DNA of 64,000 nucleotides, from assembly GCA_030272155.1 (NCBI GenBank), contig CP126202.1, forward strand, positions 1,302,001-1,366,000. Direction: 5' to 3'. Shown here one piece after another: positions 1 through 64,000 of this stretch. The position numbers were made by a program, and so were the translations under genes. Position 1 is the stretch's first letter. Every line of letters begins with the position of its first letter. Below the pieces are notes generated by a model, which saw nothing but the letters and a program-made list of their open reading frames with translations, searched no databases and was not told where the DNA came from. Source of the stretch: Tetradesmus obliquus (lineage: Eukaryota; Chlorophyta; Chlorophyceae; Sphaeropleales; Scenedesmaceae).

Positions 1-85
1 GTAACGCAGTAGAGGAGGCATTCAGCAGTGCTGCTGCCTGGCTCCCTCGGCCGCTCCCTCGGCCGCCCTAACCGCCCTCCCTCAC

Positions 86-1157
86 CTTCTTTGTACACGT
101 ACACGCGCAGCGGGTCCAAGCTCATGACAGCCACATACACGCGCAGGTCAAACTTGCGGCCGCCAATCAACAGCGGGTCCGGAATGTAGTGCTGCAAAAT
201 GACGTCATTTAACGAAGCGGCATCTAGCGCGTGCGCGTCAGTGACAACACGGACACCGCGCCCGCGTGATGATGCGACAGGCTTGCGGATGTAGGTGGTC
301 TTGGGGTTCTGCGCGAGGTCCAGTTTGAAATCTTCTAGGTCGGCTGGCAGGATGAAGAACCTGCGGGAACATCGAACACAGCATTTGCAGGACAGTGTAA
401 GACTTGCGTATGTAGGTGGTCTTGGAGTTCTGCGCAAGCTCCAGGTCGCCTGGCAGGATGAAGAACCTGATTGTGTCGAAAGCATATGCGGCATGCACAC
501 CAGTTATGTTTTGGAAACTGAACTGCAGACAAACACACAGCCACTGGTGCAGCTGAACAGCAACTATGCAGCAGGTGCGTCACACGTCTGCTTAGGTGTG
601 AAGTTGGCCACTTGCTCACTTGGGCACAAAGTTGAAGGCGGCAGGGTCGCGCGTGCGCCGTGCTGCAGCTGCAATGTTGCGGTACAGCCTATCCTTGCGC
701 CCGAGCTCCCAGGTGCCTGCGCGCACATGATGCATAGAAGCGGACAGACATATGCACAAATCTCAGTGTCATGCTCGCTTGAGCGGTACAGCCTGACCTT
801 GCGCCCTTATTCCCAGGTGCCTGCACGCATAGCAATCGCGTGGCAGCAGACAGACACAGGCACAGTTGTTGCTCACATGCTTGCTTGTGCAGTGCAGCCG
901 TTCCTTGCGCCCCAGCTCCTAGGTGCCTGTGTGAAGGCAGAACATGCAACACAGCACAACACATCGCACTGTAGACATCAACACCGCTTGCGCTGCAGCA
1001 GAACTGATGCTGTGCAAGCTGCCACTCACACCTGGGAAGTGGTTGTGGCGCTGCCAGGGGTTGATGCCTGCCAGCAGCTCAGGGGGCGCCAGCGAGCCCC
1101 ACAGCACACCCCAGCTGCTGCCCTTGGTGGCCTTGAAGCCAGAGGCACGGAACACCT

Positions 1158-1205
<48 letters not shown>

Positions 1206-3237
1206 TCAGCAGATGATGGCAAAGCACGCAGGCAATGCATCGGCAGGAGGAGACATCACCGTGCTTGAAGCTGATGGCTGCCATCATGGCAAAAACAATG
1301 TGCTGCTGTGACACAGCATTTGCCACACTGCTGACGCAGCGGCATGGCTGCACACAATGTATCAACCTGTTGCTGCTGGGGAGCCCACAGAGCCAGCATG
1401 CTGCACACTTCGGATTGCATTAAACGCTTCTTACCTGCTTGACACTGTTGTTAGCAACACCAAAGTATCTCACACACATCTTCACACTGTGCAGAGGTAG
1501 CAATTCATTGCTCTGCTGTGGCTGCATCTGAGCTTCTAGCTGCTGCTCCTGCTGCCCTGTAGAAAACAGCAGCGTAGGCGGTGTTGCTGGAAACTGCGGC
1601 ACCAGCAGCTGCAGCGTACGTTGCAGCTTGGTCTTGCATCCAGCTGGGCTGTCACTCGTGTTTCTTCTGCTTTGTGCTGCGGTTGGACTGGCTGGGCTGC
1701 TGCTGGCACCACCTTCACTGAAAACAGGATGCTCTGCTGCTAGCTGCATGCTGCTGGCAGCGGCTGGGCTTAAAACAGCCTGAATGTCTGCTGTTAGTGC
1801 TGCCACTACAGCAGGATGCTGCTGAGGCAGCCACGCAGCAGGATCAGCAGCCACACACACGCTGCTGTATGTTGCTGTGGCCCTGCTGTTCGTTGTACTG
1901 GGCTTGCTTTGCTGCTTGGGCCTGCCACTTGCTACTGCAGTTGTGCCGCTGCCATGCTGTAGTAATAGGCTGCTACTGCTGCTATCGCTGGTACATCTGC
2001 TGGCCCTGCCGCTACTGCTTGTACTGCTGCTCCTGCTGCTAAGTGGTCTGCTGCTGTTATCTTCACTGCTACAGCTGCTGCTATCACGCATCTTCTCTTT
2101 GGACGCAGATGAAGTCCGCCTGCTTGCCCTGGACTGCTGCTGCTGCTGCTGCATTTGTGTGCCTGCTGCAGCTGGCACTGGTAGCAACTGGTTGCCAGTG
2201 AGGCCCAACTCCAAGCCACATGCCCGGCTAGGGTTTGCCACTGCCTGCAGTGCCAGCATGGCCTCTGCAGAAGAGCTTGCACTGCAGCTGTCCTGCTTGC
2301 CTCCTGCTGGGGTTCCTGCAGCTGCCTTGTACCCTGCACCAGCCCGCAAACGGCAGCTGCTGCTGCTGTTCAGCTTTGCATCAGTTGAGTCAACATGCCC
2401 TGCAGAACTCCCTGGAGTGCTCAAAGACCGTAGCACTGCTCTGCTGCTACTGCTGCCCGTGCTGTTGCTGTTGCTGCTGCTGTTAGTACTGGTAAAGCTT
2501 CTGTCGGTGGGTTTATGCTCTGCTGTTGCCTGGCTGGTTTGTCTCCTGCTGTGACAGGCTGCTTGCAGGAGCTGACTGGGTTGCTGGACAGCGCCACTTG
2601 CAGGAAGCCTAAAAGATGAGCTGCTGCTTAGCAACCGCCCTGCAGCCACTGGTAGTGTAGTGCTGGCTGCTTCCGCTTTTGCTGCTGAGTAGTCGTATGC
2701 TGACGGTGCACTCAGGTTTGCAGGAGACAGTGCGTTGCAGGGGTTGGTGCAATTGCCAACACGGGTCTTGATACTTGAACTCTGATGCGCTATTGGCTGC
2801 TGAACTGGTCTGCTGCTATTGTCGCTGGTAGTGGCTTTAGCATGTTGTGCTTTGGCCACTCTGCTACTGTGCCAAACTCTTCCTGCTGCTGCATGCTCGT
2901 CTGCTGCCTGGCTGGCTTTCGCTGCTGCTGAGCTGCTGTAGGGTTTGGCCATACCTTGGGCTACTTGGACAATGGCATGGTCTCGCACCTCTAGCTGTCC
3001 TGCTGCTGACATTCTCTGCAGCAGTTCATCCAGCAAGATGTATGATGGCTGGCCCATGCTGGTGCTGTTGCTGTACACAGTAGTTGCAGGCGTGTACTGC
3101 TTGCTGCTTGCCGCTGTCGCCATGGTCCCAGCTGCTGCTTGGTTAGCCTGCTTGATTCGTTGCTGAGCCAGCAACGCTGCTGTTGAGGCAAGGCTGCTTC
3201 CTGCTGCAACAATGGCTTCATGTTGAGGCTTGCTCAT
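86..3237 (-). CDS. TTLL: TTLL4-like tubulin ligase (polyglutamylase-type), C-terminal part outside window
   Basis: Model: complement(join(86..360, 620..716, 1032..1155, 1435..3237)), all junctions in frame. TTLL enzymes add glutamate or glycine to tubulin tails in cilia and cytoplasmic microtubules, using an ATP-grasp fold. Seen: NHFPG then TWELGRKDRLYRN, NFVPKFFILPADLEDF, KTTYIRKPVASSRGRG (nucleotide-binding strand) and LLIGGRKFDLRVYV with DPLRVYVYKEG. These blocks come in the family order and resemble TTLL4 most. The first exon encodes about 545 residues of Ser/Ala/Gln-rich low-complexity sequence before the first TTLL block (PTLLFSTG). I chose ATG at 3237 because it is the first ATG in this frame; only a TTG lies upstream. 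The gene continues past position 1: the donor after 86 is CTTCTTT/CAC read on the minus strand. Family call is firm; substrate specificity is inference. Confidence 0.88.
403..469 (-). repeat. Echo of the 5' end of TTLL exon 86-360
   Basis: Minus-strand sequence repeats an acceptor CAG and then encodes FFILPGDLELAQNS and KTTYIRKS, a diverged copy of the first 22 codons of the exon that starts at 360. It lies 43 bp upstream of that exon. It ends abruptly after the copied part, so it cannot replace the exon. Confidence 0.85.
781..932 (-). repeat. Two echoes of the 5' end of TTLL exon 620-716
   Basis: At about 781-825 and 877-932 the minus strand carries an acceptor CAG followed by copies of the block encoding TWELGRKDRLYRN. 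One copy has TAA in place of the Leu codon and the other TAG in place of the Trp codon, so neither can be a coding exon. Both lie in the intron just upstream of the real exon. Confidence 0.85.
1156..1202 (-). repeat. (CTG)n tract forming a 3' splice site
   Basis: About fifteen CAG units on the plus strand are CTG in the sense of the TTLL gene. They end directly in the CTGCAG acceptor of the exon that starts at 1155. No other pyrimidine tract is present, so the triplet run appears to serve that role. Confidence 0.75.
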
Positions 3238-3492
3238 CAGCTGCTGCTGACAGCTGACCAAACTAGTAGCTCTAGCTAAAGAGAGCTGCAGTACAGTAAC
3301 TAGAACTTTACTCTTTTTAACATTGCAGACAGTACTGTTGAGAAGACCGATAAGAAGCAGGCATCACTATCGCACGGACATTCAGCAGAGTCGCCCTGCG
3401 CCCTGCACAGGTCTGGGATTTAGAATAAAAGGCATCTTGAACATCGGCAAAAAGTCTTACCACCCAATATACGGATGAAAAGGTATGCATTA

Positions 3493-3799
3493 GGGTAGAG
3501 ATTACTTGTAACTGTCACAGTGACTTCGGATAGCGGGGGGGGGGGGGGGGCAGGGGCCTTCCTCGCAACAGGCTTGCCCCCCCCTATCCAGGCCCCCCGC
3601 AGGGAGGGCTGGGGGCGGTTCGGAGCCTTTCATGGCCAAATCTCACTAGGAAAAGGGGCTTCGGAGGGGGGGGGGGGGGGGGGGGGGGGGGCTGGGGCCA
3701 TTTCTGGCACAAGCCCTGGTGGCAAGGCCCCTAGGGGTAGGGGCATTTCGAGGGCTTGTTATCCGAAGTCACTGTGGCAGTTACAAGTAATCTCTACCC
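3493..3799. mobile_element. Tourist/Harbinger-like MITE with 40-bp terminal inverted repeats
   Basis: Left arm 3493-3532 and right arm 3760-3799 are inverted copies matching at 39 of 40 bases. The arms begin GGGTAGAGATTACTTGTAAC. The element is 307 bp and flanked by the direct triplet TTA (3490-3492 and 3800-3802), the TWA target-site duplication typical of PIF/Harbinger elements. It has no coding capacity, as expected of a non-autonomous element. The interior is extremely G-rich. Superfamily assignment rests on the 3-bp target site and is inferred. Confidence 0.85.
3535..3691 (+). repeat. Poly-G tracts inside the MITE
   Basis: A run of 16 G at 3535-3550 and a run of 26 G at 3666-3691, with several shorter G3-G5 runs between and after. 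They lie inside the inverted-repeat element and have strong potential for G-quadruplex formation. Homopolymer lengths may be inexact in the assembly. Confidence 0.8.
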
Positions 3800-4284
3800 T
3801 TACAGAAGAGCTTTCTGAAAGCTGTGAGCACCGGTGACACCGTTTAAATCTGTCATGGTCGTCTCATCGTAACACCAGGCATATGTCTTCTTCAATCACA
3901 GACCTCTTATAGATGACTAGGATGTTACGGCAGGAAACAGGCCCAGATTTTCAGATGATGCTTTGGTAAAGGCATGCGTTTCACCAAGTCTGCACTGCAC
4001 AAAGCGCTGAACCACGCACACAGAACACTACTGCATACATCACAGCGCCTATGGGCGAGGCCAAGCACCACAAAAGCCAACAGCCTGACTTAGAAGGCAG
4101 CACCATGCACGTTTGCCACTCAGACCAATCAACGGCGGCAGCCGGACCAACAATACTGCTGCAGATGCGAGGGCCGCCAGCTGCAGCTTGCAGCCTGCAA
4201 TCAACAGGCGCCACCACTTCCCTTCGCTGCAAGTAGAGGACGCCCAAAGAACCGCAGCTGCAGCAGCAGTCTAAGCTACCCGAT

Positions 4285-5110
4285 CTACCGCCGCTGCCGC
4301 TTGAAGTCCTGCTCTTCATCCCCCATCCCATAGCCCCCGCCACCCCCCATCATCCCGCCACCCATAGGCCCCATTGCCCCAGGCCCCATGCCGCCATACC
4401 CCCCAGGGGCCCCCATCATACCCCTCCCCATCATCTGCGCCATCATCATCATCATTTGAGGGTTCATCTGAGGGTTCATGCCCCCAAAACCGCCACCCAT
4501 GTGACCCATCGGGCCCATGCCACCTGCCGCACCCATTGCTCCCTCCGGCATTCCAGGTGGCACCGCGCCATACCCGCCCCGCCCGCCACGCTGCTGCATC
4601 TGGTTCCCACCGCCCCGCCCGCCTCGCCCGCCAAACCCTCCTCCCCTCCCGCCAAACCCTCCTCCGGCTTGGCCCCAGCCCTTGCCGCCCCCCTGGTGCT
4701 GCTGCTGCTGCTGCACGAAGCCCTGCTGGTGCTGGTGCTGGTGCTGCTGCTGGTGCTGCTGCATGCCTCCTCCCCACGAGCCCATGCCTAGGCCAAAGTT
4801 GCGGCCCTGCTGGCCCTTCAGGTACTGCGCAACCTGCCCCGGCGCCGCCCAGGTGACAACCACTGCACGCCCATCCAGCTCGCGCCTGCAGACACCAGAA
4901 GAAGTTGCAGAACAAGGCGCAACAAGAGTGAAAGGATGTACAGATGTTGCCTGCACGGCAGCGCGGGGCTCAAGCACCTGGTGCAGGCACTGTCAACAAC
5001 CATGATTGCAGATACATACGTGTTCAGCTCGGCAGTCATGCTGCCCCTACACTTGTCTCAAGTGTCTCTACCAAGCATCAGGTGCTACCGTGTCGGCTAC
5101 TGCCGTCGCT

Positions 5111-5158
<48 letters not shown>

Positions 5159-6804
5159 CCACGGCCACGCATCCTTACCCTGTGAGCTCCGCCTTGCAGC
5201 GCCGCGCCCCCTCAGCGTCCATGAACTCCACCACAGCCACACCCTTGGACTTGCCTGCACGACATGACAGACAACAAAAGCACATTTAAGGATCAAGGCT
5301 GGAGTAGCAGCAGCAGCAGCAGCATCCATGAACTCCACCACCGCCACACCCTTGGACTTGCCTGCACATGAAACAGTGCATACACGAACAGAGGCAGCAA
5401 CAAGAATAGGCTTACGAAGGAGCAGTGGACATGCAGTAGATGATATGTTCTGTTTGTTCTCTAGCATCCATGACTCCCACCACAGCCACACCCTTGGACT
5501 TGCCTGCAACCAAAACATCGCATAGACAGAGGCAGCAACAAGGGAGAGGCTTACAAACAAGGCACTACAGAACGCAATGTGTCATGTTTGTTCGCGGCAG
5601 CTTAACAAAATGCTGCACATGATTGATGCAGACCAGCCACACCACGCAAGAGACACATGACAGCTCAAGGGACGCATACAAAAGCGCACCTGAGCGCCCA
5701 GCAAGGGGCGGCGCCTGGCACATGCAACCACCACCTGCAGCTGACACTGTAAGTGTGCTGCCCATTGAAAACGCAACAAAAAACGTAGCACCCACCTGTT
5801 GCTCGCTCCTCCACGAAGCGGCAGCTGGTCACTGGGCCAAACTCTGTCACTGCAGCCTCCACCGCAGTATCAGTGGTCCACCAGTGCAGGTTGCCGATGT
5901 ACACGATGGTGTTGTTGACATGCGGCGAAGCAGGCGCCTGTGCAGGCAGGATGCACAGCAAGACACAGTCATTGAGAAACAGTTAGCACGCTGGTGCTGG
6001 TGACACGTGGTGAGGCAGGAGCCCGTGCAGGGTGCCAATGTGGGGCAGCGGCAACACACAAGGAACAGCAGGGACGAGGATCACTTTATCAGGTACAGCC
6101 AACACGGATGTTCTGTTCGCGTGCGGCGAGGCGGCGGTTGCACGCGCAATTGCAACAAAAAGACACAGTACTCAAGAATCAAGCACAACGGTGCTGGTGG
6201 CATGCGACGAAAGACGCGCCTACGCCGGCAGCTGCAGCAGAGGGCGGCTGTGCAGGCAAGCAACACCACAGACGCTGCCGGGCAACAATGCAGCTTTTTA
6301 ACGCCATGTGTCGCATTCCTAGACCAATCTGCCACCTCTCACCTTCTGTTCCTCTTCTTTGACTCCATCTTGTGCTGCTGCTGATGCTGCTGCTAACGCT
6401 CCTGCTGCTTCCGCGCTGCCGTTTGCACCGCCGCCATGCCCCATCGCCTCTTCAAACGAAGGTATGCGCTGCCTGCCGCTGCCGCCGCCTGCCGCGCCGC
6501 CGCGCTGCGCCTGCCGGGCCAGGGTGCGCCGCTGCCTCGCATTCAGCTTGCTGTATGCAGCAGGCGAGATGCCTGCAGCCTCCGCTGCAGCAGCATCTGC
6601 CTCTGCATCACCAGCAGCAGCAGCAGCAGGCGGCTGCTGAGGAGGCGGCGGCAGCTTCACTGGCTGTGGCTTCTTCATGATTGGCTGCTGTGCTTCTGCA
6701 TCCTCATCTTCATCCACTAAGCCAAGCAGCAGGTTGTCGTCTGCTGCTTCGCTGTTCTGCTGCGACATGCGCCGCGCGGCAGCAGCAGCAGCGTCGTCAC
6801 TGTC

Positions 6805-6854
<50 letters not shown>

Positions 6855-7009
6855 CTTGCTGCTGCGGCAGGTCATCCTGCTGCTGCTCGTCCAGCTGCTG
6901 CTCGCCTTGCTGCTGCTGCTCCAGCTCCTGCTGCTGCAGGTCCTGTTCGTCAGCATGCTGCTCCTGCTCGCCCTGCTGCTCCTGCTCGTCCTGCTGCTGC
7001 TGCTGCTCG

Positions 7010-7053
<44 letters not shown>

Positions 7054-7577
7054 ATACTCCTGCTGGTCGGCATACAGCTGCTCTTCAGTGCTATGCTGCT
7101 GCTGCAGCTGCTCCTGGTCGTGCATCTCTTCATCCTCATCTCCATTGAACTGCTCCTGTTGCTCCTGCTCCTGCTGCTGGTCTTGATCAAAGTCCTGCTG
7201 CTGCTCTATTTGCTGCTCGTCCTCAGCTTGCATGCCCTCATCCCCTGCTTCATCAACATCCCCTAGCTGACCTTCATGAAAAGCTGCGGTTCCTGCAGCA
7301 TGAATCGTTTTACGCACGCCAGTGTGTGTTGACAGAGTAGAGCTTGCAGGACAGCTGCAGCATAGGGTGTGCAGGCAAAAACTGCCAGTATCTTGTAGCC
7401 TGACTGATTACAGCGCCCAAGCTGACGGATTACAGCAGCTAGGCACACCCTATCAACGAGCTTGGAGCAGGTGCTGTCCTGCTGGTGCTGCTGCTGGTGC
7501 TGCTGCTACTGCTGCTCACCTGCATCCCCGACATCCTCTAAGCCCTCAAACGCCCCGAAATCGTCATCATCAGCCAT
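4285..7577 (-). CDS. CPSF6: CPSF6/CFIm68-like RRM protein, pre-mRNA 3'-end processing
   Basis: Model: complement(join(4285..4885, 5179..5254, 5796..5937, 6343..7292, 7520..7577)); 608 aa, all junctions in frame. CPSF6 is the large subunit of cleavage factor Im and binds UGUA-recognising CFIm25 in nuclear polyadenylation. Seen: one RRM at about residues 346-425 with RNP2 IVYIGNLHWW and RNP1 KSKGVAVVEF. The tryptophan pair after RNP2 (NLHWWTTD) and the following RELDGRAVVVTWA are characteristic of CPSF6/CPSF7. The order differs from animal CPSF6: an acidic Gln-rich region of about 300 residues precedes the RRM, and the C-terminus is Gly/Met-rich with RGG repeats ending DFKRQRR. The start ATG at 7577 opens MADDDDFGAFEGLED. 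A divergent gene (BolA) starts 444 bp away. Family call is firm; complex membership is inferred. Confidence 0.87.
5116..5157 (-). repeat. (CTG)n in CPSF6-like intron
   Basis: About fourteen CAG units on the plus strand, CTG in the sense of the gene. The run starts some 20 bp after the donor of exon 5179-5254. Confidence 0.8.
5324..5508 (-). repeat. Two echoes of the 5' end of CPSF6-like exon 5179-5254
   Basis: At 5324-5366 and 5464-5508 the minus strand repeats an acceptor and then sequence encoding GKSKGVAVV and MDA, the RNP1 core that opens the real exon at 5254. Each copy stops after about 44 bp. Both lie upstream of the real exon in the same intron. Confidence 0.88.
6005..6245 (-). repeat. 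Probable echoes of the start of CPSF6-like exon 5796-5937
   Basis: Diverged copies of the acceptor region TGCGGCGAAGCAGGCGCC are visible around 6005-6045, 6118-6170 and 6200-6240. Similarity is weaker than in the other echo sets and edges are approximate. Confidence 0.5.
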
Positions 7578-8021
7578 AATGAACGTTCAACTATGTTCGC
7601 TGCAGAAGCGAGCACCTGCTGCGTGCAAAGCTTGAGTTGCTGCTGATGGCGATCAAACGCGTGCACCAGCTCGATCAAGGCGATAGCTTGAAGGCTGCAG
7701 GTCGAAATTTTTGACCAGGTTGTCAGCAGCTCTGCAGCAGCTGTTGCGGGTCACCGTAACATGACATGACAGTAAGCCCTGTGCACTCTTCATCACTGCT
7801 ACTACTGTGCTCGCCGGTTAACGCCCTGACTCTGCTCAAGTGTTGCTTTCAAACCTTTTAACTCTTCCTTACTACTTACTTCTCGATGTCTGTTCTTTGC
7901 TAACCTACCACAGCAGCAGCACAATCACCACCAGTGGCAGCGGCACCAGCAGCAGCACCACCTACCTTCTCCAGCCACAGTACACAATCGAGACACCAGC
8001 AGTAGCAGAAGCACCAACAGA
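7578..8021. promoter_or_regulatory. Divergent promoter region, CPSF6-like (-) and BolA3-like (+)
   Basis: The 444 bp between two divergent start codons must hold both promoters and 5' UTRs. The part next to the BolA start (about 7910-8020) is rich in CAGCAG and ACCACC and looks like 5' UTR. I see no recognisable core element. Confidence 0.5.
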
Positions 8022-8336
8022 ATGCTTCGTGCCTGCAGCAGATCTGTGGCCAATGGCTCCCTCAGGAGTGCCTTGCAGCGCTGCTACTCTGCAGCAGTGC
8101 AGGCGGAGACAGAAGCAGAGAAAAACATAGCAGCCAAGATCCAGGCGGGCCTCAATGCGCAGTCAATCAGCGTAGCAGACACCAGTGGCGGCTGCGGGGC
8201 CATGTACAGCATCCAGGTGGTGTCTGAGGAGTTCAAGGGCATGAGCATTGTGAAGCAGCACCAGCTGGTGACCAAGCTGCTCAAGGAGCAGATTGCAGAG
8301 TGGCACGGCTTCCAGCTGGTCACTAAGGCACCCTGA
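8022..8336 (+). CDS. BOLA3: BolA-like protein, BOLA3 type, probably mitochondrial
   Basis: Single-exon gene of 104 aa. BolA proteins pair with monothiol glutaredoxins to handle [2Fe-2S] clusters; BOLA3 acts in mitochondrial cluster delivery. Seen: TSGGCGAMYSIQVVSEEF with Cys58, then VKQHQLVTKLLKEQIAEWHGF with His95. These match the cluster-ligand Cys and invariant His of the BOLA3 family. Residues 1-30 are rich in Arg, Ser and Ala with no acidic residue before position 29, consistent with an organelle transit peptide. ATG at 8022 is the start because it opens this presequence. It is the only intron-free gene in the window. Localisation is inferred. Confidence 0.9.
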   Translation: MLRACSRSVANGSLRSALQRCYSAAVQAETEAEKNIAAKIQAGLNAQSISVADTSGGCGAMYSIQVVSEEFKGMSIVKQHQLVTKLLKEQIAEWHGFQLVTKAP

Positions 8337-8374
8337 GCAGCTTATAACATTGTTATAACATCATTACGCTCATG

Positions 8375-8580
8375 GCCTTGCTCAGCAGCAGAGGAGGAGG
8401 AGCATGTGTACAGCATGCAAGCGGTTGAACAGCTGCCGGTTGTGCGCATATGCCTGGCTATGGGAAGCTTGGCTGCAGGCCAAGGCTGCATGCTTTGTTT
8501 GTTAGAGCTTGATGCTATTGTGTTGGCAGTAGAGGAGGAGGAGCATGCAAGCTGTTGACACTGCTGCCGATTGGTGGTAC
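8375..8580 (+). repeat. Duplicated segment in BolA 3' flank
   Basis: Two diverged copies, about 8380-8435 and 8520-8575, share GAGGAGGAGGAGCATG, GCAAGC(G/T)GTTGA and CTGCCG(G/A)TT. They lie 40-240 bp beyond the stop codon and look like a 3' UTR duplication. Confidence 0.6.
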
Positions 8581-9468
8581 AGGCTGAGGCTGCACGCTTG
8601 CCTGCAGGACTGTGCAGGGCTGTGAATTGTGAAGTGAAGGGCAGCTGGCAGCACTGACTCCAGAGTGTTAACAGGGAATTTGCAGCGTTGTGTGATGAGT
8701 CGACAAGTACAAAGGCAAATGTGTCTAAAGCAAAGCAAGCAAGCTGTCATCCGCCTTTGGTGGACATATCCCAGGGAAGATAGTGTGTGTAGACACAATT
8801 TGCGCCACACAAGCCAGCAGCGCTGCCACAGCAGCTGCGGGTGCCGTGTACATGCAGCAGCGCACACCTGCTGGGAGCTGCTGCTCACAAAGCAATGCAG
8901 GGCATGCAGCGGCAGCATTAAGCAGAGGTTGTGCAGCAGGTGCTGCAGCTGCGGCTGCGGCTGCGGCTGCTCAGCATCGCTGCAGGGTCCTGTTTGATAT
9001 CTGGCAGTCAGCAGGGAGTGCTGAGCACCACGTCTGTGGGATGTGCTGATGGTGCTGAACTTCAGCCATTGAATGGCTTGTTGTATGTACTGTATGACTA
9101 AGTTGTGGAAGCCGCGATGTTTGTGGTAGCTGTAATGCGCCCCATGCAGCACGTCACGTTTTCATTTGGGACGGCTGCTTGCTGGCACTGCAGATGCATC
9201 AGGTCATGCTCTTCAAGCTGCCTGTGCAGCGGCGTGTTCTGCAAAGCTTCGCACCGGCATTTGCTGGCGTAATGTCAGCATGATGACACCAGCAATTGCT
9301 GGTGTGTGTGCTGGAGGAGTATTGGTGTAGCATCTTGACCAGGAACATGTGAACTGCAGCCACAACCAAGTAATTTCACCTCACAGTTCTGGTTTGTTTC
9401 ATGACTGATGATGCATAGGCACTCATCTGAGTAGTCTGGAAGGCGTCGTGCTGCGGCGCTGCACTGCG

Positions 9469-9607
9469 CAGTGAGTTTGTATACATCTTGGCGACAACAT
9501 CATCAGCGTGGGAGCCTGAGGCCGCCATGTGCCACCATTGGCAGTGCTGGCAGATGGCGGCCTCCCACGCTGATGATGCTGTTGGTGAGGTGTAAATAAA
9601 CTCACAG
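9469..9607. repeat. Long imperfect hairpin (foldback or miRNA-precursor-like)
   Basis: Left arm 9469-9533 pairs with right arm 9549-9607, with a loop of about 15 nt. The inner stem pairs CATCATCAGCGTGGGAG with CTCCCACGCTGATGATG, and GAGGCCGCCAT with ATGGCGGCCTC. The outer part pairs GTGAGTTT with AAACTCAC less perfectly. No target-site duplication is evident. It could be a small RNA precursor or a decayed foldback element. Confidence 0.65.
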
Positions 9608-10227
9608 TTGTTTGCTGCTACAGGCCGCGCCCTCTCCACGCAACCAGGCGATGCTGTTTCAGTGCCTGCACTGCACATGATGTGCAGCCATCAGCTCCCA
9701 GCCCAACCGCGGCTGTGGACTGCACGCCGCAACACTGACGTAGGTTCAAGGTGAATTTCTGTGAATGAAATGTCGAGGGGCCCCAATGTACAAAGAGCCG
9801 TGCGGTATCAACTCTGAAGCCGCGCTAGAACTCAAATCACCCGCCGTGCCCTGCACTGCATAGCAAGCAGAGGTTACCGCTTTTGATGGTTTTAACTGAT
9901 GTTGTATTGGTTTTCGTACTCTTGTACACGCCAATAACCTGCACTGTCAGGTAGGGTGTACATGCTGTGTTCAAATCTCCCAGCCACTGCCAACAGCTTA
10001 GTCGCTTGCTCACCTTCTCTTGAGCATTTCAGGCATTATCTTCGATTGCTGGTGCTTGTAGGGCGTTAGACGCGCCTCACAACACGCGGGGATCATTTGA
10101 AGCTACATTAAAATCACTGTCCGGCAGTGCCCTGCTTTTCCTGGCACCGCGCTAGCCATTGAATATGACTATTGTACCTTAAGTTATATGCCAGCATTCG
10201 GCGCTTGATCTGTCACCGATTGGCAGC

Positions 10228-13200
10228 ATGGGCAAGAGGAGCGTCCTGGCCAGCGACTCAGCTCCCAAACGGGGCAAGCATGCTGCTGCCAGCTCCCCAC
10301 AAGATGTTCCTCGATCAGCCTCAGACCAGCAGGCGCGGCGTCAGGCTGCAGGAGCAGCAACAGGCGAAAGGGCACCAGCTGCAGCAGCAGCAGCAGCAGC
10401 AGCAGCGCCAAGCAGTGAGCAAGTGCTGGCAGAGTTTGATCCCCTAAAATGGGCTCAAGCCGAGTCCATGCCAGAGAGTCTGCAGCAGCAGTTCAAGCAG
10501 CGCCTAGGGGAGGCTCTGAAGCCATCTGAGGATGGATGCTGGAGCTTCGTGGGGCCACCCATGCCCAGGGTAAAACACTGCACTGCCCGCATTTTTTGTC
10601 CACGGCACTCTCAGGCTGCAGCACCAGCAGTGCAGCCGTTGCTAATCTGGCCTTTGCGTGTGTGATCACGTGACCTTCAGGATGCTGGTCAGTTGATCTG
10701 CAGGGCTTGGCCTGCTCTCTGCACATCGTAACAATTGCAGAGCGCGACCTTGCTGTCGCCAAACCTATGCAAAAAGCCACTGCTTGACGTGGCGCATGTG
10801 CTGGTGGCCTTGCTGCTGCTGCTGCTGCTGCTGCTGCAGGATGCTGTGCTTACGCACTACAGGTGTGATGCCCCAAGCGGGGACAACAAGCGTGATGGTA
10901 GGCGCTGGCCTGGCGTGTTCCACCTAGACAGCAAGGACCTTGCATCGCTGGAGACAGCCCAGGTGCGGCGGCAAAACATAACATAACGTAACATAGTTAC
11001 ATGACAGCAGCAGCGGCAGTGGCGCTGCTGCGGTGCAGGCATGCAATGTCAAGACAGCAAGTGCGCTGTGGATGCAGCCGCATGCTGCTGCCTGCAGTGA
11101 TGGTGCTAGGCGAAGGCTCTGCAGCTGCCTGGCCCGTGTACCAGTAGTAGTACATTACACACAGCCTTTAATATGAATGAATGGTTGGAGGCGATGCTGC
11201 CGCACTCGGCGTTCCGCTTGCTGTGAAGCGCTTGCTTGCCATGAAACTGCACTGTGTTATCTCTGCAGTGTGTCAGGCATCACATGTACGACTGCTGGAA
11301 ACAGCCTCAAGCCCAGTGTGTGCTGGAACCATGCTGCGGGTGCTGATGCTGTTGGCCGTGCTGCGCAGCAGCAGCCATGCTGCTTGCAGCTTGACACTGC
11401 AGCAGCAGCAGGAACTATGATGATCGACCAATTAGGTGATCCATCCAGTGTTCAAGCTTTGTCGTCATGTCTCTGTCCTTGCAGGACGAGGTGCCGCTTT
11501 TCCATTTTGAGGGGCTGCTGATGCATGACAAGGACGCTGGCGAGCGCTGGGAGGTGCGTGGGTGAACACGTGGATGCATACAATGCAGGACTTTTGTGGG
11601 ATGTGCTGTAGATGTCTGCTGCAGTGCTGTTTGCTTTTAGACATTGTGGGAGCTGCTTGTGGAGGGTGCGGGCGCTGGCGGGTGCTGCATGCTTGGCGCA
11701 TGTGCGCAAGGCAGGGCTATGGTGCTGCATGTTGCGCACGGCTGCTTTGAAGCATACATGGCTGCTGCAAAGCGAGCGTGCGTTGGGTTCTGTTGTGGAT
11801 GGGGGCGTGCAGCAAGCAGTGCGCACGCTAGATTTGTACGCCTCTTGTACGACTAATGCTCCCTTATGTGCTTGTCCTCTGCTGTTTTTCTGTCGGTCTG
11901 GATCAACTCAACAAACACAGGTGACGCTGGGCGATTGTGTGATCATCCCTGAGAGGAAGAAGCAAGGCAGCAGCACAGTGGTGGAGGAGATGGTTGGGCG
12001 CTTGACAGACATCTTTGTGACTGTCAGGGTGAGAGCTGCAGCCGAGCGCAGGCTGATCTTCACTCGTTTCAAGCACTGTTAGTGTTGTTTCTCAGTTGTA
12101 TTGGCTTCTGCCAGCAGAGTTTTGTGTGCGCTGGTGCATTGGTGCTGCATGTTGTATCATGGGGCGCACAACGTTTATCTTGCAATGCTAAGCAGCTGAG
12201 CAACCAAGAGAGAGCATAGTCGCATGTGGATCCTGGCACCATCTTAGGCGGTATGAGCCGAGCCAGGGGAACACATGGCCTTAGACCAGAAAGTACGGGA
12301 ATGCACACGGTAGGACACGTTGCAAAGGCTTGTGAGCCCAGGAGGAATCTGAACAATGCGCCGATGCTGCTGTAGGGCGAGCGCTACGTGCGGGTGCACT
12401 GGATGTACCGCGCTGTCGACACGCCCCTGGCAGCAGGCCCCAAGGAGAGCAACGGCACAAAGAAGGAGCAGGGGGAGCAGCACGTGGCGCAGCTGCCGAT
12501 CGGGGAGTGCCTGGTGCACCCGCGTATGCTGCGGGTGTGCGGGTCAGACGAGGACAACCAGCGGTACAACACACACTACAAGCTGGCCGAGATCGACAGG
12601 TGCTGCTGCTGTTGCCAGTGGTGGCGTGCTGCTTGCATGCGGGCGGTGTGTGCGGCATGCGTGTGTATCATGGCATGTGTGTGCGACAGTGGTTGTGCGA
12701 CAGCGTTGGTGCGGCATGTGTACGCGGCATGGGTGTGCGGCATGTTTGTGCGGACTATGTGTGCGGCATGGCACTGCTTTCCTGCAAGGCAAATGTGTTG
12801 TCAGCATAGCCCTCTCATTAGCGCCTGTATCATGTTGCGCTGGTGCCGGCACATGCTGCTTGTGTAAGTTGAGTTTCACACACATGCTGCCGTGCATTTG
12901 TGTTGCAACTTGCAGGAAGACGCGCGTGGTGCACATCAAGCCTGGGTACAAGCACCCTACTGAGGACCCAAGCTTTGAGGTATGTTACATCTGTGTTATT
13001 TTGTTGAAGTAACACCATCTATGTCAGGCAGTTGCCTGCAAGTGGGTGCAATGCACATCACGCCTGGCTACACACACCCCAGCAAAGACCCGCAGTTTGA
13101 TGTGAGTCACACCCGTCTTCCTAGCAATCTCCTTTTTTTGCACTTGTTTGATGAACAGCGCTACCCTGTGACCTGCATGTCTGCTAGTTGTCTGCAGCCA

Positions 13201-15906
13201 GTCGTCTGCACCTTACCCGGTGACTAGACAAACAGCCTTGCACGCTGGGTTGTTGGACGCCGCTGTCGATTGTGTTCGCGGCGCTGAGCTCACCTCACTC
13301 CTGCTGCCCTGCCCTCTCGCACTGCTGCCGCACCTTACCCTGGTGACTAGACAGACAGCCTTGCGAGCTGGCTTTTTGAGTTCTCTGATGCTGGTAACAG
13401 GACCATTCTATACAGTGCACAGTGCACACTTGTGTATGCGGCGCTGAGCTCCTTTCCTACTGCTGCCCTGCCCTCTTACAGGGCGAGTTTGATGACCAGC
13501 AGGACTGGTTCTACAACTCGTACACGCACACAGACCACTTCATGTTTGCGGACTGCTTTGAGGACTATACACTGTTTGGGCCTCACTACAAGCAGCTCTG
13601 GCAGGCGAAGGGAGTGGCGGGGATCAGGGAGCTGCTGCCGCGGCTCAAGATCCCCGCCAGCCTGATGCGAGGGCTGAATGGCAAGAAGCTTGTGCTTGTG
13701 CAGCTGGGAGAGGGCAAGCGGGTGAGTGGGGCATGGTTTAGGGTCGACGTTTGAGGGTTCTAGGGTTATGGGTATTGCGTCGACTCGTTTTCCTGGCACG
13801 AGAAGGGCGTGGCGGGTATCCGCGCCTCAGAAACCCTGCTGGGCTGATGCGAGGGCTGAATGGCAAGAAGCTTGTGCTTGTGCAGCAAGGCGAGGGCAAG
13901 CGGGTGAGCGGACTTGCAGGGTTGAGGGTTGATGTTTGTTGTTCGTGGATGACATACGGGGGCTGCTGCTGCGGATCCACAACCCTGCAGGGCTGTTGCG
14001 AGGGCTGAACGGCAGAAGCTGATGCTGGCGCAGCAGCAGGGAGAAGGCAAGCGGATAATGAGGGTCGGCTTTAGGGTTAATTGCTCAGGGATGTATGTAC
14101 AGCTGTTGATGCCGTAACAAGTTGTCATGTTACAATGTGGTGTGCTGCTTGTGGCTGGAGGCGCTGTAGGTGCTTCAGTCGGCAGGCTTTCCAAGCTATG
14201 TATGACAGCCGGGTAGGTTTCACACATGACACTTGAATTGTGCTGCGCGTGCCTGCAGGTGCTGCACGTGCTGGAGCCAGTCTGCGCTACTGGTGGGCCG
14301 TCGTATGACATTTGAATCGTGCACTGCGCGTGCCTGCAGGTGCTGTACATGCTGGAGCTGGTTTGTGGCGGCGGCGGGATCTCAAACCGCGGGTTAAAAT
14401 TGATTCAGAAAGAATGAATCGGAATCTGACCATGGCTGCAGGTGCTGTACGTGCTGGAGCTGGTTTGTGGCGGCGGCGGGATCTCAAACAGCGATTTATA
14501 TCTGCATTTGAAAGATTGAATCTGAATCTGACCATGGCTGCAGGTGCTGTACGTGCTGGAGCTGTTCTGCGGCGGCGGCGGCCTGGCATACCTGGCCCAG
14601 TTTAATGACAAGGTGGCCATCAAGCACGGCTGGGCCAACGACATCAACAACTCGGCGTCTGCTACCTATACCTGCAATCACCCCGAGGCGTTCGTGAGTA
14701 GCAGGCTGCTGCGGTGGCAGTGCTAGAGTAATAAGTGACATGTGCAGTTGAGGCCTTGAGATGCAGCATTGCATGCAGCAACCCGGCCTCTGCCATGTGA
14801 TCCTGCAACCACCCTGAAGCATTTGTGAGTAGCACGCTGCTGCTGGATTGGTAATGAACCCAGTGCTGCAGCCAGTGTTGCGGGTGCGCTTGCCAGGAAG
14901 CTGCAAGGTTTCCTGCATCATGTGTCACAAATGAGTTGCCGCTGCTGCTGCTGCTGCCGCCACAGATATCGTGTGTGGGCCTGGAGGAGCTCACGCAGCT
15001 GTGCATGAAGTGGGACCCCAATCTTCACACATCTTGCGCTGCTGCTGCTGCTGCTGCAGATGTCGTGTGTGGGCCTGGAGGAGCTCACGCAGCTGTGCAT
15101 GAAGTGGGGCCTGGAGGTGATCCGCTACTGCGGCAGCGGCTGGATGCAGATCCCGGAGCTGCAGCAGCTGCGCAGTGGAGGTCCTCAGCGCAAGTTTGCG
15201 CGCACTCACATCCCACAGGTAGGCTTTGGTTCCCTAGGGTACCGCTCGCTAGCAGAGGGCATGCCATGCAGGGCACAGTGGCGGCTGCAGCCTGCTTATT
15301 TGGCACGTCCCTCTGGTGGGCATAAAGAGAGCGGGTAGTTAAGTGTGGGTCCGAGCACCATCGTATACGGTACGAGTTGAACAAGCCACAACAGGATGAG
15401 CGCATCATGTGCGTTCAGGAAGTAAGCATTGGTGTGCAAAGGCGTTGCGCGATAGCAGAGCGCATGCCATATATTGAGAGCAGCTGTGGGTGCAGCCGGC
15501 CATGGCACATGACTTACTTCACCACACTGCCTATGGCAGGATGGGTGACAGGAGTTGCATCCATGCATTGCCGACCACTCGCATCCATTGCCTACCGCTT
15601 GGATTGTTTCCAGCTAAGCATTGCTCAAGAGCTGTGCCTGTGCATGACCTGCGGGCGCGCAGGACGTCTCCTGCCTGAACAGTCAAAGTTTGACCATACA
15701 TTGACCGCGTTTGACCGAGTGTTGACTGTGTTTGACCGTCGTTGACCGCGCCTGCAGGGCGTGGGCGTGTGGGGTACCACCATGGGCAAGGCTGGCACTT
15801 CGTCTGACGGCCACACTGCAGCAGCAGCACGGGGCGAGAAAGCGGTGCGGGAGTACCGTGCACAGCAGGGCCTGCCGCCGCCTGTGTTTGGTGCTGCTGA
15901 AGATGA

Positions 15907-15942
<36 letters not shown>

Positions 15943-18900
15943 AGACTTTGAGGTCATCTGCAAGCGGCTGCCCAAGGTGGGTCTGGTGTGTTCACAGCAG
16001 ATTGTGTAGCAAGGCACTCAGAGGGGCAGAGCTGCTTTTGATAAGGCTAGCAGTGGCAGCAGCGGGTGTGATGTATTGGCTAATAATGAAAAGCATAATT
16101 TGCAATGAGCTGGCAGCAAGAGCAGCAGCATCTGGGTGCACCACTTTGAGGGCCAACACCACCTCATGCTGTGTGCAATGCAGCCGCCGACAGAAACACC
16201 GTCTGCTTTGCTGCCTGCTGTGCTGCCTGCCTGTACTGTCGTTGCCCTGCACACAACAGATCTCCCCGGCAGACAGCAGCGATGCAGTGTCAGTGGAGGA
16301 CTTCATGCCTCGCCTCGCAGAGCTAGAGGAGGATGAGGATGGTGCTGCTGCTGCTGCTGCCGGCAGCAGTGCAGCGGGCGCCAGGGCCAAAGCAAAAAAG
16401 GACAAGGAGAAACAGCGCATGGAGGAGGCCTACGAGCAGGCGCGGCAGCAGCAGCAGCAGTGCATTGACGAGTGCATCGCCTTCAACAAGCAGCACGGGC
16501 GCGGCAAGGTGCGGCGCTGGATGCAGCTGCTGCCGTGGGTGGCGCAGAAGCAGTGCTGCTGTAACGACAGAGCGACCAGTGCTGCCTGCAAATATCTTTA
16601 CGCTGAGCCAGGCTGTGCTGCTGCTGCTGCTGCACCCTCTGCTGCTGCAGGTGTTGGAGGTGCGCCATGTGCGCACGGACTGTGTGTTGCATGTCACTGC
16701 CTTCGTGCTGAGCCAGGCTTTGCTGCTGCTGTTGCTGCTGCTGCACCCTCTGCTGCTCTCTGCAGCTGCTGCTCTCTGCAGCTGCTGCAGGTGCGCGACG
16801 TGCGCATTACGTCTGTGCTGTGCATGCCACTGCCTTTGTGCTGACCGTGGCTTTGCTGCTGCACCCAGTACTGCTGCTGCTGCTCGCTGCAGCTGCTGCA
16901 GGTGCGCGACGTGCGCATTACGTCTGTGCTGTGCATGCCACTGCCTTTGTGCTGACCGTGGCTTTGCTGCTGCACCCACTACTGCTGCTGCTGCTCGCTG
17001 CAGCTGCCTCAGGTGCACGACGTGCGCATTACGTCTGTGCTGTGCATGCCACTGCCTTTGTGCTGACCGTGGCTTTGCTGCTGCACCCACTACTGCTGCT
17101 GCTGCTGCTCGCTGCAGGTGCTGGAGGTGCGCGACGTGCGCATCAAGGACTGCGTGGTGCGCGTGAAGCAGGGCAGCAGCCGCAACCAGATCGAGGAGGG
17201 GCTGACTGACTGGGAGTGCTGGCTGGAGTACGAAGTGCGGCGCCAGCGGTGAGGCCATGCTGTTGATTGTTGAATTTCTAGGCTCAAGTTGCGTGAAGCA
17301 GGGCAGCAGCTGTGAAAAGATAGACCAGGGCCTCACCGAAAGGGATTGCTGGCTGGACTACGACGTCAGGCTATGATGTTGATGGCTGGATGCCTAGGCA
17401 GAGAGCATGCATGGCTGTGTTGCAGTGCAACCAGATCAAGAGGCTGACTGACGGGGAGTGCTGGCTGGAAGAGAGCATGCATGGCTGTGTTGCAGTGCAA
17501 CCAGATCAAGAGGCTGACTGACTGGGAGTGCTGGCTGGAATATGAAGTGCGGTGCGAGCGGTAAGTACATAGAGTGGTGTGGTTGGCTGCTGTTGTGTGA
17601 TAATCAGGCGATCGGCTGAGGTCAGGCGGCCTGCAATGCAATGTCCTGACAGTGCTGCCTTGCTTTGGGGTGCTGCGCCAGCCCATACTTTCACATCAGT
17701 CATGTTGCTGGCTGCTCTGGCTTCCGCTTGCAGGAAGGGCGCCAGCAGCAGCAGGAGCAGCGATGACAGCAGCGAGTGGGCCTGGGAGCACCAGGCGCTG
17801 CTGTGGCGGCCGGATGGCGTGGCACCCATGCAGCGCTTCATGCTGGCCATGCTGGCAGACAAGCAGATCCCCATGCCGGGGGATGTGGGCGTGCTCACTG
17901 GCGGGCCGCCCTGCCAGGTGCGCTGCTGATGCGAAGTTTGTGGTTGACGCGTACTGCGCAGTTGCTGCTGCCTGCGCTTGCTTGATGTGATCCCGCAGTG
18001 TGTGCCTGCTATGCCTCAACAGGCATGCCAAGCTGCAGGGTGTGCTGCACCCTGCAAAGCAACCCTTGCGCATGCCTGCTGTGCAACAACCCTGCTGCCT
18101 GCCTGCCTGCCATCCATGCAGAACGTGAGCGGCTTGAATAGGCACGCCAAGCAGCAGGAGATCCTGAACGACCCCAAGAACCGCCTGGTGACGGCCTACA
18201 TGAAGCTGATCGGCTACCTGCAGCCCAGCTTCATCTTCATGGAGCAGGTGCGCTGAGGGTTTGCTGGGTGTAGGGGTACCTAGGTTATGGTGGGCGATGC
18301 CTGCCTGGTGTTACGGCTGTCACAGGCCCACATGAAGCTGATGCTTGCAACCCAGCTACGTACATGAAGCTGGTTGCCTACCTGTAGCCCAGCTTCATCT
18401 TCATGGAGCAGGTGGGCTCAGGGTGTACCGGGTTTACAACTTGTTATCATTGCCTCGTTTGATGGCCTACATGCAACGAAGCTTGGAGCTGCAGCCCCCT
18501 GCTTCATCTTCATGGAGCAGGTGGGCTTGAGGTTTGCTGGGTGTAGGGTTGCCTAGGTTTACGGTGGGCTCTGCCTGCCTGGTAGGTTTACGGCTGTCAC
18601 GGTCCTACATGAAGCTGATGCTTGCAACCCAGCTGCATACATGAAGCTGATTGCCTACCTGCAGCCCAGCTTCATCTTCATGAGCAGGCGGGCTTAGGAT
18701 TTACCGGGTTCTGTGTTCCTTGTTTGGGGTTTCTGTGCCTGATTGTTACATGTGTCAAAGGCATACATGAAGCTGATTGCCTACCTGCAGCCCAGCTTCA
18801 TCTTCATGGAGCAGGTGGGCTGAGGTTAGGTGGGCTTAGGGTTTGGCTTTGCCTGCTGCTTGAGGTGACTGTTGACTGGTCACGGCGTACATGAAGCTGA

Positions 18901-20193
18901 TCCGGTACCTGCAGCCCAGCTTCATCTTCATGGAGCAGGTGGGCTTAGGGTTTGGCTCAGCAGCAGGTGACTGTTGCTTGGTGACGGCGTACATGAAGCT
19001 GCTTCAGCACCTGCAGCCCAGCTGCATCTTCTTGGAGCAGGTGGGGTACTGTGCCTGCTGGGTTTGAGAGAGGGTAGTTTATGAGATGCTGTTTGTTGTA
19101 TGACTGTTTGACCGGTGACGCGTGTATGAAGCTGATCGGCTACCTGCAGCCCAGCTTCATCTTCATGGAGCAGGTGGGCTGAGGGTTTGCTGGGTGTAGG
19201 GGTGCCTAGGTTTACGGTGGGAGATGCCTGCCTGGTGTTACGGCTGTCACAGTCCTACATGAAGCTGATGCTTGCAACCCAGCTGCATACATGAAGCTGA
19301 TTGCCTACCTGCAGCCCAGCTTCATCTTCATGAGCAGGCGGGCTTAGGGTTTACCGGGTTCTGTGTTCCTTGTTTGGGGTTTCTGTGCCTGATTGTTACA
19401 TGTGTCAAAGGCATACATGAAGCTGATTGCCTACCTGCAGCCCAGCTTCATCTTCATGGAGCATGTGGGCTTAGCTTCGCTGGGTTGAGGGTTGAGCCAT
19501 ATTGTTTCTGATGTTGTTGAGTCGCTCCATGAAGTTGAAGCTGGGGGCTGCAGGTAGCCGATGAGCTGCATGTATGTTGACAGTCTGTCGACTGTTGACA
19601 ACATATATGCAGCTGATCGGCTACCTGCAGCCCCCAGCTTGTTCTGCATGCAGCAGGTGGGCTTAAGGTGTGCTGTGCCTAGTTTTGGGTGGACTGTTGA
19701 CTTTCAAGTGATTGCCATAGACTTGAAGCTGATCGGCTACCTGCAGCCCAGCTTCATCTTCATGGAGCAGGTGGGCTCAGGTTTCAGGTTTTACAACTGG
19801 TTGTTCCATCAACTTGTTTGATGGCCTACATGCAGCGAAGCTTAGAGCTGCAGCCCCCTGCTTCATCTTCATGGAGCAGGTGGGCTTGAGGTTTGCTGGG
19901 AGGCTTTGCGTGCTGCTGTTGTTACTGTTGACCTGTCAACAGCCTACACAGAGTGCATTGGGTCAACTGCATTGAATCAACTGCAGCCCAGCTTCATCTG
20001 CATCGGCTAGGTGTGCTGCTGTGCCTCCTGCTGATTAATGCTTGCTGATGCATGCGTTGTGCTTGTTGTGCCTGCAAGTTGTGAGCGTTGACTGCTGACG
20101 GCCTACATGCAGCTGGTCATGCTCCTGCACCTGCATCTTCCCTTAGCAGTGGCTGCCAAGGACCCTCCCTGACCTGCTGCTGTGCCCTGGTAC

Positions 20194-20231
<38 letters not shown>

Positions 20232-21561
20232 ACAGGTGTGCGACGTGTGGCGCAAGGAGAACGCCACGTATGCGCGCTACGCCATGACGCTGATGGTCGG
20301 CAGTGGCTACCAGGCGCACGCAGCCATCTGCGTTGCCGGCGAATACGGCGTGCCTCAGGTGTGTCATCTGTTGGTGCCTCAGGTGTGTCATCTGTTGGTG
20401 CCTCAGGTGTGTCATCTGTTGGTGCCTCAGGTGTGTCATCTGTTGGTGCCTCAGGTGTGTCATCTGTTGGTGCCTCAGGTGTGTCATCTGTTGGTGCCTC
20501 AGGTGTGTCATCTGTTGGTGCCTCAGGTGTGTCATCTGTTGGTGCCTCAGGTGTGTCATCTGTTGGTGCCTCAGGTGTGTCATCTGTTGGTGCCTCAGGT
20601 GTGTCATCTGTTGGTGCCGCCTTGGTGATCCAGCTGTAGCCAGGAGAGGTGCTTGTTGTTGCATTATTCTGTGACTAGTTCGCATCAGCGCCTTTGCAGC
20701 TGCAAATGCGCGATGAGCATCTGGATCTGAGGAGCTGCAATGTGGCTGCTTGGGCCTTAGTAACAAACAACCGTTTCATGACAGACACCCGCTAAGGTAC
20801 AATATTCATGATTATTTTGCATAACTGAACTACAGGGCCGCATGCGCGCCATGTTCTGGGGTGCAGCCAGCGGCAAGCAGCAGCTGCCGCCCTTCCCTGC
20901 GCCTCGCACTGCTGCTGCTGACGACCACAACTGTTACTACTTCATTCCTTATGTTGCTGCAGGGCCGCATGCGCGCCATGTTCTGGGGTGCAGCCAGCGG
21001 CAAGCAGCAGCTGCCGCCCTTCCCTGCGCCTCGCACTGCTGCTGCTGACAACCACAACTGTTACTACTTCATTCCTTATGTTGCTGCAGGGCCGCATGCG
21101 TGCCATGTTCTGGGGAGCAGCCAGCGGCAAGGAGCAGCTGCCGCCCTTCCCGGCGCCCACGCACCGCTGCCTGCCCTTCAACCAGGACTTCCCCCTGTCT
21201 GGCGCAGCCTGCCGTGCTGGCTTCCCCGTAAGTTCACTTGCTGGCACGGTTGCAACGTGCTGTGCATTGCAAGATAAACAAAGATTGTTGTAAACAAAGA
21301 TGTGATGCATGCTATGTTGCTTCCCATTGCTGGGCGCAGCCTGCCGCGCTGGCTTCCTCGTGAGTGCACTTGCTGGGAGGGTTGCAACGTGCTGTGCATT
21401 GCAAGATAAACAAAGATTGAACTGTTGTAGACAGAGATGTCATGCATCTTGTCTGGTGGATGCATGCACTGCAGCTGCAGCTGCAGCACTAGATGCGGGG
21501 TGCATATCCCAGCTGCTAGCAGCTAGTTTGGTCCATCTAGCACGTCTTCTGCCATTGCTGA

Positions 21562-21601
<40 letters not shown>

Positions 21602-21711
21602 GCAGAAGGGCGAGGCAGGCCTGCACCCCTGGACGCTGATGGGGGACGTGCTGACAGATTTGCCAGCAGTGTCCAACTATGAGGAGGTGAGAAGCAAATC
21701 ACTAAAGATCA

Positions 21712-21747
<36 letters not shown>

Positions 21748-24700
21748 TATTATTATTTTTATTATTATTGTTATTGTCATCATTGCATTTGCAGGGAAAA
21801 CAACCCGCACCCCACCCCACGCCACCCCATATACTCACACCGCCATGCATCGCATCAGACATAACAACAGTGCAGGCATGTTGCCCAAGTCCCTGCACTG
21901 CCGCTTTTCTTGTTTTGGTGTTTTGGATGCAAAGAGCACTGCGCAGAATGTTGCAGCGACCACTGCCTCCCCTGCTACTTGCAGGTTGTATCAATGCTGC
22001 AGCACGCGAGCCTTGCCTACTGCTGTGTATATGCCACGACACCCTGCCTACGCGGCGTACACGGTGTGCATGCATTGACTGCACTCACCATCGCTGCCGT
22101 GTGTTGCGGCCGGCTGCGTTCATGTGCATTGCACAGGGCGACATGCAGCACTACGCGAGCGACCCACACTCTGTGGCATGGGCGTTCCCGCGCATCGCCA
22201 AACCCATGCCTGCAACTCCTCTTGCCATAACATTATGGGAATGCCTTGCTGTTGTGTGCAGGGCGACAGGCAGCACTACGCGAGCGACCCGCACTCTGTG
22301 GCATGGGCGTTCCCGCGCATGGCCAAACCCATGCCTGCAACCCCACTTGCCATAACATATGCGACTGCTTTGCTGCTGTGTGCAGGGCGACAGGCATCAC
22401 TACGCGAGCGACCCGCAGTCAGTGGCGCAGGCCTGGCTGCGGCGGACCCCGCCCGGCTACAAGCTGCTGCTGGAGTGCTGCATCCATGCACACGCGTCCT
22501 CATACACACACGCATCCACCCTCACCTACATTTCACTCCATTTTCTGCCGCTAGACCCCAACCAGCACGTACTGGCTCATACCAGCTTCAAAGAATGCCA
22601 GGACTCACATGGGGTTGCTTTGCACTGTTTCTTTGATTGCAGGGCGACAGGCATCACTACGCGAGCGACCCGCAGTCAGTGGCGCAGGCCTGGCTGCGGC
22701 GGACCCCGCCAAGCTACAGCCGCTCCCTGCTGGAGCGCTGCATACACGCATCCTCATACACACACGCATTCACCCTCACCCACACCTCATTCCTGGCACT
22801 TCCATTCTGCCGCTGCACAACAACCATGGCATACTGGCTCATACCAGCTTCAGAGAATGCCAGGACTCACATGTGATTGCTTTGCACTGTTTCTTTTATT
22901 GTAGGGCGACAGGCAGCACTACGCAAGCGACCCGCGGTCAGTGGCGCAGGCCTGGCTGCGGCGGACCCCTCCCGGCTACAGCCGCTCGCTGCGGGAGCGC
23001 TGCATCCACGCCGGTGCCGCCATGGAGCCCTGGCAGCAGATGCAGCAGCGGGCGCCGGAGATGCTGGCGCAGCCAGAGAGCGAGGAAACGCTGGCCATGG
23101 TGAGCCGTAGCAGGGGTTGATGGGACTGTATTTTTTTGTTTTTCACAGAGATTGTAACAGAGTGTGCAAGACAGATGGTGTGGGAAACCTGGTGATGGTG
23201 CGTTGTAAAGACGTTCCCATTGCTGACTATCAACTGCTGCTTAAAGCGATGCTTGGCAGCATGAGCAGCTGAGAGCGCACGTGCGACCCACAGCAGCCGA
23301 CATGTTGCGTGGCGTGCTGGGTACGCAAATCGCTGCTGCAGCTGATCGTTTCTGAAATGCTGCGCACCACTTCATCATGCATGCATCAGTGTAATGTCTG
23401 ACACAAAAGAGCAACATTTGATGGTGTGCAGACACTGGCGGTGGGTGCGCGCCTGCTGTGCAAAGGCAAGGGCAGCATCTCACTCGCTGACCTTACAGGC
23501 CCCTCGACAGCAGCAGCAGCAGCAGGCCCAACAGATGGCGCCGGCAGCAGCAGCGCAGCAGCAGCAGCAGCAGGCGCGAAGCAGCAGGGCAAGCAGCCGT
23601 CTGCAGGCAAGAAGGGTGCTGGCAAGAAGGGTGCTGCTGCAGCAGCAGACGAGGTGGCAGCATCAGATGAGGGTGGCGATGCTGCAGATGATGAGGACAC
23701 AGCAGGTGGGCGGCGCATTGTGTGCTGCTGCACCTGCAGCTATTATGTTGACATCAACATCAAAGCATGTTGGAGCCTAACACCTCAACAAGATGTCATT
23801 GTTTTGGGCAGCGCGTTCACGCCACTTGAAACAGGGAGCTTGATGTATTTATCAATTGAGTTGACCCCTGTATCATGATCTCTGGAGCTCAACATCTCCA
23901 CAATCTTGACGAATGCTGGATCGCCTGTGCTGCTGCCGCTGCTGCTGCTGCTGCAGAGCTTGCTGCCGAGATGCAGGGGGGCAGCCACTTTGCCACGCAG
24001 ACCTGGCTCAAGCACCTCAACAGCATTGAGGACCCCATCGCGCGGCAGATCCTGCACCTGCAGCGCGCCGCGGAGCTGCACAACACGCAGTACGTGCGGG
24101 GGCAGGTGAGGCCGCCGCTTCCTATTTGCTACGTTTGGTTGTCGCTGCGTGAAGATCACCTGCGCAGTCTGATGTGTTCCTCTGCACAACAAGCAGCATG
24201 TGCGACGGCAAATGAGGGCCTCACCACGCAGCAGCCGGTGTTGTTATGTTACCTGACAACATAATTATGTCATTGGGTGGCAGCCAGTTTGTGTTCACAT
24301 TTACAGTTGCAGCTCCAACGCTGCACCTTGGCGCGTCAGCAGGAGGTGCTGCTGCTGCAGCACCATAGGCAGTTGTTGCTCACACTCACCGCTGCTGCCT
24401 CTGCTGCACGTTCATGCTGTCCTGTCACAGCAAAAGCTGCACATGGATGCAGCAGCAGCACAGGTGGACGCGGCTGCACCGCTGAGGGACCACAGGCCCC
24501 TCATGTGTAACGAGGACGATTACCGCCGCATGTGTGCTGTGCCCAAAGAGAAGGGGGCCAACTTTAGGGACATGCCGGGCGTGGTGACGCACCCAGGGGC
24601 GGCAGGAACCAAGAGCGGCAGGGGTGAGCGCTTGGCTGTGTGTGCGATGTGAGCTTAAATACTGCTGAATGTTAGGCAGGGCGAAACAGGCTGATGGTCT

Positions 24701-27302
24701 GAACAGGTTTCCTATTATTTGATGGTGCTGGTTGATGGCTGTTGTGGTTGTGCTGTGCCGAAAGAGAACGGGGCCAACTTTAGGGACATGCCAGGTGTGG
24801 TGACGCACCCAGGGGCGGCAGGGTCCAAGAGCGGCAGGGGTGAGCGCTGAGCTGTGTGTGCGATGTGAGCATGAATACTGCTGAATGTTAGGCAGGGCGA
24901 AACAGGCTGATGGTTTGAACAGGTTTCCTATTATTTGATGGTGCTGGTTGATGGCTGTTGTGGTTGTGCTGTGCCCAATCGAAGGGTGCCAACTGTAGGG
25001 ACATGCCGGGCGTGGTGACGCACCCGGGGGCGGCAGGAACCAAGAGCGCAGGGGTGAGCGCTTGGCTGGTGCGCGCGATGTGAGCTTGATTGATGTTGAA
25101 TGTTAGGCAGGGCAAAACAGGCTGATGGCATAGGCATGCTGCAGGCACGTGCGGCTCGGGCTCCTGGCACGCGGAGCAGCACATTGTGGACAGCGCCAGC
25201 AACAAGGCGCAACTGCTGACACCTATATCCTGCATTTCTGCACCTGTATCGTGCATTTTCTGCATCCGCAGGCACCTGCTGCTCGGGGTCCTGGCACGCG
25301 GAGCAGCGCATCGTGGACAGCGCCGCCAACAAGGCGCAGCTTGCGGCCAACCTGGCTGCCTGGCGGGCGCTGAGTGAGGAGGAGCGCGGCAAGAAGGACG
25401 GCATGGCCTTCCTGTTCAGGGGCGTGGAGATGGAGGTGAGTGGAATATATTTGAAACAAAATCTTTATCATCACACATGTGAACTGATTGGCTTCCAAGG
25501 TTTACCTTTATTGAAGATGATGTCGGATTTCGAAAGGAGTTGCGTGGCAGGTGCTGGGTGAGGAGGAGCGTGGCAAGAAGGACGGCATGGCCTTCCTATT
25601 CAGGGGCGTGGAGATGGAGGTGAGATCTTTTGTATGATTACGTTGATTATCAAGATGACATATGATTCATTTCTGATGCTACATGCTATCATGGTAAGGG
25701 GAGGGTCGGCTGCGGGCTGATGATCGTATGCACCTGTATGCAGCTGCCCTGGCGGCGGCATGCTGCCAAAGCTGCCCGCCTCCTAAGGCACTGACCGCAA
25801 CCACACAGCCGTAATGGAGGACAGCTGCGACACACTCTCCTTTCCACCCCATCACCCGCCGCTGCCTTTACAGCAGCAGCTGCCTCATGCTTGCGGAGGG
25901 ATTTCCAGACTCACCCCACACAGACCAACCACTCTCATCCCGACCGTGCTGTGTCACTTGTCAACCTCTTTCATTGCTGCTGCAGTGCGGCTGCCCCGGC
26001 GGCGGCATGCCCCCCAAGCCCCCGAAGGGCTTCCAAGGCAGCGACGGCAACCACAAGTCCTTCAGGGTGGACAGCTACGGCAGCACAGCCAACGGGGCCT
26101 GGCGCGGCAGCAAGCTGGAGGGCTGCAGCAGTGTCACGTACTTCACCAACACGGGAGACCTGGTGTGCCCGCGGTGAGTGATTTCAATCATCGGCCCTGC
26201 ATGCTGTTGCCGTTTGGAGAGTGAGCGCCCTTTTTGAATGGGCGCCGACAGGCTGCGCCAGCGGCGCGCATCTGTTCTCGAGATTGGACCTGGTGTGCCC
26301 ACGGCTGCCTCCGGCGCGTCTGGCACGACCAGATCTCGCCCAAAGTGCTCACATCCTGCCAAATATCAATGCTTGTCCTGCTGCCTGCTATGCAGCTGGC
26401 GCGTGACGCCTACAATCCCAGCGGGGAAAAAACATGCTGTCACAGACATAAACAAGGCGAGGATCACGCTCTCACAGCACTGCTCTTCCATGTTGTTTCG
26501 CCTTCTGCTGCAGCTGGTGCGTAACGTACAAGGGCGGCGCCTCCAACGGCAGGCACGGCTGCTTCGGGCGCATCTGGTGGGACCAGATCCAGCCGACAGT
26601 GGTCACGCGCGCGGAGCCGCACAACCTGGAGCTGGTGCACCCCACCCAGGACCGCGTGCTGAGCATACGCGAGAACGCGCGCTGCCAGGTGCGGAGTATG
26701 TGTCACACTATATTGTCCATCTAGTGCTCTCGCACGACTGCCAGAATGCGCTGCCAGGCTGAGCAGGAGTCTGAACATAAGAGGAAGTCAGGGTGTTGCA
26801 GCGATGTGCATCTAATGTGCCCGCACTGGCTGGGCCTGGCCGGGTGTGGGTGGTGCTGGCAGCCGCACAACCTGGAGGTGGTGCACCCCACACAGAACAG
26901 GGCGCTGAGCATCGGGAGAACGCGCGCTGCCAGGTGCGCAAGAGTCCAGCATTGCTATGTTATCCAGCAGTTCTGGCAGTTCCAGCACTTTGTGTTTGGT
27001 GTGTGGCGGCACTGGCTGGGCGCACTGCGAGCAGTGCCGGCAGCCGCACAACCTGGAGCTGGTGCACCCTACACAGGACCGCGTGCTGAGCATTTGCGAG
27101 AACGCGCGCTGCCAGGTGCGTTGAGCTGTCTTCGTCCCAAGGATCTCGGCCAATTCACCTGTTGTGACACGGCACTGGCTGTTTGCAGCGCGTGTTGTCT
27201 CAGGCGCTGTCAGAGCTTCTGTGCTTGGCTGACAACGCTGCTGCTGCTGCTGCTGCAGGGCTGCCCCGACTACCACGTGTTTGAGGGCCTGGCTGACACT
27301 GC

Positions 27303-27335
<33 letters not shown>

Positions 27336-27461
27336 ACTGCTGCAGGGCTCCCCTGACTTCCACGTGTTTGTGGGCCTGTCTGACAATGCACTGCTGCTGC
27401 CGCTGCTGCTGCTGCAGGGCATCCCGGACTGCCACGTGTTTGTGGGCCTGGCTGACATTGC

Positions 27462-27492
<31 letters not shown>

Positions 27493-27692
27493 CTGCAGGG
27501 CTCCCCTGATTTCCACGTGTTTGTGGGCCTGTCTGACAATGCACTGCTGCTGCCGCTGCTGCTGCTGCAGGGCATCCCGGACTGCCACGTGTTTGTGGGC
27601 CTGGCTGACATTGCACTGCCGCCGCTGCTGCTGCTGCTGCTGCTGCAGGGCTTCCCTGACTGCCACATGTTTGTGGGCCTGGATGACATTGC

Positions 27693-27754
<62 letters not shown>

Positions 27755-28158
27755 AGGGCTTCCCGGACTACCACGTGTTTGTGGGTCTGGCCGGCGGCAA
27801 GGGCCGCAACGGCAGCCACGGCAAGGGCACCGCTACGGTTGATGAAAGATATATGCAGGTGCGTTTATTAACAGTCACATGGTGCGATCGGCTAGGCTCA
27901 ACGTTCTGAGCGACGCGCTTGACAGTGGACTTTGTGAATAGGCTTGCGTGTTGTCCAGCCTGCTGCACACGCAGAAGTAGCATTGCATTGGGTTTGCTGA
28001 GGGCCTCCTGACCTCACCGTCACCCACTTGCACCCTGTTTCAAGAATGCTTCCCTGTACATCCTGCTGGGCAGAGCAACACCCCGTGGTGCCAACGCTGG
28101 CTGCTGTGCTGGGGCCACATACCATGCTTTGCTGACTATCACCTGCCCTACATGCACA

Positions 28159-28203
<45 letters not shown>

Positions 28204-28252
28204 AGATCGGCAACGCAATGGCACCGCCGCTGGCCGCTGCATTGGGCCGCTG

Positions 28253-28292
<40 letters not shown>

Positions 28293-29654
28293 ATCAAATC
28301 CTGTGTTTTATCCTGCTGCTGTCGCTGCAGATCGGCAACGCGGTGGCACCGCCGCTGGCCGCTGCATTGGGCCGCTGCCTGCTGCTGGCAGCCACTGAGG
28401 ATGCCCCTGTGGGCGTGCCTGTGGTGTCTGTGCCTGACCCGAAGTACGAGGCAGTGCTGCAGGAGTGCAGGCAGCAGGGCATCGAGTCCTGGTGTGAGCA
28501 GCAGGGGAACGTGGTAGACGAGGTGAGCGGTGTAAGAGTGCTTGTTGGTTTCGGTACGTGCCTCTGGTGTCTGTGCCTGGCCCTGAGTACGAGGCGGTGC
28601 TGCAGGAGTGCAGGCAGCAGGGGTTGGGCTTTTGAGCTTCTGGTGTGAGCAGGAGGGCAACGTGGTGGATGTGGTAGGGATTGTGGTTTGTGGTTGAGTG
28701 AATGCTGTGGCATCGAATGTGTGCACAACGCAGATGTTCACACGCAGCTGACACTGCTGCTGCTGTTGCTGCTGCTGTTGTGTATGATGCCTGCAGTCTC
28801 CCAACAATGACTTCTACTGGGCACGCCACCTGGGCCCTTCATTCCAGCGCACTGCAAAAGGCAGGGCCAAGAAGGGGGCAGCGCAGCAGCAGCAAGAGGA
28901 GGAGGAGGAGACAGGCGACGCTGCAGCAGCAGGCGCGGCGCCTGCAGTAGCAGCAGCAGCAGCTGCTGCTGCTGGAGCAGCAAGCAGCGACAGCAAGGGT
29001 GCTGCCCGCAAAGGCAGCAGCAAGCAGCAGAAAAGCAAGGCCAGCAGCAGCGCTGCAGATGGCGCTGCTGCTGCAGCAGCAGCTGGCAGCGTAGCAGCAG
29101 CAGCGGCTGCTGGGGATGCGCCTGCCAGCAAGCGCAAGAACAGTGCAGGCGCTGCTGCTGGCAGCAGCAAGGCAGCTGCTGCTGCTGGCAGCGACAAAGC
29201 GGCAGCAGCTGGCTCCGGCAGGAGCAGCAAGCGCAGCGCTGCAGCAGCAGCAACAGCAGCCATCAGGGAGGGCCTGCAGCAGGAGGCTACTCCCATCAAG
29301 AAGCTGGCACAGCAGGCAGCAGCAGCAGCTGCTGCAGCACAGCAGGTGCAGCAGAGCAGCCAGGCGGCAGCTGTTGCTGCGGCAGCAGCGGCTGAGCAGT
29401 GGCAGCAGCAGCAGCAGGTCATGGCGGATGCCGGCCCTGAGGACTCTCCTGCAGCCGCAGCAGCAGCGCCTGCTGCTGCTGCTGCTGCTGCTGAGCCTGG
29501 CAAAAGCAGCGCCAGGAGCAGCGCTGACCTGGTCGGCACAGACTCAGCAGAAGAAGAAGAGGAGGAGCAGCAGCAGCAGCAGGGCAGCAGTGGTGACGAG
29601 GATGAGGAGATGGAGGATGCAGATGAGCTGGTGGCACTGCCGGTGGCAGTGTGA
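10228..29654 (+). CDS. CMT: Chromomethylase-like DNA (cytosine-5)-methyltransferase with BAH domain
   Basis: 27 exons: join(10228..10569, 10840..10962, 11485..11553, 11921..12028, 12376..12599, 12916..12979, 13482..13721, 14544..14693, 15060..15218, 15758..15976, 16260..16508, 17118..17248, 17734..17917, 18122..18247, 20236..20358, 21090..21227, 21606..21686, 22905..23099, 23432..23705, 23957..24105, 24431..24623, 25272..25435, 25986..26173, 26514..26688, 27757..27858, 28331..28522, 28797..29654); 1739 aa, in frame throughout. The enzyme methylates cytosine in nuclear DNA. Seen: BAH domain about 120-390; motif [14 protein letters not shown] (from 394); motif IV GGPPCQNVSG with catalytic Cys753; motif VI MEQV instead of ENV (795-797); motif VIII GVPQGRMR (from 834); [24 protein letters not shown] with [36 protein letters not shown] (1391). 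The order matches plant CMT. Residues 555-730, where CMTs keep a chromodomain, are hard to recognise. A 286-residue Ala/Ser/Lys-rich tail ends in acidic repeats. Confidence 0.9.
13028..13107 (+). repeat. Echo of chromomethylase exon 6, nearly complete, with donor
   Basis: The copy encodes [17 protein letters not shown] followed by GTGAGT, against [17 protein letters not shown] in the real exon at 12916-12979. It lacks a good acceptor. It could be a decayed or alternative exon. Confidence 0.8.
13834..14057 (+). repeat. Two echoes of the 3' end of chromomethylase exon 7
   Basis: At about 13834-13905 and 13978-14055, copies of the sequence encoding [14 protein letters not shown] and GEGKR recur. 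The first keeps the GTGAGC donor; the second has lost a base and the donor. They lie downstream of the real exon end at 13721. Confidence 0.9.
14256..14487 (+). repeat. Three echoes of the 5' end of chromomethylase exon 8 (motif I)
   Basis: Copies beginning at about 14258, 14338 and 14442 repeat the CTGCAG acceptor followed by GTGCTGTACGTGCTGGAGCT and, in two of them, the glycine codons of motif I. All diverge after about 50 bp. The real exon starts at 14544. Confidence 0.92.
14808..14835 (+). repeat. Echo of the 3' end of chromomethylase exon 8
   Basis: TGCAACCACCCTGAAGCATT followed by GTGAGTAGC copies the real exon end and donor at 14680-14700. Confidence 0.8.
14966..15021 (+). repeat. Echo of the 5' end of chromomethylase exon 9
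   Basis: A 56-bp copy of the exon start, almost identical ([15 protein letters not shown]), follows its own CTG-rich tract and CACAG acceptor. The real exon starts at 15060. Confidence 0.92.
15689..15750 (+). repeat. Cluster of TTGAC motifs before chromomethylase exon 10
   Basis: Six TTGAC(C/T) motifs at 9-13 bp spacing occupy the last 70 bp of an intron and end just before the acceptor at 15757. TTGACC resembles a plant W-box, but an irregular tandem repeat is an equally good reading. Confidence 0.5.
16640..17096 (+). repeat. Tandem echoes of the 5' end of chromomethylase exon 12
   Basis: At least four units, the last three about 110-120 bp long, repeat a CTG-rich tract, CTGCAGGTG and GCGCGACGTGCGCAT before the real exon at 17118. 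The later units are nearly identical to each other, which suggests recent tandem growth. Confidence 0.9.
17281..17563 (+). repeat. Three echoes of the 3' end of chromomethylase exon 12
   Basis: Copies of the part encoding VKQGSS and [10 protein letters not shown] occur at about 17288-17372, 17418-17475 and 17485-17562. The last keeps a GTAAGT donor. They follow the real exon end at 17248. Confidence 0.9.
18326..20140 (+). repeat. Array of about 15 echoes of the 3' end of chromomethylase exon 14
   Basis: The segment encoding [18 protein letters not shown] plus its GTGGGCTT-type donor recurs about fifteen times at 60-170 bp spacing in one intron. Recognisable copies lie near 18382, 18489, 18659, 18785, 18908, 19011, 19143, 19309, 19434, 19604, 19740, 19845, 19980 and 20100, with one inverted copy at 19522-19576. 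Copies carry frameshifts, substitutions and deletions. The real exon end is 18247. Confidence 0.95.
19538..19640. repeat. Palindrome formed by an inverted and a direct exon-14 echo
   Basis: 19538-19584 pairs with 19591-19640 over almost the whole length, separated by 6 bp. The left arm is the only inverted copy in the array. Confidence 0.85.
20202..20231 (+). repeat. (CTG)n tract forming the acceptor of chromomethylase exon 15
   Basis: Ten GCT/CTG units run directly into TGACAG at the acceptor (20235). Confidence 0.8.
20350..20613 (+). repeat. 24-bp minisatellite of 5' splice sites, 11 exact units
   Basis: The unit starts GTGCCTCAGGTGTGTCAT and is 24 bp. The first unit spans the real end of exon 15 (GTGCCTCAG, end 20358) and its donor GTGTGT. 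Units start every 24 bp from 20350 to 20590 with no mismatch seen; a twelfth breaks down at 20614. Each unit therefore carries a full 5' splice site. Because 24 is a multiple of three and no stop is created, use of a later donor would insert VCHLLVPQ repeats in frame. Confidence 0.97.
20836..21089 (+). repeat. Two 127-bp tandem copies of an acceptor plus exon-16 start
   Basis: Units start at 20836, 20963 and 21090 (the real exon), exactly 127 bp apart. Each holds the acceptor, about 60 bp of exon 16 ([14 protein letters not shown]) and intron sequence. The first two units differ by very few bases, so the duplication is young. Confidence 0.95.
21319..21421 (+). repeat. Echo of the 3' end of chromomethylase exon 16 with intron flank
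   Basis: GGCGCAGCCTGCCGCGCTGG, the donor and about 65 bp of the following intron copy 21200-21295 closely. Confidence 0.88.
21564..21605 (+). repeat. (CTG)n tract forming the acceptor of chromomethylase exon 17
   Basis: About twelve CTG units end in CTTGCAG at 21605. Confidence 0.8.
21713..21775 (+). repeat. (ATT)n microsatellite in chromomethylase intron
   Basis: About twenty ATT units, slightly interrupted. The only long AT-rich microsatellite in the window. Confidence 0.9.
22130..22904 (+). repeat. Four echoes of the 5' end of chromomethylase exon 18
   Basis: Copies of GGGCGACAGGCAGCACTACG with their acceptors begin at about 22136, 22260, 22386 and 22642. The third and fourth extend over about 100 bp of exon ([10 protein letters not shown]) before diverging. 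The real exon begins at 22905. Confidence 0.93.
24751..25070 (+). repeat. Two echoes of the 3' end of chromomethylase exon 21
   Basis: Copies at about 24752-24850 and 24968-25075 repeat the [11 protein letters not shown] block, the GGTGAGCG donor and about 100 bp of following intron, giving a roughly 215-bp tandem. Frameshifts make both unusable. Confidence 0.93.
25139..25215 (+). repeat. Echo of the 5' end of chromomethylase exon 22
   Basis: GCAGGCACGTGCGGCTCGGG and the sequence for [18 protein letters not shown] copy the real exon start at 25272 with its acceptor. Confidence 0.92.
25547..25790 (+). repeat. Echoes of the 3' end of exon 22 and the 5' start of exon 23
   Basis: 25555-25625 copies the exon-22 end ([12 protein letters not shown]) with donor. 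25738-25790 is a diverged copy of the exon-23 start (CTGCCCTGGCGGCGGCATG). Each faces its own exon within the same intron. Confidence 0.88.
26244..26412 (+). repeat. Chimeric echo joining exon 23 end to exon 24 interior, plus exon 24 start echo
   Basis: Around 26286-26345, a copy of the exon-23 end (GACCTGGTGTGCCC) runs directly into a copy of the middle of exon 24 (CTGCCTCCGGCGCGTCTGG) with no intron between. The join lies at a short shared CACGG/CGCGG. At 26391-26412 an echo of the exon-24 acceptor and start follows. Confidence 0.8.
26860..27121 (+). repeat. Two echoes of the 3' end of chromomethylase exon 24
   Basis: Copies at 26861-26940 and 27038-27122 repeat the part encoding [17 protein letters not shown] plus the GTGCG donor, after the real end at 26688. 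Confidence 0.95.
27241..27756 (+). repeat. Array of six CTG-tract plus exon-25 start echoes
   Basis: Six units of a CTG tract, CTGCAGGG and a copy of the exon start ([10 protein letters not shown]) precede the real exon at 27757. Copied starts lie near 27259, 27345, 27418, 27500, 27573 and 27648. The units alternate between two subtypes, as expected if a two-unit block was itself duplicated. Confidence 0.95.
28160..28330 (+). repeat. CTG tracts and echo of the 5' end of chromomethylase exon 26
   Basis: A 45-bp CTG run ends in an acceptor at 28205. A 55-bp copy of the exon start ([17 protein letters not shown]) follows, then another CTG run. The real exon starts at 28331. Confidence 0.93.
28561..28680 (+). 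repeat. Echo of the 3' end of chromomethylase exon 26
   Basis: [19 protein letters not shown] and [10 protein letters not shown] are re-encoded with an 11-bp frameshifting insertion, following the real end at 28522. Confidence 0.92.
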
Positions 29655-29689
29655 CAGTTCAACATACGCAACAGCAACACCAGTACAAC

Positions 29690-30005
29690 CAGCAGCAGCA
29701 GGGCAGCAGTTGTGAGAGGATGAGGAGATGGAGGATGCAGAATATCTGGTGGCGCTGCAGATGGCAGTGTAAGACTGGCATCATGCAGCAGCAGCAGCGG
29801 CAGCCGTGGTCAGGAGAAAAAGGAGATGGGGGATGCACATGAAGGCAGTGCAGATGAGCTGGTGGCGCTGCCAGTGGGGGTGTGACGCTCTGGCAACATG
29901 CAACAGCAGCAGCACCACCACCAGCAGCAGCAGCAGCAGCAGCAGTGGTGCGGAAATTGAGGATGCACATGAGCTGTTGGCACTGCCTGTGGCGGTGTAC
30001 GCTGG
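29690..30005 (+). repeat. Three post-stop echoes of the chromomethylase C-terminal segment
   Basis: The last coding stretch (acidic run, then [10 protein letters not shown] and stop) recurs downstream of the stop codon at about 29700-29773, 29812-29884 and 29930-30005. The first two keep a stop codon in the same place. CAG runs between copies derive from the same segment. Confidence 0.9.
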
Positions 30006-30255
30006 CTACGTGCAACACCAGCAGCAGCAGCAGCAGCAGCAGTAGCAGCAGCAGCAAGGTTGCAGGAGTGTTGCTGGAGTGTGCGCCGTGTGCTGTGTGT
30101 GCCGTGACTGCGCCACGCAGCAGGAAGAAGGCTGGCTGAGAAGAAGTGCAGCAGCAGCCAACGCTTGGCCGCCAACGCTTGGCCGCCGGCTGCAGTGTAG
30201 CAGCGCTGTGCGGTGTGGTTGTGTCGGGGCGGCACAGTTTAGGAGCTGCTGCATT

Positions 30256-30307
30256 GTACAGATGTGCCAGTGGTAAGACATGTACAGATGTGCCAGTGGT
30301 AAGACAT
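30256..30307 (+). repeat. 26-bp tandem duplication
   Basis: Two exact copies of GTACAGATGTGCCAGTGG followed by TAAGACAT. Each contains CAGTGGTAAGA, a plausible 5' splice site. Confidence 0.85.
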
Positions 30308-30886
30308 GGGCGTGCCCATAAGCCTGTGACCGAGCAGCGCTTATCTGTGATACTCAGGATCATCACAAGGGTTGGCTGGTGATGGAACTCAGGCGCCTTT
30401 GAATGCAATCGGCAACTTTCTTATGCCTTTGGTGATGTGCAGCCTCCACGGCAGTTTGTAGCATAGTGTGTGCCTGAGAGACACAGTGGCACACGTCCGG
30501 AGTATGACATGGTTTGCTATGATGGTTTGGAACAGCTGTGACGTGTAAACACCTACTCGAGCATCCTGTTACAAAACACTCATGATATTTTCAGCTTAAA
30601 GCATACTGCGTAAGTGCTAATGCACAAGCATGCTTACGCAACCTTGGAGCGTGCACATGCATCACATGACTTCGCCACATGGTGTCCGCCAGTACGTCAT
30701 GATCAAGTCATCGCACTGATTCAGGCCTCGAACTTTTCGCAGCTGCAGTAATACGTCTAGCAACTTCATTAGCTCTTTCAAGGCGCCTTGCCGTATGTTT
30801 GACCAGTTACGGAACCATTTTCGCTCGCATCTTGTTTCAGTGTCCCACCAACTTTTGCTCGATTACTTTCGAATACTTGTCGAAGC

Positions 30887-31688
30887 ATGAAGACGTTGAT
30901 GGATGGGATCGCTCTTGATGAGACAGAGCTGGTCATCAGCATGTTGCCATACTGCAGCAGACAACTCGGTCTTCGAGGGCTTGCTTGCCTTGCAGCGACG
31001 AGCAATCGGCTTAAGTCAGCATGCACTACAATAACGCAGCTGGATACGCGGTGCCTGCTGCTGGATGCTCTGGATGCAGCTGGTGCAGCTGCAAGGAGCA
31101 GCAGCAAAGCAACAGCTGCTCGTAGCGATGCCTACAAACCCATGCAAGCAGTAGCATGGCTGTGTGTCGCAGTACCCACTGCCATCACATCACCAGATAC
31201 CGCAGACCGCCTAATTTCCACACCAGCAGTACCCCTGGAATGTGCAGCACAGCTTGTAGCAGCTGGCCTTCGTGTGTCCTGCAAGCAGCTGCTGGCAGCA
31301 GCACGCAGCATGGTGCCAGGCGTGGAGGTGTGGGTGCAGGCGCAGCAGCAGCTGGGCGTGCAGACAGACATCCCAGCAGCTGCTGTCACCATCTGCTGCG
31401 GCTGTAACTGGGTGAGTCGCTTGGAGAAGCACTTGCCATCGAGATATTGTTTCTATATTTGTGACAGCCATGGCAGCAGCGCACTGTTTGGAAAATGCGC
31501 AACATGCCTTTGCTGTGAAAGAAGACGTCTTTTGTCAGCAACGCATGATGCTTGGTGTGTGTAGTGGTACTGCTACTTCTGATGTGGTCGCCAGTCAGCT
31601 TCAAATTGCATGAGCTGTGCTATTCCAGCCAGCCAGCCAGCCAGCCAGACAGCCAGCCAGCCAGCAGCCGCCAGCCAGCCAGCCAGCA

Positions 31689-31720
<32 letters not shown>

Positions 31721-32811
31721 ACATCGCCTCAGCATGAGAATAAGTTCAAAGGTCATGAGTTATCAGCTGGCGGCCTTCATTCAAGACCTGCTTTTGTGCA
31801 CACGCCTGACACTCTTGCTCTGCTGCCGTCATCAATTGCTTGCAGGACTTTGTAGACTTTTCAGCACGAGAGACATCCGACGCAACCCTTGCAGGACTAC
31901 TGCAGCTGGCCATGAACAGCAGAAGGCCAGCAGTAGCAGCAACAGCAGCAGCAGCACTGCAGCGCCTGCCTGCGCTGCTTGAGCCAGGCACTGTGCTCTT
32001 GCTGCTAGTTACAGCAGCCATGCGGCAGCACTCAGAGGCGCTACAGCACCTAGCAGCACTTGCAGCAGTACAGCAGCATGTAGATGCAGCAACATTGCAG
32101 ACTGTGCTGATTGAGCTAGTTACTCATGCAGACAACAGCAGCTATGTGCAGCTACTGCGCCGCTTCCCAGCTGCAGCAGCACAGCTAAAAAGCAGCACTG
32201 TAGCAGAGCTGCTGCAGGCGGCTGTTGAGCGAGGCCGGTGTGTTTGGGTGCAGCAGCTGTGTAAGCTTCCAGGGGCGCAGCGGCTGAGCAGCAACGTGAC
32301 AGCGCAGCTGCTGCAAACAGCAGTCGACCGGGGCTACTGCGAGTGCACTTACTATCTATGCAGCTTATCAGCAGCGCGGCGCCTTAGTAATGAGGCTGTA
32401 GCAGAGCTGCTGGAGGCAGCTGTTAAATGCCCTGAGGATGTCACGCAGTGGGCGGTCTCGGATTGCATACATCACCTATGCAGGCTGCCGGCAGCACAGC
32501 AGCTCAGCAGTGAGGTGCTAGCAAGCCTTTTGCATGCTGCTGTGCAGCGCAACAGCGGCGCAGGCGCAGACTGGCTCTGCAAGCTGCCAGCAGCGCAGCA
32601 GCTGAGCAGCAGCTGCGTCGCAGAGCTGCTGTGTGCTGCTGCGAAGCAGCGCAATCAGGTGGTGATGCAGGGAGTGTGCAGGCTGCCAGCAGCTGCGAAC
32701 CTCAAAGCGAGTGAAGACTTTGGTGCGCGGCTGCACCATGTTGCATCGACAGCAGCAGCGGTACTGGCCACAGTGTGTAGTCCGACTGGTGTGAGTTTGA
32801 GTCCTCTGTGA
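30887..32811 (+). CDS. F-box-like protein with helical leucine/alanine repeats
   Basis: Model: join(30887..31411, 31846..32811); 496 aa, in frame. No named family recognised. Residues 10-45 (ELVISMLPYCSRQLGLRGLA and LAATSNRLKSA) have the pattern of a degenerate F-box, a SKP1-binding module of ubiquitin ligases. The second exon encodes about six repeats of roughly 35-40 residues with the core LCKLPAAQQLSS and VAELLQAAVERG. Each should form two helices, like ankyrin- or ARM-type solenoids. Algal proteins with such alanine-rich helical repeats are common and mostly uncharacterised. The intron holds a long (AGCC)n repeat at 31626-31721. The exon model is well supported by flanking GTGAGT and TTGCAG; the F-box call is tentative. 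Confidence 0.7.
31626..31721 (+). repeat. (AGCC)n tetranucleotide repeat in intron
   Basis: About 22 AGCC units with a few interruptions inside the intron of the preceding gene. Confidence 0.92.
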
Positions 32812-34408
32812 GCATCTGAGAAGGTGTGTACTGTTCAACCTTATGCACAGTGCTTCATGTTGCGTCTGCTAGCTGTTGAAGGTAGCTTGAGAGCATCCCG
32901 CTAATCAAGGAGAGAGTTTACGGCACAGCTGCTGCAAGTTGCCGCAGACAGAAGCAGCAGCGGCAAGGGCAGCGTGTAGTGTTGAACTGCGACTTTATTC
33001 ATCCCTAGTGCTTTGAGGGCAGCTGCAAAGCTGTTGGTTGTGGGCTCGGCTTGCTTTGGCAGCATCCTGATGTACAGTATTGTTGTGAGTATCATTGCCA
33101 AAACGCCAAGCGACTTTGTGCACAGCTGAGAAGCTGTCATGTGTGAACCCCTCATGGTGTACAATATGGTTGTTGACAGTAGGGTTTGCAGTTGTTTGTT
33201 GTGTCTGCCTGCTGCCACAGAGTATTGCAGGCTTTGAGCGATTCGATGATTTGAAGTGATCTGGAGTGTGTGCTGCAACGTAAGACCAATTGGTCTTGTC
33301 AACCCAGGCTCACTATTTGCGTTGGCGGTTTCACGGCAGGCAAGTACTCCGGTTGCTGATGGGAGCAACTCATTTTGTACGGTCAGGGGTCAGGTTACGT
33401 TGTGTGGAGAACACGCACCATGCTTTTTGATGATTGAAACACATGTATTACAGCGCCTCCTAGGAGGCCAGGCCTGAGAGTCCTGGCCAGGCCTTCCATG
33501 TCTGCACAGGCAGTGTTTACCAGCATTGTGAATTGCACTAGCTGAGCGGCATTGTGATGATTGCATGCACTGCATGTGATGTGAGCTTCATGGCATGAAG
33601 CTTTGGCAGTATTGCAGGGCGGTCTGAAGGTTGCTGCTGTATAACCTTGTACGTGACCCGTGCAATTTTGTCCACGTGACGTGCATGTGTCGCTTTGAAG
33701 CGGTACGTTGGAACATGGCGCATCAGTGCTGTTCAGCACATATACGGAGACGAAACCTTCGTAGTCAAGCATGCAGTAGTCTTTGTTACACGCCATCTGC
33801 ATGTATACTGACACGGCATGGTTTTTAAATGGGTTCCCTGTGTGCAGGCTGAACCTGGCAGCCTAGCCCGCTTGCACTGCATGGCATGCAATGGATTGTA
33901 TTATCTATGCTTGCAACCAGGGATCCGGCAAGAGAAAGTAAACGTACTCATGTTACCGATCCATCCAGGGTTCCAGTCACTAGTCATAATTGGCGTGACT
34001 AGTACTGCACTAGTGCTGACTGGGCGCCTGCAAATTAAGACCAAACAGCATGCAGCGGCGCAACCCTGACCAGCGCTGATGCTCTTGCGGATCTTCGGCG
34101 CCCTCTGCCTCTCCCCCTCTCTCCCTCTACTCTGGCATAGGAGTAACCATGTTACCATTTAAGCCTTAGCAATGCCGCAACCGGCGTTGCAGATCTTCCT
34201 GTGAGCTGACGCTTATTTGAATCACGCTTGGCGCTGGTGCTTGACGTCAGCAAAATGGCTGCAGCCCTACTTGCCGCCGCTGGCGGCAATGCTCTTGCAG
34301 ATCTTCCTGTGAGCTGGTGCTTTTTTTGGTGCTGTTTCTTTTTTTATTTGTTACCAGGGGGGACGGAATCCTACGCTGGTGCTTGACGTCAGCACCATGG
34401 CCGCAGCC
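32812..34408. other. Intergenic: 3' flanks of two convergent genes
   Basis: No convincing gene. 32921-32979 is a 60-bp remnant encoding one helical repeat (TAQLLQVAADRS) of the gene to the left, followed by a stop. 34080-34330 holds post-stop echoes of the MYND gene to the right. Between about 32980 and 34080 I see nothing but a short palindrome (CCTCCTAGGAGG) at 33456-33467. Confidence 0.55.
34080..34330 (-). repeat. Post-stop echoes of the MYND gene's last exon
   Basis: On the minus strand, the segment for HKKICKSIAASQAK, its stop codon and about 40 bp of 3' flank recur at about 34245-34325 (HRKICKSIAASGGK then TAG). More diverged copies lie at about 34165-34245 and 34080-34110. All lie downstream of the real stop at 34409. 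Confidence 0.88.
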
Positions 34409-36944
34409 CTACTTGGCCTGGCTGGCGGCGATGCTCTTGCAGATCTTCTTGTGAGCCGGGTGGTGCGCCACCTGGCAGGCCTTGCTGCAGTAGCGCGCAG
34501 TCCTGGGAGCGGCACACAAAAACAAAGCACAACTGGCGGTGTCAGTGGCCTGAGGCGAGCATGCCAAATTAACATGAACGGCCGGCAGCAGCGCACGTTT
34601 CTGCAAGCAGCAGCAGCTGCAGCAGCAGCGTCGCTTGGATTGCTGACATGAGATGGGCATGTTGCATGAAGCTGCTGTTGCGGACAATGATGACGGCGAC
34701 TAATTTCCTCAAATCGCTGCAACATCCACAGCAGCCGGATGTGCTTCATGCCGCCTGCCTCACCACTGAAGTCGAGTGTTTGTTATTGAGGGCTGTGAAT
34801 ATGACTCCCTGGCACCACACCCACCTGCAGCGGGAGCACACGCAGCCCTTGCCTGCCACCAGCTGCTGCTCACTGGGGCCGCGCAGCTCCACGCAGTGCG
34901 GGTTGTTGCAGCAGTGCGCCACAGGGCACAGCGCAGCCAGCGCCTCCCCACATGCCACCAGCCGCTGACTCAGTCCAGGCAGCAGCGCCACCAACGCTGC
35001 AGGTAACACTTCACCGCTGCTGCTGCTGCTGCTGCCGCCGCGGTGTGCCACCTCTGCTGCTGCTGCTGCTGTTGCTTCTTCGGCATCTCTCATGGCCTCC
35101 CTGGCTTTCTCCAGCAGCTGCTGCAGCATCCCCAGCTCCTGCAGCAGCTGCTGCTGCTTGCTGGCACGCACCTCTGCCGCGCCTGGCAGATCCGCTGCAG
35201 GCAGCACCTGCCGCAGGCATGCAGCTCCCTCGTAGAAACCCTCTACTGCTTCAGACAGGTGGCCGATGGCCCTTGCCTGGTTTATGTGAACAGCGAAAGC
35301 TGCGCTGAGTTCATCTTCATCTCCCTGAGGCCCCCCTGTGGGGAGCAGCGGGGCATGGCTGCAGGCTGCTACATGAGCCAACGCCTCGGCAGCAGCAGCG
35401 CAGCTCCGCGCGGCCAGCGTCAGCGCCTGGCAACGTTCAGGGCTGCCTGCTGCTGCACCAAGCGCACTGCTGGCAGAGCTTCTAGCAGCAGCTGCAGCTG
35501 CTGCTGCTGTACGCGGTGTGCTTTGGCAGAGCTTGACTGCCTGCTTCATGACGGCTGCGAGCGTTGCTGCATCCTTGCTGGTAACAAACACCCGGGACAT
35601 GTTCATAGCTTCAGTCCTGGGCAGCTGCGGAGCAGCAGCCAGCGAAGCGTGTGCGGCGTGCACTAGCTTGATGCAGCTGCAGCGCAGCGGGAATACATGC
35701 AGCGCTGACACTGGACCCTGCCTGCCGCGCGTAGCCTCCAAAGCCATGCTACATGCCTCCAAGCTGATAATTGCAGTAGGTACAAAGTCCTTCAGCTGTT
35801 CTGGGATGCTGCTCCTGACGGCAATGTCTAGCGCCGCGCATGTCGCCAGCGGCTGCAGCAGCAACAGCGTCGCCAGCCACCGTGGACCGCCTGCACGAGC
35901 ACAGCAACGCAGCGGAGACAAAGCTGTCACCAGGATGCATGCTGCTGCCTTCTTTCGATAATGATGTGCACACGATGCAGCTGTGCATGCATTGCAGCGT
36001 CATGAAGACAACCTGCAGCTTCATTCACAGCAGCGTCACTGCACTGCAATGAGCGCAAATGCCTTGCTCTGTAATGCCTTATTAGTCGCACTTGCACCCT
36101 ATGCACCGCCCAATAAGCGCTGCAACTCCAATGTAGCGCTGCACTATACTGCAGCACCCTGCATATTACAACGTGAACATCATACCCTCGTAGGATGAAG
36201 TTCCGTACGATTAAGGTTCAACCAGCTTCAGCCCATTGCTTACATGTTGAGAAAAGCAAAATCTCCTCTAACAACAATGCAAATAGTTTACCTTCCAGCT
36301 GCGGGACCGCTCACCTGCCATACACAGCTGCTCCACACTAAGCGCAAAACTGTACAGCACTGCAACTAGTTCTCACACTATGTACTCTGTGACGCCCTTC
36401 CTGTCTTTTCTGCAATGCATTGAACAATACTGCGCTGCAACTCCAATGTATTCTCACTCTGATGCACCGCACCTGCCTCTACCGTCTGTGCAACAACTAA
36501 GCTCTGCACGGCACTGCAGCTAGTTCTCATGCTGTGCTCTGTGATACCTGACCCCATTGTACCTGCAATGTACTACAGCTGACTCAGTGAGTTCGTATCT
36601 CACTCTGCAATGCCGCACTCTGTACTGCCTCACCTGCCTCCACCAGCTGTGCCACCACTGAGCCAAACATGATGCAGATGTGTCCTGTGTCGCAGCCATT
36701 CGGCTGCTCCGGGTGCTGCACCGCAAACTGCACTGCCAGCGACAGTAAGTGCAGCACCGGCGGCAGCAGCACAGCAGCAGCGGCCTCGTCGAGGGCACCA
36801 TGAAAAGACAGCGCATGGGCCGAATGGAAGCAGTAGCAGACTGCAGTGAAGCATAGCGCAGGGTCCAGCAGAGCTGCCTCAACGACCAGCTGCACCTGAT
36901 CCAACGAAGGGACCACTGCAGCTTCCTGCAGGCTCTGCCAGCTG

Positions 36945-37028
<84 letters not shown>

Positions 37029-37080
37029 GCCCTCTGCCCCGGCTGTACAGCTGTGCCACTGCCGCCGCTGCTGCCGCCGC

Positions 37081-37121
<41 letters not shown>

Positions 37122-38571
37122 GCATGATAGCAGCCGTCGATGCCTGACGAATGCAGGAATCGCGCCATGGCTGCCAGTTCCATGTGCGGTATTCCTCACA
37201 CACATTGAGCTGCTTGCACGGAGCACCGACAGCTGTCATGCACCGCTCATGGTGACACGGCACATCCAGATACCGCTGACCCCTGCTGCTGCTGCTTGCT
37301 GGTGGCGGTGGTGCTGCTGCTGCCGCGGCTATGTGTGACTTGCCCTTGAGCTTGCGGTGCTCAACTTGCACCCGCCAAGCCAGCAGCAGATGCAGCACAC
37401 GCAGCAGGCAGCATGCACTTGCAGGCTCTGCAGCTGCCATGCTAGAGAAAGTTGCAGCAGATCTTTTCCCAGCATCTGGGCTTGGCGCCATGAACCCGCC
37501 CTTGTCAAGTGCTGTCACAAGGCACGAGTGCACAGCTGAAGCATCCTCTGTGTAAGCTGCTGCTGCTGCTGCTGTGGATGAAGCTGTTGCAGCAGCAGCA
37601 CCGCGGGCATTGCTGCTGCTGCTGCTGCTGCTGACAGGCTGCAGTCTTAGGAAAGCTTGGCTCAGCCGTGCCAGCGGAAACAGCATATCCCTCCACTGCT
37701 GCTCATCGCTTGTGCGGCCCTTGCAGATAATGCCATAGCTTCGGATCAACAAAAGCAGGCTCTCTGCAAGATCCTCAATACTGCCTTTCCCGTGCTGCTG
37801 CTGCTGCTGTCGCTGCTGCTGCTGTGGCGACTTCACTTGGCCAGCTGCACACAGTGCTGCTGTGGCAGGCAGGGTTGCAGCCAGGGTGCTCAGCAGCCCT
37901 GAGGGCAGCACAAATCAAGGCAGCGGAGTTGCAGGAATTGCAGTTCAGGCAGCGCAGTTCAAGGCAGCACAGTTCAAGGCAGCGCCAACCAAGGCAGCAG
38001 GGCAGTAGATGCAAGAGGAATAGTGAGCAGAGCAAGCTGGCAGCAGCAACGCAAGCGGGGCAGTGAAGCATGTGTCGAAGATGACATACACAGCTGCTGG
38101 CCTTGCTGGCAACCTTCCGACTGGCTGCTGACTCGGAGCTGGGAATTAATAAAGCTGGATCACTCCCTTGCTAGCTGGTGACATCTTTATTGCAGCTACC
38201 TGCAACAGAACCTTCTCTACTATGGCTTTTGTTGCCTTGATGCTGTCATGCATTAAGGTTGGGGATGCGGCGCTCTTGCTGTGAGTTGGTGATGGTGTAA
38301 CACTGATGATCAGAGGGAACCGGATAGCTGGTGCTGCTGCTGCATGTCCGGGCCTTGCATGCATTCAAGCATGTTGCAGATGCTCATCATCAGTGTGCTG
38401 CTGCGCTCACGCACCACTTGTGTCCAGACTGGCCCTCATCCTGTCCCGGGCCTGTGGGTCGCCCGCGCTGTCACTGGAAACTTCAGCCATCAACTGCAGC
38501 TTTGATGCTACAAGCATCTGCAGGGCATCCACCGTTGTAGGCACTGGCGCTCCTGCTGCCGCTCCTCCTGC

Positions 38572-38606
<35 letters not shown>

Positions 38607-38895
38607 TTTGCTCTGGCGGCTGTGCCCCTGCTGCAGCAGCGCTGCTGGCCGTCGCAGCTGTTGCAGCCAGGATCTGCAGGCCTGTGGCAATGCTTTTGCA
38701 GGACAGCTGGAACTGCTCGGCCTCAGGGAGCTCTGGGCGATGCGGGCTGTTGCCCTCGCCCAGCTGAAACGCGCTCAGCGCTACTGCACTCAACGCCCAT
38801 TCCTCGCGGTTTGCTGATGTCGTGCCGTACGCCAGGTGTCTCCTGAGAGCGTCAATATCTAAAGGTGAGTTGATGCCGGGTATCTGGCGTTGCAT
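34409..38895 (-). CDS. MYND-type zinc-finger protein, large, low-complexity
   Basis: Model: complement(join(34409..34502, 34825..35890, 36634..37194, 37344..37898, 38415..38895)); 918 aa, in frame. MYND fingers are protein-protein interaction modules, often recruiting repressors. Seen: the C-terminus encodes CCNNPHCVELRG, then CVCSRC and, across the last junction, ARYCSKACQVAHHP and HKKIC, the C6HC pattern of MYND. Upstream is an alpha-helical region (WLATLLLLQPLATC, QLQRRLLQEL-type coiled coil around 35140-35100) and poly-Gln, poly-Ser and poly-Ala runs. The (CTG)25 at 36950-37026 is in-frame poly-Gln. The 37344/37194 intron would use a GC donor (G|GCAAGT) and a weak acceptor. It is the only frame-consistent way I found to reach the downstream frame, so that junction is uncertain. 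Long MYND proteins are an expanded, uncharacterised class in green algae. Confidence 0.72.
36304..36510 (-). repeat. Two echoes of the 3' end of MYND exon 36634-37194
   Basis: On the minus strand, diverged copies of the exon end (CAGCTGGTGGAGGCAG) with a following GGTGAGC or GGTGCGG occur at about 36466-36510 and 36304-36345, downstream of the real donor. Confidence 0.65.
36950..37026 (-). repeat. Coding (CAG)25 poly-Gln tract in the MYND gene
   Basis: About 25 CTG units on the plus strand, CAG in gene sense, encoding poly-Gln in the chosen frame. A second run at 37080-37125 encodes poly-Ser. Confidence 0.85.
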
Positions 38896-40635
38896 GGCTC
38901 GCAGGTGGGAGTTGCTGCGATGTCAGTAGCTGCACCCAGCAGGACAGCAGCAGCACTGGACCAGCCTGGGCTCTCAAGGTGTCTAGCGCTTTCAAGACGT
39001 CGGCACCATGTATGAGATGACTGTGAGACGTAATCTACGATAGCAGCGTACGTAATAACGTCAAAAGCCTTGTTTGCAAGCCGCTCGAGTACGAGGGAGG
39101 CAGTAGCGGCAAGGTGCGGGATCTACTTTCCTGCGCCGATAGGCACGTCAAACGCGTGATGCAATGCAATGCGTTCTTGGCATGTATTCCGTCGCCTGTG
39201 CCGTGACCGTGTTACGTGTTAAAGGCACAACGAGGTATTCTTGTGTCACACTGGTTCCCCTCAGGGCCAGAGGCTTCAGCACTCTCCAGGGGAGGTTCCC
39301 ACAAGGTTTGGTACGGAAGGACTTCAATAGCTGCTTCCCACTAAGAGATTGGTTAGTAATTGTTACAGCTTCTGCATATGCAATATGCGGCTGACTAGCG
39401 AGACTGCATGGCAGTCGCTGCAACATTGGATCATCCATTGGTTGACAGGGGGCAGATCCTTTCAAAGTGATGCTGGACCGGCCAGCATGCAGAGGCCCTG
39501 CACCACTGATGCACTACTGACCCCCTGTCAAGACAGGACACCAACAACTCCTCGGCGTTTTGAAGTGAAGCCGCCATGCCTTAAAAGGGGGCATACACAA
39601 AACAAAAACAAGACATCATAACAGACTATCCACACAGGAGGCACGTAAAGTGGAGGGGCGTGCAGAAGCTGAGCAGGCTGCATATTAAGCTGTAGCTGCA
39701 GCTCAGGTAACCACCCCTGCTTGCTGTCACATCTACCAAGCGACCACAGCAGCACGGGCTTCGAGCGCGCAGCAACACCCAAGCAACCACAGCAGCACGG
39801 TACAATCCACGGTCCATGAGCACTGGGCGTATGTGTAAATCTGATCTAAGAAAATATCTTACAATGCAATATGGTACAAGACGCAATTCATGACCTCAAA
39901 CAATATGATACAAAAAAGTGAGTGACACTACGCAGCAGCCCTACTGAGACTGCTGAATGTCAGACGCTGTGCACGCTTGCTGCAGCGGCTGCACGCGCCG
40001 CTAACGGCAACTCCACACTTCTGCCGCAGTCACGTGCAAAAAAGACACAACATTGACGCACATGTACTACACTCCCTTAACACTGCACACAGCTGGCGCA
40101 AGATGACTGGCAATATCCCACTGGCAGCTGCTGCAATGATCTGCTTGACCCAGCTGGCTCACAGGATACCCTGCTTCTGCTGCAGCCACAAGCGTGGTGC
40201 TGACACTGGCTGCCTCAAAGCTGGTTAACCGGTGCAGCTCTTGCAGCTGCCCCGCTGGCACCTTGTGTCCACACAAACGCCCACAAAAAAAATAATAAAG
40301 CCTCAGGTGGTGCAGCTTGCTGCTTACAGCTGCACATACGGCACAGCCGTGTGCGGCTTGCTGCCTCACATGTGTAGCGTGCTGGCTTCACATGATACCC
40401 TGCTTCTGTGCTGCTGTGGCTGCCAGAGTGGTGCTCGCAAAGATGTCCTTTGCGCTGGCTGCCTGAAAGCCGTCGCGCCGCTGGTGCTCCTGCAGCTGCC
40501 CCGCTGCCACCAGGTGTGCTGCCATGCACCCACACAAAAAAACCTCAGGTGGTGCAGCTTGCTGCTTACAGCTGCACGTTCAACACAGCCGTGTGCAAGC
40601 TGGCTGCCTCAAGGGCTGCACCAGCCTGCCTTCCT
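38896..40635. other. Intergenic: MYND upstream region and DUF1338 3' flank
   Basis: No gene seen from 38896 to 40080. It contains an 11-bp inverted repeat (TTGACAGGGGG at 39442-39452 and its complement at 39521-39531). 40100-40635 carries post-stop echoes of the DUF1338 gene. Confidence 0.55.
40100..40540 (-). repeat. Two post-stop echoes of the DUF1338 gene's last exon
   Basis: On the minus strand, the sequence for AAGQLQEHQRRDGFEAAS and ASTTLAAAAAQKQGIL recurs at about 40370-40525 and 40150-40270 with frameshifts. Both lie downstream of the stop at 40636. Flanking sequence is copied too, giving a 220-240 bp period. Confidence 0.92.
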
Positions 40636-42170
40636 TCACAGGATACCCTGCTTCTGTGCTGCTGCGGCTGCCAGAGTGGTGCTCGCAAAAATGTCTTTGG
40701 CGCTGGCTGCCTCAAAGCCGTCACGGCGCTGGTGCTCCTGCAGCTGCCCCGCTGCTGCCAGGTGTGCGTGCTGCGGCTGCGGCTTGCGCTCGACAAACTC
40801 CATGTAAGCGCCCACCACCGGGTGCACCTGCAATATATGCAAGTATGTTGTTATGGTGCTGCAAAGGCACGGGTTTGTGGGGCAATTACAAAAGCGAATG
40901 CTGCGGCTGCGGCTTGCGCTCACAAATTCCATGTAGGCGCCAACCACCGGGAGCACCTGCCGCAACACATGCAGTACAAGAGTAAGGTTGTGTAGGATTT
41001 GAAGTTGCATCACATTAGCAACAGAGAAGGAGTGCTGTGGCTTGCTGCTTGCGCTCAACAAATTTGACGTACGCACCTACCACCGGGTGCACCTGCAACA
41101 GCACATGTGCATTATAATGATGTTGCGAAAGCAAGACGCCAGTGAATAGAATGCAAATGCCGCAGCAGCTGCTTGTGCTCGATATATATCACAACTAGGC
41201 GCCAACCACCCGGTGCACCTGCGCACGCCATGACATGTAAGTGATGAGAGACAGCTGTTGTCAGACAGAAACAACAACCATTACTCCTGCTTTTTGACAA
41301 CAGCTGAAACACACATCACAACATCATTTCACTGCGTTGTCCACAAGGCCTTGTCCCTAGGGCACAACTATGCAAGCGTGCCTTGCGCACCTCTGCTCCT
41401 GCAGAGGTGAAATCCATGACATCAGCCAGGAAACATGCCTCCCCAACAACCACAAGCCCTGTCAGAAGAGATAAAGATGGAAATGTCATGCAGTAGGACT
41501 GCCCGGCTCACCTCTGCTCCTGCAAAGGTGAAGTCCATGACATCAGCCACAGTGGAGCATTGCAGCAGCCCGCTGTCAGGGGTGACCTGCAGCAGCAGCA
41601 GCAGCAGCAGCAGCAAACACTTTAAGGAATAACACCTGTCCACAAGGCTGACGGGCGACAGCAGTGCACTGCACGATGCTGCGCCGCCGAGCGGGACAGC
41701 AGCCCAGGCAAAGACAGTAATCCATGCTCCGCATGATCGGCCAAGCCACACAGCGCTGCGATTTGCTTTTCAATGCCAGGTGAGCAATCTGTTTCAAGCA
41801 GTCGATGGAGCAACTTGCTGTCCTGAAAAACCACAGAAAGATGAGCAAATCATCACATCAGCAGAAGAAAAACCACAGCAGGGAGGCGTTTCATGCGCGC
41901 CTTGAGCAGACCCCCTCCCTCATGCAGCTTACAGCCCTTCATCAAAAAGCCCTTCATCAGGAAGTGCTGCCCACCAACGGCAGAGTAACAAGTAACTGTG
42001 GTGACAGCAGGCATGCATCCCCATCGCACCTTCATCAGCCCTCCCTCCTCATTCAGCTTGAAGCCCTTCATCACAAGGTCATTCGCAAACGCGTAGATGT
42101 CGCCGCTGTGCCCAGCAATGTTGTGTACGCTCAGCGCCGTGTGGTTGAGCCGGTAGCCGTTGACCAGTAC

Positions 42171-42223
<53 letters not shown>

Positions 42224-42803
42224 CAGCAGTATCAGCAGCAGTAAAATTCAGCTGCAGTAACGCAGGACCTCAACAATCTGCACTGCCAAACACCCGTCAG
42301 GCCCACCTTTGCTGCACTCCCTGTGTGCATGCATAACTTGGCTCAATGAATGTAGCATCACACACGTAATCCCAACTCACCACGCGCCGTACTCTGTTAA
42401 TGATGTGCCCGACTAGAAGAGTAACGAACACTAATCTAGGGAAGGACAACCAAGTGTATTCAACTCACCATGCGCCGTATTCGCTTTCCTGCAGCAATGC
42501 CAGGTAGTCTTCCCTGCTAGGTGTCCTCCAAGGCAGCACGCCAGTCACTGCAGCAGTCCAGGCACCGAGCGTGGCTGCAAAGCTGCTGCTGCTGCTGCCG
42601 CTGCTGCTGCTGCTGCCCGGGCTGCTGCTGCTGAGGGAGTCTGCCAGGTCGGCTGTGTAGGAGAGGATGATGGCCTGCGCTGCTGGCGACAGCTTCTCAA
42701 CCTGTCAACAGTTGATGTGCGGGGAGGATTGCAGCAGCAAGAGCAGCAGCAGCAAGAGCAGGAGCAGCAGCAGCAGTAGCAGTAGCAGTATCACCAGCAG
42801 TAT

Positions 42804-42842
<39 letters not shown>

Positions 42843-44583
42843 TAGCACCTTCAGCATTTTACAGTGGAGCACATTGTCAGATACCATGCTACACTGTGCT
42901 GTACATGCTGCAGCGATAGCTCCCACGTTCAGATGCAGAAGATTGCGTGACTTCACCTGACATGCTCGTTGATTCGACCCGTATCATCACTTCTGAAGCT
43001 GGACTCGAGATCTCGGAAGCAGCAGCCGCACCTGCAGCTGGCTGACAAACATACGCGGTAGCGTGGTGTACAGTTCACGCGGCGGGGCGTACCACGCCGC
43101 CAGCAGGTGTGTGCGTGGGAAGCTGTAGTAATCTTGCCGCGTGTAACCGAAGGCTTCCAGGGCAGAGCCTAGGGAGTCAAGGCCCAAGCCAGGCACCTGC
43201 ACACATGAAAACCAACAAGGAACGGCAGCGCATGCATTACGCTGGGTTTAGCTGCATGTAACCAGTGCATCTATATGTGCTACACGACCAGCAGGTGTGT
43301 GCGCGGGAAGCTGTAGTAATCCTCAGGAGGCAGGCTGCCGCGTGTAATCGAAGGCTGACCGAAGGCTTCCAGGGCAGAGCCTAGGGAGTCAAGGCCCAGG
43401 CCAGGCACCTGCACACATGAACAACGACAGGGAACGGCAGCGCATGCATTACGCTGGGTTTAGCTGCATGTAACCAGTGCATTGATATGTGCTACACCGC
43501 CAGCAGGTGTGTGCGTAGGAAGCTGTAGTAGTCTTGCCGCATGTAGCCAAAGGCTTCTAGCGCAGAGCCCAGGGAGTCGAGGCCCAGGCCAGGCACCTGC
43601 AACCAAACAAGCACAAAGCACAGAACACAGCACGTTGGCTGCAGGCGCATTCAACAAGCACATTCAGGGGCCTCCAGCGCAGGGCTCAGTGACTTGGGAT
43701 GGAGAGCAGGGAATCTAACCATGCAGTCAAAAGGGTGTTCAGAGGTGTGATGAAGCTCCAATATGTGACTTAAACATCAATGCAAAGATGGACAGTTCAA
43801 CATAAAAAAAACAAATTTCAATGCAGGTTCAGAGCTCAAAGGACAGCTCACCCCGAAGGTGCGGAAGGCGAAGTGGTCATGGAAGAGCTGGTCCTTGCCA
43901 TAGCCCTGGGTGTACACGCGGTCAATGACCTGCCTGGCTGATGGGGTGCAGGCTGCATGTGCATTTTCACAGGCACCGCGGCAGCAGTGCAGCACAGTCA
44001 TTCAGTCTGAGTGTACACGCGGTCAATGACCTGCCTGGCTGATGGGGTGCAGGCTGCAAAGCAGAAATGCAGCGTTGGAAATGCAGCAGTGCAGCCCATT
44101 CAATCAGTACGAGTGTACACGCGGTCAATGACCTGCCTAGCCGATGGCGTGCAGGCTGCAGGCATAGCAACAGGCAGCATAACGGCAACACAGCTGAGTA
44201 TGATATTACAGCATATGGCAGGGCGGCATTAGCTGAGCCTGGCATTAGCTGAGCCTGGCATGCCAAAGTATCGACTAGGGTTTCACCAGCTTGTCAGCAA
44301 GCTGGAGCAAGCAGGAAGTCTGCCTTATCAGCTAGCTTGACTTAAAGTACATCTGTGCAGCAGCTAGGTACTCATCCAGCTTTGAGCTGGCATCCAGTCC
44401 TGGCAGCTGCCGCTGCATCAGCCTGTGTTTGCATTCTGGCAAAGCGAACGGCACAGCTGGCTGCAGCCAGCACGCAGCTGTTCAGCATGGCGCACCCAGG
44501 TAGCTGGATAGGATGTTGTCTAAAGAGGCCTTGAGCAGCCGGTTGGGTTCCTGCAAGGACAGCGATTGCCCTTGAATAAGCAT
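40636..44583 (-). CDS. DUF1338 2-oxoadipate dioxygenase/decarboxylase (HglS/YdcJ, plant FLO7 type)
   Basis: Model: complement(join(40636..40827, 41512..41586, 42030..42171, 42469..42701, 43032..43196, 43852..43952, 44496..44583)); 331 aa, in frame. Bacterial HglS is a non-haem Fe(II) enzyme converting 2-oxoadipate to 2-hydroxyglutarate in lysine catabolism; rice FLO7 is the plant relative. Seen: FHDHFAFRTFG with His56 and Arg60, FGYTRQDYYSFP, AAWYAPP, ESEYGAWVLVNGYRLNHTAL with His206, GFKLNEEGGLMK, TPDSGLLQCSTVAD, AYMEFVER with Glu278 and EHQRRDGFEAASAKDIF. The two His, the Glu and the Arg correspond to the metal ligands and substrate Arg of HglS. Exon order and spacing follow the plant homologues. 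In-frame Met codons extend upstream to about 44703, so an N-terminal organelle presequence is possible. Function in this alga is inferred. Confidence 0.87.
40890..41222 (-). repeat. Three echoes of the 5' end of DUF1338 exon 7
   Basis: Minus-strand copies of the acceptor and VHPVVGAYMEFVERK occur at about 40905-40965, 41045-41095 and 41175-41222, upstream of the real exon start at 40827. The most distal contains TAG in place of the Tyr codon. Confidence 0.93.
41395..41435 (-). repeat. Echo of the 3' end of DUF1338 exon 6
   Basis: GCTGATGTCATGGATTTCAC and TCTGCAGGAGCAGAGGTG on the minus strand copy the exon end and donor at 41512-41560. Confidence 0.88.
41893..41965 (-). repeat. Echo of the 3' end of DUF1338 exon 5
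   Basis: Encodes MKGCKLHEGGGLLKA, against MKGFKLNEEGGLMK at the real exon end (42030). A partial second copy of MKGF is fused in front of it. Confidence 0.88.
42176..42222 (-). repeat. (CTG)n tract forming the acceptor of DUF1338 exon 5
   Basis: CAG units on the plus strand, CTG in gene sense, end in CTGCCAG at 42172. Confidence 0.8.
42372..42396 (-). repeat. Echo of the 3' end of DUF1338 exon 4
   Basis: AGAGTACGGCGCGTGGTGAG on the minus strand copies the exon end and donor GAATACGGCGCATGGTGAG at 42460-42482. Confidence 0.8.
42728..42840 (-). repeat. (CTG)n-rich tract upstream of DUF1338 exon 4
   Basis: Interrupted AGC/CAG units on the plus strand, CTG in gene sense, within 140 bp upstream of the acceptor at 42702. 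Confidence 0.75.
43270..43600 (-). repeat. Two echoes of the 5' end of DUF1338 exon 3
   Basis: Copies of 100-110 bp (VPGLGLDSLGSALEAFGY and DYYSFPRTHLLA) at about 43490-43600 and 43280-43412, with flanking intron also duplicated. The real exon starts at 43196. Confidence 0.94.
43996..44160 (-). repeat. Two echoes of the 5' end of DUF1338 exon 2
   Basis: GCCTGCACCCCATCAGCCAG and GCAGGTCATTGACCGCGTGT recur at 44012-44058 and 44114-44160. The real exon starts at 43952. Confidence 0.93.
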
Positions 44584-45560
44584 GCAGGTGAACGCCTTGG
44601 CTGTGCTCAGCACCAACCGCTGCACAGTCAGCCTGCAGATGACCCATGTCTCTACCTGGGCCGTGCCAGTCATACGCCTTTCTTGGTGCCAAGCCCTAAC
44701 CACCATGCACGTTCTGCCAAGGTTGCACCGCCTGAGAAGCCGGCCTGAACTTGTCGTGCAGTGAGTGCTCAGGGCAAGGGCCTTGCACTGCATCCTGGTG
44801 AACTCAACCCAAGGGATTACAGGCTGTAGTAGCACTCAACTGATATCTTTCAAAAAAATTCAGCGAAGGCGGGAGCTTTTTGTTCGATGCAGCGTAATGA
44901 GAGGTGACCTGGCTGTGGCCCACGTCGACATGCACCCACCAGCAAGACTTCAACCGATCAGAAACTTGATACTTCAAGGGCGACTTCTAACCATGCTCTG
45001 AAGTATTGCATGCTTCGTAACATTACCTTGGCCCCGCCCCTAAACAGCGTGGAATTGTTCGTTCCTGCCTTGGGGGCCCCCTTGATCGCCCTGCTCGGCA
45101 TCTGGTTCGCCATAATTACATGTAGTGTGTACTGAGCTGTCTAAAATCAGGTGAATCAGGCCCGCCAGAGGTCACGTTTTGGTTCATTTGAGCTGTAGTA
45201 ATTGTCTGGTCCTTTTGAGCGCGTGGCTGCTGCGATAGCTGCGCTATCATATTAGTATCTATTAGCTTCAGTGCTGCTCGGATATCAGGGGAGCTGCAAA
45301 ACAGGAAGGTGCGTGAACCTGTCTATGAGTGCGGAGTAGCTAGCAAGCCTGGCTTTTGCGTGAGTGCATGCCATGATAGTGACTATTGTGTTTGTTCTGT
45401 GAGCTGAAGTGCTGCGGTGGCCGTTTCGCCTTCAAGAACCACTCACGGCTGGGACTGTAGAACTCTACGCTACCTTACCCGTCTCCTACCTCTCACATTT
45501 GTGAATGTGCCCCCTGCGTGGTTTTGAACACGACTTCAGGACTTGCAGCAGGCATCAGGC
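44584..45560. promoter_or_regulatory. Divergent upstream region of DUF1338 (-) and RING-CH (+) genes
   Basis: 977 bp between two start codons that face away from each other. It may hold the true 5' end of the DUF1338 gene (in-frame Met codons to about 44703). I see no recognisable promoter element. Confidence 0.5.
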
Positions 45561-47352
45561 ATGGCAGGAGGCAGGCAGCAGCAGCAGGAGCAGCAGCAAG
45601 CAGGAGATAATGCTGATTTGCATGATGATTCAGCCTCAGAGCAGCAGCCTTTGCTGGCAGATGGCCGCCCAGCGTCTCCCACCAAGCAGAGGAGCAAGCA
45701 GCCAGCACAGCAGCAGGCAGCTGCAGCAGTAGACGCGCCTCAGCAGCAGCAGGAGAGTGGCAGTAGCAAGGACGCTGTTGCAGCAGACAAGCAGCAGGCG
45801 TTGGGCCAGTGCAGGTGTGTGCTATGCTTACATACAAGGTGGTCTTCCTATGAGGTTCTGCCTCAAAGCTCAGCCATTGCATCGAGGCAGGATGCATCCA
45901 TGCGCCTGAAGAAGGCCAGATCATACATGCACAGCACTGTCCAGTCTTGACCCAGGTGATGTTATGGCCTGCTTCTCTGCCATCTGCGCTGTATTACATC
46001 CCGCACTGCCACATGCCACTGCTTGCACTCCTCGCCTTGCATACATCCCCGCTGCCTGCACTCTCCCATATCCCTCGCTGCTGCTTTCATCACACTTCTC
46101 CCCCTGCAGGATCTGCCTGGAGGAAGACCCCCCAAGCAACTTGGAAGCACCCTGCGGCTGCGCAGGCACGCAGCGCTACGCGCACCGCGAGTGCATCCAG
46201 AAATGGATCAACGAAAAGCACCACACCACCTGCGAGGTCTGCGCGCAGGCCTACCGCGGAGCGTACGTGGTGCCCCCGCCGCCGCCGCCTGCTACAATTC
46301 ACCTGCAGGGCGAGCCGCTGCATGCAGTAGCACCCCTGGGCAGCTTATACCTGACGGTTGAGGATGATCGGCTTGCAGGACAGCTGCTGGGGGATGTGTA
46401 TGATGATTGGGACGACCACAGGCAGCCGACAGTGTCCTGGTGCTTCTCCTTCATGATGTTCCTGCTGTTCATGATGTTCCTGCACTCCACAATGACGCTG
46501 TCAGTGGCAGACCCCTCAGCAGCAGCAGGAGGGGCAGCAGCAGGAGGGGCAGCAGCAGCAGCAGCAGGCGGCAGCAGCATGGGCCCCGGCGGCAGCCCTG
46601 CAGTTGATCCTGCAAGCGCAGGCGGTGCTGCGGGACCAGGCGGCATGCCTGGAGGTGATGCAGCAGCGGCAGCAGCAGGCTTCGCAGCAGGAGCGTCGCT
46701 GTTCCTGCTGTGGCTGCTGACGAAGTTGTTCCTGGTAGTGCTGCCGCTGCTGATGGTCATGCGGCTCGCTGCGAGGGCCCAGGAGCAGGCAGCAGAGGCT
46801 GATGCAGCAGCAGCAGCAGCAGCAGCAGCTGGGCGCGTTCCGGGGCTGGACGCTCCGCCTGCAGGACTCGTGTCAGCAGCAGCAGCAGCAAATGGTGGAG
46901 GCTTCCTGGCACGCTTTGCAGGTGGCAGCCACAGCAGGGGCCACAGCAGGGGCAGCAGCCTCACAGAGCTTGAGTTGGAGGTGCTGCAGGCACGGCGTGC
47001 AGCGCTGAATAGGCTGGGCAGGGATGCCACATTCTGGGGATCCGCTGCTGCTGCAGCAGCGCCTGCTGCTGCTGCTGCAGGTGCAGCGCGTGCGACTGGA
47101 GCGAATGGGCAGGCGGCAGCAGCGGCAGTGGCTGGGCAGCAGTCGGATGCTGTGGCGGCGGAGCAGCGCATGGTGGCTGCTGTGCGTGCAATGGTGCGTG
47201 CTGCTATCCTGTCTGCAACGCAGCGCGAGCTGGCACGGCAGCAGGCCAGGGCTGGGCAGGCAGGCGAGCAGCCCGGTGCTGCTGCTGCTGTTGCCGGCAG
47301 CCCAGCAGCACGCGCAGCAGGCAATGATGCCCGTTTGTCTGACATCGTATGA
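45561..47352 (+). CDS. RING-CH (MARCH-type) membrane E3 ubiquitin ligase
   Basis: Model: join(45561..45814, 46110..47352); 498 aa, in frame. MARCH-type ligases ubiquitinate membrane proteins from endomembranes. Seen: a C4HC3 RING-CH finger with Cys84, Cys87, Cys100, Cys102, His110, Cys113, Cys126 and Cys129, including PCGCAGTQRYAHREC and the conserved QKWI. Two hydrophobic segments follow at about 194-213 (Phe/Met-rich) and 276-303, fitting the two-helix MARCH layout. Gly/Ala-rich loops and an Ala-rich C-terminus are low complexity. The N-terminal 83 residues are Gln-rich and acidic. Start ATG 45561 opens [13 protein letters not shown]. The exon junction falls inside the finger (CRIC). Localisation and substrate are unknown. 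Confidence 0.9.
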
Positions 47353-48758
47353 ATTTATCCGCTGACTGGGGAACAGCCTTGGAATGCTTGTGTTGCTGCC
47401 AGCTCTCCAACAGCTGCTTGCGTGCTCTGTTTGGCTGCCCTAGTAGGCGATGTACAAAGACGGGTGTGTGCAGACAGTTGTGGCGCGTAAACCGTGGAGT
47501 TGCCGTGTATTATGGATGTGCTTTGTGTCCCTGGAACGGTGTACCACAGCTCAGATCGCATGCGGCAGGGCTGCGTGCAGCGGGCATACAGAACCAATTA
47601 CGTGTGGTGGCAGGGTGTCAGGCTATTGGGTTCACAATGGGTGTACATTGTCAGGTGTATAGGCAGGTGGTCGGCAAAATGGTGTCGCTCCTGTGCGGCA
47701 GCTACTGTTCGGCTCAAGTCAGCAGTAGCTGCCGGCTCAGGTTTGCACGCGTGGGTGGATGATAGGTTTGGGCGAAGTGTTGAGCAAGGTCGTGGTGGCT
47801 GGGTGGTTGCCGGACATGTCTCTATATCATACCCTACACTACATGCTGACCGCAATGCATACTATGCTGTCAGTAACAGCATCGGATGCATGTTGAAGTG
47901 GCAGCTGATTAACTGCTGGTGCAGCAGCGATACTATGTGCCATGGTTCATGGGGCACGCACAGCTACCTTGCTGCCAGCCACTGGTAGTGCTGTGGTGAG
48001 CGAGCCATCTGCGCTGTTGGCCCATTCGCGCATATATGTAATTGAAGCTTGGACAGCAACAGCAGGTTACACAACAGCAGCGCATGATCTGCAGCATGTA
48101 CTGTGGCTTGTGCGCAAAGAGTCAGGCATCATGTGGACGATGGTATTGTATGAATTGTCAGAGGACAGTGTAGTTGTAAGCATCGTGTCTTGCTGGTGCA
48201 TGTGTCCTCAACGCGTCTTCGTTTGTGGGGCACAGCCTGTGCTGTTGAGCAGCACCTGCATGATGATAATAGATGCATGTATCCCCTGCTCAGGCGAGCA
48301 TCAGGTTGAGATCCATTTATTGGACGGTGAGAATGTGTGTTGATGAGGCTGCAGAGTGCATGTCCATATTTATGCGGAAGCCTTTGCCCTGAGCCTGATG
48401 TAATGTCACAGATTGCCACATGATCAGTGGATGGTGATTTTAATGCCTGCCGTTAATGCAGGACGTCGCCGTGGTTGCAGCAAAATTGTCAGCGGGCTTC
48501 TTGGCCTTGTCAGGAGCGTTACAGCTGCATCCCATGCCGACGTTATACGCAGATCTTGGCACCTCACCCTGCTTAGTTGAGTTGTTCGGCGTCGAGTGGT
48601 TGGTGCTGGAATCCAGCAATCTGTTTAGGTGTACTTGGCAACCGACACGGGCGCTCTCGGCTTAATTCCCGCCCTTGCTGCTGTTTCGACGGAATGAGGC
48701 GATAGATATCATACATTGAATTTCTTTTCGGGTCGGAAAGACAACAAGCACGCTGGTC
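47353..48758. other. Intergenic: RING-CH 3' flank and OPR upstream region
   Basis: 1.4 kb with no convincing gene. Open frames here (for example 47494-47988) lack low-complexity bias, motifs or splice signals and have several rare-looking codons. TGTAA, the usual algal polyadenylation signal, occurs at 48038-48042. Confidence 0.5.
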
Positions 48759-51700
48759 ATGGCTGGGGCAGACGGCAGCAGCTGGTGGAGGAAGTCAGCA
48801 GACACCAGCATGCCTGCAGCATCTCGCAGCAATGTCAGTAGCAGCTGGACGTCGCAGAACCGAAAGATTGCAGCTGAAGATAACAGAGAAGACCGGAGAA
48901 GCAGCGCATCTAGCACCGTGGACAGGCAGCAGCACCAGCAGCACCAGCAGCACCAGCAGCACAGCCAGTTGTCCCGAGCAGCAGCAGGTGCAATCACATC
49001 CCAGCTGCGCGCAGCTCCCAATCCTCAAGAGCTCCAGCGGTTGCTGGACCGTTGGGGTTCGCAGCTAACAGCTCCACACATCTCTGCAGCACTGAATGCA
49101 CTCTCTAACATGACACATGAACACCCACGTGTCTTAGAGCCACTGCTGCGGCAGCAGCTGCTGCCAGCACTTGACAGCTTGATTCAGCAAGCAGAGGCAG
49201 CTACACACTTGCCATCAGCAGCAGCAGACAGCTCTGGTTTAGACAGCAGCATTACGCAGCAGCAGCAGCAGCCCCAGCTTGACTCCAGGTCCTGTGCCGT
49301 CGTCCTGCAGAGCCTATCACGCTTGCAGGAACGCAGTGGCTTGGCAACACCCACCAGTACAGCATATGACCTGCTGCTGCACTTCCTACAGCCTAGCGTG
49401 CTGCAGCAAGCCATACCGCAGGGCATCACCATGGTCACAACAGCAGCTGCCAAGCTGCACATCCCTGCGCGTGATGTGCAGCTGGAGCAGCTGCTCACAG
49501 CACTACTCGATCTTGAAGCCCGCAGAACAGCAGACAGCTGCAGCAGGGCACAGCAGCTGGAGCCCATGTATGTGTCTCAGACACTGTGGGGAGTAGCCAC
49601 CATGCTTGCAGCGCAGAAGCGCACTCCACCCAACGGCAAGCTGCTGCATCTCTTCCAAGATGTAGCAGCGCTGCTGACGCACCCGCAGCTGCAGCTCCTT
49701 CAAGCAGCAAAGCCAGTGGAGGTTTGTAACACGCTGTCAGCCTTTGTCATTGCAGAGCTTCCTGCAAGCAGCTTGCCAAGCCCAGGCTTTGCAGGAGAGC
49801 TGCTGGGCTGCCTTGCAGCGTTGCGGCACCTCAGGAGGGCAAGCGCAAGGGACATCAGCCGCACGCTGTGGGCAGCAGCAAAGCTGGGAGCAGCGGTGGA
49901 AGCAGCTGACTGCAACGCGCTGGTGGCTATGTTCTGCAGCAGTGAAATGCTGCGCAGCGCCAATGCGCAGGTGAGGATGCGCTCAATGTGAAGGCTGTGG
50001 CAGCTGTACAGTGAAGACATTAGACGCTCCATTGGGGCGCGGGGCCGATGGCGTTGATGCTATGGCTTGATGGGTAACATGATGATGAGTGAAGACATTA
50101 GTTTTACAGATTGCGACACCTGTATGCCATGTTCTGCAGCAGCGAGGTGCTGCGCAGCGCAAATGCGCAGGTGAGGATGGACCATTTGATATATATTATC
50201 TGCAGTTTGTGGTGCCGTGCATTGGAGCGACACCTGTATGCAGGGTGTGGCGCTAGCCTGCATCCACAAGTGCGTTTGGGGGTGAGCAGCAGCAGCTATT
50301 TCTGCCTCATTCTGATTGCGTGCACATGACAATAATGCGTCATGCACAACCCCACCAATGCTACGCCTGCCATGTGACTTACAGCCGTGTTCTTGCTGGC
50401 TGCGCACCTGTCAACCGCGCCTTGCAGGACATCGCAAACCTTTTGTGGGCGCTCGGCACCCTGCAGCAGCACGAGGCAGTGACCAGCCACGAGCTCTGCC
50501 TGCTGGCAGCAGCGCTGCTGGATCAAGCTCAGCAGCGGCGTGCTGCACCTCAGGAGATCAGCACTACGCTTTGGGGCCTAGCTACACTGCAAGCTCAGCT
50601 GCCAAGGCAGCTGCTGGTGCAGATCCAGGAGCAGTTTAGGCAGCCGCATATCTTGCAGGAAATAGCAGCAGATGAGACTGAGTCCCTGGGGCTGGTCAAC
50701 ACGCTGTGGGCTGCAGCAGCGCTGCACAAGGCGGGGCTGGCTGGTGCAAGCAGGAACTGGCGAGCACTGCCTTGCGCAGCAAGACAGGCAGCAGCAGCAG
50801 CAGCGGAGGCAGCAGCAGCAGCAGCAGCTCCAGAGCTGCAGCAGCCAGTGCTGCCTCCAGCAGCAGTGCAGCAACTGACAGACATGCTGACAGCACCTGG
50901 GCGGCTCTCACACCTCACGCCTTGCTCTGTCGGGCTGTGCCTTTGGTCAACGGCCACGCTCGGCGGCAGCCTGTCGTTTGACCAAGTGCTGGCGCTGGTC
51001 AAACGCTTCCTGCAGCCCAGCTGTCAGGCGCTGGCCCTGCCTTTGAACTTCACAAACACAGTGTGGGGCTGCATACGCCTGGGCAGGGTGGATGTCCTGC
51101 AAGAGCCAGGGTTGCTGCAGCAGCTAGTAGCTGCATACTTTGCAGCTGGGGCACCTGGCGGTGCTTGGAGCGGCAGCAGCGACCCTATGGCTGCTTCTAT
51201 GCTGCTGTGGGCGATAGCGCGCGCATCTAAGAGCAGTACGCACTGGGCAAGGCCAGCTCACAGCAGGAGGCTTGGCAGGCCAGTAAAGCACCAGCAGCAG
51301 CAGCAGCAGCAGCAACAAGAGTTTGCAGTGCAGCAGCAGGACAGCCAGGGACAGGAGTTCAGTGCTGTGCTGGTTCCCCAGAAGCAGGTGCAGCAGCTGC
51401 TAAGCATCTTCCTGCAGCGCAGCAGCATCAGCCAGGCAGACAGCGTCAACATGTCTACCGCGCTGTATGCAGCCGCTGCACTGGGCCTAGCAGTGAAGGC
51501 AGATGACCTCAACTGGATAGTCAAGGCCTACATGGCAAAGGTAGAGGAGGCTGGCGCAACAACCGCAGCACTGATGATGTATGCCATCACCAAGCTGCAG
51601 CGGTCTGCGCTGCTGCAGGCCAGCAGCAGCACCAGCAGGGGCATGCAGAGCATGGATACTGCTCAGGCTGACTCGCTGGTGCCAGTGCTGGTGCAGCTTA

Positions 51701-52418
51701 CACAGGTGAGGGGCCTTTGACATTCTTACGCTGTGCCTGCTGTTTGCAATGTCATGCAGATGAGTCTGGGTTGCATCAATGAAGTTGTATCAATGAACGC
51801 ATTGCATGTGTTTCAACGCTGCAGCACATTGTGCATTCTTCCCACAACAACCAGCTGGCATGCTATGAAACTTCCCCACTTTTGTGTGCTTCAAAGATGC
51901 CTCTCAGCAAGCAACTTGCTTCAAAACAAGATGTTTGTGATGTCACTGTTACTGCTGCTGCTGCTGCTGCTGCTACAGGAGATTGGCTGGCGGCTGCAGA
52001 TCGATGCAGGCAGCGAGGACGTTTCAATGTGTGTGCTCAGCTTGACTCGTGCTTACTTCTACGGTGACGAGCTGCAAGGCAGCAGCAGCAGCAGCAGCTG
52101 GAGCAACAGGCATCAGGAGCTGCTGCAGCAAGCCCTGCACCGGCTGCTGCGGCAGCTGCTGCAAGCTGGCAGCTTGGCTAAGCTGACCACAGTAGCACTG
52201 CTTGATGTGGTGTGGGCCTGTGGGGAGATGGGAGTTGCTGAGCCGCAGCTGCTGGATGCAGTTTGTAAGGAGCTACGGCTGTTCGATGCAGTGGATAAGC
52301 TGCAGCAAAGCGGGTTGGGGGCGGCTGCAGCATCACCAGCAGCAGCAGCAGCAGAAGCAGCAACAGCAGCAGCAGAGGTGTCTTTAAGGCCGTCAGCACC
52401 TTGGAGGCCCCGTCACTT

Positions 52419-52461
<43 letters not shown>

Positions 52462-53655
52462 GCAGCAGAACAGGTGCAGTCACAGCACCGAGACCATCAG
52501 TGGCGGCTGGGTGCAGCAAAGTGCAGCCAGCTGCTTGCTGCACTAGCTTCCCTGAACCACCTCAAGGATGACGTGTGGCAGGCAGTTATACAGCCATACC
52601 TACCAGCAGCAGCAGTAACAGCAGCAGATTCAGCCCCTGCTGAGGCACCAGCAGCTGAGGCGGATGCAGCACAGCAGCGTCTCTTGCCTGAGTGGGCCAC
52701 TCTGATGTGCTGGGCTGCGGCTGTCGGCAACTGCCACAGCTGCAGGAGCACTGTGCTGCAGCTGGTGCAGCAGCTAGCAGCTATCTCAGCCAGCAGTGCA
52801 AGTGCTGTTGCAGAGATGACTGTGGAGCAGCGCTGCCAGCTGTACCAAGTGCACTTGTGGCTGCATGACTGTGCAGCAGCTGAGGCAGCAAGCACAACAG
52901 CAGCACCAGCTGGAGAGGCAGACAGTGACCCAGCCCAGGTACCAGCCGCAGCAGCAGCAGCAGCTGACATATTCAAAAATGCAGGGCTAGCAACAGTTCT
53001 ATCAGCTGAGCAGCTACAGCAGTGCAGGCAGGACTGGTGCGCACAGGCAGCAGTGACGCGACCGTCATCATTACAAGGACATGTAGCAGCTGCACTGCGC
53101 AAGCTGCCGGGCTTGTCAAATGTGCAGCTTGAAGCACTTACAGATGATGGCTGCTACAGCATCGACATTGCTGCTGTAGTGACCAGCAGGCAGCAGCTGC
53201 TTGAGGCTGCTGCTGGAGCAGGTGCTGCTGGTTTGGCACATGATGCAGCAAGCGGCAGCAGCGCGGAGTCCACGGCGGCAGGAGCAGCTGAAGTTGCAAC
53301 CGGCGGCAGAGATGGCATGCAGCAGCTGCTGCTGGCAGTTGAGGTGGATGGGCCACAGCACTTCCTGTACCCTGCGCAGCATCTGAATGGCGAGAGCTTG
53401 TTACGAAGCAGGGCGCTGCGTGCGCGGGGCTATGCAGTCGTGCGGGTGCCCTGGCATGATGTCCAGCAGCTTGGCAGCAGCAGCAGCAGCAGCGCTGTGG
53501 CACAGCAGCAGCAGCAGCAGCAGCAGCAGCAAAGGGATCTTGAATTCGCGGCAAGTTGCAGTGCAGGCAGCACTGTCTCAGCAGCGCAGCCAGCTGCAGG
53601 CCGGCAGCAGGTGTTGGTTACCTACCTGGCTGGTATAGTTGCAGCAGCACTGTGA
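48759..53655 (+). CDS. OPR (octotricopeptide repeat) protein with C-terminal RAP domain
   Basis: Model: join(48759..49970, 50428..51705, 51979..53655); 1388 aa, in frame. OPR proteins bind organelle RNAs and control stability, splicing or translation of chloroplast and mitochondrial transcripts; most are chlorophycean. Seen: many helical repeats with the LW(A/G) core, for example DISRTLWAAAKLG, DIANLLWALGTLQ, EISTTLWGLATLQ, LVNTLWAAAALHK and NFTNTVWGCIRLG. A RAP domain lies near the C-terminus (about 1275-1335: LLLAVEVDGPQHFLY, ALRARGYAVVRVPWHDV). Poly-Gln, Ala and Ser runs separate repeats. The N-terminus has Arg, Ser and Ala but also Asp and Glu, so a transit peptide is possible but not clear. 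The third exon follows a CTG tract ending CTACAG. Target RNA cannot be predicted. Confidence 0.9.
50108..50178 (+). repeat. Echo of the 3' end of OPR exon 1
   Basis: Encodes YAMFCSSEVLRSANAQ followed by GTGAGG, against VAMFCSSEMLRSANAQ at the real exon end (49970). Confidence 0.93.
51952..51978 (+). repeat. (CTG)n tract forming the acceptor of OPR exon 3
   Basis: Seven CTG units end in CTACAG at 51978. Confidence 0.8.
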
Positions 53656-54424
53656 CAACTGCGCTGCCAGTGATTGCGTGTGATCGAGTTTGAGCGCATT
53701 TGCTGAGGGAGAGTGACGGGTGATGCGGCATGTCCTGTGCATGTAGGGGACTGTGTTGCTGTTGTTGATACACATATCGCAGTTGCTGGTTGCAGCCGTT
53801 GCTGCAAGTTGACGTTGTTGTAGGCACGAGAGCTGCTGCTGTCAGGAGGTAACGCCTGCTGCAAATTGAATTTAATGGTCTAACATGCTCAACCCGGGTA
53901 CCACGGAGCCTGTTGTTGGCTTGAAGACTGGCGGAAGATCCCGGAAGGCTTTCGCGTGGTAAAGATGTTCACAGTTGAAATGGCGACCAGGCGGCTGCTA
54001 CTTGATACCCTGCACCGTGTGACAGGATGATTCAGTTCCCAGCATTGGCACCATGCTTGCCACAATGATATGCTCTTACGATCAGCTCATGAACAACAGA
54101 AAGAAAGGATAGCACAGCAACAGCCAAAGCCGCTGTGCAGCACGCTGCCTGCAGTAATGCGGGAAAACAGCCGCCATGAATGACCCTTTCAAAGTCAAAG
54201 CAGCACCAAGTGTCAGGCTGGAACTGCTGTGCCACAGCGGTATCAGTGACAGCGCTTTTAGGGCTGCGCAATGCTCGAGCCATTGACTTTGTGCACGCCC
54301 TTTCTGAGCCACACACTGCTGCCGTCCTCGAGCCTCTCGCCTGGAACCGTTATGTGCACGCTGCATTTTGTGTACTACCACGCTTCAGCTGCAAACTCCT
54401 GGATCGATAGCAGCAGCATGAGAT
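53656..54424. other. Intergenic between convergent OPR and GST genes
   Basis: 770 bp of 3' flank shared by two convergent genes. No repeats, echoes or recognisable RNA gene seen. Confidence 0.5.
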
Positions 54425-54577
54425 TCAGGCCTCATCTGGCCTGTAACCCTTGACCCGCAGCTCATCTGTTGCTGCTGCGTAGTAGGCTGCAATCTCTGGC
54501 AGGCTGGCTATCTGGTTCCTGAAAACTGTCAGGGCAGGGAAGTCTGAAGCCACATCAGCAGGGATGCCTGCAACAGG

Positions 54578-54608
<31 letters not shown>

Positions 54609-57162
54609 GCAACTGTGCGCGCGCATGTCAGTGGATCCAGCAGCTGCAGTGTGGCTATTGAGCTGCAAACACAGGTTTGCAATCTCCTGCTTTCCAGCAA
54701 GATGGAAGCAGCCTGGCAGCATTGCGGCAATGAGGGCAGTAGCAATGAAGCAACAGCAATGACTAATCAGACACACGTGGCTGCGAAAATGCATGTGCAC
54801 CAACCCAACATACACCAGCTGCAGGAGCATCAGCCCACCCACCTGCCCAGAGGCCTGACTTGAGCATGCCCAGAAAGTTGAAGACCGCCAAATCCCAGGA
54901 TAACTGGTGCGAGCAATTCGTCTGTATATATAGAAGATAATATATACGGGCGCTGCATTTGTCTGTCAATTCTGTTGTCTGTGCGACACATGCACGTCAC
55001 GTGCAACACGGTGTTGCACTGCAGTCTACATATCAAGAATTGCAAATGGATATCCCACCTGCCCAGAAGCCTGACTTGAGCATGCCCAGGAAGTTGAAGA
55101 CGGACAGGTCAGCCAGGCTCAGCTGCTCACCCACAATGAACTTGCCGGAGCGCCCTGCCTGCACGTGCATGCAGCAGGGCAGGCATGTCAAGCAGCCTCA
55201 GCAATGCGGCTTGTTACACAATGATAAGCAAAGCTGCATTGAGACTTGTGAAGTGTGCACTGCAAAAGGCAACACAACCGTTGACACTAGCATTCTATCT
55301 CAGAACGCCAGAGCTGCACCTGCACAGAACTTGATCTCAACCTGTCCCATCATCCTTGCTCCCAAGTGGCCCATTGTTGCGCCATCAAAACAGTACAATC
55401 ACCAAGCAGTGCATACAAGGTTCGTGACGCTTTTGGAAAACGACACAGCGTCATGCTTTTGTTGCAGTCAGCTCACCACCAGCTTCTCCAGCTGAGCCAG
55501 CTTGCTTTTTGAGGGGCCCACCAGGCGCAGACAGCGCCTGCCTTGCCTCGATCTGCTCATACAAAACAAAACAACCACTCCTGCTGCACAACAGCTCACC
55601 ACTAGCTGCTCCAGCTGCCCCAGCTTGCTCTCAATTGGCCAACTGTTGCGCCGTGAAAACAAGTACGCAACGCTTGCAAGGAACATCATAAGTTCAACAT
55701 ACACTACTGGGCTGTAATTAACTCACCACTAACTTCTCCAGTTGTGCCAGCTTGCTTTTGAGGGGCCCACCAGGCGCAGACAGCGCCTGCCTTGCCTTGA
55801 GCTGCTCCTCACCCGCTAGTTTTGCTGTGGGGGAGATCAGCTGCACATCCGCAGCAGCAGCAGCAGCAGGCAGTGGCGCGCGCCTGCTTCAGCAACTGCT
55901 GCACTGGGAAAGTTTCAACAGCAGTAGGAGGTAGGGAGGCTTGCAAGCCCACAGAAGCAAGCATCACGGTGCTTAGTAGCTAGGGCAATGTGTGAAACAG
56001 GCATCGCGCCTGTGTTGCATACATTACATTACATTACATTACATTACATTACATGCTACACTCAACGAGGAGTGGGAACCCCAGTCAGGAGCCCACGAGA
56101 GGCTCATAGGAGTTGCAGTTCTGTGCCGCCTTGCATGCGCTGCTGATGTGCATGCTGGATGTCAATATGCAGTACGTCAGGCAGTGCTGGCACCATAATG
56201 CAGTGCTTCTGCGTACTCTAGAGTGTCAGCAGATCCGCTGACATGCGCTGATGTGTGCAGCGCTCGTAGCTTGTGTGCTCACCGCTGTGTGTATGTCTGA
56301 TGTCACAAAGTAATAGGTTTGGTCCACTAGCAGCGCCTGCAGGGGGTCCTGCGGCTGCAAGCCTGCTAGCTTGGCAGCATAGTGGTCTGCAGAAACAAAA
56401 TCGAAAAATGGGCGGAAGGGACAAGCAAGCAGGTTGCTTTGGGAACAGCAGCAACCTTGGTTGTAGACACATCCGTGCAGGTGTGCTGCAGCCCCAAGCA
56501 GCTGCACTGTTTGCAGCAAAGGTTCTGTTTTTGCTTCCTAGCATGACAACAGGTCATGCGAGGAATCCCTGCCGGCTCACCTATGGCGGCGCTCTGTGCC
56601 GCAACAGTATCCCCAACTTGCAGGATGGGGATCTGCCCGAATGGCGTAGTGGGCTTCAGAGCACCCCATTCTTCAAAAACCACCTGCTTGTCCTGCAAGG
56701 TCAAGGACAGCACGCATGGCGTGCAGGGCAGTGAGCTGTGTCGCACTGATTCTAGCAACGCCAGTGTTTGCACAGACAGCATGCTGCAGACAGCATGCTG
56801 CATGCTGCTAGCCGCAGAGCTGCATGTGTCGTACAGAGAATCTTTGTGTGTTGCGCCACAGTGGCTTTTGTAAGCCTGGATGCAAGGCTTTGACAAAATT
56901 GCGGCGTTGAGTGATGTGCTTAGCAGCAGTGCAGCTGCGCAGCAGTGTAGCTGCGCAGCAGTGCATGCACCAGTGCGCACTGGTGCTGCTGAGTCAGATG
57001 CACAGGCGTGCACTACATCAGAAGAGCTGCTTCGCTAGCTGAGCATCCGCTGCCCACCTCAAAATCCACCTTGCCGATTGTGAACAGCAGCCGTGCAATC
57101 TCTCCCCTCCCGGGCACATTGAAGTAAGTGAGCACTGGGACTGGTGCGCTGCTGCTGCTCAT
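54425..57162 (-). CDS. GST: Sigma-class glutathione S-transferase
   Basis: Model: complement(join(54425..54567, 55059..55158, 55727..55840, 56283..56386, 56581..56692, 57058..57162)); 225 aa, in frame, typical length for the class. The enzyme conjugates glutathione to electrophiles or isomerises prostaglandin-like substrates in the cytosol. Seen: N-terminal thioredoxin fold VLTYFNVPGRGEIARLLF with catalytic Tyr13; FGQIPILQVGD with the cis-Pro57; AAQSAAI with the Gln68-Ser69 pair that binds the gamma-glutamyl group; and a C-terminal helical domain with EQLSLADLSVFNFLGMLKSG. Start ATG 57162 opens MSSSSAPVP with no presequence. The fourth exon has a slightly unusual acceptor (GTGCAG preceded by a CTG run). 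Class is firm; substrate is unknown. Confidence 0.9.
54838..54900 (-). repeat. Echo of the 3' end of GST exon 5
   Basis: Encodes LAVFNFLGMLKSGLWAG with a GTGGGT donor, against LSVFNFLGMLKSGFWA at the real exon end (55059). Confidence 0.93.
55482..55650 (-). repeat. Two echoes of the 3' end of GST exon 4
   Basis: Minus-strand copies of the segment encoding KSKLAQLEKLV with GTGAGC donors at about 55592-55640 and 55482-55560. The second also copies the upstream GGGCCC block with one extra base that breaks the frame. The real exon end is 55727. Confidence 0.92.
56021..56054. repeat. (ACATT)n microsatellite in GST intron
   Basis: Almost seven perfect ACATT units. Confidence 0.95.
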
Positions 57163-57921
57163 GGTGCTTGCTGCTGCTGCTGTAAGCGTTGGGGGCTCCT
57201 GTGGTTGTCGAGATACGTTTAAAAGCTGTTATAATGCAATTTTGTTTTGAGTATTGTGCTTCAAGCTAAACGTGACCGACTGGCACCGAGAACTTGATGC
57301 ACATGTGCAGCAAAGCTGAGGACCTGCAGAGTTTGCAGAGAGAGAATGCCACTGTCAACAAATTCTTGAAGGGTTGACACCAGAGCTTGCAGTTCCAGCG
57401 GTGCTGACGACCGATCCAGCAGCAATTAGGAACTGCCTATAGGGCTTAGAGCATCGGAACTGGAATCGTACTCGCGGAGGTCACAATGGCGCATCAGCAA
57501 ACACGTTGAGACATAGTCAGCAGAAATAAAGACACCAATACTTCTTTACTTCACGCGGCAAGCAGCTGCATGTGCGCGCTGTTGCTGTGCAGTCAACAAC
57601 CATGGACCATGTGCTGCTCTCTCAGAGAGCCTCTCTGCCAGACCACCGTGGCGCGTGGCTGCAGATCCGCGCACAAGCATAAGAAAAGAAATTGATTTAT
57701 TATCACAGCGCTCCTGCTGGGAAGAAGGAGCACTACTGCATGAAGAAAAAGCTGCAAGAGAGGATGCAGGCTAGCAGCTAGCGCTGTGGGTGAGCAAATC
57801 TACACAAACACATCAAAGTGCCTGGTGGTCGCATGCATACTTGATGCTGTTGATGCCATATAACGCGGAGGGTTTGTCACTTTATCAGCACATATACAAA
57901 ACCAACAAAAGTCGCTTCATC
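57163..57921. other. Intergenic: GST upstream region and gluconokinase 3' flank
   Basis: 760 bp between two genes on the minus strand. It must hold the GST promoter (right of 57162) and the gluconokinase 3' UTR. No element recognised. Confidence 0.5.
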
Positions 57922-58653
57922 TCATCCTTCTGCTGCTGCTGCATTCGCATCGTGTGCTGCTCTGTGTGCCATGATTGCTTCCACAATCTGCTCTGCTGCC
58001 TGCTCATTGCCGTTGAACACTAGGTGCATCTCATCTTCGCTGTAGCTCAGCTGCTGCAGCTGCGACTGCAGCAGGCTTGCAGGCATGAAGTGGCTGCCTG
58101 ATGCTGCTCGCTGCTGCAGCCGCAGCAGCAGCTGCTCAGGCGGAGGGTTCAGCAGCACCTGCAGGCAGCAGCAGAGCCAAGCAGAAGATGCAAGCAGTTG
58201 ACTGATCAACTTAGACATTGGCTAGCCAATGTGTGATGGACTTGTGTGAGGGCTAACAGCTTGCAGGGTTGACCTGTGCCTGGTTTCTGTAAGTCCGATG
58301 GGCACTAGCGCAATGCAGCTGTGCAAGCGCCACAGCGCTAACAAAGATCTGCATGTGACAGTGCATGGTTTGGTCACGCTATGCGCTGAGTGAGATACGG
58401 CTGACAGTGATAATAAGCACTGCACAAGCACCAGCGCAAGCACAATTGCTCAAGCAAAGTAAACAGCAAGCTGTGCCACTCACGAAGGCAATGCAAGAGC
58501 CTTGCGAGAGTGATGCAGCAGCACCATGTACTGCTGGAGGTCTTGCTGCTGACACGACACCTGTTGCTGCTGCTGCTGCTGCTGCCGCCAGCGATGCTGC
58601 TCTATGTGATCCGGCCGTGGCATCCTGTGCTGGCTGTGCTGCTACATCGTTTG

Positions 58654-58694
<41 letters not shown>

Positions 58695-59843
58695 GCACTA
58701 AACAGCAGCTGCCTGTAAGCCGGCGTGAGTGCGGAGCAGGCCAGCACTGCAGGCGTGTTGCTGCACAGCATACAGCACACGTGTGGCGGACAGCCCCACA
58801 TTCCAATGTTTGTTGTTGTCCGAGTTCATCAGCATATTCAGATGTTTATTTACTTTCACAGAAGCCAGCGGTTTTGCAACAGCATTAGATCGGCCGCACA
58901 GAAAAGGGTAGTGAGGGCAGCAACTCCATATAGTGCAGTGCGCGTTTTGCAGCTGCAGGTGCAGCAGCACAACCAACCACAAGACGTCTGCAGCCAGCTT
59001 CACCTACGATGATGCAACGGCTGTTGCCCATCATGCTTGCTGCAACCAGAATGCAGCACAACATCAGCCAAGCAGCACTGCCACGCGTGCTGCTCACCTG
59101 GCCACATGACCCCGCAGCAGCTCTGCCAGCTGCTGCAGCCACGGCAGGCGGTCCTCATCTGTCAAAGGAATGCCTGCAGACATCTTTCCTGCAAGATACT
59201 AAACACATACCTGTTGATAACGGCAAGAAGCAAGAGGCATCCATGCATGTAAATTGCTGTTGCAGGACTACTGTGGCAATCCTGGGTTGCTGTTGCAGGA
59301 CACACTGTTGCAGGACACACTAACAGTGTAGTTCAGGCGGCGCACACATGGTTTCTATCCAGCAGAGATGCTGCTGTTTCAAGGCTATACTTCTGTTTCA
59401 CTGCTGGCACTGCTCGAGGGGTGCCTGCAATGGGTGCTCAACTGATGTTTGCTGCTGGGTGGTACGCATCAGCATCGTAGAACTTGCAGGACAGCTTCCC
59501 TGCAAGCAGCTCTGCTACAGTGCTGCATCAACCAAACAGCACAGCACAGCTTTAAAGAAAATTCAGCGGATCCATGGATCGAGTCTTGCTGTCTCTCTTT
59601 CAGTTCAACAAGTTGAGTCTGTGTTGGCTTGGTCTCTTTTCCAGAACCGGACGGGAACGCGAGTGGGAGCAGCAGCACAACTTCTGTATTCTGCAAAAAG
59701 TGGCATAAGAAGCAATGCTGCTGCACTCAAAACTGCTTCACCAACCTCTTTCCACATCCACTCACGCCCATGATCACATAGATCAGCGGTGCAGCGCTGC
59801 AGTGTTGCTGCTGCCGCGTCGCAGTGACTGCAGTACAACCCAT
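57922..59843 (-). CDS. Gluconokinase (GntK type)
   Basis: Model: complement(join(57922..58158, 58484..58760, 59098..59188, 59443..59522, 59746..59843)); 260 aa, in frame. It phosphorylates D-gluconate to 6-phosphogluconate with ATP, feeding the pentose-phosphate pathway. Seen: Walker A IMGVSGCGKST (25-34, split by the first intron), FYDADAYHPAANIRKM, GIPLTDEDRLPWLQ (substrate loop), VLACSALTPAYRQLL, VLLNPPPEQLLLRL and GSHFMPASLLQSQL. The family is usually 165-200 aa. The extra length is a Gln/Ala/Ser-rich insertion of about 65 residues (roughly 111-178) between AYRQLL and the beta strand FVLLNPP. In-frame ATGs at 59918 and 59906 would add an Arg/Lys-containing N-terminal extension, so an organelle presequence is possible. 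Function is firm. Confidence 0.88.
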
Positions 59844-60305
59844 GGTGGTTGAGCGCTTCCGCAATGGTGCAGCATGGATCTTTGCCACTGTGCAGTTGTG
59901 TTTCATTGGATGGATCATTGTTGCCACACTCGGGTTACGTGGATTGCCATAATAGCTGTGTCAGGTTGCTGAATACAGCACATACAGCAGCAGTAAGTGC
60001 AGGGGCGTGGCAGTTACACCAAAGCATCCAGCGTCAAACTTCGTTCATCTTTCAATCCTCATAATCATGCGTGCAGTGTATTCTGAACGTCCGTGACACG
60101 TAACACGCAGAACGCCTTGTCACTGTTACTCAGTCACCAGTGGTGCTGTTGTATGTCGTCGTACACCCTTCCTTTGATGGACACAACTCATCAAAACTGT
60201 ATTGAGTACAGATGTTACTTGTTTGGAGCATGGCGAGCCGTGATTCACCTTGCAGGCGAACGACGCTCGCACATTAGGGTTGTCTGCAAGAAGTAGTCCT
60301 GAGAC
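59844..60305. promoter_or_regulatory. Divergent promoter region, gluconokinase (-) and PflX-like gene (+)
   Basis: 462 bp between two divergent start codons. No recognisable core promoter motif; composition is less repetitive than the surrounding genes. Confidence 0.5.
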
Positions 60306-60662
60306 ATGGTGCTCATTGCCCCGCACAGCCTGCAGCACATGCTGTTTGCGAGCAAAATGCTTTTAGGCCTTACTCAGGCGGCAGTCGGACACGTAGCGCC
60401 TGCAGAGATCGTAAGCAGGCAGTTGGAGCAGCACTTGCAGCAGGCTGGTGTCAGCAGCAGCTGCCTTGTAGCCAGCCACGTGCAGCACGACAGCCAACGT
60501 GATCAGTACTCTGCGAAGCAACAAGCCCAGCCGCAGCAACCCCAGCAGCATCAGCAGCAACAGCAGAAGGACAGGCACCTGCTGCCTGGCAAGGCCTGCC
60601 CTAACAAACCACCAGCAGAAGCCTGCAGGCAGCCCCTTAGTTTCCTGCGGAATGCGAGGGGT

Positions 60663-60727
<65 letters not shown>

Positions 60728-60776
60728 CTGGCAGCGGCAGCACCCTTGGCGACAGCAGACACGCGCGTGGCACCCA

Positions 60777-60811
<35 letters not shown>

Positions 60812-61326
60812 GCGGGGTCTGCACTTGGCCCCGCCTTTCCTTGTTGAAGTTTATGTGCCTGCAGCAGTAACCACCTACCGCCTGGGGCGCATGCCGGCAA
60901 AGCTGAAGGCAGCAGAAAAGGTGAGCAGAAGTACTCGCAGAGGCAGAGGCACGCCTAACAGGCGATGGTGGGCTGCAAACATACCGCCCCAGCAGCCGTA
61001 GCACTGGCTAACTGGGAGTTGGGGCGCATGCCCCCAAAGCTGAAGGCAGCAGAAAAGGTAAGAAGAGCCGTGCCTGGCAGGCATTACGCTAATACGTTTG
61101 CGCAATCAAGCTGCGCTGCAGCTGTTGTCACATACCACCACGGTGCATGCCCGCAACACTGAAGTCAGCAGGGTTTGCCCCGCAGCACATCAGCGAAAGT
61201 AACCGCGTGTGTTCATTTGCCGCTCTGCAGGAGCTGGCAGATTGCACGGCGTGCCCCAGGGACTGCAGCGTGGACAGTCCTCCAAATCCTGCAAAAGCCC
61301 TGGCTGAGATTGACTTTCAAATTCAA

Positions 61327-61373
<47 letters not shown>

Positions 61374-62429
61374 AGGAGCTGGCGGACTGCCGTGCCTGCC
61401 CCAGGGACTGTGGCAGTGACACTGTCCACATGCCAGTACATGGTTGCTTTCTGTCACTATTTCGTCACTTTAGCATGCTGCTGTACAATTGCAGGAGCTG
61501 TCAGACTGCCGCGCCTGCCCCAGGGACTGCGGTGTGGACATGCCTCTGAATGCCCCTTGTGCACTGGCTGAGATTGACTCTCAAATCCAACTATGCTGCT
61601 GCTGCTGCTGCTGCTGCTGTCAGACTGTCGCGGCTGCCCCAGGGACTTCGGCGTGGACAGTCCTCCAACTCCCCTAAAAGCACTGGCTGAGAATGACCGT
61701 TGAATCAAACCATGCTGCTGCTGCTGCCGAGCAGGAGCTGGCGGACTGCCGGGCGTGCCCCAGGGACTGCGGCGTGGACAGGCTGGCAGGGCAGCTGGCA
61801 CCACTGGCTGACATTGTGTCACTGCTTTACATCATATCACCATGCTGCTGCCTACAGGAATTGGCAAACTGTAAGGCCTGCCCCAGGGACTGCGGCGTGG
61901 ACAGGTTGGCAGGGCAGCTGGGCATGTGCGGGGTGGGGCGCAAGCTGCTGGTGTCGACCGTGGCGCCACACTTTGCAGAAGAAAGCCCCCTGCAGGTAAG
62001 GAGTGCAGGTTCAGCCGTGGCTAGGCAGGCAATGGCTTGAAGCATTGTCAGTAGTGTGGGGCGCAAGCTGCTGGTGTCGACCGTGGCGCCACACTTTGCA
62101 GAAGAAAGCCCCCTGCAGGTGAGCCGACGTGACAGCATCCAGTGTGTGGACTGCAGGCTGTTTCAGTGTGCTGTCAACAGTGGGTCGTCACTGGACAGGC
62201 GAGTGCCGTTATGTGGTGTTGTCAGTGGGGTGGGCCGCAAGCTGCTGGTTTTAAAAGTGGCATCACACTTTGCTGAAGAGTCGTCGCTGCAGGTAGGGTG
62301 TCACCTGTGTCGTTGGGCAGGCAAAGGCTTCAAGTGTTGTCGGTGGCGTGGGGCATGAGCTGCTGGTGTCATAGGTGGGACCACACTTTGCTGCCTTTTC
62401 TAGGGGCGATGTCTGAGACTGAGCATGGA

Positions 62430-62495
<66 letters not shown>

Positions 62496-63844
62496 GCCCT
62501 ATTGTAGGGCTGGAACGGCAGCGGCACGGTGTCTCTTCTCTTTGTGCAACCTGATGCTGCTGATACCCTGTGCTGCTGCTGCTGTTGCTGCAGGGCTGGA
62601 ACGGCAGCGGCACTGTCTTTTTCTCCATGTGCAACCTGCGCTGCGTGTTCTGCCAGAACTGGGACATCAGCCAGAAGCGAGCAGGTGGGCAAGGGGAAGA
62701 GACACAAAGCCAGCTCATGTGCAGCACCTAATGCCCTGTGTTTGACGCTGCAGTGGGATGATCATGTGCAGCAGAAGGCTTTGCTGCAGGGTTGTGGATG
62801 CAGGTGTCAGTGTGACTGAGCACCGCACGCAGCAGAAAAAGATGTTACCTCTCACCATGGCTTGTCAAGTCGCTGCCTTCATATATAGATGCCGCAGGTG
62901 CCTGGAGCCAGCAGGCGCAGAACCTGAAGCAAGTGATGCAGCTGATGTGCTGAATAACACAGTAATGGCAGAGGCAGCAGCAGCGCAGGCCAAGCAGCCA
63001 CTAGTATTTGGCTGTCCCCTTCAAACTGTCATATTTACATTCCCGCAGGCTTTGAGCTGTCAGGGGTGGAGCTTGCTGACTGGATGATGAAGCTGCACAA
63101 TGCAAGTTTCAAGTGCACTTTCAAGTTTCCACTGGATATCCGAGTTTCTGTGGCATGTGCTGTTCCCGCAGGCTTTGAGCTGTCAGGGGCGGAGCTTGCT
63201 GACTGGATGATGAAGCTGCAGGACTTTGGAAACTGCCACAACATCAACTTTGTGACACCAGAACACGTGGCTCCTCAGGTGCGGAGCATGTCATAAACTT
63301 GCCTTATAGAATTTGTATCATAACATGGGATGTGCTGTGCAGTAGAGCAGTAGGAGGTGGTGCAACGAACGATGCAAGCCTGCTGCTTTGGATGCTGCTG
63401 CCTGCATGCGCATGGTAACTGCACGAGGCATTTCAAGCAAAACTGCTTGCAACTGTATCATTGTAGCAATTGCTTGGGATGCCGCCTCCACATCAGGGCC
63501 TGAACATGTCCATGATCTACAACACTGCTTCACAGCTGCTGCATCTGCTGCTGCTGCTGCTGCTGCTGCTGATGCTGATGCTGATGCTGATGCTGATGCT
63601 GCTCCTCTCCCCACCAAAGCTGGTGGAAGCCATTGCAGCAGCAGTGGAGAAGGGCCTAAACATTCCTATCATCTACAACACCAGCGCGTATGATGGCCTG
63701 CCCTCACTGGCCCTCATGGATGGCCTTGTTGACATCTACATGCCAGACTTTAAGTTTTTCACGGCAGAGTCAGGCCAGCGCTACGCAAAGGCGCGCGACT
63801 ATGCAGAAGTGGCAAAGGCAGCGATCAAGGAGATGCACAGACAG
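60306..63844 (+). CDS. PflX-like radical SAM protein (pyruvate formate-lyase activase homologue), 3' end outside window
   Basis: Model so far: join(60306..60920, 61858..61995, 62594..62684, 63172..63278, 63620..63844), in frame, 392 codons; the last donor is at 63845 and the gene continues. The family (COG1313) is homologous to glycyl-radical-enzyme activases and splits S-adenosylmethionine at a [4Fe-4S] cluster; substrates are unknown. Seen: an extra Cys cluster C-x2-C-P-R-D-C (210-217) with Cys229; APHFAEESPLQ; WNGSGTVFFSMC then CNLRCVFCQNWDISQ with the CxxxCxxC cluster Cys264, Cys268, Cys271; NINFVTPEHVAPQ; NIPIIYNTSAYDG; VDIYMPDFKFF; AIKEMHRQ. The N-terminal 205 residues are not part of the family: a possible presequence, then poly-Gln with 20 or more consecutive Gln. 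The position-60306 ATG is the first in frame. Bacterial ancestry is an inference. Confidence 0.88.
60661..60726 (+). repeat. Coding (CAG)n poly-Gln tract in the PflX-like gene
   Basis: About 21 CAG units in frame as Gln in exon 1, with a shorter run at 60780-60812. Confidence 0.9.
61012..61180 (+). repeat. Two echoes of the 3' end of PflX exon 1
   Basis: 61018-61060 re-encodes LGRMPPKLKAAEK with a GTAAGA donor. 61138-61170 is a more diverged copy. The real exon end is 60920. Confidence 0.92.
61225..61800 (+). repeat. Five echoes of the 5' end of PflX exon 2
   Basis: Copies of the Cys-cluster segment (ELADCRACPRDCGVD) with acceptors near 61230, 61374, 61494, 61620 and 61734, at 115-145 bp spacing. 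Two are preceded by CTG tracts. The real exon starts at 61858. Confidence 0.96.
62050..62400 (+). repeat. Three echoes of the 3' end of PflX exon 2
   Basis: Copies of VGRKLLVSTVAPHFAEESPL with GTGAGC or GTAGGG donors at about 62056-62122 and 62228-62297, and a shorter one at 62348-62400. The real exon end is 61995. Confidence 0.95.
62430..62560 (+). repeat. (CTG)n tract and echo of the 5' end of PflX exon 3
   Basis: About twenty CTG units, then TTGTAG and a 45-bp copy of the exon start (GGCTGGAACGGCAGCGGCAC) that then loses frame. The real exon starts at 62594. Confidence 0.93.
63045..63105 (+). repeat. Echo of the 5' end of PflX exon 4
   Basis: CCGCAG then GFELSGVELADWMMKL copies the start of the real exon (63172) with one substitution, then diverges. 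Confidence 0.94.
63492..63535 (+). repeat. Echo of part of PflX exon 5
   Basis: AGGGCCTGAACATGTCCATG and ATCTACAACAC copy the exon segment encoding KGLNIPIIYNT, upstream of the real exon (63620). Confidence 0.85.
63568..63603 (+). repeat. (GATGCT)n tract near the acceptor of PflX exon 5
   Basis: Six GATGCT/CTG-type units end just before CCCCACCAAAG at the acceptor (63619). Confidence 0.85.
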
Positions 63845-63937
63845 GTGCGCTTTGGATACTGGCTGCACAGCGCACAGTGATCGATCGTTGGATCTGATTA
63901 CTAATTGGACACATAACATGTGTGCTGCTGGTCTGTA

Positions 63938-64000
63938 ATGCCTTCCCTGGCACTCATGGATGGCCTTGCTGAGATTTACATGCCAGGTTTCAAGCTTTTC
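63938..64000 (+). repeat. Echo of PflX exon 5 running off the window
   Basis: CACTCATGGATGGCCTTGCT and ATTTACATGCCAGG copy 63710-63770 (ALMDGLVDIYMPDFKFF) after the real donor. Confidence 0.92.

Follow-up and report, generated by a model that had tools for sequence, protein, structure and literature searches.

Partial copies of exon edges in the introns of Tetradesmus obliquus: anatomy and possible origin

Why do the ends of exons, together with their splice sites, recur as fragments in the neighbouring introns of a green alga? The question is raised by a stretch of 64,000 nucleotides of Tetradesmus obliquus (the window, in what follows), in which the presence of intronic partial exon-edge copies is confirmed as a real observation. 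The first-pass annotation had counted more than 60 of them, in agreement with the about 60 that we find in window introns (61 intervals at the edges of gene models).

Exon-edge copies in the window and in the wider sample

Self-BLAST of the window gave 152 pairs, 141 of them within 5 kb and 15 of these 141 inverted. The 61 distinct copy intervals at exon edges have identities of 73–98.5%, and further repeat pairs sit outside the long gene models. Exon edges were taken from a self-trained, home-made HMM gene finder, trained on the same 304 kb that was sampled (the window, W, and C1, C13, C2 and C7; 618 exon edges in total). This program fuses and splits genes and labels some copies as exons; since it did so for 15 of the 61 window intervals, a minority could be true exons, and a few are indeed mislabelled real ones, such as the CMT exon end at 26615-26688 (+), whose order was checked against a solved plant CMT. 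A copy on the exon's own intron side, at 35 bits or more, was found for 115 of the 618 edges, against 0 with shuffled and 3 with permuted introns; the 64 wrong-side matches at the same threshold are attributed to the labelling of some copies as exons. Stops or frameshifts are present in 24 of the 61 window copies, a count that replaces the earlier "many". Nearest-copy spacing is 100–160 bp in 50 of 91 cases. The copies are not present in the database proteins checked, ClpR2 (4) and PflX (2), in which the real exons are contiguous. Among the matches listed in the open-access literature, no title or abstract opening described splice-anchored partial exon copies.

Gene names are those of the first-pass annotation, except CMT and PflX, and repeats were assigned to genes by judging translations. 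In TTLL (-), acceptor-side copies at 783-829 and 888-929 (783-929) lie upstream of the exon with acceptor 716, at 85–86% identity and with one stop each. CPSF6-like (-) has acceptor-side copies at 5320-5367 and 5463-5508 for the exon with acceptor 5254; the first is edge-limited, which here means that matching ceases no more than 12 nt from the splice signal, and its flanks are unrelated. DUF1338 (-) carries a donor-side copy at 41379-41428 (exon donor 41511), with two repeat clusters in its region beyond the long gene models (43094-43601 and 43906-44160, -), and OPR (+) an edge-limited donor-side copy at 50126-50179 of the exon ending at 49970. A repeat cluster at 13208-13476 (+), in the intron of a gene model and without exon sequence, is the sole one of its kind in the window and represents the control class.

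The CMT gene (+) has three acceptor-side copies of exon 14544-14693 at 14250-14479, with a tandem unit of about 102 bp, and donor-side copies of the exon ending at 17248 at 17291-17366, 17427-17469 and 17497-17565. A donor-side array of the exon ending at 18247, which we take to be coding on account of a motif, covers 18361-20018, where the gene finder split the gene; 18361-19043 alone holds six copies of differing divergence. Acceptor-side copies of exon 22905-23099 follow at 22134, 22242, 22381 and 22623 (22134-22730) in nested units of 125 and 262 bp, two donor-side copies of the exon ending at 24623 occupy 24750-25068 with a 216-bp tandem unit, and beyond the real exon end at 26615-26688 there are edge-limited copies at 26861-26938 and 27042-27120. 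Exon-head copies at 27237-27718 form a tandem array with CTG runs ahead. In PflX (+), five acceptor-side copies at 61225-61798 belong to exon 61858-61995, which is confirmed by the T. obliquus protein P0050. The donor-side copy of the same exon (62056-62123) is identical at 67 of 68 bases and the intron beyond is unrelated, the donors being GTAAGG at the exon and GTGAGC at the copy. An acceptor-side copy at 63040-63097 matches exon 63172-63278 at 98.3%, again with unrelated flanks.

Copies thus stand for six of the genes named as affected (TTLL, CPSF6-like, CMT, DUF1338, OPR and PflX). GST and MYND have only pairs beside their models, at 54838-55101 and 55472-55807 for GST, the former with 54838-54885 and 55054-55101 (-) at 95.8% identity, and at 34232-34459 for MYND; in the models themselves, 0 of 6 GST edges and 0 of 10 MYND edges have a copy. 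The genes said to be free of copies are so: 0 of 4 edges in the helical-repeat gene, 0 of 4 in gluconokinase and no copy interval in RING-CH.

The polarity described as strict, with acceptor-side pieces upstream and donor-side pieces downstream of the exon, is followed by 54 of 63 pairs; of the nine exceptions, three lie in a C2 intron repeat and six at predicted exons judged to be copies. It is partly built in, because any edge-touching piece located in the neighbouring intron necessarily shows it. The first-pass annotation named equal copy frequencies at exon edges and in exon interiors as an outcome that would refute it, and it withstands this check: among 66 exons of at least 250 nt from W, C1 and C13, copies were found at 11 of 99 edges and 4 of 305 interior segments. 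The repeat loci of these three samples comprise 75 that involve an exon, two that do not (one with 12 exon bases) and six without gene model, so that 2 of 77 assigned loci compare with an expected pure-intron share of duplications of 45%. Simulated intron-only duplicates were detected in 131–147 of 150 cases, with 10–12% of the introns used already carrying a repeat. In C2, with hardly any exon copies, 10 pure-intron pairs fall in a single intron region, and C7 has one such pair.

The density and consistency first reported are not upheld across the genome sample. At 40 bits, edges with a copy number 41/130 in W, 46/178 in C1 and 23/75 in C13, compared with 1/209 in C2 and 0/26 in C7; at 35 bits, C3 has 1/19 and C16 0/15. 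The distribution is therefore patchy, with near-absence in C2, C7, C3 and C16. Avoidance of copies in codon-biased genes was considered and rejected, as the opposite is seen: outside C2, GC3 increases with the number of copies in a gene (rho 0.47, p 0.003), and copy-rich genes also have more exons.

Where the matching stops

Many of the figures in this section depend on two exclusions. Five edge families without third-position bias (indices 55, 61, 328, 634 and 636), including the CMT donor array at 18247, were dropped from the neutral-simulation contrast, nearest-copy classes, codon-change shares, frame and spacing counts, tandem-intron ratio, overhang correlation and dispersion, which raised the third-position figures; with all families kept, differences at codon positions 1/2/3 are 289/201/600 between exon and copy and 221/163/363 between copies. 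C2 and C7 were excluded from the neutral-simulation contrast, nearest-copy classes, tandem-intron ratio, edge/interior and locus counts, and main GC3 contrast. Family pairs are non-independent, and bootstraps were by site or pair.

Tandem duplication over the exon–intron boundary, the origin first proposed, is visible in 34 of 93 nearest copies, whose match extends at least 30 nt into the intron. One example is the C1 block 19320-19859, with a 118-bp unit at 98%. In 45 of the 93, only exon and splice consensus match, and 14 are intermediate; the tandem and edge-limited classes have similar spacing. Under simple duplication followed by neutral decay, a unit should lose similarity in its exon part and its intron part alike, and these 45 do not behave so; 38 of them have exon identity of at least 0.85. 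At this threshold 38 of 80 real copies are edge-limited compared with 15 of 460 simulated neutral duplications (0.15 indels per substitution, units of 100–160 bp), and at 0.92 or more the counts are 20 of 47 and 4 of 255.

The match has a sharp edge, which falls near +5 in donors and near -6 in acceptors. Among 25 edge-limited donors, the last six exon bases match at 0.88–1.00, GT at 1.00 and +3/+4/+5 at 0.60/0.84/0.92; beyond +5 the values are 0.28 at +6, 0.36–0.52 from +7 to +10, and then chance. A mismatch just past the end of a match is a necessary product of the aligner; that the ends cluster at +5 is not. When intron flanks of exon and copy were compared (the first 29 of 65 pairs, all from the window), 27 of 29 were no more alike than random introns (p>0.05). 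The splice signals of edge-limited copies are kept, with GT in 25/25 donors and AG in 16/19 acceptors. The median donor score of the intron part is 1.91, near the 2.08 of real sites and far from the -1.87 of background GT, while copy acceptors score under real ones (2.54 vs 3.85, p 0.002).

The differences between exon and copy fall preferentially on third codon positions, with a share of 0.57 (0.50–0.65) for edge-limited and 0.64 (0.55–0.73) for tandem copies, when arithmetic on codon-change shares allows at most about 0.46 for a dead copy of any age. Pairwise omega is 0.28 (0.19–0.41), against 0.47 simulated, and the bias is equally strong in copies unreadable in frame (111/89/300 at positions 1/2/3). 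In aligned tandem arrays, divergence at positions 1/2/3 and in the intron is 0.087/0.059/0.155/0.143; divergence at third positions of tandem copies is 1.5-fold that of aligned intron, an excess that we attribute to the choice of alignable introns, and strong selection on the array copies was dropped as a candidate on these values. Third-position divergence is not at one level (dispersion 1.47, p 0.02) and, in real copies only, is hardly linked to intron overhang (rho -0.15, p 0.15, n 93). Edges with copies have a GC3 of 0.820 compared with 0.716 for those without (p 2e-21), and within single genes the difference is small (+0.049, p 0.08, n 29). Biased gene conversion raises GC3.

Competing explanations for the copies

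We tentatively favour, as the leading account, tandem duplications over exon edges that are kept alike through what we infer to be exon-seeded gene conversion. Short tandem duplications would originate across exon–intron boundaries, and a copy that lands in the intron, on the far side of the working splice site, would be spliced out and harmless, as the anatomy and the two proteins suggest; the polarity would follow from this. Copy and exon would later swap sequence by local conversion seeded in the exon. Purifying selection would hold exon and splice consensus constant in the working copy, so that conversion may keep only this block alike, with the intron parts of both drifting past recognition. 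A block fixed in this manner would give the match edge at about +5/-6 and good splice sites in copies that are not exons. Intron-only duplicates, having no fixed partner, would fade and leave a standing stock of mostly exon edges, and the copies would need no function of their own.

Consistent with exon-seeded conversion are the 34/93 tandem units with aligned introns and the 45/93 edge-limited matches, the unrelated flanks, the divergence that hardly follows overhang, the like spacing of the classes, the rarity of intron-only loci and the higher GC3. Against it, conversion alone predicts neither the third-position bias, also seen in out-of-frame copies, nor the omega of 0.28. Young arrays should include intron-only ones unless conversion preserves those too, and C2 holds an intron-only array though exon copies are nearly missing there. 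The GC3 difference is small within genes and might reflect more frequent duplication of GC-rich exons, and the regional pattern is left unexplained.

A possible though unlikely source is unequal repair, or unequal exchange, involving homologous chromosomes that have diverged. Recombination would begin in exons, where homologs still match, and would join one homolog's exon and intron start to the other's truncated exon and intron, the copy being the other allele's fragment with its own splice site. A relative, Scenedesmus sp., is reported to be likely diploid (PMC7955037), and such exchange would account for the third-position bias, the unrelated intron flanks and the functional yet different donors beside near-identical exon ends. 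However, the PflX edge at 61995 (63/63 exon bases) would imply alleles that share the exon but have wholly different introns, the multi-copy arrays would need many events, and copy divergence lacks the single level expected (dispersion 1.47). Paralogs or homeologs as the source were rejected: an OPR exon (40 of 297 candidates scored) and a PflX stretch have the window itself as their only long match in the assembly, and others are short, with matches of at most 57 bases elsewhere for the CMT array.

We consider it quite unlikely that, in parts of this genome, exon edges keep maintained intronic back-up copies with live splice sites, which trade sequence with the working exon, and that exon ends and splice sites evolve as small multi-copy families instead of single sequences. 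Plain tandem duplication with neutral decay, the earlier reading, also seems improbable. It suits the tandem class, given the array divergence, as well as the polarity and edge excess (11/99 vs 4/305), but intron similarity should then accompany exon similarity and about 45% of loci should be intron-only, compared with 2/77. For the edge-limited class it is contradicted, unless the mutation rate of this alga's introns greatly exceeds that of the exon-derived copies within them.

Selection might instead maintain the copies because they serve as functional second splice sites, whether as decoys, as poison sites or as alternative ends of exons. This would explain the strong sites kept and the third-position bias, and is nevertheless distinctly improbable. 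Partner sites at the far end are not enriched (26/80 vs 24% and 12/62 vs 17% background), spacing is a multiple of three in 66/155 pairs and 34/98 sites, the copies are missing from the checked ClpR2 and PflX proteins, copy acceptors are weaker, and codon positions 1 and 2 of the tandem class diverge at rates compatible with a neutral copy. Complete mini-exons were likewise rejected for want of an enriched far-end partner site, and in-frame exon extensions on spacing modulo 3 and stops. Splice-anchored copying, in which consensus-primed template switching or repair synthesis would transfer exon edges to the intron unaccompanied by intron sequence, is very unlikely. It agrees with donor homology by descent to +5 (+4 match 0.84 vs 0.31 for unrelated donors) followed by a cliff, but explains neither the third-position bias nor the scarcity of intron-only copies, and the spacing resembles that of tandem units. 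Assembly artefacts (haplotype switches or false duplications) have a slight probability at most: a relative is likely diploid and exon-anchored false joins could yield partial duplicates, yet the copies are 0–27% off their exon, form arrays of unequal divergence and cluster by gene and region.

Known systems and meaning of the copies

In concerted evolution by gene conversion, repeat similarity is uncoupled from the flanks and GC is higher in the repeat. The first property is shared here, similarity being independent of flank divergence (20/47 vs 4/255; rho -0.15, p 0.15), although flank-free copying would look alike. GC3 is higher at copy-bearing edges overall (0.820 vs 0.716), with a small difference within genes (p 0.08). 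What differs is that the repeat consists of an exon fragment and its intronic copies, with the unit edge at the splice consensus. Tandem or mutually exclusive exons have in common with our case direct coding repeats in neighbouring introns and third-position-biased divergence, whereas here they are exon edges with one splice site, absent from the checked mature proteins; the copies are not, in the main, complete exons with both splice sites, though 15/61 window intervals overlap called exons. Introner elements show extensive intron rewriting in a green alga, a likeness to our case, and an introner family was discarded as 1 of 44 spacers had a non-simple match outside its own locus (304 kb).

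Intron gain as treated by Rogers and by Hellsten (2011) shares short tandem duplications touching splice signals within genes, and differs in that here there are many copies per gene and about half of the nearest lack intron homology. The related suggestion of intron gain from AGGT-containing tandem duplications does not fit these copies: the copies sit in existing introns, and the duplicate does not supply both GT and AG above background (26/80 and 12/62 vs 24% and 17%). A potato RdRp gene is described as having an intron-exon structure duplicated (PMC4974935). In about half of the copies examined here the match to the exon breaks off abruptly at the splice signal, which plain tandem duplication and random decay leave unexplained.

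If the copies were nothing but duplication debris, a definite quantitative expectation would follow, and it fails here (38/80 vs 15/460). The copies also offer a countable test bed for the birth, homogenisation and loss of short genic duplications. Should our reading be correct, introns would be able to act as a store of sequence in exchange with exons, and the interpretation of exon and splice-site substitutions in such genomes would change. This exchange would raise the GC3 of exon ends, confuse gene prediction and offer ready splice sites for new exons.

Copies at exon edges and their distribution

Sampling covered the window (C12:1302001-1366000) plus 200 kb (contigs C1 and C2), 40 kb (C13 and C7) and a further 30 kb (C2, C3 and C16) of the same assembly, which amounts to 104.66 Mb in 17 contigs; the published T. 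obliquus genome is described as 108 Mb with 57% GC (PMC5966456). The ClpR2 locus on C1 is 99% identical to T. obliquus OEZ85_007551, and PflX in the window is 100% identical to OEZ86_004539 over 98% of the query. Exon edges were taken from a self-trained HMM gene finder, which reached the consensus CAG/GTG.G for donors and TGCAG/G for acceptors; over the first 304 kb it called 688 splice sites, and 618 of these were searchable edges. Copies were searched up to 800 nt from each edge, on its own intron side, at 35 bits or more.

The partial exon copies described in the first-pass annotation are real, since they occur at 115 of the 618 edges, compared with 0 in shuffled introns and 3 in permuted introns; a wrong-side control at the same threshold gave 64/618. 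In total there are 201 copies at the 115 sites, 49 of which hold more than one. The polarity claimed, with acceptor-side copies upstream and donor-side copies downstream of the exon, was recovered in 54 of 63 pairs, and within the same long exons copies match 11/99 edges vs 4/305 interiors. The window has 61 distinct copy intervals, of which 15 overlap HMM-called exons and 24 carry a stop (6) or a frameshift (18).

At 40 bits, copies are present at 41/130 edges in the window, 46/178 in C1, 23/75 in C13, 1/209 in C2 and 0/26 in C7 (2/26 at 35 bits); C3 gave 1/19 and C16 0/15, both at 35 bits. Counts are overdispersed among genes with at least four edges (chi-square 99.4, 36 df, C2 and C7 left out). 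Given this patchy density, the window is not typical of all sampled regions.

Other repeats were also observed. The window contains a perfect 24-bp tandem repeat at 20350-20618 (11.2 copies, 100% match by TRF), two near-palindromes in self-BLAST (9471-9605, matching its reverse complement at 75% over 141 aligned columns, and 19524-19654, at 83% over 132), and very numerous CAG/CTG trinucleotide runs throughout, which give Ala, Gln, Ser and Leu runs in predicted proteins. A 41-base inverted repeat (3492-3532 and 3760-3800, 97.6%) encloses a segment of about 230 bp in which long runs of G occur, and the whole might be a small mobile element. The stretch C2:4500001-4510000 is a repeat-rich block unlike the others sampled, with 48% GC, 30 direct repeat pairs and no gene model of at least 100 aa.

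Anatomy of the copies

Complete mini-exons were rejected, as the far ends of the copies carry a second, partner splice site no more often than background. The distance between exon and copy is divisible by three in 66/155 pairs. Four ClpR2 proteins from the database, that of T. obliquus among them, lack the copies, as do two PflX proteins compared by eye, again including the one from T. obliquus. The exon order of CMT agrees with solved plant enzymes. Spacer comparison rejected a repeat family between the copies. Separately, a 72-base stretch of an OPR intron spacer (about 50018-50088) is 86% alike to 58815-58886 of the C1 block, on the other strand, and is probably a dispersed repeat.

For 93 edges (window, C1, C13), the nearest copy is edge-limited, its match ending within 12 nt of the splice site, in 45 cases, reaches at least 30 nt into the intron (tandem class) in 34, and is intermediate in 14. 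Exon-copy spacing is alike in all classes, at least 85 nt, and 100-160 nt in 50/91. The PflX exon ending at 61995 and its copy at 62056-62123 are identical at 67/68 positions, with donors GTAAGG (exon) and GTGAGC (copy) and unrelated sequence beyond; 63163-63220 and 63040-63097 agree at 57/58, and one C13 pair at 49/50. Over 25 edge-limited donors, match rates are 0.88-1.00 for the last six exon bases and 1.00 for GT, followed by 0.60, 0.84, 0.92 and 0.28 at +3 to +6; over 19 acceptors, the rate is still 0.74 at -6 but 0.37 one base deeper in the intron, at -7.

A test of duplication with neutral decay

Tandem duplication across the boundary, proposed earlier as the origin, is visible in the tandem class, but simple decay of such duplicates fails on two counts. 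In a simulation of 660 duplications with a constrained real copy, a neutral intronic copy and indels allowed (596 recovered), edge-limited copies made up 15/460 at exon identity of at least 0.85 and 4/255 at 0.92 or more, compared with 38/80 and 20/47 in the real data. Moreover, among random tandem units in these genes that are intronic or hold one splice site, 45% should be intron-only, and the search recovered 131-147 of 150 simulated duplicates of this kind; repeat clusters in the window, C1 and C13 comprise 75 involving exons, 2 without exon and 6 outside gene models, 4 of these 6 in stretches assigned to genes named in the first-pass annotation. C2 has nearly no exon copies, yet holds an intron-only array (10 pure-intron pairs). 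The main intron-only repeat sampled is a diverged tandem array in a predicted C2 intron, free of exon sequence (L020:1400-3000, block 11.4-13.0 kb).

Codon positions and a favoured account

Exon-copy differences at codon positions 1/2/3 number 58/50/143 in the edge-limited class and 34/16/89 in the tandem class, where five edge families lacking third-position bias were left out of these, the class and the simulation figures, raising the third-position values. The context-corrected neutral expectation is 0.34/0.33/0.33, and by our arithmetic the third-position share should not exceed about 0.46 when the exon is intact and its copy dead. In families with at least two copies, changes seen in one copy alone comprise 120 nonsynonymous and 110 synonymous ones plus 2 stops, and those seen in the exon alone 35 nonsynonymous and 52 synonymous ones, the neutral shares being 0.70/0.27/0.03 (nonsynonymous/synonymous/stop). 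Across 35 pairs whose copy lies wholly within an intron, pairwise omega comes to 0.28 (0.19-0.41), compared with 0.47 in simulation. In tandem arrays, positions 1 and 2 diverge about half as fast as intron (ratio 0.455, 0.32-0.64), as expected for a neutral copy, and third positions 1.5-fold more than aligned intron. Thus, some of the divergence seems to be under constraint in exon and copy alike, though most copies cannot code in place. Alleles as the source of copies, or exchange with other alleles, would explain the third-position bias. Duplication and conversion alone would not predict this excess, nor do they so far account for the regional patchiness.

For the copies themselves, we think that the most economical account combines tandem birth, tolerance and exon-seeded conversion. 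Copies would be born by tandem duplication across exon edges, as seen in the tandem class. Exon-seeded gene conversion may then homogenise them, as suggested by the abrupt end of the match at the splice consensus, by exon divergence depending only weakly on intron overhang, by the lack of an intron-only class and by GC3, which is 0.820 at edges with copies vs 0.716 at those without. From their anatomy, the copies would be tolerated because they are spliced out.
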